From the NCBI GenBank assembly GCA_023014365.1, contig JAEBUN010000003.1, forward strand, positions 434,001 through 498,000: DNA of 64,000 bases, given 5' to 3'. How positions within the stretch are numbered: the stretch's first letter is position 1; every line of letters starts with the position of its first letter. This DNA is from Lepiota brunneoincarnata. Taxonomy: Eukaryota > Basidiomycota > Agaricomycetes > Agaricales > Agaricaceae. Shown here one piece after another: positions 1 through 64,000 of this stretch. Under the pieces are notes generated by a model. That model was not told the origin of the DNA, did not search any database, and saw only the letters and a list, made by a program, of their open reading frames with translations. Position numbers and translations under genes: made by a program.

Positions 1-21
1 TACTGAGAGCTCATCCAATCC

Positions 22-958
22 ATGGAGCCCGATTGGATCTATAATGACCAACTCAACCACATCTCCACCCTCGAGCCTACTAGCTTTGAAGAAATCAACT
101 TCAAAGCCTCAGCATTGCAATTCCTTGCCGTCCAACATGGAGAAAAGAAGAACGACGACCCAAGAAAAGTCATACCCACGGAATTCCACGAATACCTCCC
201 AGTATTCAGCAAGAAACAAGCCAAACGATTCCCCCCACAATGACCATGGGATCACAAGATCGAACTTAAGGAATCATTCAAACCAATCGCCATGAAGTCC
301 TACCAACTCTCCCTTAACGAAGAAAAGGAACTTGACACATTTCTTGAGGAAAATCTTCAGAAAGGATACATTCAACCATCCAAGTCACCAATGGCCTCAC
401 CTTTCTTCTTTGTAGGAAAGAAAGATGGAAAGCTACACCCCTGTCAAGACTATCGGTACCTCAATGAACACACTGTCAAGAACACATACAACCTTCCCCT
501 CATCTCACATATTCTCAACAAACTCCGAGGATCAAGATACTTTACCAAGCTTGATGTACAAGCAGGATATAACAACATCCATATACGCAAAGGAGATGAA
601 TGGAAAGGAGCCTTCAGAACACCCCAAGGATTATTTGAACCTATGGTCATGTTTTTCGGAATGTGTAACTCCCCAGCAACCTTCCAAACCATGATGGACT
701 TGTTATTCCGAAAACTCATCAATAATGGAGGAGTAATTGTTTACATGGACAACATCCTCATCCATGCAAAAACAAAACAAGAACTCCAATGTCTTACAAG
801 AGAAGTACTCAAGATACTCAAGGACAATGATCTATACCTCAAGACTGAGAAATGCGAATTCAAACGCCAACAACTTGAATATCTAGGAGTTATCATCACT
901 CCGGACTCAGTCTCAATGGACCCAGCAAACTCAAAGGCATTGCTGAATGGCCAACATT
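22..958 (+). pseudogene. Family A pol: reverse transcriptase domain (inactive)
   Basis: The frame starting near 22 runs from the protease-RT linker into RT. The region [20 protein letters not shown], the [10 protein letters not shown] motif and the YLG...TPD block are typical of Ty3/gypsy RT. The frame is broken by a TGA at 241-243, where relatives have Arg, consistent with CGA to TGA. The catalytic box reads YMDN instead of YMDD, so one metal-binding Asp is lost. The frame then breaks near 950, where the connection to RNase H shifts frame. Family identity is firm; activity is excluded. Confidence 0.9.
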
Positions 959-1560
959 GACTACCCCGCACAATGTACGCAAATTCATAGGATTTTGCAA
1001 CTTCTACCAGAAGTTTATACATCAATATGCCACATGGGCTAAACCCCTCAATGCTCTAATGTCCAAAACCAAGAAATTTGAATGGACAGAAGAATGCCAA
1101 AACACCTTCGACACCCTCAAGAGAAAATTTCAAAGTGAACTGGTACTAATGGTACCAGACCAAGACAAACCTTTCGAAATCAAATGCGACACATCATTAT
1201 TTGCATCAGGAGCAGTCCTCCTTCAATGCAATAATAATGGAGTTAAACACCCAGTCGCATACTTCTCAAAAGGATTCTCACCAGCGAAGTGCAATTATCA
1301 TTGCTCCGAACAAGAACTCTTCGCCATAATCTGAGCACTCAAGGAATGGTGCCACCACATAGAAGGATCATCTCACAAGACCATCATATGGTCAGATCAT
1401 GACAACCTTCGCCGCTGGAGAAAACCCAAGGATCTCAGTAGAAGACAAGCTTGATGGATTGCCTACATGCAATGATTTGACATCGAAATCTGGTACATCC
1501 CTGGAAAGAAAAAATGGGCCAGCGGATGCTCTCTCAAGATGACCCGACCATGAACCCAAG
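957..1560 (+). pseudogene. Family A pol: RT connection and RNase H domain (inactive)
   Basis: Translation shows the RKFIGFCNFYQKFI connection motif, the KCDTSLFASGAVLL block corresponding to the RNase H first-Asp region, and the SEQELFAII segment. The reading frame then meets a TGA at 1333 and further stops up to about 1550, where a recognisable RNase H tail ending in the GKK...A(D)xLS region can still be followed. The first RNase H block reads CDTS where active relatives have CDAS. It joins the upstream RT by a frameshift and the downstream integrase through a decayed stretch at 1560-1870. Confidence 0.8.
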
Positions 1561-1699
1561 ACAAAGGACAACAAACAGATTGTTGCCCTACCCAATAAAT
1601 TCTTCACCCCAGAACAGTCACAGCACATCCGTATTATTGGTGAAACAACAAAGCACAAAATAAGAGAGCTGTGGAAGAAGAAGAAACAAACTGACATCG

Positions 1700-3102
1700 C
1701 TCAAGAAGATGACTCTGGACACCCATGTGTTCATGGAAAACTATTTATACCTCAAGATCTACATCTCAGATGCTGCCTACTGCAAAGGGTACATGACTCA
1801 CCAACCGCAGGACACCCTGGAATCGCAGAAACTACCAGAAAACTCCAGGAGTACGCCTATTGGCCCAGGATGCAATCATTTGTCAAAAACTACGTCCGAG
1901 GATGTGGTGCTTGCCAACAATACAAGGTCAATTGCCACCCCCTGAAGCCACCACTTCAACCTATCCCTGGACCCTGTTCCACCCATCCTTTCTCGAATAT
2001 TTCGATGGATCTTATCACAGACTTACCCCCGGATGGACCCCATGATTCTATACTGGTCGTGGTCGACCAGCTTATGAAGGGAATAATTCTAGAACCTACT
2101 GCAAAAACTGCCAACATGGACAAGATCACCAAAATTCTTATCAAATGGCTATTCTCTAGTTTTGGCCTTCCTGAAAAGGTTCTCAGTGATTGCGACCCCA
2201 GATTCACTGCCAAATCCATGAAAGAATTCTACAAACAACTTGGAATCGAACAAGCACTCTCTACCACCTACCACCCACAGACAGACAGACAAACAGAGCA
2301 ATTCAATCAAGAGATAGAACTATACCTTGGCATCTATTGCGCATCAAACCTGAACAAATGGGCAAAGGCACTCCCACTCTTGGAATATGTTCACAACTTG
2401 AAGACACATGCTGAATGCCAACATACCCCATTTGAACTCCTCTATGGATCAACCCCCGAAGGATTTCCGACCTCCGAGGAGCCAACAAACATTCCAGTAA
2501 TAGGAGAGAAGTTTAAATATCTCGCCAAGATATGCCAAGAAGCACAAGCTGCGCATGAACAAGCCAGACTAAAAATGGCTGCAAGATATAACTGGCCAGA
2601 TATCAATCTGAAAGTTGGACAAAAGGTTTGGCTAGACAACCGCAACCTCCCAATTCAGTACGCCTCAAAGAAACTGGCCCAACGCCGAGAAGGTCCCTTC
2701 ACCATAACAAGAAAACTTGGACCTGTTACCTACAAGCTAAAATTACCCATCAAATGGAAGATCCATAACAAGTTTCATGCAAACCTCCTAATGCCTGCAG
2801 AAGAGAATGACACACATGGGGAATACAACACAGCCCTGCCTCCTGACCTTGTAAACGGAGAAGAAGAATATGAGGTCGAATCAATACTGCACCACAGAAA
2901 ATTCCAGAACAAGTATCAATTCCTAGTCAGATGGAAAGGATACCTTCCCACCGAGGACTCCTGGGAGCCAGAAGCAAACCTGGAGAATGCCAAGGAAATC
3001 ATTGAAGAATATAAAAGGGCCCACAAACTAGACAACCCCACCAATGACCCAACCACCCAATACTCGAGCAACCACTCCAGACCTCCCAGAGCCAGACAAT
3101 GA
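1700..3102 (+). pseudogene. Family A pol: integrase with C-terminal chromodomain
   Basis: From about 1870 a 410-residue frame stays open. It begins in the integrase zinc-binding tail (the CGACQQ pair), then shows the first catalytic Asp in SMDLITDLP, the second in SDCDPRF (relatives have SDRDPRF, so Arg is replaced by Cys) and the Glu in TDRQTEQFNQE. A GPY/F-like segment follows, and the C-terminus (about residues 327-390) is a chromodomain with the YLVRWKGY-like core FLVRWKGYLPTEDSWEP. The N-terminal part at 1700-1870 is frameshifted. Chromodomains of such elements target integration to modified chromatin. The stop overlaps the start region of the next ORF by about 58 nt. Confidence 0.9.
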
Positions 3103-3940
3103 TGGACGCCTTCTCATCCGGGAAAGAATCATATCCCTGGCGAACCGCGTCACAGGAAATAGCCAACCTGGCCCTGCTGCCGATACCATTGACAACCAAC
3201 CAGACAGGACCAACAGTCCTTATATCATCCGGCATACCTTCCTTCCCTCCAATCAACCCAAAATACAATCCATCCTTCTACATGAAGTTCCCTTTCATAT
3301 TACTGGAACCCGTCTTAAATGCAGTCCAGCGATGGTACCCCTGGTCAACACCTGCTGGAAGACATTTACTGCTCTTCTGTATCACAAGCGCCTCATCCAC
3401 GACCGAACAACAGAATTCCAAGAACTATGCACCACTATTCTTTCTAGCGCAACAGAGGAACAGGACCGTGCTACCATTTCTGCCATGTTATCAACCACTC
3501 TCACCAAATTCCCATTTGAGAGTCCAATCCCAAGCCCAAGCAATGGAAGCGGAAGTCAGGACCACCCTGTCCTACCTATCGGGACCGCCACCCAACCTCC
3601 CAACCCTCCCATGGTGGATATGAATAACCAACCACCAAGTGCTATACAAGTTATATCTGCTTCTAATGACGCCCCCACCGGGACTACCACCAACCACCTA
3701 TCCAACACCAGAACTCGCTGCAATTGCTGCCATCGATATGGCCATATCAAGGCAGGATGCCCGCACTACCAATGTCGATATTGCCAAAAGATTGCCCCTG
3801 GCCATTACAAGAAGCACTGCGAAAGAAATCCTTACCAACATCAACCCACAAGTATGGTACCTGGCCCGTATTGCCACCCACGAGGAATACCAAGCAGAGC
3901 TCAATCCCTCACATGCGAAACCACAAACAACAATATTTGA
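3044..3940 (+). CDS. Family A third ORF, part 1: protein with two zinc knuckles
   Basis: A 298-residue frame overlaps the end of pol and lies in the +1 frame relative to it. Near residues 225-265 it carries two consecutive zinc knuckles: CNCCHRYGHIKAGC fits C-x2-C-x4-H-x4-C, and CRYCQKIAPGHYKKHC fits C-x2-C-x6-H-x4-C. The rest is rich in Pro, Thr, Ser and Asn. Zinc knuckles normally sit in Gag; here they lie downstream of the chromodomain. Family E has an equivalent ORF in the same place with three knuckles, so it is a family trait and not chance. It probably continued into the next frame before a frameshift around 3840-3940. Role unknown; nucleic-acid binding is likely. Confidence 0.75.
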   Translation: MTQPPNTRATTPDLPEPDNDGRLLIRERIISLANRVTGNSQPGPAADTIDNQPDRTNSPYIIRHTFLPSNQPKIQSILLHEVPFHITGTRLKCSPAMVPLVNTCWKTFTALLYHKRLIHDRTTEFQELCTTILSSATEEQDRATISAMLSTTLTKFPFESPIPSPSNGSGSQDHPVLPIGTATQPPNPPMVDMNNQPPSAIQVISASNDAPTGTTTNHLSNTRTRCNCCHRYGHIKAGCPHYQCRYCQKIAPGHYKKHCERNPYQHQPTSMVPGPYCHPRGIPSRAQSLTCETTNNNI

Positions 3941-4676
3941 CACATTATTGCAAACACTGAGCAGCACCCCACCTCAGCCAGACCCCTCCACACCCGAATT
4001 CAAGGCACCCCCGTCATCATTCCGGCCACCAACACCACCACCACATCTACTGGTAGAAGCCACCAATTCTCTGAATCAGTCCTTCAACACACCCATCACC
4101 ACTCCCTCCAGAGAACCCCTCATCATTGACCTCACCCAAGACCCACCATCCCCAGGCCACCAAGTTATTGAAGCGACTCTCCAGAACCCGACCCCTACTA
4201 TGACTGGGACCCTGTCACCAAATCAAACATCACAGGAGAGCCTGTCAGACTATACTGAGGATATGTCTGATGAGGACATCAGACCTTACAAAGGGGATAA
4301 TATTATGAATAGTCTGGATCAAGAAGAACAGGAACAACTATTCGACTTTACAAGATGGGTACAGGAGACCACAGACCAGTTACAAGTGCAGGAGTATGAA
4401 GATGAAGAAGGGGAATATTATAACACCATGCAGGACCTGGCAAGAGAAGCAGGAATGGAGATAACCCTGGAGGATATCCTGGAGTACCCCGAGGACAAAG
4501 AGGACAGCCATGGATTGACCAATCCAACCTTCAATATGGATGGAAGCACTGAGAGAGTGGAGAGTGAGAATGGAGGAGATTCCATGGAGATAGAATCGGG
4601 AGAAGGAAACTATGAGTCAGAGGAAAGCGATGGAACATTGCACAGCAGTGAGAATGAGGACACTGACTCATTGTAA
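3639..4676 (+). CDS. Family A third ORF, part 2: Pro/Thr-rich segment running into an LTR-encoded acidic tail
   Basis: A 345-residue frame overlaps the zinc-knuckle frame and probably represents the continuation of the same protein after a frameshift. It has a proline-rich stretch, an IIDLTQDPPSP segment, and from about residue 222 an extremely acidic domain starting MNSLDQEEQEQLFDF and ending EDTDSL. The acidic domain begins exactly where the 3' LTR begins (4301), so the last ~125 residues are encoded by LTR sequence. The same acidic frame is open in both solo LTRs of the family. Function unknown; the composition suggests an acidic interaction or activation domain. Confidence 0.7.
   Translation: MLYKLYLLLMTPPPGLPPTTYPTPELAAIAAIDMAISRQDARTTNVDIAKRLPLAITRSTAKEILTNINPQVWYLARIATHEEYQAELNPSHAKPQTTIFDTLLQTLSSTPPQPDPSTPEFKAPPSSFRPPTPPPHLLVEATNSLNQSFNTPITTPSREPLIIDLTQDPPSPGHQVIEATLQNPTPTMTGTLSPNQTSQESLSDYTEDMSDEDIRPYKGDNIMNSLDQEEQEQLFDFTRWVQETTDQLQVQEYEDEEGEYYNTMQDLAREAGMEITLEDILEYPEDKEDSHGLTNPTFNMDGSTERVESENGGDSMEIESGEGNYESEESDGTLHSSENEDTDSL
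4290..4300 (+). promoter_or_regulatory. Polypurine tract of family A
   Basis: The purine-rich run AAAGGGGATAA lies directly against the first base of the 3' LTR, the position expected for the plus-strand DNA primer. It lies inside the coding sequence of the third ORF. Confidence 0.65.
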
Positions 4677-4766
4677 TATAAATAACAGTAGGATGCCATC
4701 AGCTAGGATGCGCATCATGGTCGAGACTGCGGACGACCAGTAGAACAGCCCAACTACCTATAACGA
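4301..4766 (+). repeat. Family A 3' LTR, left part
   Basis: Aligns with the solo LTRs at 12932-13629 and 18087-18797, which start TGTTATGAAC; here the start has decayed to TATTATGAAT. The homology stops at 4766 at a 4-bp duplication (ACGA) made by a 1.87-kb insertion and resumes at 6636. Left part (466 bp), middle part (78 bp) and displaced right part at 18837-18997 (161 bp) add up to about 701 bp, matching the complete copies (698 and 711 bp). Confidence 0.9.
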
Positions 4767-6631
4767 TGTTGCACCACAAAATCATTTCATTTGTGAAATC
4801 ACTAGCTAATAAAGTAACTAACTCTCCATTACTGAATAATATCAGTATATGGCCATGGTCAGACACTGGGTGCGAGAGATTCAGAATACTATCTAAAATA
4901 TGTGAAGGCGGACATCTCAGAAACAGAACCAGAACACCCAGACAAGTAAAAGTGATGTTAACTAACTTATGGGTGACAAGGCTATGGAAGAATGACTCTG
5001 GTATGGATGTACCCGAGCATTGTATCCGATACCGTGTTAACTAAGATATTAGTTAAGATACTCATGACTGCACAAAAAGACCCATTTCTTCGCCTCTGCC
5101 CTAGAAAGCAGATGAGTCGCAACACCTATGTCATCCGGATGGTACCTAGTCATAATAACAGGTCCGGGAGTGAATCTTGACAAAAGAATGTAGGGATTAG
5201 CTGAATGCCCTGACAAGAATGTCCCCTTGAAATGGTTCTGATGATATTGAAACCTAAGGGATTGAATGGGGGTATCCCAGAGGGTACTCAGGGAAGGATG
5301 CCCCCTCATAGAAACAAAAAGAGATCAGAAATGATGAACTAGAAAATGAAGATTGATAAGAATAGAATAAGTTAATTAATTCAAGTGTTAGTCTACTACC
5401 TGAAGACTATGGAAGTGGACTTTAGAACATTAGGGTTGAAAAGCTCAGGTGTGGAGAGTCCGAGAATAAAATAAAAACCAATAGATAAACGTTAGTGAGG
5501 AAACTTGCTAACCCGGCTGGCTGTGATATAAATAGCCAGGCACCTAGGGAGCAAGTCCCTGAGAGCAAATTGATGTCGCTGATATCGGAACTCCTAGAAT
5601 GATGCTCCTAAATGATGAGGAGACAATAAAATGATGAAGCTGAAGGCTTGTTTCAGGTATACCCATAAGTTAATTGTATATTGTTATAAAAACTCGTCTG
5701 TAAATTACATGGGAGGCAGGAAACCGCTTGCCTATTTCCCCCCCTGATTGTATGGTCGATTAGGATAGGAATATAAAGCAATTTTACGCAATTTTCTTCG
5801 GTCATAAGACCACCAGAGACTTAAAAGAGTTATACTCTTTAAAACCAGACCCTTTGAAATGATTGAGATATTGACAGACCCTTCTGCTTGACTTGAGAAC
5901 TGAATACGAGTTGCTACACCTCTTTGGTTCTTAAGTAGAAAGTTCACTAACTTCCGTTTCTTTGGGTTCCTCTTAGAGGCCTTGCCTCAGAAGTATACCA
6001 TTGAATTGTAGAGCTGTTTAATTGAGAAGCAAGCATAGTACGCTAGGGCCCATTGAAAATGCTGTCCACTAGGTCTATCCAGTTTAAATATACTTACTGC
6101 AGGAGCTTGCTAGAAGCCTGTCTTGCTGAGTAGTATAAAAGTTTTATTGCCTTGTTCAGAAGCTGTAGTGTGCTAGGGCCCGTTAGATAATGCCGTCCGC
6201 TAGGCCTACTAGCTTAAAGACACTTACTGCAGGAGCTTGTCAAAGTCTGCCTCACTGGGTAGTGTAAATTTACAGTATTGTCAAGAGAAAAGGACGTAGT
6301 ACGCTAGGGCCCGTTAGAACACGCTGTCTGCTAGGTCTATGGAGGTTCACTGATTGCGAAAGCTTGCGTTTTGCCTGACTTATCGAATTTTGAAAATATT
6401 AGTTGACATATTATATAGTAATGACCATCAAAGTTCCCATTGTATTCAGATAGAACAACTGTCTGTCTAGTTGGAGACTAAGAGAATAACATACCAAAAC
6501 CCCAAAAACACTAGAATCGAATATATTTCTGGAGATCTGTGACAACCTCTCCCCCACGAACTTATAAAGTCGGAATTAGCAAACCTGTTAACAAACTTCG
6601 TTTTCAATCTCATAAAGTAATCCACATTTCA
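4767..6631. mobile_element. 1.87-kb insertion in the A LTR, probable solo LTR of an unidentified family (H)
   Basis: The insertion starts TGTTGCACC, ends CATTTCA and is flanked by ACGA (4763-4766 and 6632-6635). TG...CA ends plus a 4-bp duplication fit an LTR. It holds no convincing ORF. A TATA-like ATATAAAT lies near 5527, and about 2.5 copies of a 130-bp tandem repeat lie at 6035-6380. No internal copy of this family is present, so assignment to LTR retrotransposons rests on ends, duplication size and lack of coding. A non-autonomous element of another class is possible. Confidence 0.55.
6035..6380. repeat. 130-bp tandem repeat inside insertion H
   Basis: The phrase GCTAGGGCC recurs at 6042, 6172 and 6303, giving periods of 130 and 131 bp. 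Each unit also carries a CTGCAGGAGCTTG-like block, weaker in the last unit. About two and a half diverged units are present. Confidence 0.75.
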
Positions 6632-6635
6632 ACGA

Positions 6636-6713
6636 GTATACAGTGTCTCATAGGTATATAAGGCCTGTACAAGTAGAGATTAAAGCCCTAAGCTTTAATC
6701 TTGTTAACAGTGG
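6636..6713 (+). repeat. Family A 3' LTR, middle part
   Basis: This continues the LTR after insertion H: the CTCATAGGTATATAAGGCC TATA region and the GATTAAAGC...GCTTTAATC hairpin are as in the solo copies. It ends TTAACAGTGG where a B-family LTR begins. The next LTR bases are found inverted at 18997, starting GCAG, so GTGG and GCAG are the two decayed copies of a 4-bp target duplication (ancestral GCGG). Confidence 0.85.
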
Positions 6714-8013
6714 TGAAAAGGTGGAAATGTTTGCAGGTTTTAATATAGATAAATGGCTTGTTCTCACTAAGCTTAGTCGAAATTTGATAAGCTTAAGTTA
6801 ATACAAGTAGTATGAGATAGATAATGAACAGTTTTGTCTTTTAGGGTGTTCTGGGGGTGCGTTCTGACAGCAAAATTCAAGAGAATAGTGTTTTTAGAGG
6901 TTAACAAACAGCCGTTGAAGTTATCTTAGCTGTACAGTGCAACAGTGAAAGGACAATCCCTGTCAATTCAAAGCGCGGGGTCTCTAGACTCTGGTCTCTG
7001 GTCTCTGAACTCTGTTCTCTGTCTCTGTCTCTGTCTCTAGCACTCTGGAACTCTAAACTCTGAACTCTGGTCTCTGTCTCTGTCTCTGGGTTGGTCAATG
7101 ACCGAAGAAATCACACTTAATGACGCACACTAAATAGTCCTCTGAAACCATTCTTGATCACGGCTCGCAGACTTACGTGTGGAAGCAGGGGTGAGACCTC
7201 TTGCTTCTCCATGAACAAGCGTGACCGTATTTATATTGTTTAGATACATGCGAGAGATAGTAAATATGAAATAGAAAACAATAAGCTTAATTGTTACAGG
7301 TACTGCAGAATATTTTGGAAGGTTCGGCAGCATTTCTACCTTGCCCTGGGTTATGGGTTTTTCTCTGATTGACGAATGGCAATCCAGCCAGACGTGTTCT
7401 GTGCTTGTCTGCATTATTCTGCGTCCACACGAGCGCGTTAAACCTCCGGATCAATTATGATCGGAATGTATGGCATATGTACAATCCCTTGATCCGTTGT
7501 AATTAATCTCAGTCAGGCAGTATGCCAAGGTACCGGGACCCACAAAGTGCTTGTTAATTATGAGTCTTTGATATGTCTAGGGTTTTGGGCATCGGGTGTT
7601 GCCTCCCGAATGTTGGACGTTCCGTTCCGTGGTCCGGTCATCATTATTGGGCTTGCTATGGGTGTAATACCCCTGTGACAGCCACTATGTACATTCTTTA
7701 GGTTCCAACGAATCCGAGTTCATCAGAAAACTGCTCGTAAGGTCCCTTGATGTGACTGGAGTATACTCAATAGGCTATGTAAAGTCCGGAATCCCTCCAG
7801 AGAGCGTTCTGATAGCTTGGTTCACTAAGCTTAGTGATAATGAGCTGGTTTGAACACTTCCGAGGCTCAAATATCCTCAGTTCGGTCGAACTGGCTACTA
7901 CGGGACATAGTACCAATCCTCTATAGGGTTTTTTAATGATATAGCCAATGATTCTATGTAGAGAATCGTTCCGGAGTACGGAATTCATGTATAGGCGTGA
8001 AATCAGCGTATCA
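6714..8013 (-). repeat. Family B LTR (1300 bp), inverted copy at an inversion breakpoint
   Basis: It aligns end to end with the B LTRs at 18998-20297, 33667-34957 and 50314-51614. In LTR orientation it runs from TGATACG-like to CCTTTTCA. It carries four TAAGCTTA palindromes and a CTCTGT-rich low-complexity tract near 6980-7090. Its left side joins the A LTR at a target-site scar, but its right side joins unrelated sequence (TCTC, then element E). This suggests it was a solo LTR that later recombined with the inverted copy at 18998. Confidence 0.9.
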
Positions 8014-8017
8014 TCTC

Positions 8018-8403
8018 TGTTATCAGAAGCCACATCAGAAGGACGGTTACTTTTAGTTCACATTCCCATGTCACTATGAAACCATCAGTAGTGTACATCA
8101 GAAGGACTATTCTTAGTATATGCCTCATGTTTTCTTATCTCTGACTCATAGTTACCCCGGTCCGAACTATTATAGTAGGAGTACAGCCACACTTAGAAGT
8201 ATATAAGGATACAGTACAATACCTTGTATCCTTATCTTAGTGTTATACAGTTCTTGCCTCCTATATCTCTTTGCCCTTAAACCGGCTGGACTATAGTGCT
8301 TTGTCGTCTCCAAGTCATGCATAGTAGGACAGGACCAAGTCTGTATAGACATCCTGCCACAAATGCCATGCTACTCAAGAGCGAACCCCTAACCTGGGTA
8401 ACA
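8018..8403 (+). repeat. Family E 5' LTR
   Basis: It starts TGTTATCAG and ends GGTAACA. A TATATAA box lies at 8200-8206. An 8-bp hairpin (AAGGATAC at 8205-8212 with GTATCCTT at 8226-8233) sits between the box and the predicted transcript start near 8231-8233. Solo copies of this LTR with perfect 5-bp duplications lie at 22857-23242 and 58999-59383. Confidence 0.93.
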
Positions 8404-8404
8404 A

Positions 8405-8416
8405 AACACTAAGATA
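8405..8416 (+). promoter_or_regulatory. Family E self-priming primer-binding site
   Basis: AACACTAAGATA lies one base after the 5' LTR. It is the exact reverse complement of TATCTTAGTGTT at 8233-8244, which starts 33 bp after the TATA box, where transcription should begin. This is the arrangement of Tf1/sushi elements, whose transcript 5' end folds back as primer. No TGG-starting tRNA site is present. Confidence 0.8.
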
Positions 8417-8647
8417 CTCTGCTGCTTATCTCTTGCTCGCCCTCTACTCTGCTCTGTTCTGCCAACGTACTGAATATGTCAAGGTACTCTGGTCATTCAA
8501 AACAACGTGCAAAAGAAAACTGCCCCTCTGTGTAGCCATCGTCACTGCTGTGTTGTCAGATCGTGGAACCTATACTCAGGGATATCCATCATTGCAACCC
8601 AATTTTTCATTCTTCTAGCGATAATCGATTGCTAGACAACTGCCACC

Positions 8648-10444
8648 ATGCCTCCAAAGAAGTTCTCAGCCCGAGAAACTCCATCACCTCCTCCCAAATC
8701 GAGAAGTAGAATTTCAGGATCAGGAACCCAACACCCAGATCCCAGAAGAAACCCTATCCCCACTCAGACACCATCCCCATTCTATCCTCCATCCCCATTC
8801 AACTCACCCACTCCAAGTACATCAACATGTACCAGAACAAGTTTTGCCGACGAACTAGCAGAACGACAAAGGATACAACACGAAAAAGAATTAAAGGAAC
8901 ACTACGAAGAAGTAGAAAGAAGATGTAAACAAGCCGAAGAATACCGTGCTAAAGTAGACCCACTAAACGACTACAAATTCCAAAGACTTAAAAATGCCCT
9001 CAAGCAACCAAGAGGACTTTCCAAATCAGAAGAAAACTTACTCACACGCCACAAATATGCAGTAAATCAGGGAAGAACTCCCCCAGCAGATAATGACTCC
9101 GATGTCTATATAACAGACAACAACCAATCGGATCCCGATCCACAACCACCTGCATTACCCGCACCAACCGTACCCTTAGCCTCACCAGCCCCTCTACGAC
9201 CAACACAACCACCATCACCACCACCACCGCCACCACCTGGACAGTTACAAATAATGGCCGCTGCACCTAACTCAAAGGAGCTAGGACTCCTCAAACCCAT
9301 CACCTTCAATGGAACCAGAAGATTGTTTGAAGATTGGATCTTCCAATGTGAAGTCTACGTGCTTGCCAACGCAACCACGTACAACACCGACCTTGCTAGG
9401 ACCTTATTTGTCCTTTCAACAATGCAATCAGGAGATGCCCGAGCCTGGGCCAGACAGTACCTCCACGAGAGAAATGCCCAAACTCAACAAGGGCAACCCA
9501 TAGCCATGGAGTCATGGGACAACTTCACCACTCGACTTAGAGCCAACTTCACTCCAGCAGACGAACATGCGTACGCACATACCAGACTTCAAACCCTGCA
9601 CCAAGCAGGCAAACCAATGACTGAATTCAACGCTCAGTTCAAAGAACTTGTCCGTCAATCTGGACTAAACAAAGATTGCACCTTGATTGATCTATACTGC
9701 AAGGCAATCGACCGCCACATTGCCATGAAAATCGACGAATCAGAAAACCCTCCAACAACTATTGCCGCTTGGTACACCCGAGCAAATAAACTCGATGACA
9801 ATTTCCACCAAATCAATGCCCTATACAGCACCCCCAGGAACACATTTCCCCAGAGGAATCAATACCAATCAAACTGCGGACCAAGCTGTCCAAACAACAA
9901 CATACCATATGCACAATTCTACCAAAGGAGCAACGCTCCACGATTTACCCCACGCGACCCACATGCCATGGAAGTAGACCATGTTACAATAGAAGAAGGA
10001 GCCGAAGATCCTTATCCTGAAATTCCACAACCGGAATATGCCGAAGAAGACTCCGCACAAGAACCATTGGAGTTAGATGCCGTTGTCACCGGACAACAAA
10101 TGAAATCATACCAGAACCAAGAATGCTTCCAATATGGAGCTAAAGATCATTGGGTCAGTAAATGCCCTCAACCACCGCCAGCTAGACGCTTCCCAGGGAT
10201 GCACACCAACCCTCCTTGCCCAGCGAGAAACCCCAACTGTCCCTTCCCTGGACAACAAAACACTCATCCTGGATTTCCAAACTGGAACGCCCAACAATCA
10301 CCGCAATGCAAGTATTCCCTTGCCATCGCAGAAGTCGCATCCCAGATGCGCCAAATGGTCAATGATCTTGATCCTGAACTCCAACAAGAACTCCACTCCA
10401 CGCTAGCCAAGGACCCAGAGATGCGTCCATTCCAGGATTTTTAA
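8648..10444 (+). CDS. Family E Gag
   Basis: The 598-residue frame begins at an ATG in a CACCATG context. A proline/serine-rich N-terminus is followed by a charged, probably coiled-coil segment (about 75-150), a Pro-rich linker, and a retrotransposon Gag capsid-like domain (about 205-400) with FNGTRRLFEDWIFQCEVY and the MTEFNAQFKELVRQSGL core. A zinc knuckle near 493-506 reads CFQYGAKDHWVSKC, so the second Cys is Tyr (TGC/TGT to TAT) and zinc binding is probably lost. The frame ends at TAA directly after a slippery heptamer. Gag forms the particle that packages the RNA. Confidence 0.93.
   Translation: MPPKKFSARETPSPPPKSRSRISGSGTQHPDPRRNPIPTQTPSPFYPPSPFNSPTPSTSTCTRTSFADELAERQRIQHEKELKEHYEEVERRCKQAEEYRAKVDPLNDYKFQRLKNALKQPRGLSKSEENLLTRHKYAVNQGRTPPADNDSDVYITDNNQSDPDPQPPALPAPTVPLASPAPLRPTQPPSPPPPPPPGQLQIMAAAPNSKELGLLKPITFNGTRRLFEDWIFQCEVYVLANATTYNTDLARTLFVLSTMQSGDARAWARQYLHERNAQTQQGQPIAMESWDNFTTRLRANFTPADEHAYAHTRLQTLHQAGKPMTEFNAQFKELVRQSGLNKDCTLIDLYCKAIDRHIAMKIDESENPPTTIAAWYTRANKLDDNFHQINALYSTPRNTFPQRNQYQSNCGPSCPNNNIPYAQFYQRSNAPRFTPRDPHAMEVDHVTIEEGAEDPYPEIPQPEYAEEDSAQEPLELDAVVTGQQMKSYQNQECFQYGAKDHWVSKCPQPPPARRFPGMHTNPPCPARNPNCPFPGQQNTHPGFPNWNAQQSPQCKYSLAIAEVASQMRQMVNDLDPELQQELHSTLAKDPEMRPFQDF
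10435..10441 (+). promoter_or_regulatory. Candidate -1 frameshift site, family E gag/pol
   Basis: G GAT TTT lies immediately before the gag stop TAA. Slipping back one base enters the pol frame (GGA TTT TTA AAA), which is open through the linker into protease. It has the same form as the retroviral GGAUUUA site. Confidence 0.65.
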
Positions 10445-11435
10445 AAAGGAACGCTGTCGACCGATGTGCCCCTGCACGTTCCAGAACTCAGAAGGACATT
10501 TCATACTATCACTCCCAGAAGGACACTTTCTCAATAAACTCTGTACAACTACGACTATCCCCAAATAAACGATCCCTTTTCTTACCCATCGAGATTTGGA
10601 GTGAACGGACATCAAAACCCATGGCCATCACCACCCTGATAGACTCAGGAGCCCAAGGGAATTTCATTTCCCACAAAGTTGTTGAACAACATGGTTATCA
10701 AACCAAATGGCTGGACCAACCAATTCCACTCAGTAACGTTGATGGAACTGACAATCAGCATGGCAAGATCCATGAATACATCAAAATCAGAACCATCATC
10801 GATGGAAGAGATTGCACGCTAGAAGCGTACATCACAAACACTGGTGAAAAAGACCTCATCATTGGATTTCCCTGGCTGGAACAATACAATCCCAACATCA
10901 ACTGGAAGACCAAGACGTTTTCTTGGAAACCACAAATCGATCACCAGGACTTTTCCAAACTCCTCAGAACCCTACAACGACCTGTCAAACTCAACTCCAT
11001 CGCCATGGACATAATGGCTGGAAAAACCTCCCAACCTGAGGAAAACCCCGAAGAATACGTCAACCTATCAAACGTTGACCTTGACACCTTCTCTTTGGAG
11101 AGAGAAATGAACCCGATGCTTCTAACCCCATTAGAAGTAAATGCCAAAGCAACACATGCCACAACACTCCACAATGAGCAACACAACCCAACAAAATTGG
11201 CAAACCAAAAAGGAAAACAACCAGAATCAAACAAAGAATCACCCGAGATTCCTCGGAGATTCGCCTGATGGGCTAAAATATTCAACAAGAAAGCCTCCAA
11301 ACGATTCCCACCATCAAGAACGTTTGATCACGAAATCAAACTAAAACCGACATTTGAAGCAAAATCGATGAAACCTTATCAAGTGGCACCTGCCGAAGAA
11401 AAAGTGATGAAGGAATTCATAGACGAAAACCTCTG
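10442..11435 (+). pseudogene. Family E pol: protease and RT N-terminal linker
   Basis: In the -1 frame from the gag end, the translation is open through a linker to an aspartic protease with the catalytic triad in LIDSGAQGNFIS (near 10633). The conserved IIGFPWLEQYNP block, the family's usual DxxxGxxWL-like region, follows. A TGA at 11266-11268 interrupts RRFA/WAKIFN, where relatives have Arg (CGA to TGA). The frame continues to about 11433, where one base appears lost before the RT frame at 11466. The protease itself looks intact. Confidence 0.85.
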
Positions 11436-12931
11436 AAAGGCTACATCTGCCCTTCAAAATCCCCTATGGCATCACCCTTCTTTTTCATTGCCAAGAAAGG
11501 AGGAGACCTCCGACCCTGCCAAGACTATCATTATCTAAACGATCATACTGTCAAAAACGCTTACCCAATCCCCATGATTTCCTCTATCATGGACAAACTT
11601 AAAGGAGCTAAGTATTTCACTAAGCTTGACATCCACCTAGGATACAATAACGTCAGAATCAAAGATGGCAATCAATGGAAAGCAGCGTTCAAGACTCCCA
11701 TGGGTCTTTTTGAACCGACTGTCATGTTTTTCAGACTCTGCAATAGTCCCGCGACATTCCAACATATGATGGACATGTTATTCTCCGAAATAATGGAGAA
11801 AGGAGGAATCATCATCTATATGGATGATATCCTAATCTACGGCAAAACCCAGGAAGAAACCGACCGACTTACGGAAAAAGTACTGCAAATCCTGCAGGAA
11901 AACGACCTCTACCTCAAAACGGAGAAATGCAAGTTCAACAAACAACGACTCAAATACCTTGGCATGATCATCACACCGGACGAGATCAAAATGGATCCCA
12001 GAAAACTCAAGGGAATAGAAGACTGGCCAGTGCCAAAAACAGTCTGACACATTCGAAAATTCATCGGATTCTGTAACTTCTACCGGAAGTTCATCCGCAA
12101 CTACTCCCACCATACCAAACCCCTGAATCAACTCCTTTCCAAATCAAACAAATTTGAATGGAAAGAAGAAGAACAGAAAGCGTTCAAAACACTCAAGAAT
12201 GAATTCCTAAAGGAACCGGTACTCCTCATGCCTGACTCCACAAAACCTTTCGAAATAGAAGCCAACGCTTCCAAATTCGCATCAGAAGCTGTCCTGTACC
12301 AACATGACATCAACGGATTACGGAAGCCTGTATCATTCTATTCAAAGACGTTCGGACCAGCAGAATGCAATTACGATATTTACAACAGGGAACTCCTCAC
12401 AATTATCCGAGCCCTCAAAGAATGGCGCCACTACCTTCTTGGCAGTCCTCACACTGTCTGTATCAGAACAGATCACCAAAACCTCACATATTGGTGTAAA
12501 CCCCAGAAAATCAACCACCGACAAGCACGATGGGTCCAGACCCTTGCTGACTACAACTTCAAATTAGAACACGTCCCAGGATCAAAGATCCCTGCACCAG
12601 ACACCCTATCAAGACATCCAGACCATATCCCTGATGAGGATAATGATAACGAAGACATCACCATGCTTCCAAACAACCTCTTTGTTGCCACCACCGACAT
12701 AGAAGATCAAAACCTGATCACAATACTCCCAGAACAACTCTTTATTGCCACTGTCGATATGGAACTCCAAGAAAGAATCACGGAATCACCCAAATACGAC
12801 GCTAGAACCACCGAAGCGTTCAAACTCCTGAAGGAAACCCACCCTAACGCCACCGATAAAGACTTCAGAACAGTTCCAACCTCAAATGGCCCACTCCTCA
12901 CATTCCAAGAACGTGTCATTATTCCAGAAGA
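11436..12931 (+). pseudogene. Family E pol: reverse transcriptase and RNase H
   Basis: RT shows [30 protein letters not shown] and an intact YMDD box near 11820. A TGA at 12045-12047 (again Arg in relatives) interrupts the RT-RNase H connection, and the same frame continues. The RNase H first catalytic block reads EANASKFA instead of ECDASKFA, so a metal-binding Asp has become Asn. The tail HVPGSKIPAPDTLSRHPDHIPDE is conserved with family F. At 12931 the frame enters the inserted A LTR and resumes exactly after it. Confidence 0.9.
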
Positions 12932-13629
12932 TGTTATGATCCGTGCTCCTTCTGTATCCGAGGATAACTGGAGACGGCCTTCAATCACTCTACAAGGTGT
13001 CCGAGACGGTTGGCCTTATAGAGCTTAGTGGATCGCGCTCAATGAGATAACGAGGGAAGACGCCAAGTTAAGGCAGAGAGGTAAACGACCGCTGTTAACA
13101 AGATTAAAGCTTGAGGCTTTAATCTCTACTTGTACAGGCCTTATATACCTATGAGATGCTATATACTCGTTATAGGTTACTTGGCTGTTCTACTGGTCGT
13201 GCGCAGTCCTGACCATGATGCACATCCTGGCTGATGGCATCCTAGCGTTATTTATATTACAATGAGTCAGTACTCTCGCTACTGCTGTGCGATGTTCCAT
13301 CGCTTTCCTCTGACTCATAATCTCCTTCTCCCGATTGTATCTCCATGGAGTCTTCTCCACTCTCGCTCTCCATTCTCTCGGTGCTTCCATCCGTATCGGA
13401 GGTTGGATCGGTTGATCCATGGTTGTCTTCCTCGTCCTCGGGGTATTCCAATATATCCTCCAAGGTTATCTCCATTCCTGCTTCTCTCGCCAGGTCCTGC
13501 ATGGCGGTGTAGTATTCCCCTTCCTCGTCTTCGTATTCTTGTGCCCGTAGTTGGTCTGTAGTCTCCTGTACCCATCTTGTAAAGTCGAACAGTAATTCTT
13601 GTTCCTCCCGGTCTGGACTGTTCATAACA
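12932..13629 (-). repeat. Solo LTR of family A inside family E integrase
   Basis: On the minus strand it starts TGTTATGAAC; on the plus strand it starts TGTTATGATC and ends TCATAACA. It is flanked by GAAGA (12927-12931 and 13630-13634), a perfect 5-bp duplication. Removing the 703 bp restores an uninterrupted integrase frame. TATA region and hairpin match the other A LTRs. It is 698 bp. Confidence 0.95.
13257..13625 (-). CDS. Acidic ORF encoded by the solo A LTR
   Basis: A 122-residue frame starts at the ATG that forms part of the LTR end (TGTTATGAAC) and ends in ESTDSL. It matches the C-terminus of the family A third ORF and the frame in 18091-18468. It is very rich in Glu, Asp and Ser with no basic or zinc-binding motif. 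The open frame is kept in all three LTR copies in this window despite decay elsewhere. In a solo LTR it is cut off from the upstream part, and it is unknown whether it is translated. Confidence 0.55.
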   Translation of the reverse strand: MNSPDREEQELLFDFTRWVQETTDQLRAQEYEDEEGEYYTAMQDLAREAGMEITLEDILEYPEDEEDNHGSTDPTSDTDGSTERMESESGEDSMEIQSGEGDYESEESDGTSHSSSESTDSL

Positions 13630-14980
13630 GAAGACCTTCAACTCAGATGCGATGTCATCGCAAGATACCACGACCACCCTACACGTGGCCACCCTGGAGA
13701 ACAGGAAACATACCGCCTTGCCAAGAAAGAAGTATATTGGCCAGGAATGTCAACGTTCATAAAGAACTACGTCAAGGGCTGTCCAAAGTGTCAGCAACAC
13801 AAAATCATACGCAGACCGGATTGCGCACCAACTCAACCGATTCCACCATCATCTTCCAAACACCCATTTGCACAGATCTCATGGGATCTTATCACTGGTC
13901 TACCGCCTAGCGCCGGCCACAATGCGATATTGTCCATGGTGGACCACGGCCTTATGAAGGGGGTAATTTTCATCCCAACCTCAGATCGATCAAATGCCGA
14001 CGACATCAGACAACTATTAATAGAAAAAGTCTTCACCAGATTCGGATTACCCGATAAAATCATATCAGATCGAGACCCCAGATTCACCGCCAACTCCCTC
14101 CGACAACTAATCAAACATTTGAACATCCAACAGGCATTCTCAACCGCGTACCATCCTCAGACAGATGGTTCCACAGGACGATACAATCAGGAAATCGAAA
14201 CCTACCTTGCCATATACTGCACCAGAAACCCTCTTGACTGGTCAGAAACCCTCCCTATCGCCGAGTTTGCACACAACTCCAAAATACATGCCTCAAGGCA
14301 GAAATCCCCATTTGAACTAATCATGGGATACAATCCTCCGCCGATACCCACAGTAATGGAAACATCAAACTTTCCATCAGTAGACGAATGCATCAGACTT
14401 CTTGATGATGCCAGAAAAGAAGCACACGCGGCACATCAACTCTCTGCCGATATTATGAAACAAAGAACCAAAAGAACTGTCAAACCCCTTGAAACACATC
14501 AAAAAGTATGGCTAGAAGCCAAAAACCTCAAACTCCCCTTCATTTCCAACAAAATATCCCCAAAACAACTGGGGACCTTTCCTTATCACAGAAGTCTTAT
14601 CACCACTCACCTACAAACTAAAACTTCCAATCAAATGGAAGATACATCCGATATTCCACAGAAACCTTCTAACCCCATACACCGAAACAGAAGCATACGG
14701 ATCTCATCTGACTCCACCACCACCAGACATCATCAACGAAGAAGAAGAATACTAAATAGAAGCCATTCTAAATCACCGCCAACACTGTGGAAAACTCCAA
14801 TACTACATCAAATGGAAAGGACACTCCCACACGGAGAATGAATGGATCACTGATGAAACACTTCATACAAACGCCGAAGAATACTTAACCGAGTATAAAG
14901 AAGCCCATGGAATTCTCCAGAAAGAACAGGAACCCACCAGAACCAACCAAAGACAACTTCGCTCCCATACCAAAATGTAC
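13630..14980 (+). pseudogene. Family E pol: integrase and chromodomain
   Basis: After the LTR insertion the frame continues with an HHCC zinc domain (ARYHDHPTRGH..., CPKCQQHK), the first Asp in SWDLITGLP and the second in ISDRDPRF. The third catalytic position reads DGSTGRYNQ where TER is expected, so the catalytic Glu is replaced by Gly. The frame shifts near 14570. In the next frame the GPY/F-like region and a chromodomain (about 14730-14905, YYIKWKGHSHTENEW) can be read, with a TAG or TAA-type stop in its first strand. It is inactive at several independent sites. Confidence 0.88.
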
Positions 14981-14985
14981 TTAAA

Positions 14986-16354
14986 ATGCCCATGAATCTC
15001 GACCTCACTCGCCCCCAAACTACCCCTCCTTTTTCAACAACACCTTCACCAACTTCCTCATCATCTTCTGTCGTCATCATAAACAATGCAAGCGTTGAAC
15101 ATACTACACTTCAGACAACTCCCGTTCCGGCCCCGTCTCCCTACACCCCCTCTCACACCTTTGCCGCAACATACACCCCCCTCAGGGACGAGACCCCCGA
15201 CCCCAACGACACCCCAGAACCAACAGCCACCCCAGCCGCCTCCCTTAGATACCATACAGCTGGAGTACGATCATATGGACCAGATCACCCTTCTGACAGA
15301 GATCTGTGCGAGGCTGCCACCGATGGAGCCTTTACGACTAAATTGGAACACACTTCAATTTCAGAATATGACCAACAACTCTGGTACGACTATACCCACC
15401 ATGTATGACAGACTAAGGCTCTTGCTACTGCGTACAATACGCAATGCGCCTGGGCAGAATCACTCGAGTGACTTCTCCGCTCAAGATTGGGCCTCATGTC
15501 CGAGGTGTCAAAGAACCTACCCAAATGAGATGAGGTACATACCTCACAGCCCCCCACTGCAACCATCCCCACCACTACCACGATGACCACTACCGCTATC
15601 ATCACCACCATCCCCAACAAGGGAAGAAAGCCCGCCAGTATCAGAAATCCCTTCAGACTTCTCACCCCCACCAAGGACACCACCCACACTGTCACCAGTA
15701 ACAACGTCCCGATTCGGAACTCCCCCAACCCCATTCACCCACGAACCAACCCCTGAACCACCGACAGATCAGTCTGTATCCAATGCAGACACACAGGACA
15801 CTGGGCCATGGATTGCCCCCAATTTGCCTGCCTCAGATGCAAGCAATATGCCCCAGGACACTATTCATATGACTGCATCAAATATAGATGCCCCCACTGC
15901 GCTGTCTTCCAACTGCGCCATAAACGGACCGAATGCCCAAGTCGAAAGACTTGACACGCCCCCTACTCCAGAAATCCTACAACCCATCCCTCGACCACTC
16001 CCACAACTCACCATCGATACATCGACCTCACCCATGACGACTACTACGAGGAATGCTATGACGACGTGGCCGAATCAAACATTACAGGAGAACCATGCGG
16101 TTCCTTCTGAAGCAAACCAAATCACCCCACCAGAAGAAAGGATCGAAAGTCCCCATTTCAGATGCCTTCTATACGACATCTTTTACCCAGGACAACCCCC
16201 ATCCCCAGAAACCACTACCATACTCGATCTTCACAGAACTCCCACTCCCACCTTCTCCCCCATCATTCCCCCCAGACCAGACTCCACTGACCAACCGCAA
16301 ATCAATTATTATGAACCAAATTACCTAGCTGAGTACCCGGAAGAAGGAAACTAA
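14986..16354 (+). pseudogene. Family E third ORF with three zinc knuckles
   Basis: Downstream of the chromodomain lies 1.4 kb of proline-rich coding in shifting frames (14986-15408, 15086-15586, 15824-16354). At 15775-15942 one frame encodes three adjacent knuckles: CIQCRHTGHWAMDC (C-x2-C-x4-H-x4-C), CLRCKQYAPGHYSYDC and CPHCAVFQLRHKRTEC (both C-x2-C-x6-H-x4-C). The second matches the second knuckle of the family A ORF closely (CQKIAPGHY). The last frame ends AEYPEEGN about 38 bp before the LTR, so unlike family A the LTR is not used for coding. Frameshifts make this copy non-functional. Confidence 0.7.
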
Positions 16355-16391
16355 CGAGTTGTATGGAAAACAACTCTAGAAACGGACCTAA

Positions 16392-16777
16392 TGTTATCAG
16401 AAGCCACATCAGAAGGATGGTTACTTTTAGTTCACATTCCCATGTCACTATGAAACCATCAGTAGTGTACATCAGAAGGACTATTCTTAGTATATGCCTC
16501 ATGTTTTCTTATCTCTGACTCATAGTTACCCCGGTCCAAACTATTATAGTAGGAGTACAGCCACACTTAGAAGTATATAAGGATACAGTACAATACCTTG
16601 TATCCTTATCTTAGTGTTATACAGTTCTTGCCTCCTATATCTCTTTGCCCTTAAACCGGCTGGACTATAGTGCTTTGTTGTCTCCAAGTCACGCATAGTA
16701 GGACAGGACCAAGTCTGTATAGACATCCTGCCACGAACGCCGTGCTACTCAAGAGCGAACCCCTAACCTGGGTAACA
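16392..16777 (+). repeat. Family E 3' LTR
   Basis: Same length and ends as the 5' LTR (TGTTATCAG...GGTAACA). A few differences, such as TGCCATG versus CGCCGTG in the right half, are C/T and G/A transitions. The polypurine tract upstream is weak (AGAAACGGA). Confidence 0.93.
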
Positions 16778-17640
16778 TCCTGTCCTTCAAGAGTTTCTAA
16801 CATCACTTTGACCAACTCCACAACTTGCCTAGTTTCCACTCTATTTCAAGTGTGATTCTTCCTTTCAAGCAACCCAGGACCACTGCAAGGATGGCTGGTA
16901 GATTGAAGACATAAAGGGTTGTCACAAACAGGTAAGTAGCCTGGATGACATACCAAACACTGTTGCTTTCCACTCAAACCAAACTTTTCTGGCTTGGACG
17001 ATCACAACATAGCCCCAAGTCAACTTGGGCATCCCACGTGCTAGAAAGCGAGACCTTATTCCAGCCCATCAGGATTAGTGTATCTACCAAGACATACCCA
17101 CCAGATATTTTCTTCAACCAGCACACTGCCCTGTTGCATCAGTTGCCGGATAGCCTCTTGGAAATAGTCACCAAAATCAGAGGGTAGCTTCATCTACCAG
17201 GGAGTATGTCAACACGGTTCTCTCTCAGCAGTGTGTAATACCGCAAAAAATGATATATCCCAGCAGCCCACTCCCACACCCGCTTGTGGGCCACTCAAGA
17301 AAAGGGTCTCATATCTTCTGAAAATACAAAGCACTGCACGGCTCCTGCACATTCCCCCACAAATTTAATTACTCGGACGGAATGCATGGGAATCATGCAT
17401 GCCGCCTGTGGAAGACATGCCGATTTTCCATTTCTGGCACCATATGTTTGGGCACTTTCGTTAAACTAAATGGATCTATATACATACACTGATTATTTAA
17501 TTATATTTTCTATTTCAGTGAGCAGATAAATGGTGTCCACAGAGACAATTAAGATAGTCTAAAATAACGTGTCATGTATATATAGACTCTGCAAAATATC
17601 TAAACAGACACAATAAATTTATTGTTGTTTTTTGTATAAG
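16778..17640. other. No recognisable gene; probably decayed remainder of the hAT gene region
   Basis: This stretch lies between the E 3' LTR and the hAT-like exon. Short frames occur on both strands but none shows a family motif. The right part (17460-17640) is AT-rich. It may include 3' exons of the transposase that I cannot align. Confidence 0.5.
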
Positions 17641-18086
17641 TGACTGAACACGTGAGCCCCGTCCATCTGTCAGCGTATTTTGAATAAACAGGGATATTTA
17701 TGGCACCCTGTGTGGGCCTCTTGCATTCCCATAGGTCTCAAGTGTTTGGGAAAGAGAAATACCTGAGTAATAAATGCTAAGACCTTTCCAAGAACATCTC
17801 CTGCATCAAATGAAACAGCATTATCTACATCTTCATCATCCTCAACTTCACCCAATTGATCCTAGTCAATTTCATCCTCATCAGATGAGACTGCTTTAGC
17901 TGTAAAATGAGTAGGGCAGATAGCTTCAATAAAAGCCTTAGCACCAAGATGAATAGTATGCTCAATCCATCTTCAATTTAAAACATATCAGAATAAAATA
18001 TAAACGAAATCAAAAATCACTCACCTAATATGCCGCTTACAAGCAATCCACCTGTTTGAAGATGTGTCAAGTGTACGTTGAAGCAC

Positions 18087-18797
18087 TGTTATGAACAGTC
18101 CAGACCAAGAAGAACAAGAACAACTATTCAACTTTACAAGATGGGTACAGGAGACCACAGACCAGTTACAAGCACAGGAATATGAAGATGAAGAAGGGGA
18201 ATACTACAACACCATGCAGGACCTGGCAAGAGAAGCAGGAATGGAGATAACTCTGGAGGATATTCTGGAATACCCCAAGGACAAAGAAGATAGCCATGGA
18301 TTGACTGATCCAACCTCCAATACGGATGGAAGCACTGAGAGAATGGAGAGTGAGAATGGAAGAGAATCCATGGAGATAGGATTGGGAGAAGAGGATTATG
18401 AGTCAGAGGAAAGTGATGGAACATCACACAGCAGTGGAATGGAGAATGAGGACACTGACTCATTGTAAGATATAAATAACAGTAGGATGCCATCAGCTAG
18501 GATGTGCATCATGGTCAAGACTGCGCAGGATAAGTAGAACAGCCCAATAACCTATAATGAGTATATAACATCTCATAGGTATATAAGGCCTGTACAAGTA
18601 GAGATTAAAGCCTTAAGCTTTAATCTTGTTAACAGCAGTCGTTAACCTCTCTCTGCCTTAACTTGGTGTGTTCCCTTGTTATCTCATTGAGTGCAATCCA
18701 CTAAGCTCTGCAAGGCTAACTGTCTTGGACACCTTGTAGAGTGATTGAAGGCCTTCTCCAGTTATCTTTGGGTACAGAAGGAGCAAGGATCATAACA
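18087..18797 (+). repeat. Solo LTR of family A in the hAT relic
   Basis: It starts TGTTATGAAC, ends TCATAACA and is flanked by AGCAC (18082-18086 and 18798-18802). It contains the TATA box at 18580-18586, a hairpin GATTAAAGC/GCTTTAATC at 18603-18625, and a predicted transcript start near 18613. It is 711 bp and gives the clearest view of the full LTR. Confidence 0.95.
18091..18468 (+). CDS. Acidic ORF encoded by the solo A LTR
   Basis: A 125-residue frame begins MNSPDQEEQEQLFNF at the LTR edge and ends NEDTDSL. It is homologous to the tail of the family A third ORF and to the minus-strand frame at 13257-13625. Differences between copies include both silent and replacement changes, and insertions keep the frame (for example an extra GME near the end). 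Composition is strongly acidic. Independent expression is doubtful because the transcript start of the LTR lies downstream of it. Confidence 0.55.
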   Translation: MNSPDQEEQEQLFNFTRWVQETTDQLQAQEYEDEEGEYYNTMQDLAREAGMEITLEDILEYPKDKEDSHGLTDPTSNTDGSTERMESENGRESMEIGLGEEDYESEESDGTSHSSGMENEDTDSL

Positions 18798-18836
18798 AGC
18801 ACCTTGAGAGCTTTGTCATTTGCTGAAGCATTATCT

Positions 18837-18997
18837 GTTATGATCTGTGCTCCTTCTGTATCTGAGGATAACTGGAGACAGCCTTCAATCACTCTACAAG
18901 GTGTCTGAGACAGTTGGCCTTGCAGAGCTTAGTGGATCGCGCTCAATGAGATAACGAGGGAACATGCCAAGTTAAGGCAAAGAGGGTTAATGACTGC
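18837..18997 (-). repeat. Family A LTR, right end, displaced and inverted
   Basis: This is the last ~160 bp of an A LTR in reverse (TGTTATGATC to ...TTAATGACTGC). It supplies exactly the part missing from the LTR that ends at 6713; together they give one full-length LTR with a 4-bp duplication (GTGG/GCAG). It is followed by a forward B LTR. Confidence 0.85.
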
Positions 18998-20297
18998 TGA
19001 TACGCCAATTTCACACCTATACATGAATTCCATACTCCGGAACGATTCTCTACATAGAATCATTGGCTATATCATTAAAAAACCCTACAGAGGATTGGTA
19101 CTATGTCCTGTAGTAGCCAGTTCAACCGAACTGAGGATATTTGAGCCTCGGAAGTGTTCAAACCAGCTCATTATCACTAAGCTTAGTGAACCAAGCTATC
19201 AGAACGCTCTCCGGAGGGATTCCGGACTTTACATAGCCTATCGAGTATACTCCAGTCACATCAAGGGACCTTACGAGCAGTTTTCTGATGAACTCGGATT
19301 TGTTGGAACCTAAAGAATGTACATAGCGGCTGTCGCAGGGGTATTATGCCCATAGCAAGCCCAATAATGATGACCAGACCATGGAACGGAACATCCAACG
19401 TTCGGGAGGCGACACCCGATGCCCAAAACCCTAGGCATATCAAAGACTCATAATTAACAAGTGCTTTGTGGGTCCTGGCACCTCGGCATACTGCCTGACT
19501 GAGATTAATTACAATGGATCAAGGGATTGTACATACGCCATACATTCCGATCATAATTGATCCGGAGGTTTAACGTGCTTGTGTGGACACAGAATAATGC
19601 AGACGAGCACGGAACATGTCTGGCTGGATTGCCATTCATCAATCAGAGAAAAACCCATAACCCAGGGCAAGGTAGAAATGCTGCCAAACCTTCCAAAATG
19701 TTCTACAGTACCTGTAACAATTAAGCTTATTGTTTTCTATTTCATATTTACTATCTCTCGTATGTATCTAAACAATATAAATATGGTTGCACTTGTTTGT
19801 GGAGAAGAAAGAGGTCTCACCCCCACTTTCACATGCAAGTCTGCAAGCTGTGATCAAGAACAGTTTCAGAGGGCTATTTAGTGTGCGTCATTAAGTGTGA
19901 TTTCTTCAGTCATTGACCAACCCAGAGACAGAGACAGAGACCAGAGTTCAGAGTTTAGAGTTCCAGAGTGCTAGAGACAGAGACAGAGACAGAGAACAGA
20001 GTTCAGAGACCAGAGACCAGAGTCTAGAGACCCCGCACTTTGAATTGACAGGGATTGTCCTTTCACTGTTGCACTGTATGGCTAAGATAACTTCAATGGC
20101 TGTTCGTTAACCTCTACAAACACTACTCTCTTGAATTTTGCTGTCAGAACGCACCCCCAGAACACCCTAAAAGACAAAACTGTTCATTATCTATCTCATA
20201 CTACTTGTATTAACTTAAGCTTATCGAACTTTGACTAAGCTTAGTGAGAACAAGCCATTTATCTATATTAAAACCCACGAACATTTCCACCTTTTCA
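18998..20297 (+). repeat. Family B 5' LTR (1300 bp)
   Basis: It starts TGATACGCC and ends CCTTTTCA. A TATAAAT box lies near 19776. A CAGAGA-rich low-complexity tract lies near 19920-20030. TAAGCTTA occurs at 19178, 19732, 20216 and 20236. It precedes a tRNA-type primer site and the B gag. Confidence 0.92.
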
Positions 20298-20299
20298 TC

Positions 20300-20316
20300 T
20301 GGAGCCCACCACGAGG
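20300..20316 (+). promoter_or_regulatory. Family B primer-binding site, tRNA type
   Basis: TGGAGCCCACCACGAGG begins two bases after the LTR. TGG is the complement of the CCA end of a tRNA. The C copy reads TGGAGCCCACTGTGAGG at 50311-50295 on the minus strand. The tRNA species was not identified. Confidence 0.6.
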
Positions 20317-20497
20317 GGGGTTTTCAGTTGAATTTCACGAGACAAACACCAAAAGCCTTGGACACTGGCCCGCCTTTCACCTGCAAAGCAGAAAAAGGTT
20401 CAAGCAAAGACCATAAAGTCACCCAAAACATCCTTCGAGAGCAGTCTCAGGAAGGTCAACCCCCCAAAACAGAGAACTACTCAGAATTCTAATTGTC

Positions 20498-22344
20498 CAG
20501 AAGGTTCTGAAGGCCTCATCACTGTTAGTACCTCTTGAAAGCAAAAAGATCCTACTAGTTCTATAACTGCGAGCACAGCGAGCGGTTTAGCAGTTGCAGT
20601 ATCGAGAGAAGTCGCACCGCCGATCTCTACTGCTCCCAGAATTACTATAAGGCTCCCAGCCTCAGCTTGCAACATAGCGCATATTCTGCACACTGAAAGC
20701 CAGGATGGTCAGACCGTTCCTATGCTAAGTTTAGCATTTACAAACCAAAACTCATTTCATACGAACCCTCCTGGTGCCTCTACAGTACCACAGATATCAC
20801 AGTCAACTCCGACTGTACAGACAAACCAAACTACGCCGTCTATGACGACTACAGCTAGTAAAATGGGACACGAGCGTATGCCAATTCCCTTTAGCAATAA
20901 TGCTCCCAGATAGGATGCATCAAAACCACAGACATTGAGAAATTATCTCTGGATGCTTGAACGGCTCTTCATGATAATGAAGACGACGGACGATGCAGAA
21001 AGGATAAATTGGGCAGTGTCATATGTGAACCAGGATATCCGTGAAGAGTGGATGAGTTTTGCGGAGTTCCCAGCAGGAAGCTGGACAGGCTTTGTAGAGA
21101 GATTGAAGAAAGAGTATCCCAAGACTGTGGCAGCCAAGCAGGGCTCAGTGCGACAATTGAGGGAACTCTGCACAGAGAGTAGAGGCATTGCGATGAATGA
21201 GGAGCATAGAGTCTTGGACTTCAAAAGGCGATTCATTCTAGAAGCAGAGAAGTGCCTGAAGTCACCAGCGGTAGTCTCGAACCGAGAGCTAGTCAAGTTA
21301 TTTACGAGCGCACTGGACTCCGTGTTCCAGGACGTACTCAATGCAAGATTAGCGATCACTGGGGTGCGTAGAACTGCAAGCGATGGGTCGGCACTAACTG
21401 CGAAGGATTTACACGAAGAGGACCCCTATGATTGGAGGATCATCATGGATAAAGCTGTTGAAATTTCAATTGGCAAAACACTTATGCGATCCCTTCATCA
21501 GGATTCAAGGCTGGTGAACTCGGCATCAATGAGCCATCCACCTGCGACATCCGGAACAGGGACTTATGACCCTGTAGTAAAGCAAGAGCTGCAAAGCTTA
21601 AAACAGAAGTTTCAGGATGAAGTCTCACAGATGGCAGGCAGTCTCGCTGAGCTTAAGGACCTCATGAATATCCAGGGGCATACTTTAAAATCATACTTAG
21701 AGAGTTTGGCGAAGGACGGACATAATCATGCAGGCTATAATCACGCTCAGAGGAATACCGGAAGTGGGCCAGCAGGGTTGCTTTCCGATCGCAAGTGTTT
21801 CTACTGTTGGTTATTGGGGCATAGTTGGTTATTCTGCCCGGACATGGAGGCGGATAAACAAGCTGGCCGAATTAGAGTCAAAGGGAACAAAATATATATG
21901 GGAGATGGCTCGAGTATCCCTCGAGGAGAAGGGCCTATTAAAGAGAAAGTGGCAAAGTACTATGCGACAAAGGGACAACTCTTCATTCAGGTACCAGAAC
22001 TGCTGGAGGTTGAGCCTGAGTTACCGCAAGTGCCAGCGGCAGCAGTGTTTGCACAGAAAGCGTTCCCGAGGTCAGAAAACCAAAGGTTGCCAGCGGAAGA
22101 AGAAATCCGCTGTCTGAAGCAGCGCATGGAGATGTTGGAAACAGCTGCCATCCACGCTGGGAGTGCCCCAAAGGTTAAGCTTATGACCAGAAAGGATGAT
22201 AATGTCGAGATACAGTCTTTGGCCGAGCAATTGGCCCAGATACAGGCTAAGCTTAGTGGTTTGACGGATGGTACGCCCTTGGCAAGCCAGTATTTGGACA
22301 CCAGGAGTGGCGCAAAGACTTGGAACTCGGAGTTGGGTTTCTAA
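20498..22344 (+). pseudogene. Family B Gag (copy B)
   Basis: The frame corresponds to the intact C copy. It is interrupted by TAG at 20911-20913, where C has Trp (TGG to TAG). From 20935 it stays open for 469 residues: a capsid-like region (RNYLWMLERLF, NWAVSYV, VLDFKRRFILEAEKC), a zinc knuckle CFYCWLLGHSWLFC (C-x2-C-x4-H-x4-C) near 21798, and a C-terminal region rich in Glu and Gln that may form a coiled coil. The stop TAA at 22342 follows a perfect slippery heptamer. Gag assembles the particle. Confidence 0.88.
22335..22341 (+). promoter_or_regulatory. Candidate -1 frameshift site, family B gag/pol
   Basis: G GGT TTC lies directly before the gag stop TAA and fits the X XXY YYZ rule perfectly. 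The -1 frame (GGG TTT CTA AAG) opens the protease region. The inverted copy C keeps the same heptamer at 48270-48276. Confidence 0.75.
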
Positions 22345-23837
22345 AGGGTTCAAGGAAGGAGCCGGCTCTAAAGAAGGTCGCCTTCACCAGAGGACAGACT
22401 CCTGAGGATGTGTTGGATTCCGAGCGATCAGAAGAATCAGAAAATGAGGAAATAGGGCAGACAACGGAGAAACCACCGCATGCAGCAGCAGGGGAATTAC
22501 CATATAAGAATGTGAAACCACTGCGCCCGGTCGTTGAGGTACCACCGCTGCCTGTCAGAAGGATGGAACCATCCAAGAAGGAGCCTGCGTATAACCACCA
22601 GGCCCCTATAGAGAGGAATGTCAATGTTGAGGAAGTACTCAGCAGGGTATTGAAGCAAGAAGCCTCAGTATCGCATGGAGAACTCTTGGCATTGTCACCT
22701 TTATACAGGAACGCTTATAGAGAGTGAATTATGAGAAAACGGGTACCCATGAGTCAAAGCTTAATAGCAGGAGTAGGGCCCAGGGATGATGATACAGAAG
22801 ATATAGAGATTAATAGTGGGCTGGTACAGGTTATGATAATGGAGTTGGCAGACGGCTGTTACCCGGGTTAGGGGTTTGCTCTTGAGTAGCACGGCGTTCG
22901 TGGCAGGATGTCTATACAGACTTGGTCCTGTCCTACTATGCATGACTTGGAGATGACAAAGCACTATAGTCCAGCCGGTTTAAGGGCAAAGAGATATAGG
23001 AGGCAAGAACTGTATAACACTAAGATAAGGATACAAGGTATTGTACTGTATCCTTATATACTTCTAAGTGTGGCTGTACTCCTACTATAATAGTTTGGAC
23101 CGGGGTAACTATGAGTCAGAGATAAGAAAACATGAGGCATATACTAAGAATAGTCCTTCTGATGTACACTACTGATGGTTTCATAGTGACATGGGAATGT
23201 GAACTAAAAGTAACCGTCCTTCTGATGTGGCTTCTGATAACAACGGCTCTCGGAAGTATGATACAGTGCTCCAAGAAGGCTCAGCAACGCAAGCCTGGGT
23301 AGCTCAGGATCCAATCATGCAGTACTTAGAGTCACTTCCCAGAAGAGACAGGGGACAGCAAGTGTTTATTGCTAAAGAATGCGAACCGTTGAGAGTAGTT
23401 CCAACTCTGATAAATGGGATTCGGCAGGAAGAGGCCTTGCTAGATAGTGGGTCACAGATCATATCTATGAGTCAGGAAGCGGTGATTGCATGTCAAGTTT
23501 CTTGGGACCCAGACACTACGATTAATTTGCAGAGTGCGAATGGGCAGGTTGAAAAGACTTGTGGGTTGGCAAAGAATGTAGGCTTTACCTGCGGGGGAGT
23601 CACAATCTATTTGCAAGTTCACATAGTTTGCAACCCCACATATTGAGTACTGCTGGGACGACCGTTTGATGTAATGACTGCTAGCGAAGTCAGGAATAGC
23701 GCCAGTGGTGAGCAAACCTTGGTTATTATGGACCCAAATACCAGAGAAAGGGCTGTGTTGCCAACTTATGCTCGAGGAGAGTGTAATCCTCTTAAGCTTA
23801 GAGAAAACAGTCAAAATTTTCAAGAAACCTTGATGAG
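22342..23837 (+). pseudogene. Family B pol: linker and aspartic protease (copy B)
   Basis: The -1 frame after gag encodes a Pro/Glu-rich linker, stopped by TGA at 22725-22727 (Arg in C). It is then cut by the solo E LTR at 22857. After the LTR the frame gives EEALLDSGSQIISMS (protease DSG at about 23445) and the CGGVTIYLQVHI strand, ending at TGA 23644 (CAG or CGA type). Further decayed frames lead to RT. The protease active site is intact but the frame is broken several times. Confidence 0.82.
22857..23242 (-). repeat. Solo LTR of family E in family B protease
   Basis: 386 bp, ends TGTTACCC...GATAACA on the plus strand, flanked by ACGGC (22852-22856 and 23243-23247). Orientation is opposite to the host element. 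Confidence 0.95.
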
Positions 23838-25944
23838 TTGACTAAGGGACAAGGAGAGGTGGCTTGTATAATAGACTATGATGATGAGAAGGGCCCTGTC
23901 GTCGCACAAACACTAAGCTTAGCGAAAGGAAGCTTCTCAGAGGCCGAGCTACAGCTAATGTTCATTGACCAAGTCATATGCGATGAGGACTGTCCACAAG
24001 AAGATAAAGCGATGGCGTTATTGTGCCTAGGACGCATAGCCAACGCGCAGGGCACAGAGGACCAGGGAATAACTGTCTTCAAAACAGAAGAAGATGACAA
24101 AGATACGGTACAATGCCTGGCTGGGAAGAAATATAAACCAGTAGCCTTAAAAGTGAGGCCAGTGTTGGGTGATCTACCAGAGAGATTTAGGATAAAATGA
24201 GAAATAAAAGGGGACCCACTGGCAGAAATGCCTGAGCTTAGCATGCATCCTCCAGAGTTTGTCCCGACAGGCAGATATACTGAGGAGCGTAAGCTTAAGC
24301 TGGACGAAGCCCATGCAGGGGATTTCTTGTGGCCAGAGGAAAGAAAGCTGATGCACCACATCATGATGCTTCAAGAAAAGGCATTCGCCTGGACAGATGA
24401 GGAAAAGGGATGTTTTAGGGAAGATTTCTTCCCGCCGATTGAGATACCGACGGTAGAACATACTCTGTGGGTTGAAAAGCCCATTCCAATTCCACCAGCA
24501 ATCTATGATGAAGTCTGTGCCATTATAAAAAGAAAGATTAGTGCTGGTGTATACGAGCCGTCGAACTCATCCTATAGATCCAGATGGTTCTGTGTGGTAA
24601 AGAAAGATGGAAAAAGTTTGAGACTGGTACACAGCTTGGAACTGCTGAACAGAGTAACAATAGCGCATTCAGGGCTGCTGCCAGCAACGGAAGATTTGGC
24701 GATGCACTTTGCAGGCAGGGCTTGTGGAGGCATCCTGGATCTGTATGTTGGATATGACGAGCGATTGTTAGCTGAGTCGTCTCGGGACTTAACAACGTTC
24801 CAGATGCCTTTTTGAGTGCTACACTTAGTGACGCTACCTATGGGATGGACCAATTCAGTGCCTATATTTCATGAGGATGTAACAGCGATCCTAGCCAGTG
24901 AGATACCAGAATACACGATGCCGTACATAGATGATGTACCTATCAGGGGACCGAAAACCAGATACGAGTTGCCAGATGGCACTGATGAGATGTTGAAAAA
25001 GAACCCAGGGATCCGACGATTTGTATGGGAACACATGCAGACGGTCAATAGGATTCTACAGAGGATGAAATATGTAGGGGGAACCTTCTCTGGGCCCAAA
25101 ACGACTATCTGCGCTGATGAAATCACCGTAGTGGGTTTTGAATGCTCCTATAAAGGATGGTTGCCCACCACAGACACCATCGGAAAAATTTTAAGATGGG
25201 GGGATTGCGAGAATGTCTCAGAGCTAAGGGGTTTTCTAGGAACCGCTATGCGCTGCAGGAATCATATCCCGAAGTTCATAGCCATTGCTGCACCTCTATA
25301 CGAAAAGCTTAAGAAGGGACAAGAGTTTGAATGGGGAGAAAACGAATGGAAAGCGCAGCAGGAGCTGAAAGATGCGATTCAGTGCTGTTTCCCGACCAGG
25401 AACCCCAAATTCACAAGTAAACAACCCATAGTAGTAGCCGTGGATACCTCATGGAGGGTGGTGGGATACTATATACATCAGAGAGATGTAGAAGATGCTA
25501 AGCTTATACATTATGCGAAGTTTGGGTCAATATTATTGGACGAGAGACAGCAGAGGTATTCTCAGCCCAAGCGAGAGCTATGCAGCTTAAGAATGGTGCT
25601 GGAACAGGAGAAATATTTATTGTGGGGATCGAGAAATCTAGTAGTGGAAACAGACGCGAAGTTTCTCTTTGGGATGTTAAACAACCCAGGAAAACTCCCG
25701 AACACTACTGTAAACCGTTGGGTGGACTTCATTAGATCGTTCCACTTCATGCTAGTACACAAAGAAGGGAAGACATTTGGGCCGGAGGGACTGTCCAGAC
25801 GACGTTACTATCTCGGTGATGAGACAGCCTGTTGTTTCAATGACGGATCTGAGGATGAGGGAGAGGAGTTTGAGTTGATCAAAGAAGATCCGGGGCTGCA
25901 GATCCATTACCCTTGGAAGCCTTCTGTGATGAGATTGACAGTCA
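23838..25944 (+). pseudogene. Family B pol: reverse transcriptase and RNase H (copy B)
   Basis: Frames 23838-24200, 24228-24815 and 24816-25944 form one domain with stops at 24198 and 24813. Motifs are IPPAIYDEVCAIIKRKI, SSYRSRWFCVVKKDGKSLRLVHSLE, LDLYVGYDE and the catalytic YIDD (near 24930). RNase H follows with AVDTSWRVVGYY, LVVETDAKFLFGM and the LVHKEGKTFGPEGLSR tail. YIDDVP in place of YMDD/YLDD is usual for this lineage. Integrase coding is interrupted at 25949 by element D. Identity to copy C is high (near 95% at the protein level by eye). Confidence 0.88.
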
Positions 25945-25949
25945 CTCTG

Positions 25950-26610
25950 TGTCATATCCATGCCAACTCAGAGTCTAATCATTTAAACTTCGGCTTCTCG
26001 ACTCCACGTGTGTTCCACACAACAACCCTCTGCCCTCTGACTCGGCCCCGACCTGCTCCGACCGCAACCCACTGCTCCGATCACGCGACCACCTCCACAC
26101 GTGCCATGGTCACCTGACCCTTGGTGTCTCATACCCCCGTCTCCATTTCCTGTCCGTAGTCAAGATACGTTATTAGTCTCCATACCTGTACCCGTTTCCA
26201 TTCCATTCGTAATCCGTTCGTAATCCGTTTGTAACTAGATCGGTCTCCGCTTCGCTCCGCACGTAGTCAGTACGAGTCATAGTTCATAAGGCCAGTAGTA
26301 TATATACCGTAGGTACTTGGCTTGTACTCCTCAGTCTGATAATCGAATCGAGCAGCGGACCAGCTCCCTGTTCTCTACCCTCTCCTCTCTTCTGCCTCGT
26401 TCTACTTTGGCCCCGACTTCCTGAAATACGGACTAGGACAGTAGGAGGGCACAGCACATACGCTGAGGCCGCAAGTCCAACCCCCCGCCCGACGTACTCC
26501 ACCTCGGTCCCGAAGTCTACGTACTGACTTCGCCCTGTCCCCCGGTTACCTTATATCAAGGATACCACCCCGACCCTCCGCTTCGGTCCCGACCCGCACC
26601 GGCTCTAACA
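25950..26610 (+). repeat. Family D 5' LTR
   Basis: It starts TGTCATATCC and ends CTCTAACA. The TATA box TATATATA lies at 26299-26306, 33-34 bp before the self-primer segment. Several CGGNCCCG motifs lie inside (26043, 26515, 26584). Confidence 0.95.
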
Positions 26611-26612
26611 GT

Positions 26613-26623
26613 ATTATCAGACT
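26613..26623 (+). promoter_or_regulatory. Family D self-priming primer-binding site
   Basis: ATTATCAGACT, two bases after the LTR, is the exact reverse complement of AGTCTGATAAT at 26333-26343, the predicted transcript start 34 bp after the TATA box. This indicates Tf1/sushi-type self-priming. Confidence 0.75.
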
Positions 26624-26663
26624 CACACTCCTCCTGTCCACCACACTCTGAATCTTTCTAACC

Positions 26664-28064
26664 ATGGTCTCTCGAACAGTTACCCGTACTCGCACTCTGG
26701 TAACTCCAGCCGCTCGCCGTAGCAAACGCATCACTCGACAACCTCCTTCCGAGGAACTGCAACCCGACTCCCCAAGGGCTTCTCGCTCTCACTGACAATC
26801 TATCGCGCCCTCGACCCCAGACCAGTTCTCTGAAGATATACAACCTTCAGTATTCCGGACTCCCGATGGCCCCGACGACGGCCCCAACCCCAATCCTGAT
26901 CCCAGCGACCCTGGTGATCCCGATGACTATCCTGACAATGGGGACGGGCCCCCGGGCGATGACGAACCATCAGACAACGGCGACAACAACAACAACATTC
27001 CACCTGGCAACACCCGAGACAACCATGATAGACTCATACTCCGAGTTTTCCAATGCATAGCCAATCAAATGGACGGCCGTGGGAACTCTCAAGCCCCACA
27101 GCCTCCTCGAACTCCCCGTACCAAAGCTCGCGAACCTGACATCTTTACAGGTTCCGACCCCGCCAAACTCAAACCCTTCCTCTTCCAATGCCGACTCTAT
27201 TTCCGTACCAACCCAGCCCAGTTTGCTATCCCCGCCACCAAGGTCAACTTCGCGTTGACATACCTCACAGGCGTGGCACAGCAACACTTTGAAATCGGCC
27301 TCGACGAGGCCGACAACCACGGAATAATACACGACTGGATCGAGGACTGGGACCAGTTCACCCTGGAACTCAAGACCAATTTCGGTCCTGCGGATCCGAC
27401 CGGAGAAGCTGCTGAGCAGCTCGACTCCCTCCGAATGCGCTACGACGAGAAGATCGCCGTCTACAACGTCGACTTTCTCCGCCTAGCTGGCCAACTCCGC
27501 TGGGGTGACGAAGTATTTTGTCACCGCTACTACAAAGGCCTCCCCGACCGCATCCAGGACATTCTGTCCAATCGGCCTGACGGCAAGCCCGACACCTTCA
27601 TCGAAATGCGAGCAGCAGCAATGAAGATCGACGCTTGCTACTGGGAGCGCCAACGCGAGAAGGCCTGCGCCAAATCCGCTTCGGACCCGACTGCCTCTAG
27701 GAAACCTGGAGGTAACCCATCCCCTTCCACCTCGATCAACCCGCAACCTGCCGCCAAGCCTGCCAATAATAACAGAGGCAGCACGCCCAACACCAGCTTC
27801 AAGGGCAATCTGCCCAACCCGTCCGCCGGTCAGAAATCGGCCCCGCCCAAATCCGACCTTACTAGTAAACTTGGTAAGGACGGTAAATTAACCCCCGAGG
27901 AATGTCAACGACGTTTCGACAATAACCTCTGCCTTGTCTGCGCAGATCCCAATCACAGGGCTGCCAACTGCGACAAGAAGAAATTCCCTGATGCCAAGGC
28001 TAAAGGCCGACAGGCTCAGCTCCCCAAGACAGACGCGCCGACTCTCCCAAGCTCGGAAAAATAG
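26664..28064 (+). pseudogene. Family D Gag, one in-frame stop
   Basis: A single frame of 466 codons runs from ATG 26664 to TAG 28062 with one TGA at 26793-26795 (codon 44), probably a former CGA. An ATG at 27069 in the same frame opens 331 uninterrupted residues that hold all the recognisable domains. The N-terminus is basic, then comes an Asp/Pro/Asn-rich linker, then the capsid-like domain (FLFQCRLYFRT, FALTYLTGVAQQHF, RLAGQLRWGDEVFCHRYYKG). A perfect zinc knuckle CLVCADPNHRAANC lies near codons 420-436. The gag stop abuts a slippery run. Confidence 0.92.
28055..28061 (+). promoter_or_regulatory. Candidate -1 frameshift site, family D gag/pol
   Basis: G GAA AAA is followed at once by the gag stop TAG. 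Slipping -1 gives GGA AAA ATA GTC, which opens the whole pol frame. The first triplet is GGA, not three identical bases, as in the family E site. Confidence 0.55.
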
Positions 28065-31000
28065 TCGGCGGTCCTCAGGCCTCTGCACAGACTGAGGATC
28101 GCATTGAACTCTGCTGTGCCCCAGAGAGTTTCCGTCTCAATGCGTCCGCTCTTTCCGACCCGAACTCTTTTCATATTACATTAACTTCTCCTTTAGTTAC
28201 TTCTTTATCTTCTGTTTCTGCTTCCGTACTCTCCGCTTCGGACCCACTTTCTACCACGGACAATGTAGTTAGTTCTGATTTCTCTTCTCTTTCTCCTTTC
28301 AAAGCTCTTGTTGATAGTGGTTCTACTCACTGTTTTGTGGACTCATCTTTTGTTCGTTCTCATAGTATTCCAACCTCGTCCATCCCGGCTATTGAACTGC
28401 GGTTATTTGATGGGACCTCAAATGCCTACATTACGGAGCTTGCACAACTGCCTGTATCTTTCCCCTCCAGTGAATCTATCATTTTGGACACTTATGTCAC
28501 CCGGCTCGACTCTTCCTGTTCTGTGGTCTTAGGACACAACTGGCTCACCCGCTACAATCTGTTGATTGACTGGGCTTTGGGCAGTATTACTTTCCGGCCA
28601 TCCCTACTCGAGAATCCTGCTTCCGTCTCTTCCTGCGTCGCACCCGCATCGGCCCCGCCTATGGCCACCCCTGACACTCCTGACCTAGGTTCACCACCCC
28701 TGTCCGGGACCTCGTCCCAATCTGTCCCCCTTGCAAAACCGCACATATCCCTGATAAACGCTCCTGCCTTTATCCGCGCTGCCAAGCTCCCTGGCTCCCA
28801 ACAATTCCGAATCAATCTCTCCGCCGCCTCCGCGTCGGCCGCGTCTTCTTCTGTCTCCGATGACCCAGCTGACCTCTCGTCCATCCCTGAGGAATACCAC
28901 AAGTTCGCTGATGTTTTCAGTAAATCGCGTGCTGACACACTCGCTCCACACCGCCCTTACGACCTCCAGATTAACCTAGAGGACGGCGGTCAGCCTCCGG
29001 TCAGTACCATTTACTCCCTTTCACAATCAGAGCTTGGAGCTCTATGTGATTTCATTGACGAACATTTATCTATTGGCTTCATTCGCCCCTCCACTTCTCC
29101 TCATGGAGCCCCGGTCCTCTTCGTCAAGAAAAAGGACGGCTCCCTCCATTTATGTGTTGATTTTAGAGGTCTCAACCGTATTACCAAGAAGGATCGCTAC
29201 CCCCTTCCGCTCATCTCCGACCTCTTAGACTCCCCTTGCAAAGCTCGCATATATACCAAAATCGACCTCCATCACGCTTACCATCTGGTCCGCGTTGCTG
29301 ATAGCGACGAATGGAAGACCGCCTTTCGGACCCGCTACGGCTCCTTCGAATGGATGGTTATGCCTTTCGGCCTCACCAACGCCCCCGCCACCTTCCAGCG
29401 GTTCATGAACGATATATTCAAGGACATGCTCGACGTCTGCGTTACTATCTACCTTGACGACATTCTGATATACTCCGACAATCACAGTATCCATCGTGAC
29501 CAAGTCAAGGAGGTCCTTAAGCGGCTCCGACAACACAGCCTATACGCCCGCCCCGACAAATGCCAGTTCCACTCTGACACAGTGGAATATCTCGGCTACA
29601 TTCTTTCCCCCGACGGTCTCCGAATGGACCAATCTAAGGTCAAGACCATCCAGGAGTGGCCGGAACCCAAGAAAGTCAAGGACATCCAGTCCTTCTTAGG
29701 TTTCGCCAATTTTTACCGTCGCTTCATTCACGGTTACTCCGACATCGTCGTTCCGCTCACTCGCCTCACCCGCAAAGACGTGAAATGGAATTTCACTGAC
29801 AAATGCCGCGAAGCCTTCAGTTCCTTGAAAGAAGCATTCATATCCACCCCCGTCCTCACTCCTTGGGCCCCCGACGCTCAGATCATTGTCAAGACCGACG
29901 CCTCCGACTACGCCCTTGCAGCTATCCTCTCTATCATCACCGATGACGGTGAGGTTCACCCTGTTGCATTCCATTCCCGCACCTTTAACACGGCCGAACT
30001 TAATTATGACACCCACGACAAGGAACTCCTGGCGATATTCAAGGCTTTTCGTATCTGGCGGCACTATCTTGAGGGTGCCCCTCTCACTATTGATGTAGTC
30101 ACCGACCACAAAAACCTCGAATACTTCTGCACCACCAAGATCCTTACTCGCCACCAAGCTCGTTGGTCCGAGTTCCTATCCCAATTCCACCTTGTCATCC
30201 GGTTCCGACCCGGCCGCCTCGGCACCAAGCCTGACGCCCTAACTAGATGATGGGACGTCTACCCTAAAGGGGGGAATAGCGACTATGCATCAGTCAACCC
30301 GCACAACTTCCGGCCTGTGTTCACTCATGAACAGCTCGCGGCCTCCGTCCGTGCCACCACTCTTTACGCCCCTTCCCTTCGCGCAGCTGTAGTCATGGAT
30401 CTCGACCAACTACACCGCGATATCCTCGCCGCTCTACCAGCGGATCCGATCGCCTCTGCCCATCTTGCCAGCCCAGAAGGCCGTTGGTCAGTTAACGATA
30501 AAGGTTTCCTCCTCCTAGACGACAGAATCTATGTCCCTGACGCTGACAATCTCCGACTTCGGGTCCTCCAGTACAAGCATGACCATGTCCTAGCTGGCCA
30601 CTTCGGTCAGAATAAAACGCTGGAACTCATCCGGCGCGAATACACCTGGCCTAGTGTCCGCACCTTCGTCAAAGATTTCTGTAAGTCTTGTGTCACCTGT
30701 ATGAGGTCTAAACCCCAGCGCCACCGCCCCTACGGTCTCCTCAAGCAACTCCCCATCCCTGAACGCCCTTGGAATTCAATCTCCATGGACTTCATCGAGA
30801 AACTCCCCGCCTCCTCCGGCTACGATGCCATCCTAGTAATAGTCGACAGACTCACCAAGCAATCCTTATTCATCCCCACCTACGATACCGTCACTTCCTC
30901 CGACCTCGCCCGCCTATTCGTCCTCCACGTCTTCTCCAAGCACGGCGTACCCAAACATGTTACCTCCGACCGCGGCTCCGAATTCGTCTCTCACTTCTTC

Positions 31001-31864
31001 CGCTCATTGGGACAAGCCCTCGACATGAAACTACACTTCACTTCGGGCTACCACCCAGAAGGCGACGGACAGACGGAACGCACCAACCAGACCCTGGAAC
31101 AATACCTCCGGGTCTACTGTAACTACCAACAGGACAATTGGTCCGAATTACTACCGCTAGCTGAGTTTGCTTACAACAACGCTCCTAGTGCCACCACCGG
31201 TATCTCCCCGTTCTTCGCTAATAAAGGATACCATCCAAACATCACAGTTCATCCTGAACGCGATCTCGCCTCCACTCGGGCCCGCCATTTTGCTGTTGAC
31301 CTCGACGACCTACATACCACCTTGAAGTCTGAAATAGTGCTAGCCCAGCAATGCTATCAGACCTCCACCGACGTCCGCCGACTCCCCGCCCCGGACTTCA
31401 AGGTCGGACAAAAGGTATTCGTGAAAGCCCAATTTTTCCGCACCACCCGTCCTTCCAAAAAACTCTCCGAAAAGTTCCTTGGACCTTACGAGATCATTGC
31501 CCAAGCAGGGACTCACTCCTTCACACTCCGACTTCCTGATTCCATGTGTGGAGTACACCCAGTCTTCCATGTTTCTATGCTTGAACCGGCCACACCTAAT
31601 ACCATACCAGCCCGATCGGACCCGCCACCTGCACCAGTTTCTATCGACGGCGAACCAGAATACGAGATCGCTCGCATCGTCGACTCAAAGATTGATCGGC
31701 GCCGCGCATGCAAACTCCTCTACAAAGTCATTTGGTTAGGTTATGAAGACACCGAAGAAGAGTCTTCGTGGTTACCGGCTACTGAGCTTGAACATGCCAT
31801 AGATTTAGTAGAGGCTTTCCATTCCTCTTACCCCGCTAAGCCTGGCCCCCTCCATTCACTCTGA
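28061..31864 (+). pseudogene. Family D Pol (protease-RT-RNase H-integrase-chromodomain), one in-frame stop
   Basis: The frame spans 1268 codons. Protease has ALVDSGSTHCFVD (codon ~84). RT has FVKKKDGSLHLCVDFRGLN and YLDD (~463). RNase H has KTDASDYALAAIL (~610) and ends KPDALTR, where a TGA at 30248-30250 (a former CGA) stops translation. The same frame continues with the HHCC domain (HFGQNKT..., CKSCVTC), catalytic residues in SMDFIEKLP, TSDRGSEF and QTERTNQ, and a chromodomain (~1200-1256, YKVIWLGYEDTEEESSW). All catalytic residues are intact, so only this stop and the gag stop separate it from a complete coding set. Confidence 0.94.
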
Positions 31865-31923
31865 ATTTTCCGCTGACCACCCACTACACCAAGAAACAAA
31901 AAAAATTTATTGGACAAGTACAA

Positions 31924-32676
31924 CTACCTGTCCGTATCGTTCCCAGAGGTGCGGGGCGGCGCCGCCGCATCCTCCATCATACCTCGCACCTCCTCTTCCG
32001 AAACGCCTCCGATGCTCTCCGACTCCTCCGACTCCTCCGTCTCCTCCGTCTCCGTAATACCCCTACTCGACCAGTTACCATCCACCTGCGCCTCCCAGCG
32101 CCGCAACTGTTCATAGCGGCCAGCCGTCAGCTCGACCTTGTCCACCCTCTCCCCCAATCGAGTGATGGCCTGTGCAAGCCGCACCTCCATGATATTGACC
32201 CGCTTGAGGGTCTTCTGGTGCCCTTCCTCGATAAGTCGCTTCAGCTCTACAGGATCATTTGGTCAGCAAACCTCGCAGTCAGAAACCCCTACTCACCTTC
32301 GAATTGGTGGTCCGGTATACCTCCGGCCCCGCTCGGCTCCGTCTCCTCTTGACCCCCGCACCGTTTCTTCATTTTGCTGCACCGACGGCAACTCCTGGTG
32401 TTACTAAAAAAAACTATCAGTATGTAGCCTGGAAACCCTCAAAATGACTTACCCGCCGGCGACCTCACACGGGACCTCGTCTCGCTGGCACCTCCAGCAG
32501 GAGTTCTCGCCCCTGAATACATTCGCATGGCCCCGTCGCGGGGCCGCCCTCGCCTTTGCCTTCCCCTTACCCTTACCCCCTGAATCCCCGGAGGCCTCCT
32601 CCTCCTCCTCCTCCTCATCTCTCGCCTCGTCCCTATCCGTGTATTCGGAATCCGACTCCTCCGTATCTATCTGCAT
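31924..32676 (-). CDS. Family D antisense accessory gene: spliced protein with paired CX2CX6C clusters
   Basis: It lies on the strand opposite to pol, between pol and the 3' LTR. Exons are 32676-32453, 32403-32297 and 32246-31924, with GTAAGT and GTGAGT donors, AG acceptors and phases that match, giving 217 residues without a stop. AATAAA follows the stop. After an acidic N-terminus and a basic GKGKGKAKARAAPRR segment come CWRCQRDEVPC and CRRCSKMKKRC, the second reached only after splicing. Each is CX2CX6C, together resembling a Zn2Cys6 binuclear cluster. A helical, probably coiled-coil region and an acidic tail follow. DNA binding is plausible. The ATG choice is uncertain because the frame is open further upstream. 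Confidence 0.75.
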
Positions 32677-32743
32677 CGGTTCTTCCGACGGACAGCTCGA
32701 CAAGGCCCCGGCCTAGACCGCCTTGGGCCTCAAGGCTCGGCCC

Positions 32744-32754
32744 TAAAGGGGGGG
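32744..32754 (+). promoter_or_regulatory. Family D polypurine tract
   Basis: TAAAGGGGGGG lies 3 bp before the 3' LTR. A second TAAAGGGGGGAAT run lies near 30266 inside pol, a possible central tract. Confidence 0.7.
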
Positions 32755-32757
32755 CAC

Positions 32758-33418
32758 TGTCATATCCATGCCAACTCAGAGTCTAATCATTTAAACTTCG
32801 GCTTCTCGACTCCACGTGTGTTCCACACAACAACCCTCTGCCCTCCGACTCGGCCCCGACCTGCTCCGACCGCAACCCACTGCCCCGATCACGCGACCAC
32901 CTCCACACGTGCCGTGGTCACCTGACCCTTGGTGTCTCATACCCCCGTCTCCATTTCCCGTCCGTAGTCAAGATACGTTATTAGTCTCCATACCTGTACC
33001 CGTTTCCATTCCATTCGTAATCCGTTCGTAATCCGTTTGTAACTAGATCAGTCTCCGCTTCACTCCGCACGTAGTCAGTACGAGTCATAGTTCATAAGGC
33101 CAGTAGTATATATACCGTAGGTACTTGGCTTGTACTCCTCAGTCTGATAATCGAATCGAGCAGCGGACCAGCTCCCTGTTCTCTACCCTCTCCTCTCTTC
33201 TGCCTCGTTCCGCTTCGGCCCTGACTTCCTGAAATACGGACTAGGACAGTAGGAGGGCACAGCACATACGCTGAGGCCGCAAGTCCAACCCCCCGCCCGA
33301 CGTACTCCGCCTCGGTCCCGAAGTCTACGTACTGACTTCGCCCTGTCCCCTGGTTACCTTATATCAAGGATACCACCCCAACCCTCCGCTTCGGTCCCGA
33401 CCCGCACCAGCTCTAACA
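32758..33418 (+). repeat. Family D 3' LTR
   Basis: 661 bp with the same ends as the 5' LTR. Differences such as TTTGGCCCCGAC versus TTCGGCCCTGAC are CpG transitions on one or other copy. Confidence 0.95.
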
Positions 33419-33423
33419 CTCTG

Positions 33424-36355
33424 GCTTCAACCAGGGTCTGGCGCGTGATGTGTATGATTTCGAATATGAGCTGGATCAAGCTCGGGAAGAGTACTTGGAT
33501 GAACAACAGGCTAAGCTTAGGGTTATAGAAGACCCAGCGTGCCCAGAAAACCACCGACAAGTACTAAACTTAATGACGGATGTCAGGCTAGTGCCAGATT
33601 TCGAAGAGGAAAAGTTGACCAAGATAGAGGAAGCATATGATGAATCGCGTAGGACAGATACAGTGCTGAAAAGGTAGAAACTTTTGTAGGTTTTAATATA
33701 GATAGTGGGCTTGTTTTCACTAAGCTTAGCCGCAATTTGATAAGCTTAAGCTAATACAAGTGTAATGAGATAGATAATGAACAGTTTCGTCTTTTAGGGT
33801 GTTCTGGGGGTGCGTTCTGACAGCAAAATTCAAGAGAGTAGTGTTTTTAGAGGTTAACGAACAGCCATTGAAGTTATCTTAGCTGTACGGTGCAACAATG
33901 AAAGGACAATCCCTGTCAATTCAAAGCGCTGGGTCTCTGGTCTCTGAACTCTGTTCTCTGTCTCTGTCTCTGTCTCTAGCACTCTGGAACTCTAAACTCT
34001 GAACTCTGGTCTCTGTCTCTGTCTCTGGGTTGGTTGACGACCGAAGAAATCACACTTAACGACGCACACTAAATAGCCCTCTGAAACTGTTCTTGATCAT
34101 GGCTTGCAGACTTGCGTGTGGAAGCAGGGGTGAGACCTCTTGCTTCTCCACAAACAAGTGCGACCGTATTTATACATATTGTTTAGATACATACGAGAGA
34201 TAGTAAATATGAAATAGAAAACAATAAGCTTAATTGTTACAGGCACTGTAGAACATTTTGGAAGGTTCGGCAGCATTTCTACCTCACCCTGGGTTATGGG
34301 TTTTTCTCTGATTAACAAATGGCAATCCAGCCAGACGTGTTCTGTGCTCGTCTGCATTATTCTGTGTCCACACGAGCGTGTTAAGTTTCTGGATCAATTA
34401 TGATCAGAATGTATAGCAGATGGACAATCCCTTAATCCGTTGTAATTAATCTCAGTTAAGCAGTATGCCGAAGTGCCAGGACCCACAAAGCACTTGTTAA
34501 TTATGAGTCTTTGATATTTCTAGGGTTTTGGGCATCGGGTATTGCCTCCCGAACGTTGGACATTCCGTTCCGTGGTCCGGTCATCATTATTAAACTTGCT
34601 ATAGACGTAATACGCCTGCGACAGCCGCTAGGTACATTCTTTTATGTTCAAACGCATTTGGGTTCATCAGAAAACTGCTCGTAAGGTCCCTTGATGCAAC
34701 CAGGGTATACTCGATAGGCTATGTAGAGTCCTGAATCCCTCCGGAGAGCGTTCTGATAGCTTGGTTCACTAAGCTTAGTGATAATGAACTGGTTTGAACA
34801 CGTCCGAGGCTCGAGTATCCCCAATTCGGTCGAACTGGCTACTATGGGATATAGTACCAATCCTCTATAGAGTTCTTTAATGATATAGCCAATGATTCTA
34901 TGTAGAGAATCATTCCGGAGTATGGAATTCATGTATAGGTGTGAAATTGGCGTATCAGCACGAATACAAGACGGAAGAATACCCAAAGTCAGGGAATTCC
35001 TGAAAACAGGGGGCAGTAGCGCAGCTGCAGGCTTGGATGAGCCGGATCTGCGTAAGCTTAAGTATATGGTGGAGCATTTCTTCTTGGATGAAGAGGGGAG
35101 ACTGTATAGGACGAGTCCTAGCGGTCAACATCAGCTAGTAGTGGATAAGGAGCAGCGTATGTATATGTTGCGAGCCAGCCACAACTTCCTAGGACACAGA
35201 GGAAAATACGCAACCACTAAGCTTATAATGCAGAGGTTCTGGTGGCCGGAAGTTGAAGGAGACGTAGCTTGGTATGTGCAATCATGCCATCTATGCCAGC
35301 AACAGCAAAAGGCAATCGTTGAGACGCCGCCAATAGTAACGCCCACACCATCGATATTCCAAGTGCTACATGTGGACACGCTACATATGACACCAAGTTC
35401 TAATGGGTGTAGCTACATTGTGCATGGAAGGTGTGGACTGTCATCCTGGATGGAGGCAAAAGCTTTGAGAAAAGAGAATGCTAGTTTGATTGCATAGTGG
35501 TTATTTGAAGATATCATTTGCCGATGGGGCTGTATAGTGAAGATTGTCACGGACAACGGTTCTCCATTTAAGAAAGCTGTTTGATGGCTGGAAGAAAAAT
35601 ATGGGATAAAAGGAGTAATGATATCTCCTTACAATTCCAAAGCGAACGGGATTATTGAAAGAGCCCACTGGGATGTGCGGCAAATGTTGTACAAAGCTAC
35701 AGATGGAGATGTCAAAAAGTGGTATTGGCACCTACCACACATTATGTGGGCAGATCGGATAACCATTAGAAAAGGAATGGGGTGTTCCCCATACTTTCTG
35801 GTAACCGGAGCGCACCCACCGCTACCTCTGGATGTCAAAGAGGCCACTTGGCTAGTACAACTACCAAATAAGTACTTAACCATGGCCGAGTTGATAGGAT
35901 ACCAAGCTCAGGCTTTGGCAAAACATGTTCGGCATGTTGAGGAGGTGCGTCAGCATGTTTCAGACACTAAGCTTAGCAATGCTTGGGAGATGGAACAACA
36001 AGCAGCGCATAAGATAAAAGATTATCGCTTTGGCCTGGGAGATTTAGTATTAGTGAGAAACACAGCTATAGAGAGCTCAGCAGACAGGAAGATGAAACCC
36101 AGGTATCTGGGACCCATGGTGGTCATATCTAGATCAAAGGGAGGATCATATATCCTGGCAGAGTTGGATGGCTCTGTATGGCAGAATAAAGTGGCAGCGT
36201 TCAGAGTAATTCCCTACTTAGCCAGAAAACATATGCCATTGCCACTGGAGTTACAAGAGTTGTTAGATCTGTTGCCAGAGGGACTGAAGACCCTGGAGGA
36301 GACTACTGAGGATGAGCCTAGTGACAGATGGGAGCCAGAAGAGTTGGAGGGATAG
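33424..36355 (+). pseudogene. Family B pol: integrase (copy B), interrupted by a solo B LTR
   Basis: The frame broken by element D resumes with FNQGLARDVYDFEYELDQ, is cut at 33666 by the LTR and resumes at 34958. The zinc domain has HNFLGHRGKY and CHLCQQ. Catalytic residues are in VLHVDTLHM, VTDNGSPFKKA and SKANGIIER. Stops lie at 35495 (CAG to TAG) and 35581 (TGG to TGA). The last frame (35618-36355) ends with a GPM-type region and an acidic tail, and has no chromodomain. The chain identity is certain from copy C. Confidence 0.88.
33667..34957 (-). repeat. Solo LTR of family B inside family B integrase
   Basis: 1291 bp, inverted relative to its host. Flanks are GTGC (33663-33666) and GCAC (34958-34961); the empty site in copy C reads GCGC. 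So the duplication is 4 bp and each copy has lost the CpG in a different way. Four TAAGCTTA palindromes are present. Confidence 0.92.
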
Positions 36356-36429
36356 AAAAAACCTGATATTGTGGACAGAACTATCTACTTATCGAAGGAA
36401 AACTATCCTGGGGACTGTAAAAGTGTTAA

Positions 36430-37780
36430 GCTTAAGCGGGGGAGGACTTGTCCAAGTCGGAAAGGTTGCGCAAAAGGCTTTTGAGATGGATGCGCTCTTG
36501 AATGAGGAATTGGAACCTCTTTAAGTTGGCTTCGAGCAAGGGAATAGCATCGATGAAGTCCCGGCTGAGCGAATTGAGGTTGCATTTGACTGACCAAGCA
36601 TCATCACCGCAAGATTCAGATTTGTACTCATCACAAGAGTGAGACAGGAGGTTTTGGAGTTCCTGGAGCAAATGAGCTGCCTGGGAGAAGTGTCAGGACT
36701 GTTAAGCTTAGCGAAGAGAAGTGAGAAATTGCCCACCAGATAAGCCTGCAAAGGTGTGCTCATCGGAAGTAAACTTGGTACGGGCACACTTGGCAATATT
36801 GGCGTTGGCTTTGGCTAGAACCTGTTCAGCCCAGGCATAACAGCAGTGTTTAGTGTTCATATTGGGAACTTGACAATAGGGAAGAAGACGGACGGTGCCT
36901 TTAGATGAGGAGGACTTTTTGACGGCCTCCTAGCAAAGGATGAAGTCAGAATCAGTGGTTAGGGGGAGTAGAGCTGGTGCACCACGTCGGAGGTAGACAA
37001 ACGACGCTTGCAATAAGGCAAGACTACATGAACCTCTTCGACAATAGCTTGAGAGACCTCCTCATCGACCATCATGTCCTGGAGGCAAGCAATTATCTCA
37101 GCCAATGTAATAGGTTGAGAAGCAGCTATATTACCATGTCAGCACCGGTTGCTCGGGAGTTGGAAGCACTGGTCATACTCTCAGCAAGCTTGGTATCGGT
37201 GTCTACCACAACAGCAGCAGAGACAGGGGCCTTGCGACCTTTGCGAGGCTAAGCTTATACATGAGGAGATGATTGGAGCCAAAAGAACGCTAAGCTTACG
37301 CGTTTGGGGACAGTAGAGCCTTCGGCAACGTTGGAGGAAGTAGAGCCAGTCGTGGACGATGGGTTCTGAGCCTCTTTGGTCCTGGATTTGTGGGATTCTT
37401 CAGAACGAACGCGATTAATGTGGCTACAGCATTCAGAGAGTGCCTTATAGATCGTGGGCATCTCACAAGATGAATGGTAGTTGTTTTGGTAAATTTTGTA
37501 GAGCTTGCGGATACAGAAGACGTAGTCCTGGTTGACATGAAGCTTGATAGCCTCATTATCCTCTGATAACGCTTCAATATAAGCAGACTAGAAATGATTT
37601 AGAAATGGCGAGAGAAGCATGGAAAGAGTAGACATACCCCAGGGGTGTCGAACGCAAGGAGAGCCTTCTCGACGAGGGGACGAGCGACTTGGCCGTTTTG
37701 CAGGCGCTGAAGATGACCTTTGACGTTGCTGATGAGATCGTCGAGCTCGACCTAGAGATGGGGGATAGAAGAAGCCATTT
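36430..37780 (-). pseudogene. Antisense gene 2, copy in element B
   Basis: Mirror of 41991-43350. On the minus strand it starts MASSIPHL and meets TAG in the ninth codon (CAG in C). Exons with ALLAFDTPG, the LHVNQDYVFRIRKLYKIYQN region and an SHDVDEYKSE-like C-terminal part are recognisable. An intron keeps the donor GTAAGC at 37295-37290 and acceptor CTTAG, both within TAAGCTTA palindromes. No known domain was recognised. The copy is inactive, but its splice donor is intact where C's is lost, so the two copies are complementary evidence for one ancestral gene. Confidence 0.6.
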
Positions 37781-38428
37781 TCTTGCGAAGAGTGTCTGCT
37801 AGAATGAGGCGTCGCTCCCTCGCTTTTATAAGAAAAGGCCGTAGGCAGTGATGACAAATCATAACAAGTGGATGAAGAGCACCCTCCACCCTAAGCTTAT
37901 GACCTGAGGGGCCTAGGAAACCTGTAATCTTGAGTAGCCAGCCTTTGACAGACTTGCTGAACCACAGTTGCCTTATTAGGTAACATGTTGCCAGGGTCTC
38001 GCGGTTATCAGTGTGCACAGGGATGCTGATGGAATGGTGAGGGCACCGATTTCAATTTGGCTAGGGGGAGATAGGTCCCAAGGGGCGCTTCAGTTTGACA
38101 GTTTGACGCAAGCTTTTTCATGAAGAGCTTTTTTGAACATCATGGACAGGCTGGTTCGGGCTTGTAAGTAAACTGGAGCGGATGAGCTGGGTCGCTATGC
38201 ATTGCGGATCACGGCGTTTTGAGGGGCAATAGGCATCGCAGAAGTGTCAGAGAAATATCTAATGAGCGTATAAGTGGCTGGAAGCCTTAGCTTAGCTCAG
38301 GGTCTTCAAAAAGGCCTCAAGCTTAACTCAGAAAGATACCAAGAGACAAGAATCTGTAATTATGAATGTATCTACAAGACAAAATAGGATGTTACATTCA
38401 AGAGATAAAGGTATAAAAAGGGGAGCAG
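37781..38428. other. Spacer between the antisense genes in element B
   Basis: No gene recognised. It mirrors 41305-41990. It contains one TAAGCTTA (37892) and presumably the promoter of antisense gene 2 and the 3' end signals of gene 1. Confidence 0.5.
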
Positions 38429-39154
38429 CTAGTTTAAGTCCTCCAAGATAGCCTCCAGATCCTGAGTCATCGGGAAAGTGAGGAAGAGAAGTGATTTGAG
38501 CTCCTCGAATTCTTTGTATGTTGGGACTCCCCGGAAAGTTGTTGGCAAACTCAAAGAACGCCTTGACATCTTCAATGGAGTTAGCCATCCCCATCTCGAC
38601 GAATGCCACGTTGTTACCATCCAAGGCAGTCCTGGTAGCTTGCATCTCCTGGACAAATTGGTAAACTACACAGTGGTGGTGAAACGCCGAAGCCTCGTAA
38701 GCGATGCGGTTCGCCTCCAGGCTGACCAAGCTAGAGGACACAACACGTGCAAAAGTGGCCAGATCTAGAAAATAAAGAGAATAAGAAAGGAGAAAAATAG
38801 TGAACAAAGAAACTTACGGTATTCACTGGTCAGTGAAGACATGACTAGGGTGTTTGCAACGCCAGCCGAGACTTGCAGATGGTCTGCGAAGGTGCAGGGG
38901 TAATTATAGAGGTCGCAGCTGTGACACTTCTTACCCTTGCCCAGAGGCTCACACTCCAACTTACAAGCAGCGCAGGAAGGACACCAAGACCGAGGTGGCA
39001 CGTACTGGGGTAGATGTCAAAACCTTCAGTAAGGAAACACGAAAAAACTTGGAGAACGTACCGAAAGCTGGCTAGCTGCCAGCAGCCTAGGAAAGTCCTC
39101 ACAAAAGAGCAAGTCTGGGTGGTGGTATCCATGGTCCTGAATAATGGCAGCCTC
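38429..39154 (-). pseudogene. Antisense gene 1, 3' part, copy in element B
   Basis: Only the last three exons remain. They include CPSCAACKLEC and CHSCDLYNYPC, both CX2CX6C, so the full paired cluster is kept here, and the C-terminal VYQFVQEMQATRTAL...MTQDLEAILEDLN. Homology to the C copy stops at 39154, opposite 40579 in C, within exon 4. A frameshift near 38515 follows the FANNFPG block. Truncation by the tail-to-tail junction removed the promoter and exons 1-3. Confidence 0.65.
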
Positions 39155-39277
39155 AATCTTGTTATTGGGCCTTTTAAATGTCCCAAGGTCTCGTTTCATC
39201 CCTTTCGTTCTCCCTCTCACTTCTTACTCGTCTATCCTGCTCGCATACTCACTTTTTAACGCCCACTTCTATCAACA

Positions 39278-41304
39278 ATGGACAGAAACATGCGCAGCAG
39301 CAAACGTGCTCGCTACAAGGAGGACTCGGACTCTTCTTCCAGTAAGTAGAGTTTGAGTTACAGTTTTCTCTGTTATCTTAACACTGTTTTCAGGCTACCC
39401 TTGGCCGAGCAATGCCTCAACGGCTTCCCAAGGTGCACCTTCATCATTGATCGTGCAACATAAGTCGCGTTTTCCCCTGTTCTCATTGTCTTTACTTATG
39501 TTTTCTCTACTTTTAGGTCTCACTATTTGCCTCCCGGCGTGTCGCAACCTCCTACCTCAATGGGAACCACCAGCACCACGTACTAGGAGAGCTAGAGGAG
39601 GGCGAGGAGCTCAAGGAGCTTGCGGAAATCGTCAGGTGGGTGTGGCAAGGACCCCTCCTCCACTGTACTCTCCGCCTCGCACACCAACTCCTCCACCAGC
39701 CTCTCCCTTGTCCACTCCAGTGCCAAGACATGTGATTTCCATCACGTCATTGTGCAATCCAACCAACAAGCACTCTGCCAGATTTTCCGCAGAACCCTCA
39801 TCAGGTATCCCTGTTGGCGGGCCCTCTGGTGGATTGTCCACAGAGGCCTTGTCAAGTTTAATGTCGCTGCCCCCTCTTGCCATCTCTCTGTGCTCCCTTG
39901 ACGGTGAAGGCTTGCTGGTGCTCCCTCCCCTAATTGCATCAGGTTCAGAGGTGCCGGGCCCTTCAACAAATCACCCCTCCTCTCCTGTAGCCTCTTCGAC
40001 TGTTTCAACATGTAAGCTTAGTCTTTTACAAGGTATATTTGTCCTTTCTGCTAACTTCCGCTTTAGCGCATATCCCAGCTGCCCTTAAAGGCAAACAGAA
40101 GGCGAAACCATCAACGCCGCCCCCTACGCCTCTGTTCTTGGCAAATTCAAACTTGCCATCGCATTCTCCAGTCCCTGAGGTCTCTCAAGCCGACCTCTTT
40201 AAAATCTTTAGCTGGTCCTTGTCTCTAGATGGGCAACATGTGCTGGCTTTGCCTAGGTGCCCAACACCATCACCACCTCACTTGGCTGGCATTCCAGTTG
40301 AGCCTCCCTCAAGGGCCATGGAGATTTCTCCTTCTCCAGATTTGGAACTTCTCCTGGAGCCATCTCCCATTCCCCAGGAGCTGGCGTTTGTTTTTCAAGA
40401 CTCGCTTTTGGCTTCACCATCTCCTGTCCCTTCTCATTCTCTTAGCCCGGTGGTTCTGGAGATCCCTCAAGAGTCTCCTCATGCTGGCCCATCACGTCAA
40501 AAGCACATCCTTTCATCCAAGAAGAGTTCCAACATGCAGACAAAGAAATACGTTCCCCGGGCTTGCGTTCGGCGCTCTGAGGCTGAAATTATTCGGGACC
40601 ATGGATACCGGCACCCAGTCCCGCTCTTTTGTGAGGACTTTCCTAGGCTGCTGGCAGCTAGCCAGCTTTCGGTACGTTCTCCAAGTTTTCTCGTGGTTCC
40701 TTACTGACGGCTTTGACATCTGCTCCAGTACGTGCCACCTCGGTCTCAGTGTCCTTCTTGCGCTGCTCGTAAGTTGGAGTGTGAGCCTCTGGGCAAGGGT
40801 AAGAAGTATCGCAGCTGCGACTTGTACAACTACCCTTGTACCTTTGCGGACCATCCCCGGGTTTCGGCCGGCGTTGCGAACGCCCTGGTCACATCCTCAC
40901 TGACCAGTGAATACTGTAAGTTTCTCTGTTCACTATTTTTCCCTTTTCTTATTCTCTTTATTTTTCTAGATCTGGCCGCGTTTGCGTGTGTTGTATCCTC
41001 TAGCTTGGTCAGCCTGGAGGTGAACCGCGTCGCTTACGAGGCTTCAGCGTTTCACCACCGCCATGTAGTTTACCAATTCGTCCAGGAGATGCAAGCTACC
41101 AGGACTGCCTTGGACAGTAACGACGTGGCCTTTGTAGAGATGGGTATGGCCGACTCCCTTGAAGACGTCCGGGCATTCTTTGAGTTTGCCAACAACTTTC
41201 CGGGGGTCCCGACATACAAGGAATTCGAGGAGCTCAAATCGCTTCTCTTCCTCCCTTTCCCGATGACTCAGGATCCGGAGTCTGTTCTAGAAGACCTTGA
41301 GTGA
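39278..41304 (+). CDS. Antisense gene 1 of element C: six-exon protein with paired cysteine cluster
   Basis: Exons by splice consensus: 39278-39341, 39394-~39453, ~39520-40011, 40067-40671, 40729-40915, 40970-41304. Donors include GTAAGT, GTAAGC and GTACGT. The donor of intron 2 appears decayed (CATAAGT where CGTAAGT is expected). A short basic N-terminus leads to a long Pro/Ser-rich region, then CPSCAARKLEC and YRSCDLYNYPC; copy B has Cys instead of Tyr, giving CX2CX6C twice. A helical C-terminus (VYQFVQEMQATRTALDSN) follows. The gene runs against pol. The cluster resembles Zn2Cys6 DNA-binding domains. Function is inferred only. TAAGCTTA forms the donor of intron 3. Confidence 0.65.
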
Positions 41305-41990
41305 TCTCTGCACCTAGTTTACTTCTTGGATGTAGTATATAATCTTGTCATGTATATACATCCCAATAGTCATCTTGTTGTTCCTTGTCTCCTACTGAGT
41401 TAAGCTAAACTGTTTCTGACTTTCTTGTCATCTCCTAAAGCTAAGCTAAAGACCTCCTGGGAGACTCCTAAGCTAGTTTAGGTTGCCAGTCACTTATATA
41501 CTCATTATATGCCTCTCTGATCTATCAGTGATGTTTATTGACATCTCAGCGCACCATGACCCGCAACGCGTAGTGACCCAGTCATCCGTTCTGGGTTTCT
41601 TACAAGCCTGGACCCAAACCAGCCTGTACACGGTGTTTGCTGCGAAAAAGGTCATGTCAAACAAAACTGAAGTGCCACTTGCGCCACTTGGGGCCCATCT
41701 CCCCCTAGCCAAATGGAAATTGGTGCCCTCACCATTCCATCAGAATCCCTGTGCACACTGATAACCACGAGACCCTGGCGACATGTTACCTAATAAGGCA
41801 ACCGTGGTTCAGCTAGTCTGTCAAAGGCTGGCTACTCAAGATTACAGGTTTCCTAGGCCTCTTAGGTCATAAGCTTAGGGTGGAGGGTGCTTTTCATCCC
41901 CTCGTCATGATTCAACATCACTGCCCCCAGCCTTTTCTTATAAAAGTGAGGGAGTGATGCCTCATTCTAGCAGACATTCTTCGTAAGAAA
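41305..41990. other. Spacer between the antisense genes in element C
   Basis: No gene recognised. It should contain the end signals of antisense gene 1 and the promoter of antisense gene 2. One TAAGCTTA lies at 41870. It mirrors 37781-38428. Confidence 0.5.
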
Positions 41991-43350
41991 ATGGCTTCAT
42001 CTATCCCCAACCTTCAAGTTGAGCTCGACGATCTCATCAGCAATGCCAAAGGTCGTCTTCAGCGCCTGCTAAACGGTCAAGTCGCTCGTCCCCTCGTCGA
42101 GAAGGCTCTCCTTGCGTTCGATGCCCCTGGGGTATGTCTATTCTTTCCATGCTTCTCTCACCATTCCTCAATCATTTCTAGTCTGCTTATATTGAAGCGT
42201 TATTGGAGGATAACAAGGCTATCAAGCTTCATGTCAACCAGGACTACATCTTCCGTATTTGCAAGCTCTACAAAATTTACCAAAACAACTACCATTCGTC
42301 TTATGAGGTGCCCATGATCTATAAGGCGCTCTCTGAGTGCTGTAGCCGCATTAATTGCATTCACTCTGAAGAATCCCACAAAACCCGGACCAAAGAGGCT
42401 CAGAACCCATCGTCCACGACTGGCTCTCCTTCCTCTAATGTTGCTGAAGGCTCTGCTGTCCCCAAACACATAAGCTTAGCATTCTTTTGGCTTTAATCAT
42501 CTTCTTATGTATAAGCTTAGCCTCACAAGGGTCGCAAGGCCCCTGTCTCTGCTGCTGTTGTGGTAGACACCGATACCAAGCCTGCGGAGAGTATGAACAG
42601 TGCCTCCAACTCCCAAGCAACTGGTGCTGACACAGTAATCTAGCTGCTTCTCAACCTATCACATTGGCTGAGATCATCGCTCGCCTTCAGGACATGATGG
42701 TCGATGAGGAGGTCTCTCAAGCTGTCGTTGAAGAGGTTCGTGTAGTTCTGCCTTATCGCAAGCGTCGTTTGTCTACTTCCGCAATGGTGCACCAGCTCCA
42801 CTCCCCCCAACCACTGATCCTGACTTCCTCCCTCTTTAGGAGACTGTCAAAAAGTCCTCATCGTCTAAAGGCACCGTCCGTCTTCTTCCCTATTGTCAAG
42901 TTCCCAATATGAACACTAAACACTGCTGTTATGTCTGGGCTGAACAGGTTCTAGCCAAAGCCAGCACCAATACTGCCAAGCGTGCCCGTACCGAGTCTGC
43001 TTCTGATGAGTGCACCTTCGCAGGCTTATCCGGTGGGCAATTTCTCACTTCTGTTCGCTAAGCTTAGCGGTTCTGACACTTGTTCCAGGCAGCTCGTTTG
43101 CTCCAGGAACTCCAAAACCTCCTGTCTCACTCTTGCGATGAGTACGAGTCCGAATCTCACAGTGACAATGCTTGGGCTGTCAAATGCGACCTCAATTCGC
43201 TCAGCCGGGACTTCATCGAGGCTATTCCCTCGCTCGAAGCTAACTTAAAGAGGTTCCAATTCCTTATTCAAGAGCACATCTGTCTCAAAAGTCTTTTGTG
43301 CAACCTTTCCAACTTGAAAAAGCCCTTACCGCTTAAGCTTAATGCTTTTA
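41991..43350 (+). pseudogene. Antisense gene 2 of element C
   Basis: Exon 1 (41991-42131) encodes MASSIPNLQVELDDLISNAK...; the intron 42132-42181 has GTATGT and CTAG borders. Exon 2 (42182-42470) encodes IEALLEDNKAIKLHVNQDYI and a Cys-containing ALSECCSRINC segment. The next donor reads CACATAAGC where copy B has CGCGTAAGC, so GT became AT. Later exons (KGRKAPVSAAVVVDTDTK, ITLAEIIARLQDMMVDEEVS, and a C-terminal AARLLQELQNLLSHSCDEYES block to about 43350) are readable with frame changes. It has a mixed helical, charged composition. No known family was recognised. Confidence 0.6.
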
Positions 43351-43412
43351 CAGTCCCTAGGATAGTTTTCCTTCGATAAGTAGATAGTTCTGTCCACAAT
43401 ATCAGGTTTTTT

Positions 43413-45195
43413 CTATCCTCCCAACTCTTCTGGCTCCCATCTGTCACTAGGCTCATCCTCAGTAGTCTCCTCCAGGGTCTTCAGTCCCTCTGATGACAGA
43501 TCTATCAACTCTTGTAACTCCAGCGGCAATGGCATATGTTTTCTGGCTAAGTAGGGAATTACTCTGAACGCCACCACTTTATTCTGCCATACAGAACCAT
43601 CCAACTCTACCAGGATATAAGATCCTCCCTTTGATCTAGATATGACCACCATGGGTCCTAGATACCTGGGTTTCATCTTCCTGTCTGCTGAGCTCTCTAT
43701 TGCTGTATTTCGCACTAATACTAAATCTCCCGGGCCGAAGCAATAATCTTTTATCTTATGCGCTGCTTGTCATTCCATCTCCCAAGCCTTGTTAAGCTTA
43801 GTGTCTGAAACACACTGACGCATCTCCTCAACATGCCAAACATGTTTTGCTAAAGCCTGAGCTCAATATCCTATCAACCCGGCCGTGGTCAAGTACTTAT
43901 TGGTAGCTGCACTAGCCAAGTGGCCTCTTTGACATCCAAAGGTAGCATCGGGTGCGCTCCAGTTACCAAAAAGTACAGGGAACACCCCATTCCTTTTCTA
44001 ATGGTGATCTGATCTGCCCACATAATGTGCAGTAGGTGCCAATACCACTTTTTGATGTCTCCATCTGTAGCTTTGTACAACATTTGTCACACATCCCAGT
44101 GGGGTCACTCAATAATCCCGTTCGCCTTGGAATTGTAAGGAGATATCATTACTCCCTTTATCCCATATTTTTCATCCAGCCACCAAACAGCTTTCTTAAA
44201 TGGAGAACCGTTGTCCGTGACAATCTTCACTATACAGCCCCATTGGCAAATGATATCTTCAAATAACCACTGTGCGATCAAACTGGCATTCTCTTTTCTC
44301 AACGCTCTTGCCTCCATCCAGGATGACAGTCCACACCTTCCATGCACAATATAACTACACCCATTAGAACTTGGCGTCATATGTAGTGTGTCCACATGTA
44401 GCACTTGGAATATCAACGGCATGGGCATTACTATTGGCGGCATCTCAATGATCACCTTTTGCTGTTGCTGGCATAGATGGCACGATTGCACATACCAAGC
44501 TACGTCTCCTTCAACTTCCGGCCACCAGAACCTCTGCATTATAAGCTTAGTGGTTGCGTATTTTCCTCTGTGTCCTAGGAAGTTGTGGCTGGCTCGCAAC
44601 ATATACATACATTGCTCCTTATCCACTACTAGCTGATGCTGACTGCTAGGGCTCATCCTATACAGTCTCCCCTCTTTGTCCAAGAAGAAATGCTCCACCA
44701 TATGCTTAAGCTTACGCAGATCTGGCTCATCCAAGCCTTCAGCTGCACTACTGTCCCCTGTTTTCAGGTATTCCCTGACTTTGGGTATTCTTTTGTCTTG
44801 TATTTGCGCTGTATCTGTCCTGCGCGACTCATCATATGCTTCCTTTATCTCGGTCAACTTTTCCTCTTCAAAATCTGGCACTAGCCTGACATCCGTCATT
44901 AAGCTTAGTACTTGTCAATGGTTTTCTGGACAGGCTGGGTCTTCTATAACCCTAAGCTTAGCCTGTTGTTCATCCAAGTACTCTTCCCAAGCTTGATCCA
45001 GCTCATACTCGAAATCATACACATCACGCGCCAGACCCTGGTTGAAGCCAGAGCGACTGTCAATCTCATCGCAGAAGGCTTCCAAGGGTAAAGGATCTGC
45101 GGCCCCTGGATCTTCTTTGATCAATTCGAACTCCTCTCCCTCATCCTCGGATCCATCGTCAAAGTGACAGGCTGTCTCATCACCGGGATAGTAGC
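43413..45195 (-). pseudogene. Element C pol: integrase
   Basis: It reads from 45124 down with FNQGLARDVYDFEYELDQ, a TGA at about 44914 (Arg site), then 264 open residues (44899-44105) holding HNFLGHRGKY...CHLCQQ and the three catalytic residues in VLHVDTLHM, VTDNGSPF and [12 protein letters not shown] then interrupts IIE(R). The C-terminal part (44083-43889, 43715-43413) is frameshifted but matches copy B. It shows the empty site (GCGC) of the solo LTR and the empty site of element D present in copy B. Confidence 0.88.
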
Positions 45196-45196
45196 G

Positions 45197-46771
45197 TCAC
45201 CTGGACAGTCCATCTGGTCCAAAGGTCTTCCCTTCTTTGTGTACTAGCATGAAGTGGAACGATCTAATGAAGTCCACCCAGCGGTTTACTGTAGCGTTTG
45301 GGAGCTTTTCTGGGTTGTTTAACATCCCAAAGAGAAACTTCGCATCTGTTTCCACCACTAAGTTTCTTGATCCCCACAGTAAATATTTCTCTTGTTCCAG
45401 CACCATTCTTAAGCCGCATAGCTCTCACTTGGGCTGAGAGTATCTCTGCTGTCTTTCATCCAATAATATTGACCCAAACTTCACATAATGTATAAGCTTA
45501 GGGTCTTCTCCATCTCACTGATATATGTAGTATCCCACTGCCCTCCATGAGGTATCCACGGCTACTACTATGGGTTGTTTACTCAGGAATTTGGGGTTCC
45601 TGGTCGGGAAACAGCATTGAATCGCATCTTTCAGCTCCTGCTGCGCTTTCCATTCATTTTCTCCCCATTCAAACTCTTGCCCTTTCTTAAGCTTTTTGTA
45701 TAGAGGTGCAGCAATGGCTATGAACTTCGGGATATGATTCCTGCAGCGCGTAGCTGTTCCTAGAAAACCCCTTAGCTTGGAGACATTCTCGCAATCCCCC
45801 CATCTTAATATCTTCCCAATGGTGTCTGTGGCAGGCAACCGTCCTTTATAAGAGCATTCAAAACCCACTACGGTGATTTCATCAGCGCAGATAGTTGTCT
45901 TGGGCCCAGAGAAGGTTCCTCCTACGTATTTCATCCTCTGTAGAATCCTATTGACCGTCTGCATGTGTTCCCATACAAATCGTCGGATCCCTGGGTTTTC
46001 TTTCAGCATCTCTTCCATGCCATCTGGCAACTCATATCTAGTTTTTGGTCCTCTGATAGGTACATCATCTATGTACGGCATTGTGTATTCTGGTATCTCA
46101 CTGGCTAGGATCGCTGTTACATCCTCATGAAATATAGGCACTGAATTGGTCCATCCCATGGGTAATGTCACTAAGCGTAGCGCTCCAAAAGGCATCTGGA
46201 ACGTTGTTAAGTCCCGAGATGACTCAGCTAACAGTTGCTCATCATAGCCAACATATAGGTCCAGAATGCCTCTGCAAGCTCTGCCTGCGAAGTGCATTGC
46301 CAAATCTTCTGTTGCTGGTGGCAGTCCTGAATGTGCTATCATCACTCTGTTCAGCGGTTCCAAGCTGTGTACCAGTCTCAAACTTTTCCCATCTTTCTTC
46401 ACCACACAGAACCATCTGGATCTATAGGATGAGTTTGATGGCTCGTATACACCAGCACTAATCTTTCTCTTTATAATGGCACAAACTTCATCATAGATTG
46501 CTGGTGGAATCGGAATGGGCTTCTCAACCCACGGAGTATGTTCTACCATCGGTATCTCGATCAGCAGGAAGAAGTCTTCCCTAAAACATCCCCTCTCCTC
46601 ATCTGTCCATGCAAATGCCCTTTCTTGAAGCATCATGACCTGGTGCATCAGCTTTCTCTCTTCTGGCCACAAGAAATCCCCTGCATGGGCTTCGTCCAGC
46701 TTAAGCTTACACTCCTCCATATATCTGCCTGTCGGGGCAAACTCTGGCGGATGCATGCTAAGCTTAGGCAT
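45197..46771 (-). pseudogene. Element C pol: reverse transcriptase and RNase H
   Basis: 418 residues are open at 46771-45515 with IPPAIYDEVCAIIKRKI, SSYRSRWFCVVKKDGKSLRL, PFGALRLVTLPMGWTNS, YIDDVP and RNase H AVDTSWRAVGYYIYQ. A stop after that block (TGA at about 45512-45514) separates it from the RNase H tail (45406-45197; ETDAKFLFGMLNNP, HKEGKTFGPDGLSR). All RT catalytic residues are intact. Upstream of 46771 the frame has a TGA-type break before the protease region. Confidence 0.9.
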
Positions 46772-46798
46772 TCCTGCCAGTGGATCCCCTTTTATTTC

Positions 46799-48291
46799 TC
46801 ATTTTATCCTAAATCTCTCTGGTAGATCACCCAACACTGGCCTCACTTTTAAAGTGACTGGTTTATATTTCTTCCCAGCCAGGCATTGTACAGTATCTTT
46901 GTCATCCCCTTCAGTTTCAAAGACAGTTATTCCCTGACCCTCCGTATCCTGTGCGTTGGCGATGTGCCCTAGGCACAATAATGCTGTTGCTTTATCTTCC
47001 TGTGGGCAGTCCTCATCGCATATGACTTGGTCAATGAACATTAGCTGTAGCTCGGCCTCTGAGAAGCTTCCTTTTGCTAAGCTTAGTGTTTGTGCAATGA
47101 CAGGGCCCTTCTCATCATCATAGTCTCTTATACAAGCCACCTCTCCTTGTCCCTCAATCAACTCATTGAGGTTTCTTGAAAATTTTGACTGTTTTCCCTA
47201 AGCCTAGGAGGATTACACTCTCCTCAAGCATAAGTTGGTAACACAGCCCTTTCTCTGGTATTTGGGTCCGTAATAACCAAGGTTTGCTTGCCACTGGCGC
47301 TATTCCTGACTTCGCTAGCCATCATTACATCAAAGGGTCGTCCCAGGAGTACTTGATACGCGGGGTTATGAACAATGTGAACTTGCAAATAGATTGTGAC
47401 TCCCCCACAGGTAAAGCCTATGTTCTTTGCCAATCCACAAGTCTTTTAAACCTGCCCATTTGCACTCTGCAAATTTATCGTAGTATCTGGGTCCCAAGAA
47501 ACTTGACATGCAATTGCCGCTTCCTAACTCATGAAGACAATCTGTGACCCACTATCTAGCAAGGCCTCTTCCTGCCAAATCCCATTTATCAGAGTTGGCA
47601 CTACTCTCAACGGCTCACATTCTTTCGCAATAAACACTTGCCGTCCCCTGTCTCTTTGGGGCAGTGACTCCAAGTACTGCATGATTGGATCCTGAGCTAC
47701 CCAGGCTTGGGTTGCCGAGCCTTCTCGGAGCACCATATCATATTTCCGAGGACCATCTGCTAGCTCCGTTATCATGACTTGTACTGGCCCACTATTAATC
47801 TCTATATCTTCTGTATCATCGTCCCTGGGCCCTACTCCTGCTATTAAGCTTTGACTTGTGGGTACCTGTTTTCTCATAATGCGCTCTCTATAAGCATTCC
47901 TGTATATCGGTGATAATGCCAAGAGTTCTCCATGTGATACTGAGGCTTCTTGCTTCAATACCCTGCTGAGTACTTCCTCAACATCAACATTCCTCTCTAT
48001 AGGGGCCTGGTGCTTATACACAGGCTCCTTCTTGGATGGTTCCATCCTTCTGACAGGCAGTGGTGGTACCTCAACAACTGGGCACAGTGGTTTCACATTT
48101 TCATATGGTAATTCTCCTGCTGCAGCATGCATTGGTTTCTCCGTTGTCTGCCCTATTTCCTCATTTTCTGATTCATCTGATTGCTCAGAATCCGACACGT
48201 CCTCAGGAGTCTGTCCTCTGGCGAAGGCGACCTTCTTCTTCAGAGTTGGCTCCTTCCTCGAACCCTTTAGAAACCCGACTCTGAGTTCCAA
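46799..48291 (-). pseudogene. Element C pol: linker and aspartic protease
   Basis: In the -1 frame after gag, 255 residues are open (48291-47524): an acidic/Pro-rich linker, then EEALLDSGSQIVFMS with the DSG triad, ended by TAG where copy B has Gln (CAG to TAG). Frames 47433-47224 and 47161-46799 continue the protease fold (CGGVTIYLQVHIVHNP, LLGRPFDV) and a conserved spacer. There is no LTR insertion here, showing the empty site for the E LTR in copy B. Confidence 0.85.
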
Positions 48292-50009
48292 GTCTTTGCG
48301 CCACTTCTGGTGTCCAAATACTGGCTTGCCGAGGGCGTACCATCCGTCAAACTGCTAAGCTTAGCCTGTATCTGGGCCAATTGCTCGGCCAAAGACTGTA
48401 TTTCGATGTTATCCTCCTTCCTGGTCATAAGCTTAACCTTTGGGGCACTCCCAGCATGGATGGCAGCTGTCTCCAACATTTCCATGTGCTGCTTCAGACG
48501 ATAGACTTCTTCTTCTGCTGGTGACCTTTGGTTTTCTGACCTTGGGAACGCTCTCTGTGCAAACACCGCTGACATTGGCACTTGCGGTAACTCAGGCTCA
48601 ACCTCCGGCAGTTCTGGTATCTGAACGAAGAGTTGTCCCTTTGTCGCATAGTACTTTGCCACTTTCTCTTTAATAGGCCCTTCTCCTCGAGGGATACTCG
48701 AGCCATCTCCCATATATATTTTGTTCCCTTTGACTCTAATTCGGCCAGCTTGTTTATCCGCCTCCATGTCTGGGCAGAATAACCAACTATGCCCTAATAA
48801 CCAGCAGTAGAAACACTTGCGGTCGGAAAGCGACCCTGCTGACCCACTTCCGGTATTCCTCTGAGCGTGATTATAACCGGCATGATTATGTCTGTCTTTT
48901 GCCAAGCTCTCTAAGTATGATTTTAAAGTATGCCCCTGGATATTCATGAGGTCCTTAAGCTCAGCAAGGCCACCTGCCTTCTGCGAGACTTCATCCTGAA
49001 ATTTCTGCTTTAAGCTTTGCAGCTCTCGCTTTACTACCAGGTCATAAGTCCCTGTTCCGGACGTCACAGGTGGATGGCTCATCGATGCCGAGTTCACCAG
49101 CCTTGAATCCTGATGAAGGGATCGCATAAGTGTTTTGCGAATCAAAATTTCGACAGCTTTATCCACGACGATCCTCCAATCATAGGGGTCCTCTTCGCAT
49201 AAATCCTTCGCAGTCAGTGCCGACCCATCGCTTGCGGTTCTATGCGCCCTGGGGATCGCTAATCTCGCATTGAGTACATCCTGGAACACCAAGTCCAGTG
49301 CGCTCGTAAATAACTCGACTAGTTCTCGGTTTGAGACTACCGTCAGCGACTTCAGACACTTCTCTGCTTCAAGAATGAATTGCCTTTTAAAGTCCAAGAC
49401 TTTATGCTCCTCATTCATCGCAATGCCTCTACTCTCTGCACAGAGTTCCCTCAAGCGTCGCACTGAACCCTGCTCAGCTGCCACAGTCTCGGGGTACTCT
49501 TTCTTTAATCTCTCTATGAAGCCTGTCCAGCTTCCTGCTAGGAACTCCGCAAAACTCATCCACTCTTCATGGATATCCTGGTCCACATATGACACTGCCC
49601 AATTTATTCTTTCTGCCTCATCCATCATCTTCGTTATTGTGAAGAGACGTTCCAGCATCCAGAGATAATTTCTCAATGTCTGTGGTTTGGATGCATCCCA
49701 TCTGGGAGCATTATTGCTAAAGGGAATTGGCATATGCTCGTGTCCCATTTTTCTAGCTGTAGTTGTCGTCAATGGTGTATTTTGGTTTGTCTGTACAGTT
49801 GGAGTTGACTGTGATATTTCTGGTACCGTAGAGGCACCAGGAGGGTTTGTATGAAATGAGTTTTGATTTGGTAAGGCTAAGCTTAGCATAGGAATGGTCT
49901 GACCATCCTGATTTTCGGTGTGCAGTATATGCGCTATGTTGCGAGCTGAGGCTGGAAGCCTTATAGTAATTCTGGGAGCAGTAGAGATCGGCGGTACGGC
50001 TTCTCTCAA
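48267..50009 (-). CDS. Element C Gag
   Basis: The 580-residue frame from ATG 50009 to TAA is uninterrupted. It has a Ser/Thr/Asn-rich N-terminus, a capsid-like region (LRNYLWMLERLF, NWAVSYVDQDI, VLDFKRQFILEAEKC), a coiled-coil-like stretch, a zinc knuckle CFYCWLLGHSWLFC near residue 396, and a Glu/Gln-rich C-terminus. The frame is also open upstream of the ATG to about 50290 without another ATG, so the true start may be non-AUG or upstream. The stop follows the slippery GGGTTTC at 48276-48270. It is the best preserved gag of the family here. Confidence 0.92.
   Translation of the reverse strand: MREAVPPISTAPRITIRLPASARNIAHILHTENQDGQTIPMLSLALPNQNSFHTNPPGASTVPEISQSTPTVQTNQNTPLTTTTARKMGHEHMPIPFSNNAPRWDASKPQTLRNYLWMLERLFTITKMMDEAERINWAVSYVDQDIHEEWMSFAEFLAGSWTGFIERLKKEYPETVAAEQGSVRRLRELCAESRGIAMNEEHKVLDFKRQFILEAEKCLKSLTVVSNRELVELFTSALDLVFQDVLNARLAIPRAHRTASDGSALTAKDLCEEDPYDWRIVVDKAVEILIRKTLMRSLHQDSRLVNSASMSHPPVTSGTGTYDLVVKRELQSLKQKFQDEVSQKAGGLAELKDLMNIQGHTLKSYLESLAKDRHNHAGYNHAQRNTGSGSAGSLSDRKCFYCWLLGHSWLFCPDMEADKQAGRIRVKGNKIYMGDGSSIPRGEGPIKEKVAKYYATKGQLFVQIPELPEVEPELPQVPMSAVFAQRAFPRSENQRSPAEEEVYRLKQHMEMLETAAIHAGSAPKVKLMTRKEDNIEIQSLAEQLAQIQAKLSSLTDGTPSASQYLDTRSGAKTWNSESGF
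48270..48276 (-). promoter_or_regulatory. Candidate -1 frameshift site, element C gag/pol
   Basis: On the minus strand G GGT TTC is followed directly by the gag stop TAA, as in copy B at 22335-22341. The -1 frame is the linker-protease frame. Confidence 0.75.
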
Positions 50010-50294
50010 TACTGCAACTGCTGAACCACTCGCTGTGTTCGCAGCTAAAGAGTTAACGGGATCTTTTTGCTTTTGAGAGGTACTAGCGGCGATGAGGCCT
50101 TCAGAACCTTCTGGACGATTGGAATTCCGAGTAGTTCTCAGTTTTGGGGGGTTGACCTTCCTGAGACTGCTCTCAAAGGACGTTTTGGGTGACTTTACGG
50201 TCTTTGCTTGAACCTTTTTCTGCTTTGCAGGTGAAAGGCAGGCCAGTGTCCAAGTCTTTTGGTGTTTATCTCGTGAAATTCAACTGAAAACCCC

Positions 50295-50311
50295 CCTCAC
50301 AGTGGGCTCCA
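50295..50311 (-). promoter_or_regulatory. Element C primer-binding site, tRNA type
   Basis: TGGAGCCCACTGTGAGG begins two bases inside from the LTR. It differs from copy B only in the right half, where B has CpG-type changes. Confidence 0.6.
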
Positions 50312-50313
50312 GA

Positions 50314-51614
50314 TGAAAAGGTAGAAACTTTCGTAGGTTTTAATATAGATAGTGGGCTTGTTTTCACTAAGCTTAGCCGCAATTCGATAAGCTTAAGCTA
50401 ATACAAGTGGAATGAGATAGATAATGAACAGTTTCGTCTTTTAGGGTGTTCTGGGGGTGCATTCTGACAGCGAAATTCAAGAGAGTAGTGTTTTTAGAGG
50501 TTAACGAACAGCCGTTGAAGTTATCTTAGCCGTACGGTGCAACAATGAAAGGACAATCCCTGTCAGTTCAAAGTGCGGGGTCTCTGGTCTCTGGTCTCTG
50601 GTCTCTGAACTCTGGTCTCTGTCTCTGTCTCTGTCTCTAGCACTCTGGAACTCTAAACTCTGAACTCTGGTCTCTGTCTCTGTCTCTGGGTTGGTCAATG
50701 ACTGAAGAAATCACACTTAACGATGCACACTAAATAGCCCTCTGAAACTGTTCTTGATCACGGCTTGCAGACTTGCATGTGGAAGCAGGGGTGAGACCTC
50801 TTGCTTCTCCACAAACAAGTGCGACTGTATTTATATTGTTTAGATACATACGGGAGATAGTAAATATGAAATAGAAAACAATAAGCTTAATTGTTACAGG
50901 CACTGTAGAACATTTTGGAAGGTTTGGCAGCATTTCTACCTCACCCTGGGTTATGGGTTTTTCTCTGATTAACGAATGGCAATCCAGCCAGACGTGTTCC
51001 ATGCTCATCTGCATTATTCTGCATCCACGCAAGCACGTTAAGTTTCCGGATCAATTATGATCAGAATGTATAGCGGATGGACAATTCCTTGATCCGTTGT
51101 AATTAATCTCAGTTAAGCAGTATGCTGAAGTGCCGGGACCCACAAAGCACTCGTTAATTAGGAGTCTTTGATATTTCTAGGGTTTTGGGCATTGGGTATT
51201 GCCTCCTGAACGTTGGACGTTCCGTTCCATGGTCCGGTCATCATTATTGAACTTGCTATAGACGTAATACGCCTGTGACAGCCGCTAGGTACATTCTTTT
51301 ATGTTCAAACGCATTCGGGTTCATCAGAGAACTGCTCGTAAGGTCCCTTGATGCAACCGGGGTATACTTGATAGGCTATGTAGAGTCCTGAATCCCTCCG
51401 GAGAGCGTTCTGATAGCTTGGTTCACTAAGCTTAGTGATAATGAACTGGTTTGAACACGTCCGAGGCTCGAGTATCCTCAATTCAGTTGAACTGGCTACT
51501 ACGGGATATAGTACCAATCCTCTATAGAGTTCTTTAATGATATAGCCAATGATTCTATGTAGAGAATCATTCCAGAGTATGGAATTCATGTATAGGCATG
51601 AAATTGGCATATCA
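50314..51614 (-). repeat. Element C 5' LTR (family B)
   Basis: 1301 bp, from TGAAAAGG to GCATATCA on the plus strand. Four TAAGCTTA palindromes (50368, 50388, 50882, 51427). It abuts an unrelated chromodomain element (G) at 51615. Confidence 0.92.
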
Positions 51615-52268
51615 CTGCTTAGAAACCATCAATGAGTTCACGCAACGAATGAGGGAGACCCTGGAAGAGGCCAAGTCAGCATTAGTACGAGCTAAAGACC
51701 AAATGGCGAGATACTACAATCAAAACTGCACCCCTGCACCCATTTTCAAGCCTGGGGACTGGGTATACTTGGACGCGAGCGACATCCAGACCACCCAACC
51801 ATCCAAGAAGCTATCCCACCTATGACTCGGCCCTTATGCTATAGAAAGACAAGTTGGTGCCAATGCCTATTGCCTGAAGCTCCCCTATGCAGTGCAACAA
51901 CTCCACCCAGTCTTCAACGTTGTGAAGCTCACACCTGCGCCAGAAGATCCATTCCCGACCTGGAGATGGCCTCCACCACCAGCCCCTCGGCTTATCAACG
52001 GAGAGGAAGAGTGGGAGATAGAAGATCTTCTAGACAGCCGATTTGTGCGGAAGAAACTCAAGTTCCTGGTTAAGTGGAAGGGCTTTAGTCGAGAACACAA
52101 TTCCTGGGAGGATGCAGCTGATGTGCACGCCCTAGAGCTCATCTGGGAGTTCTATGAACAACACCCTAGCGCTCCATGCCACATGCGAGCCCTCCAGTTC
52201 GGCTCCATCCCTTTTCAGCCCCTCCCAACCATCACATCAAGTCGCTGCAATCTTAAAGGGGGGGTAGA
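51615..52268 (+). pseudogene. Family G chromodomain element: integrase C-terminus and chromodomain
   Basis: The sequence starts inside integrase with a region ending RYYNQN, the FKPGDWVYLDASDIQT strand and, after a TGA at 51823, the LGPY...GPY/F-like block and QLHPVFNVVKLTPAPEDP. A chromodomain follows (FLVKWKGFSREHNSWED, about 52040-52130). The upstream part of pol is not in the window; element C begins here. AAAGGGGGGG at 52255-52264 is the polypurine tract. The HPVFNVVKLTPAPEDP and DGEEEWEIE motifs place it in a common basidiomycete chromovirus group, distinct from A, D, E and F. Confidence 0.88.
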
Positions 52269-52750
52269 TGTAAGGGGACACCTCAGAGGCCTCAAAGACA
52301 CTCCTCACATGTCCCACACCCCCAAAACCCCTCAAAGCGTCCCCTTACCCTCCAGCACACTATACCTTCCTCCCTTCAAACACCAGAAGCCCCAGGATAC
52401 CCAGAACAACCCAAGCATCCCATGAAGGTCCTCACAACCCCTCCCTCTCCCCCTCCAGACACTCCCTTGTCACCATATTCACTCCCTCCTTTCATCCTTC
52501 CTTATTCCTACATTAGCAGTGTTGGGACAGTTTGCTTCACCCCCCTATTCATTAATACTGCTTATATAAGTCATGTATATACACAGTTTTTGCCTGCAGG
52601 GGTCTCTTCATCCTATTCTCTTAGGATCCCCCTGCAGGTAAGCCCTCCATATGTACATACCTGGTCAATGACACTTAGGATCCCCCTGCAGGTTCGCCTC
52701 TGCTCCCCTCAGTTCCCCTGAGTTGCCTGGGCCCCCAGGTTGCCCTAACA
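52269..52750 (+). repeat. Family G 3' LTR
   Basis: It starts TGTAAGGG just after the polypurine tract and ends CCCTAACA, an imperfect inverted pair. TTATATAAG near 52563 is a TATA box. The phrase AGGATCCCCCTGCAGGT occurs twice (near 52622 and 52678), with its reverse CCTGCAGGGG at 52592. Confidence 0.75.
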
Positions 52751-53296
52751 ACAGCTGCATCAACAAACCATGAGATGTGACATTCCAAAAGTTCCAAGTG
52801 TACTTACCTCTTTGAAGATAAGCTTCAACATCTACCCCTCGAACCAACATCATGCTCTTTGACTTGTGGTGAGCAATGGGAACGGAGGGTGTGTTGATGA
52901 CAGGGTGGCGAGCAGGTTCCACATTGACATCAGTGTGTTTGAGAGGGATTCATGGTAATATGAAGGCAGGTTTCTGCGGTACATGACTTATAAAGGGAGG
53001 ACAACTATTACAGGTGCAACAAAACATAATGGAAAACAAAAACATTTGTGAGGATATGAATACTTTTCATATACAATCCAATTTGGGTGAGCGTCATTCC
53101 TGATAGGTCACGCCTAAGTTGACAGGAGGCGCTGGCATGAACAAAAGATACAAAAAATAATGTCACAATGGCTATAGCAACAGGATATGCACAAAAAGAT
53201 ACAAAAGATCAAATCAATATAAAAGTTGCAAGTGAAGGCAGTAGAGCAAGCACAACAAACTTCAAAACACCCCAATTTTACTCCAGATGACCTACA
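52751..53296. other. Intergenic, nothing recognised
   Basis: No family-like protein on either strand and no LTR ends. It precedes the WD40 gene and may hold its promoter. Confidence 0.5.
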
Positions 53297-55010
53297 ATGC
53301 CTTCAGCAGGTGTCAAGGTATATTGCATTGGCTCAAATTCATGCCTACGTCTCATATGATTATAGATTCAGCTTAAACACAATCTGAAGGCCCACCACCT
53401 TCCCATCAATGTGCTGAAGTTTAGCCCTGACCGATCCAGATTATTAAGTGGAGGTGGGTAATGCAAGCCAACCACTGATTTATGATTAACCATGATCTAT
53501 AGCAGATGATGGAACACTTACAGTTTGGAACATCAAGCAAGGGTATGCATGTTGGATGTTCAAAGTTCTCTTCAATGGCCCTGTCTCTGCTGCAATGTGG
53601 TTATGTTCAGATGGGGAGGATAGGCCTGCATGTTTTGCTTTGGTTGCACAGATGGAAAGGTTTTCCTCTGCTGAAAAGCCCCCTCTGATTCATTGGTATG
53701 CTCAAACGCCTCTGGGATATGATATGAGAAGTTAATTTTTTGCAGACATATCAAATCAGTTTTCATGTACAGGTGCATGATGAGAGAGTAGAAGAACTGG
53801 CCTTTGACATAGTTCATCGTCAGCTTGCATCTGCTTCCCCTGATGGCATGAAGGTTTATGATATCAACAATCAAGGCAGGTTGTGACACCACAGGTTCAG
53901 AGCATTATTCTTACTTCAACCAGGTCAACTAGTTGAAATCATGTCCAAACCAGCAAATGGCAACATACCAAAAGGACTTGCATTTATTAATTCAGGATCA
54001 GAACTTGCTATCTCTTATCTAGAATCACATGAAGTGTAAGCCTCAAACATGGAAAATGACTTGCCAAGTACTTACATGCAAGACAGCCGATTTTTCCATG
54101 TGAATCCTTGGGAAGGGACAGCGCCAATCACGCTGCTTACTCGAATGTAAGCAGGGAAAGATAGCACAATTTATCTCATTCCCTGAAGTTTCAATATCCA
54201 GTGGCCACTCTGCAATTTCCTCCAATGGAAACCAACTAGCAGTTTTGAATCTGGAAACTGGAGTGGATATTTATTCATTCCCGAATTGCCAACCTATAAG
54301 ATCATTCACTTACCCAATTGCCTGGAACGTACCAGTTCTGGTATCCTTTGCACTGGACAACCAGTTTATTGTCACTGGCAGCGATAATGGCAGGCCGTGG
54401 GTTTTCAGGATGAGAGAAGAGAGCGAGGTAAAGGAACTGCTGCATGGTGATGGTGAGTCAAAACGTTCAGATAGAAATGGAGGTACTTAACTAGAAAATA
54501 GACAGCCATATAGTTCAAATTATTGCAGTATGTTTTGCCCACAAACTTTGAAGGTTTTATCTAACCACCTCAGGAGGTCCAACAAGTTGGAGATACATGT
54601 CTTGTTGCGACAGGTGGGCAAGATGGTCATGAGCACTCTGTGAAAATTTGGACTCTGCGTTCTGAGGTAAAGATAGCTGCTCCAGAAAGGTATGAATGGC
54701 TAACCTCCCTGCACAAAAGGCAACCATCCATCCTCCCAACATGTCAAGAAATTCGATAGTGGCCCTGAGTATGGTGTTCAGGCATCTCCTGTGGACCATG
54801 TTAGTGGTCCTGGTTATACAACTTGTGTTGAGTATGTTGCTGCACAACTTATTACAGGAGTACATACTGGACCTTTGGAAGTTCTGTGTCAACCCTCAGA
54901 GAGAAAATGAGGACTTGATAGACACAGGAAACTTGATAGATGCAGGAGACATTGTACCAGTGACAGCTATAAGGGTAAAAGATTTCTGGGATTCCCTGAG
55001 GAACATTTAG
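53297..55010 (+). CDS. WD40-repeat gene with a C-terminal membrane segment (multi-exon, possibly decayed)
   Basis: A likely start is ATG 53297; exon 2 (53372-53453) gives INVLKFSPDRSRLLSG and exon 3 from 53503 gives ADDGTLTVWNIKQG, a classic WD40 repeat across a short GTGGGT...TAG intron. Further exons give DIVHRQLASASPDGMKVYDI, KGLAFINSGSELAISYLE, NLETGVDIYSFPNCQPIRSF, FALDNQFIVTGSDNGRPWVF and ATGGQDGHEHSVKIWTLR. The last exon (to 55010) carries a hydrophobic span (about 54770-54850) that fits one transmembrane helix. Some junctions, notably after exon 3, could not be resolved, so decay is possible. Such WD40 genes are common in mushroom genomes; partner unknown. Confidence 0.65.
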
Positions 55011-56080
55011 TATGTTGGCACCAAGTAGAATAAGTAATAATACACCTTGGACATTCCACACGCTTGTAGGCTATAGAGTCGCTATCAAGACTGGACAGTA
55101 TTTCAGTAGCTTATTAGGTACCAAAAAAAAAGGTTGGGCTGTTTATCACACTCCCTGGACCCCTCAACTTTCCTCCACCCCCACACCAACAAAAGAATGC
55201 CATGCCAGAGTGATGCAAAGAATGTGCTTGGATAATCCAAATGCACATATGCAAGTGAGTTGAACCTTGCGTACTTGGATAGTTCAAAGCACGCAGAGGA
55301 CACAGGTTGTCAAGGCAAAATCAGGGCTGTTGCAATGAGTGGACATGAGTGAAAGACGAGAGTGGGTCACCATGGCTGTGACAAATAGAAGAGCAGGTCA
55401 TGTCAATGTGACCAAGCAAGGTGAGCTATTGTGACCTACAAGAGTGGGTCACAATGGCTGTGAGAAAGTGAAGAAGAGCAGGTCATGACAATGTGACCAA
55501 GCGAGGAGCGAGTCATCATGACCTATGAGAAGCATCACAACATTGTGACAGCAAGAAATGTTTGCCCCCACTGAACTGACCCTCCCCTCCTCAGTACCAC
55601 AAGCCTCCTGTGCATTGGATTATCCAGTCACAGGCTCACAACCACACAGCTATGGATTGGTTTAACTGGACATAGCCCAGAACAAGCCCTGAGCACAGTC
55701 GTGCATCGCTCACCCAAGACCAAGCAGCCACTTGACACCCCCACAACTCTGAGAAAACCCTGGCCCCTTGAAAGACCAGGACAAAATGATGTGTAGCAGT
55801 CTCATTTCCGCATACTATGACAGAATGCTTTTTTCCTTACATACCTGATATCTTTGTGAGGGCCACACTACATACTCTTCGCTATAATCAACATTCGCTC
55901 ATACGCTATGACAAATTCTAGATTCGCAATCATTTCTCAACAAATTACTGTGGGCGACCAAGGAACTGGTCCACAAATGAGTCATACCCTCGGTGGGTAG
56001 TATCACACTCATGTTTGGTATGAAGTTCAGCTCCTGGTTTATCTACATTAACTGAGACAAATAGTATTAATTCCAGGCCA
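55011..56080. other. Intergenic; includes a short tandem repeat
   Basis: No gene recognised. Two diverged copies of an 82-bp unit lie at about 55358-55525 (AGTGGGTCAC at 55361 and 55443), built from GTCAC...GTGACC halves that can pair within a unit. The WD40 gene and the F-box gene converge on this region. Confidence 0.55.
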
Positions 56081-57782
56081 TTAAGAAGGGTGGCATCTAC
56101 TAATAAACTTATGATACTTGCCACCGCTAACCACCTGCCCACCGGACCTCTCATGCACTTCTGTGGTGATCCAGCCACCCTTGCCTATAAACAGAAGTTC
56201 TCTATATACTTGTCCATAGCGAATGTTCATGAGTCCATTTAGCCCTTTAACGCTACTAACTTCCACTGCTTCCGCCTCCTCGCCCTTCTCCACTCACCTA
56301 ATGGTGTTTGCAGTGCCTGCAATTTGGGGAGTATCTTGGCCAGTTTGGTAGTAAACTCAGCCTCAGCATCGACTGATGACTGGTAATGCTGACAGTCAAA
56401 CTCCAAATCTTCCAAACTCCGGAAATTCTGCAGGAGTCATTTAACATAGTCCTGTGAGAGAGTCAGTTAGTAAAGGTGGATCGGCAGGGCAAAATATAGC
56501 TTACATATGCCACAGGTTTGAAATCCTCCATAGCAAAAATGAATTTTGACATGCCATCAACTTTTGGGCCTTTTGGCAGTGTACAGGAACATCTGAACTC
56601 CTCCAGGCTATGACGACAATGGTCGACCACCCAGTAAGGCAAATTCATCTTGAGCTTTACATCCTTCGTATGTTTATGTTGGATACCCTTTAGCACCAAT
56701 GTTGCAGATGAAACACCTTTGCAGAAATCGCATGACCAGTAATCATTGGAGAACATGGGTAGAGAGAGCTCGAGTAGCTGAAGGTCCAAACTTTCTTCTG
56801 ATACCCAGTACGTGTTTGGCATCACACAGAGCTCTTTGAGCAGGGGTGGTATTGTATTGACTTTGCTGATAGCTCCTACATCCCTATCTCTCGGGAATGG
56901 ATAATGGTTCCTCATGGTGATTGATGAGAGACAGAGATGATGGATAAACAGGGAAGATGGGATGGCAATGTGGTGGTTGCTGGTTAGATAGAGGCTTGTA
57001 AGGCTCAGTAAGCGAATCTGGTCCCAATCGAGAAAAGCCTTGTCATCATCACTATCGTAGACCAGGTGCAATATCTCTACTGAGGAATTGGCCAGTAGCA
57101 GAGACAAGACATAGCATAATACTTGACAGCCCCATATCCTGGACCCGATGGTCACAAAGCAAATCTGTGGATGAACCTCAATGACGGGCGGCACATCTGC
57201 AACCATTGAGGCAATTGGAGGTCTAATAAGTGGTTTACTGGTCCTGGAGGCACTGGTCAGTGTGATGTATCTTGTATTGGTGGCAACAGTGAGGAGCTTG
57301 GAGAAGCTAAGTGCTGTCTTTGGATTCTCTAACAACTCATCCTCATCATCATGGATCTTAACAGAGATGGTAAAAACCTGCAGAGCATTGCGAATGATCA
57401 CATAGATGCTCAGGGAGAATCTGAGTAGATTCAAGAGGTCACAATTGAGGGCAGAGAGCTTAACCAGTGGATAAACTTGTGAGAGAAAAGTGACGTCTGA
57501 GTCTGCAACATCTCCAAGAAGGTTGAACTCTGAGTTACTAGCTCCTTCATGCAAGATGTGTATTTTGATGATACGAGGGCGATACATGTAAATGATGTTA
57601 GCAGTCAGGCTCTTATCATGCACAAATGCCAATGCCAATGCAATGAGGTCTGGATCGTCAATATAGTTGAAAATCTCCAACTGAATCTCCAGAGGACATG
57701 ATCCTATATCCAGCCATGAGGTGTGCTGCGATTTTGTGGTCAGAACAGAACCTTCTGTGCTAATGTGAAACAGGTTACGCAC
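56081..57782 (-). CDS. F-box protein (three exons, 503 residues)
   Basis: Exons 57782-56505, 56427-56298 and 56184-56081 join in phase (GTAAGC/CTGCAG and GTGAGT/TTATAG). An F-box-like motif CPLEIQLEIFNYIDDPDLIAL lies at about residues 30-50. The rest resembles the long, leucine-rich C-terminal half of mushroom F-box proteins, with LSLTSLYLTSNHHIAIPSSL. F-box proteins bring substrates to an SCF ubiquitin ligase through Skp1; the substrate is unknown. Continuing past the first donor without splicing reaches a stop soon, and the acceptor at 56428 avoids a TGA. The upstream start could be earlier in a further exon. Confidence 0.7.
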
Positions 57783-58549
57783 TACAGCAAAGATGCCTCT
57801 GTCTAAATCAATGCCCAGATTACCACTGTTGGCTGGACTGATTTCCTGAAAACTCCGTAAGTCTCAGCTTTCCATTTTGGACCTGCTGCTCACAAGCTTC
57901 TGTTTCTTTTGAGCCTGCGGCCAGTGCAACTCCTCATGTTCCTCTTCTCTTTTACATTTGATGGTAGTCTCTGGCACCATCAAGATACATTTCATAACTC
58001 CCAGGCCCTGTAGGATTGGTGTGCAACCGCGATGGAGTCATTATTGGAAGCTGCTTACCTCCTTTGCTATCCCTGTAGCAGTGGTGGCCAAGGAGGATGG
58101 ATTGCCTAGGCATGGCAAACTGAGAAGTAAATGGTACATGTTGAGTTGATGTGATGGGGAATGTAGACTTTTTTTCTAACCCCTTATATAGTTCCACCTT
58201 GCTCAATTTTCACCCATCTCATTTTACCCAGGCATTTTTATTGCAGCACAATTATCATTTTATTGCTCATTGTGCCCCTTCTCCTTGGTTTTTGTTGCTG
58301 TCGATTACCAATCATGGACCTTCTGTGCCAGTATATCAACATTCTCCTGCAATGAGTGAGCAGGTGCTCATTTTCCTGTCAATGTAAACACTGTCGCTCT
58401 CAAATTACTGCCTCTAACAAATAGACCCGCTCAGTTGCTATGAAGATCACTAAGTGTTTTATGTGAAATGAACATTGCTTTACTCAAAATAGGAGAAGTA
58501 CATGTAATCATTCCACTAATTGGATGCTATCACGACATGCAGACAACCA
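57783..58549. other. Intergenic, no supported gene
   Basis: Short frames occur on both strands but none has a recognisable motif or splice-consistent extension. It probably holds the promoter of the F-box gene. Confidence 0.5.
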
Positions 58550-59540
58550 TCATGAAGTAACAATTCCAAGTCTCCACCCTCCAAAATGCTGTTGGAAAAT
58601 GTGTGAAATGGGTGAAACAAGCGAGGTGCTATCACCTGGTATGTTTTGCCAACTTATTGACTTTGTGACATGACCACTGTTGGACTCACCTGGATCTCCC
58701 CCTCCACCCTGAACAAACATTTGATATGAACTAGGTTGATGCCCCCACAAGGCTCGAGATCACAATAGACCTCCCCAGCATGACCCCAGTCCTTTGGATT
58801 CACAAACAGTCAGACAAGGATCTTGTCCATGCTTGCATGACATTGTCTGTGTGTAAAGAATAATGTTAGTCAGCTGTCCTGCCAATGCCCTTGACATACA
58901 TTTCATAGATCTCCAACAGTTCATTTGTTCCAGCATCATGACATAACACCTGCATTTCGGCATCCAGACGACCCTGGGCAATGACGGGAGGGGACTCCTG
59001 TTATCAGAAGCCACATCAGAAGGACGGTTACTTTTAGTTTACATTCCCATGTTACTATGAAACCATCAGTAGTGTACATCAGAAGGACCATTCTTAGTAT
59101 ACGCCTCATGTTTTCTTATCTCTGACTCATAGTTACTCTGGTCCGAACTATTATAGTAGGAGTACAGCCACACTTAGAAGTATATAAGGACACAGTACAA
59201 TACCTTGTATCCTTATCTTAGTGTTATAAAGTTCTTGCCTCCTATACCTCTTTGCCATAACCAGCTGGACTTATAGTGCTCCGTCGTCTCCAAGCCACCC
59301 TCAGTAGGACAGGACCAAGTCTGTATAGACATCCTGTGTTGAACCCCGTGCTACTCAAGAGCGAACCCCTAACCCAGGTAACAACTCCTGCATTTCAATG
59401 TCCAAATCGCCCTGCACAACTGCAGGTTGCCCCTGCACAGGGGTAGCAGTGCCACAGGCTCTTTCATCAGAGTCTGCAGAGTGTTCATGTTACCATTTTC
59501 CCTTTCTGTCTACCCGCCCGCCTATTTTTCCGTTTATTTT
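58550..59540 (-). pseudogene. Small host-type gene disrupted by a solo E LTR and one stop
   Basis: On the minus strand the frame ...VVQGDLDIEMQESPPVIAQG reads through the LTR insertion once one ACTCC copy is removed. It continues RLDAEMQVLCHDAGTNELLEIYE to a GTATGT donor near 58900. After a 50-bp intron with CTGAC branch-like and CACAG acceptor comes a second exon with a TGA (Arg codon expected), then FVNPKDWGHAGEVYCDLEP and CLFRVEGEIQ. A GTGAGT donor and a last exon HFGGWRLGIVTS to the stop at 58550 follow. The 5' end is lost next to element F. I do not recognise the family. Confidence 0.45.
58999..59383 (+). repeat. Solo LTR of family E in a host-type gene
   Basis: 385 bp, TGTTATCAG...GGTAACA, flanked by ACTCC (58994-58998 and 59384-59388). 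TATA box and self-primer segment are recognisable but mutated. Confidence 0.95.
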
Positions 59541-59565
59541 TACTTAAACACATGCCACCACCCGC

Positions 59566-59852
59566 TGTCAACGCCCAGTTATATTTACTTATCACATGTT
59601 GCCGCTCGTCTATAGTTAGTTACCCTTGGCCTGTGATTTCCGCTCGTTCGCATGTGATTTTCTTCTTTATAACATGCCAGTTATCTCAGTAGTATATATA
59701 GACCTAAGTATTACTTGTAATCCTTAGCTTTGTCTTATTATACACAGTATTTGTTCCTGTTCTTTGGCATCGCCTTAGACTTGCTTGCACTACTCAATGG
59801 TTAACTTGTCGTTAATCGCATTGAGCCTTGCAGACGCCTAACCAGCGTAACA
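59566..59852 (+). repeat. Family F 5' LTR
   Basis: 287 bp, TGTCAACG...GCGTAACA. TATATATA lies at 59693-59700. A hairpin (CTAAG 59704-59708 and ATTAC 59710-59714, paired with GTAAT 59717-59721 and CTTAG 59723-59727) lies between the box and the self-primer segment. Confidence 0.85.
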
Positions 59853-59853
59853 A

Positions 59854-59865
59854 AAGACAAAGCTA
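59854..59865 (+). promoter_or_regulatory. Family F self-priming primer-binding site
   Basis: AAGACAAAGCTA, one base after the LTR, is the exact reverse complement of TAGCTTTGTCTT at 59725-59736, which starts 32 bp after the TATA box. Confidence 0.8.
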
Positions 59866-60131
59866 CTCGTTGCCTCTCTTCTCTCTTCTCACCCTCCTTG
59901 GTTTGCACAGTACCGTTAACTGTGAGGTCTAGACAGAACCATAATCTGTTGAGGATCATCGCTTGTCTATTCGAGTGTCTGACATGGTCCTCACCCCGAA
60001 GAACTCCAGCTGTTGTTCTTCTGAACCTTCGCACCCCAGTGTCTCTATAGGTTCTTGGATTCCTCGTTCGTCTTGTCGAACATCTTAGTGGATCTTAAAT
60101 TCTCGGAGGTTTCTCTTTACCAGAAAAGACA

Positions 60132-61757
60132 TTGTTGCCCATCACGGGTAGTTATTTCAAGTCCAGGACAGATCGTCCTAACCCCCGCATTTCCCAAACT
60201 GGTTCTGGATCTCCAGGATCCTCTCAACCGTCTGTTACCCCACATGCCATTCCATCTACTCCTCACCCTACTCCTTCTTTTTACGTGCCTTCGTCTTCTC
60301 CTGAGTCTGACCAACCCATATACACAACCCCACCTGAACCAGTGGATACCACCCTTCAGGTAGCCACCCAGATTACCGAACCATCACCCGCCAAACCACC
60401 TCGACTTCCCTTTGGTCTGCTAGAAGCAACCACAAGCACAGGAGGTCCCTTACGCTTTCCCATCCGTCAGATCGAACCTGGACAGTACCAACTCCCTCAT
60501 AACCTACAACCCTTCCCACCACTGTCCCCTCCTTCTGAACCCATGTCTGAGACTATGGGAGACCCGCCTGCTAACCAACCACTGCCAGGACCACCTGGAG
60601 GCCCACCAGGACCGCCTGGACCACCGCAAGGTCCACCTCGTCCACCGTCACCGCAACCACAACACAATGGCTATAAAGAATTATCATTTGAGAAACCGAC
60701 ACCATTTGACGGCAACCACAAGAACTTCCAGGAGTTCATTAATTCCGTAGCACTCTACCTCTATGGTAACGCCAACATCTACAACACAGATGACAAGAAA
60801 ATCGTATTCTTTCTATCCCTGCTTACATCCGGTGAAGCCAGCAACTGGAAGAATCAATACTTTCAGTCGAAGCAAATATGGGGAGAATTCACCCCCGGAA
60901 CTTATGACAAACTCATTGAAGAGTTTACTGAAGCGTTCTCACCCGTCGACGTCCCATCCCAAGCATTCCACAACCTCAACACCCTTCGTCAAGGATCCCG
61001 TAATGTCGAAGACGTCATTGCAGAGTTCAAAACTCTTGTCCATCATTCAGGACTCTGCAAAGATTGCGCCCTCATAGAGAAATTCCAAAATGTCATCAAT
61101 CGAAACCTCGCTTACAAAATCCTCACCGACCCAAACCCGCCTAACACCATAAACGAATGGTATCGCCACGCCATCCAGATCGACCATAACTGGCGCACCA
61201 CTTCCACAATCCTCAGACCTCATCCAGGATTCCATCCACGCCCCGCTCCTGCCAATAACTACCGTCGCACGCAACAACCGTATCGAAAACCACAGCAGCA
61301 GTCATCTTATACCAGACCGAATCGTCATTACCAATTCCGCCCATCGCATGATCCAAATGCTATGGAGATTGACAATACGTACCTTAATGAAGGTCCTGAA
61401 TATTACCCTTCTTTTAATATCCCCGGTGATCCGCATCCTGATCATGAAGAAGCTGAAGAAGACCAACCAGATCATTTCCCCCACAATGACGACATTGATA
61501 TCAACGCCGTCTTCACACCCGAAGAAAAACGCGCCTATGAGAAAGGCTTATGTTTCCGGTGCTTTAAACCCAGTCACATTTCCCGCATCTGCCCCAACGT
61601 CACCCGACCGCAACCGAAAATTGATAAAGCAACTAATATATGAAACACCTCCCTTAAAATCTGTTCTATCATCGAATCCATTCCCGAAACCGAAGCCGTT
61701 GAAGTCTATGAGACTTGGTCCAAAGATCCGACTATGCAACCATTTGCAAATTTTTGA
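60132..61757 (+). pseudogene. Family F Gag, one in-frame stop
   Basis: From ATG 60132 the frame is open to TGA 61641-61643 (503 residues) and continues in the same frame with homology to the family E C-terminus (KDPTMQPFANF versus KDPEMRPFQDF) to a TGA at 61755. The N-terminus is Pro/Ser/Thr-rich with a GPPGPPG stretch. The capsid-like domain has NFQEFINSVALYLYGN and DVIAEFKTLVHHSGLCKDCALI. The zinc knuckle CFRCFKPSHISRIC near residue 474 is intact. The natural stop abuts a perfect slippery heptamer. Confidence 0.92.
61748..61754 (+). promoter_or_regulatory. Candidate -1 frameshift site, family F gag/pol
   Basis: A AAT TTT is followed directly by the gag stop TGA and obeys the X XXY YYZ rule. 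The -1 frame (AAA TTT TTG) opens the protease frame. Confidence 0.75.
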
Positions 61758-62539
61758 TTCGGAGGTTCTGTTTGATGCCAGCCCCTCCCAGTTCCCCTCT
61801 CTCTTGTAATGTTGTAACTCTCGCATCTACTTCAAACAATAAATCCATATATCTTCCTTTAAAGGTGCAGAGCCTGAGAGAACAAAAAGACGTCCCGCTT
61901 ATCGCCCTCCTTGACTCCGGAGCTCAAGGAAACTTCATATCAGACAATTTCGTTACCGAGCACCATCTATGGAAGCAAGAACTTCCCTGAGCAATCAGTA
62001 TGCGCAATTTCAATGGATCAAACAACTTGAATGGAATGATTACCCATTACTCTACCTTCCGCACGATAATTGATGGTCAATTAACTCCCATCACTGCCTA
62101 CATCACAGCAACAGGATCGAAACCAATGGTTCTTGGTTTCCTGTGGCTTAACGAAGTCAACCCGAAAATCGATTGGAAACACCGTATGTTCCAATGGAGA
62201 AAAGAGAAGAAGCGCAACCACCACCCCGAGTACTTGACGTACAATAACTGACCAATCAACATTGCTACCCTTGCTATGGACCGACTAAACGCGTTCAACC
62301 CCGAAGGAAAATTCTCCTATACCCCGCATGAACTGATCTATGAACCTCTCCTCGATGAGGACTACAAAGAGTTCTCTCTAGAGTCCGAGATGCGTCAGAT
62401 CATTAGTACGCCCGCTGAACTCGCTCATGTCAAGCTCGAGATCAACCAAACTAGTCAGGCTACAGAACTTGCAATTAAACACAGAGACAAAAAGGTCGAC
62501 GACCCCGCTATGAAAGTTCCCCGCCGATTCCACTGATGG
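61755..62539 (+). pseudogene. Family F pol: protease and RT linker
   Basis: The -1 frame encodes a linker and the aspartic protease LIALLDSGAQGNFISDN (DSG near 61911). Stops lie at about 61988 and 62249; the frame at 62000-62251 carries FRTIIDGQLTPITAYI and the LGFLWLNEVNPKIDWK block, and 62276-62536 carries a linker ending VPRRFH before a TGA. Relatives read on into RT at each place, so the stops are decay. Confidence 0.85.
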
Positions 62540-64000
62540 TTGAGTCGTTTCAGCAAAAAGGCTGCTGAACAATTCCCTCCTCGACGATCTTACAACCATG
62601 CTATTGAATTAAAGCCTGAATTCAAACCCGTCGCAATGAAAGCCTATAAGCTTTCCCCAAACCAGGACAATTCTTTGAAAGAGTTCATATCCAAAAACCT
62701 CTGTAAAGGTTACATCCATCCATCGAAATCCCCGATGGCCTCCCCGTTCTTCTTTGTCGATAAGAAGGATGGCTTGCTCTGCCCCTGTCAAGATTACCGC
62801 TATGTCAACAAGCATATGGTCAAAAACGCGTATCGAATCCCGATGGTTACCGAAATTATGGATAAACTCAAAGGAGCCCGCATATTTTCCAAACTCGACG
62901 TTCGTGCCGGATACAACAACATTCGTATCAAGAAAGGAGACAAATGGAAAGGAGTATTTAACACCCCGCTTGGATTATTCGAACCGACCATCATGTTCTT
63001 CGGAATGTGTAATTCCCCCGCGACTTTTCAAGCATTCATGGACAATGTCCTAGCGTTCCCAATCCGCAAAGGAGGAATCGTCGTATATATGGACGATATC
63101 CTCATCTTTGCTTGTACCCAGGAGGAACACGACCGTATTATAGAAGAAGTTCTTGAGTGTTTGGCCTTGAACAACATCTACCTCAAAACCGAGAAATGCG
63201 AATTCTACCATGACTGCATGGAGTACCTCGGTATGATCATCACACCCGATAAAATCAAAATGGACCCTGTCAAACTAGCCGGAATTGCCCAATGGCCTGT
63301 ACCAAAATGTACTAAAGACGTCCGTAAATTTATAGAATTCTGCAACTTCTATCAGGAAGTTTATTCACGGATACTCTGCTATTGCCCGACCCCTTAACGC
63401 TCTTATGTCGACCAAACGACTATTCGAATGGACCGACAAATGTCGAGACTTGTTTGATGCTTTGAAACTTCAGTTTTCAAAGCAACCCATGCTTACAATG
63501 CCTGACCAATCAAAACCGTTTGAAATCGAATGCGACGCTTCGAAATACGCAACCAGAGCCGTACTTTATCAAACCAACATTAATAATCAATGTCATCCTG
63601 TGGCTTTTCTATCGAAAACCCTCACACCTGCTGAACAAAATTACGATATTCACGACCGCGAACTACTCGCTATTATTCACGCCCTAGGAGAATGGCGTCA
63701 TTATCTAGAAGGAGGACCCTTCCCTGTTAAAGTTCGTACCGATCACCAAAACCTTACTTACTGGAAGAAACCGCAGGACATAAACCGACGCCAGGCCCGC
63801 TGGCATCAATTCCTCTCCTGCTTTAATCTCCAAATTGAACACGTCCCTGGAATGAAAATACCCACCGCCGACGCTCTTTCCCGACGTCCCGACCACATCC
63901 CTGATGAAGATGAGGACAACAAATCTGTAACCATGTTGCCCTGATGCTATATTTATTAACACCATCGACCAAGAAACACGTGATGATATCCTCCGCCACA
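62540..64000 (+). pseudogene. Family F pol: reverse transcriptase and RNase H
   Basis: RT has FFFVDKKDGLLCPCQDYRYV, KLDVRAGYNN and an intact YMDD (near 63090). The connection RKFIEFCNFYQEV breaks frame near 63355. RNase H continues from 63405 with ECDASKYATRAVLYQ, NYDIHDRELLAII, VRTDHQNLTYWKK and the PTADALSRRPDHIPDE tail, stopping at TGA 63942. Catalytic residues are intact, unlike in families A and E. The sequence continues beyond the window towards integrase. Confidence 0.92.

Follow-up and report, generated by a model that had tools for sequence, protein, structure and literature searches.

An eight-letter palindrome, TAAGCTTA, saturates one Gypsy LTR-retrotransposon family of the fungus Lepiota brunneoincarnata and, among the sequences examined, is restricted to that family. 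The window analysed here comprises 64,000 nt (assembly GCA_023014365.1, contig JAEBUN010000003.1, positions 434,001-498,000, forward strand). It contains 49 exact sites, the same count as in the preliminary description, and self-comparison of the window placed all 49 within this family and none in the rest, as had been claimed. Our main reading, to which we give a probability of about 0.55, is that TAAGCTTA is the site of an element-encoded sequence-specific DNA-binding protein, most likely the product of antisense gene 1, that keeps the family expressed.

The element has LTRs, a reverse transcriptase (RT)-RNase H and an integrase, and copies of the family are spread over many contigs. In the window, the sites belong to four units: a solo LTR (4), copy B itself (19), an LTR nested in copy B (4) and copy C (22). 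Copy B is devoid of its 3' end and 3' LTR, and copy C of the final ~205 bp of the internal region and the 3' LTR. Four sites were found in 29 of 32 LTR copies and three in the remaining 3. The span initially given for the phenomenon (18998-51614) does enclose family sites, but leaves out the four of the solo LTR. The positions bear out that LTR, coding and intron sequences all carry the word.

Coordinates of the family copies, their antisense genes and the TAAGCTTA sites in the window.
Feature	Position	Strand	Remarks
Solo LTR of the TAAGCTTA family	6714-8013	-	Sites 6768, 6788, 7282, 7826
Copy B, whole extent	18998-39155	+	19 sites of its own
Copy B 5' LTR	18998-20297	+	Sites 19178, 19722, 20216, 20236 (LTR positions 181, 725, 1219, 1239)
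Copy B internal, gag region	20298-22855	+	Assigned by position, no Pfam match; sites 22176, 22248
Copy B internal, protease to RNase H region	23249-25949	+	Sites 23793, 23914, 24290, 25499
Nested element interrupting copy B	25950-33418
Copy B internal, resuming 3' of nested element	33419-33666	+	Site 33512
Family solo LTR nested in copy B	33667-34957	-	Sites 33721, 33741, 34225, 34770
Copy B internal, integrase and antisense-gene region	34956-39155	+	Sites 35053, 35218, 35968, 36427, 36703, 37250, 37291, 37892
Copy C, whole extent	39156-51614	-	22 sites
Copy C internal	39156-50313	-	Sites 40013, 41870, 42471, 42512, 43059, 43334, 43793, 44542, 44707, 44900, 44953, 45493, 46702, 46759, 47078, 48356, 48428, 49878
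Antisense gene 1, copy C	39278-41304	+	Six predicted exons; one of six cysteines lost in copy C
TAAGCTTA site in gene 1 intron 3	40013-40020	.	Overlaps 5' splice site (GTAAGCTTAG)
Gene 1 exon 5	40729-40914	+	Zn2Cys6-like cysteine domain
Antisense gene 2, copy C, probable	41500-43400	+	Approximate limits, candidate exons
Copy C integrase frame	44108-44914	-	Integrase_H2C2, rve
Copy C reverse transcriptase frame	45518-46798	-
Copy C gag frame	48270-50279	-	Assigned by position, no Pfam match
Copy C 5' LTR	50314-51614	-	Sites 50368, 50388, 50882, 51427

One hundred dinucleotide-preserving shuffles of the window gave a mean of 0.79 TAAGCTTA and a maximum of 5, against the 49 observed, in line with the earlier estimate of about one by chance. 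Genome-wide, the word occurs 5370 times, its reversed form 842 times, and TTAGCTAA, a palindrome of equal composition, 419 times. CTAAGCTTAG is present 2011 times and its reversed form 39 times. TAAGCTTA is missing from an order-6 Markov ranking of 8-mers, since the 7-mers within it are themselves in excess; the nulls relied on instead were shuffles and codon shuffles. When the window was pooled with 30 LTR loci, 202 sites fell in 90.9 kb of family sequence and 6 in the 102 kb remainder, so the family specificity proposed at the outset stood. Five of these six sites lie ~130 bp beyond an LTR. Loci L034 and L035 have a site ~130 bp ahead of the 3' LTR, in a part absent from copies B and C; the five were paired with these two sites by position rather than by alignment. 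The word was also sought in related families, as previously suggested. In six loci of related Gypsy lineages from the same genome (65.9 kb) no TAAGCTTA was found, and every 8-base palindrome was present at most three times. The single sister element covered from LTR to LTR had neither TAAGCTTA nor antisense genes. A scan of viral contigs with RT found nothing.

Codon effects and tandem repeats do not explain the saturation. The sense coding sequence of copy C holds 10 sites in 2133 codons (nine stretches), compared with a mean of 0.16 and a maximum of 2 in 2000 synonymous-codon shuffles; the claim that codons are not responsible thus survived a codon-preserving null. The sites are single words, spaced about as irregularly as random ones (CV 0.89). 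In the B-C alignment, 14 of 18 internal sites were common to both copies, including the pairs described as conserved (22248/48356, 22176/48428 and 33512/44953), which proved homologous. The other four were present in one copy only, each lost through a single transition, in keeping with the decay noted earlier. Shared variants were found at none of 32 motif columns in LTRs (background 3.1%) and none of 56 in the 3' region (background 6.2%). L051, an old copy covered over 2 kb and 20% diverged outside CpG, carries the word at a position where it is absent from three other copies. It has this one site and has lost another by C to T, and its gene 1 and cysteine pattern have decayed. In a CpG-protection test on four alignments, CpG decay near sites was no slower than elsewhere. 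At one RT site the motif encodes L where homologues have E (63), D (23) or L (2) among the 108 residues listed. At this position, therefore, the DNA word seems to have counted for more than the protein residue. For sites with comparable homologues, the word arose through substitution in place.

These data bear on two readings that dispense with a DNA-binding protein. Without any selection, the word could have spread through repeat expansion, small insertions or mutation bias. Some stretches centred on the motif do resemble one another beyond its eight bases (as in 5 copies of 28 bases, 68-79% identical) and C is favoured immediately outside it (25/46), but the sole tandem array detected in copy C by Tandem Repeats Finder has a 7-base unit without the motif, the two RT sites align gap-free to their homologues, and words with a single mismatch are scarce (14 in 18.2 kb, compared with 35 exact ones). 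This makes neutral spread extremely improbable. Only slightly more credible, and still very improbable, is a role of the palindrome in RNA. Retroviruses use self-complementary loops for genome dimerisation or packaging, and the sites are spread along a transcribed element. However, when 88-base stretches of copy C were folded, the motif was unpaired no more often than randomly chosen positions (0.44 vs 0.45 sense, 0.44 vs 0.50 antisense), and introns of the antisense genes also hold sites.

Antisense gene 1 lies between pol and the 3' LTR, antisense to gag-pol, and is conserved in many copies. Its predicted product has 584 aa. Between loci L034 and L047, dN/dS was 0.14 at a dS of 0.59, and 0.05 for the C-terminal part, which holds the cysteines; judged from these ratios, gene 1 is under purifying selection. 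Six cysteines in Zn2Cys6 spacing (C-x2-C-x6-C-x(5-16)-C-x2-C-x(6-9)-C) were found in seven of eight aligned copies, and in L047 and L048. The predicted model of exon 5 has two short helices, and its 16 Foldseek matches, every one of them weak, were all fungal Zn2Cys6-type regulators. The Pfam Zn_clus score was 16.6 bits (E 0.0085), below the cut-off of 21; zf-ChsH2 reached 24.4 bits (cut-off 23.2) over just 17 of 37 model positions. The Zn2Cys6-like domain is probably DNA-binding. PDB sequence searches gave no credible match and NCBIfam no match; a protein search with gene 1, limited to candidates of about its spliced length, retained 0 of 1382 at E 0.001. Exon 5 has 133 matches across the genome, and its diverged relatives (61-77% identity) include C60:120568, C18:15777, C37:202803, C1:3278031 and C52:168293. 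A homologue without recognisable gag-pol (L050) had no motif in 4.5 kb, and a further 1 kb candidate (L052) turned out to be other sequence.

Saturation with TAAGCTTA, together with an antisense DNA-binding-like protein, suggests that the element tags its DNA for recognition by a protein of its own. The gene 1 product would recognise TAAGCTTA through its Zn2Cys6-like domain, probably as a dimer on the inverted repeat. Sites would be selected individually along LTRs, gag, pol, introns and spacers. Coating of the family's DNA by the protein would maintain its expression, whether through simple transcriptional activation or by fending off host silencing. A fuller version, in which the antisense protein coats the element through a palindrome that the element has spread over its whole length, coding sequence included, thereby tagging this DNA as self and protecting it from methylation-based silencing, is advanced more tentatively, at somewhat less than even odds.

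The reader of the motif might be another protein. Accumulated sites might recruit a host DNA-binding protein (a transcription factor, an insulator or a replication or chromosome-structure protein), the antisense genes doing something else. Any beneficial binding protein would be expected to leave the same pattern, LTRs carry sites as well as the element body, and binding by gene 1 is itself inferred. Nevertheless, we consider a host reader unlikely, since the related Gypsy lineages share its genome and nucleus and lack the word in their 65.9 kb, with no 8-base palindrome more than three times, and since few isolated sites occur elsewhere (1 to 6 in 102 kb). More doubtful still is a reading by the product of antisense gene 2, or by both antisense proteins together. 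Gene 2 adjoins gene 1 and some of its candidate exons seem constrained (crude ratios of 0.27, 0.29 and 0.44), but its model is provisional, other candidate frames in the region have ratios of ~0.6 or higher, and no Pfam DNA-binding domain was found in the exon pieces tested.

The family supplies a candidate binding domain and its candidate target word, along with a sister element that has neither of them. If self-binding is true, VANDALs are not the only transposons with sequence-specific self-recognition, and looking for short words that saturate a transposable-element family would be a general route to such systems. The fuller version would amount to a convergent VANC/VANDAL counterpart in another element class and kingdom, and an antisense accessory gene of an LTR retrotransposon would thereby gain a function. 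A limited literature search found no such system, although prior publication is possible.

Fungal Zn2Cys6 (GAL4-type) domains recognise sites with CGG triplets, whereas the site proposed for gene 1 is TAAG/CTTA. Gene 1 resembles these domains in its six-cysteine spacing and, more tentatively, in the two short helices of its model and in its fold matches, all of them weak; it differs in its sub-threshold Pfam score and in being retrotransposon-encoded. With the antisense elements termed aORF-3R it shares position, antisense orientation, presence in many copies and sequence constraint. As far as those elements are described, they are reported without known function or similarity; unlike them, gene 1 encodes a cysteine domain that can be recognised, is predicted to contain introns and comes with a candidate target word.

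VANDALs are Mutator-like DNA transposons, whereas the present family is a fungal Gypsy LTR retrotransposon. As far as the accounts of Arabidopsis VANC/VANDAL describe them, VANC motifs lie in non-coding parts and are multiplied by tandem repeat formation (PMC5735166, PMC10398659). Relative to these accounts, the likeness drawn in the preliminary description holds for a short word that is enriched in a single transposon family but not in its relatives, and for an element-encoded candidate DNA-binding protein, here under purifying selection with a Zn2Cys6-like domain. It does not extend to the sites, which form an exact palindrome, also occupy coding sequence (10 in the sense frames of copy C) and stand as single, non-tandem words. 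The gene 1 protein is also of an unrelated type, and binding and hypomethylation are here only proposed. VANC serves well as a working model; on the main reading the family would work like VANC/VANDAL, though it is no member of that group.

The window contained 49 exact copies of the 8-base palindrome TAAGCTTA, against a mean of 0.79 and a maximum of 5 in 100 dinucleotide shuffles. Self-comparison placed all 49 inside one Gypsy LTR-retrotransposon family and, when the window was combined with 30 LTR loci, 202 sites fell in 90.9 kb of family DNA versus 6 in the remaining 102 kb. Thus, both the excess over chance and the restriction to one family claimed in the preliminary description were confirmed. 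Five of the six non-family sites lay outside an LTR at a distance of about 130 bp. At that distance, family copies L034 and L035 have a site before the 3' LTR; the segment with that site is missing from copies B and C, the two incomplete copies in the window. The stretch C1:734456-749726 held 27 sites, LTRs included, and its 3' two thirds correspond to locus L031. Over the whole genome (55.6 Mb), TAAGCTTA occurred 5370 times versus 842 for its reversed word and 419 for the equal-composition palindrome TTAGCTAA; CTAAGCTTAG was found 2011 times versus 39 when reversed.

In L031, L034 and L035 the element comprises a 5' LTR, gag, protease, RT-RNase H and integrase in sense, then about 4.3 kb of opposite-strand reading frames, about 205 bp and the 3' LTR. 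Pfam matches were obtained to RT_RNaseH, Integrase_H2C2 and rve, and weakly to SH3_Tf2-1; the gag frames had no Pfam match and were assigned from position. The RT had 1089 homologues at E 0.001, with Meripilus lineatus and Grifola frondosa among the 120 matches listed, so that the host is probably an agaricomycete. Copies B and C are joined tail to tail at 39155/39156 as an inverted pair, each without a 3' LTR, and B lacks the final 1.4 kb that C retains. The LTR of copy C carries 16 copies of the 7-base unit GGTCTCT (50579-50689). A different family contributes a repeat with four copies (92-98% identical), one of them lying in copy B.

Retrotransposon copies and repeats located in the window
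Feature	Positions	Strand	Interruptions	Basis
Family LTR, ~1300 bp	6714-8013, 18998-20297, 33667-34957, 50314-51614			self-comparison
Copy B	18998-39155	plus	22856-23248, 25950-33418, 33667-34957	
Copy C	51614-39156	minus		self-comparison
~386-bp repeat	8018-8403, 16392-16777, 22857-23242, 58998-59384			self-comparison

Related Gypsy lineages (sisters) were located by protein searches with one homologue and one sister pol as queries. Six sister loci (L039+L040, L041, L043-L046; 65.9 kb including flanks, with L041 and L043, 99.4% alike, both counted) were free of TAAGCTTA, and no palindrome of eight bases exceeded three occurrences. The seven sites of L042 all lay within a piece of the saturated family. 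The only sister read from LTR to LTR, on contig C7 (7.67 kb; 697-bp LTRs, 99.7% alike), has its integrase directly adjoining the 3' LTR and lacks the antisense genes; at none of the other sister loci were both LTRs found. The cysteine pattern of gene 1, one of two predicted antisense genes of the saturated family, was absent from every frame of the sister loci. Beside its sister element, L044 carries Spt5-like frames (645-1625 and 1950-2858, plus strand; NGN, KOW, CTD). The first has 16 genome matches, several 88-99% identical, and therefore appears to be an Spt5 derivative that is multicopy or carried by a transposon.

That the sites are no codon effect, as previously stated, was borne out by 2000 synonymous-codon shuffles of copy C: nine sense stretches totalling 2133 codons hold 10 sites, against a mean of 0.16 and a maximum of 2 in the shuffles. 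A tandem-array search of copy C found a single array, with a 7-base unit and without TAAGCTTA. Two RT sites aligned gap-free to 120 homologues; at one, the motif encodes L, where homologues have E (63), D (23) or L (2) among 108 residues listed. Of five pol sites compared with three sister pol proteins, three aligned gap-free, one lay beside a one-residue gap and one was unalignable. These alignments indicate that at least some words arose in place by substitution. Ungapped repeat searches found motif-centred stretches similar past the word (e.g. five of 28 bases, 68-79%), and the base directly flanking it was preferentially C (25/46); thus, the complete site may exceed eight bases.

In a 32-copy LTR alignment (L052 and others outside), CpG columns diverged about 20-fold more than never-CpG columns (0.249 vs 0.0116). 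Because CpG is hypermutable in this family, comparisons were restricted to never-CpG positions. Motif columns diverged less than this background in the LTRs (0.0029 vs 0.0116) and in the 3' region of 10 copies (0.0036 vs 0.0255). None of 32 (LTRs) or 56 (3' region) motif columns had shared variants, versus 3.1% and 6.2% of background (joint probability about 0.01, assuming independent columns). Whole-word conservation, a weak test, gave P 0.08 in the LTRs (0.14 against A+T-matched words) and 0.049 in the 3' region; a weak signal is expected, since most copies are decaying. Many sites are indeed common to B and C (14/18 kept), but control words already reach 66.7%. Gene 1 intron 3 starts with GTAAGCTTA, nine of nine bases being kept in L047 versus 21/47 other aligned bases, although its first bases are also a splice site and four other introns retain 8-9 of the first nine; the motif copy at 40013-40020 of the window thus doubles as the 5' splice site of this intron (GTAAGCTTAG). 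In L051, an old copy with 20% divergence outside CpG, the beginning of intron 4 carries TAAGCTTA, which is absent there from L034, L047 and L048; at the place equivalent to the 41870 site, L051 differs from the word by a single C-to-T change. The gene 1-gene 2 spacer contains the word in L047, TAAGCTTG in L048 and L049, and other sequence in L034 and copy C. Individual sites are thus gained and lost while the word stays constant.

We propose that some protein reads TAAGCTTA and that the element would gain from being read along its entire length; the inverted repeat would fit dimeric binding. The best candidate reader is the gene 1 product, which is constrained, DNA-binding-like and element-encoded; the main rival is a host protein. 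Binding of the gene 1 product could activate the element through four LTR sites, or shield all of it against silencing. The C-to-T decay at CpG points to methylation of this family by the host. CpG decay near sites was no slower than elsewhere and does not support anti-silencing, though decayed copies may fail to show protection. Gene 1 in L047 (5081-7295) is 80-83% identical to that of L034, versus 92-95% for pol parts of the same copies, so its alleles look older or swapped between subfamilies. A gene 1 homologue in L050 (250-1475; C35:356700-361199), about 60% identical, retains the six cysteines, with no recognisable gag-pol in the surrounding 4.5 kb; a similar match lies at C60:120568. 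A host-derived origin or a domesticated copy is possible for the L050 homologue.

Gene 1 lies between pol and the 3' LTR, a position it shares with the antisense ORFs of unknown function described in PMC7264820. VANC21 binds YAGTATTAY outside the coding sequence of VANDAL21, and the motifs there expanded through tandem repeats (PMC5735166; also PMC10398659). The fungal family differs in three defining features: its element class, sites in coding sequence too, and the lack of tandem repeats containing the motif. What stands of the resemblance to VANC/VANDAL drawn in the preliminary description is the proposed way of working, in which the fungal system would function like its Arabidopsis counterpart.
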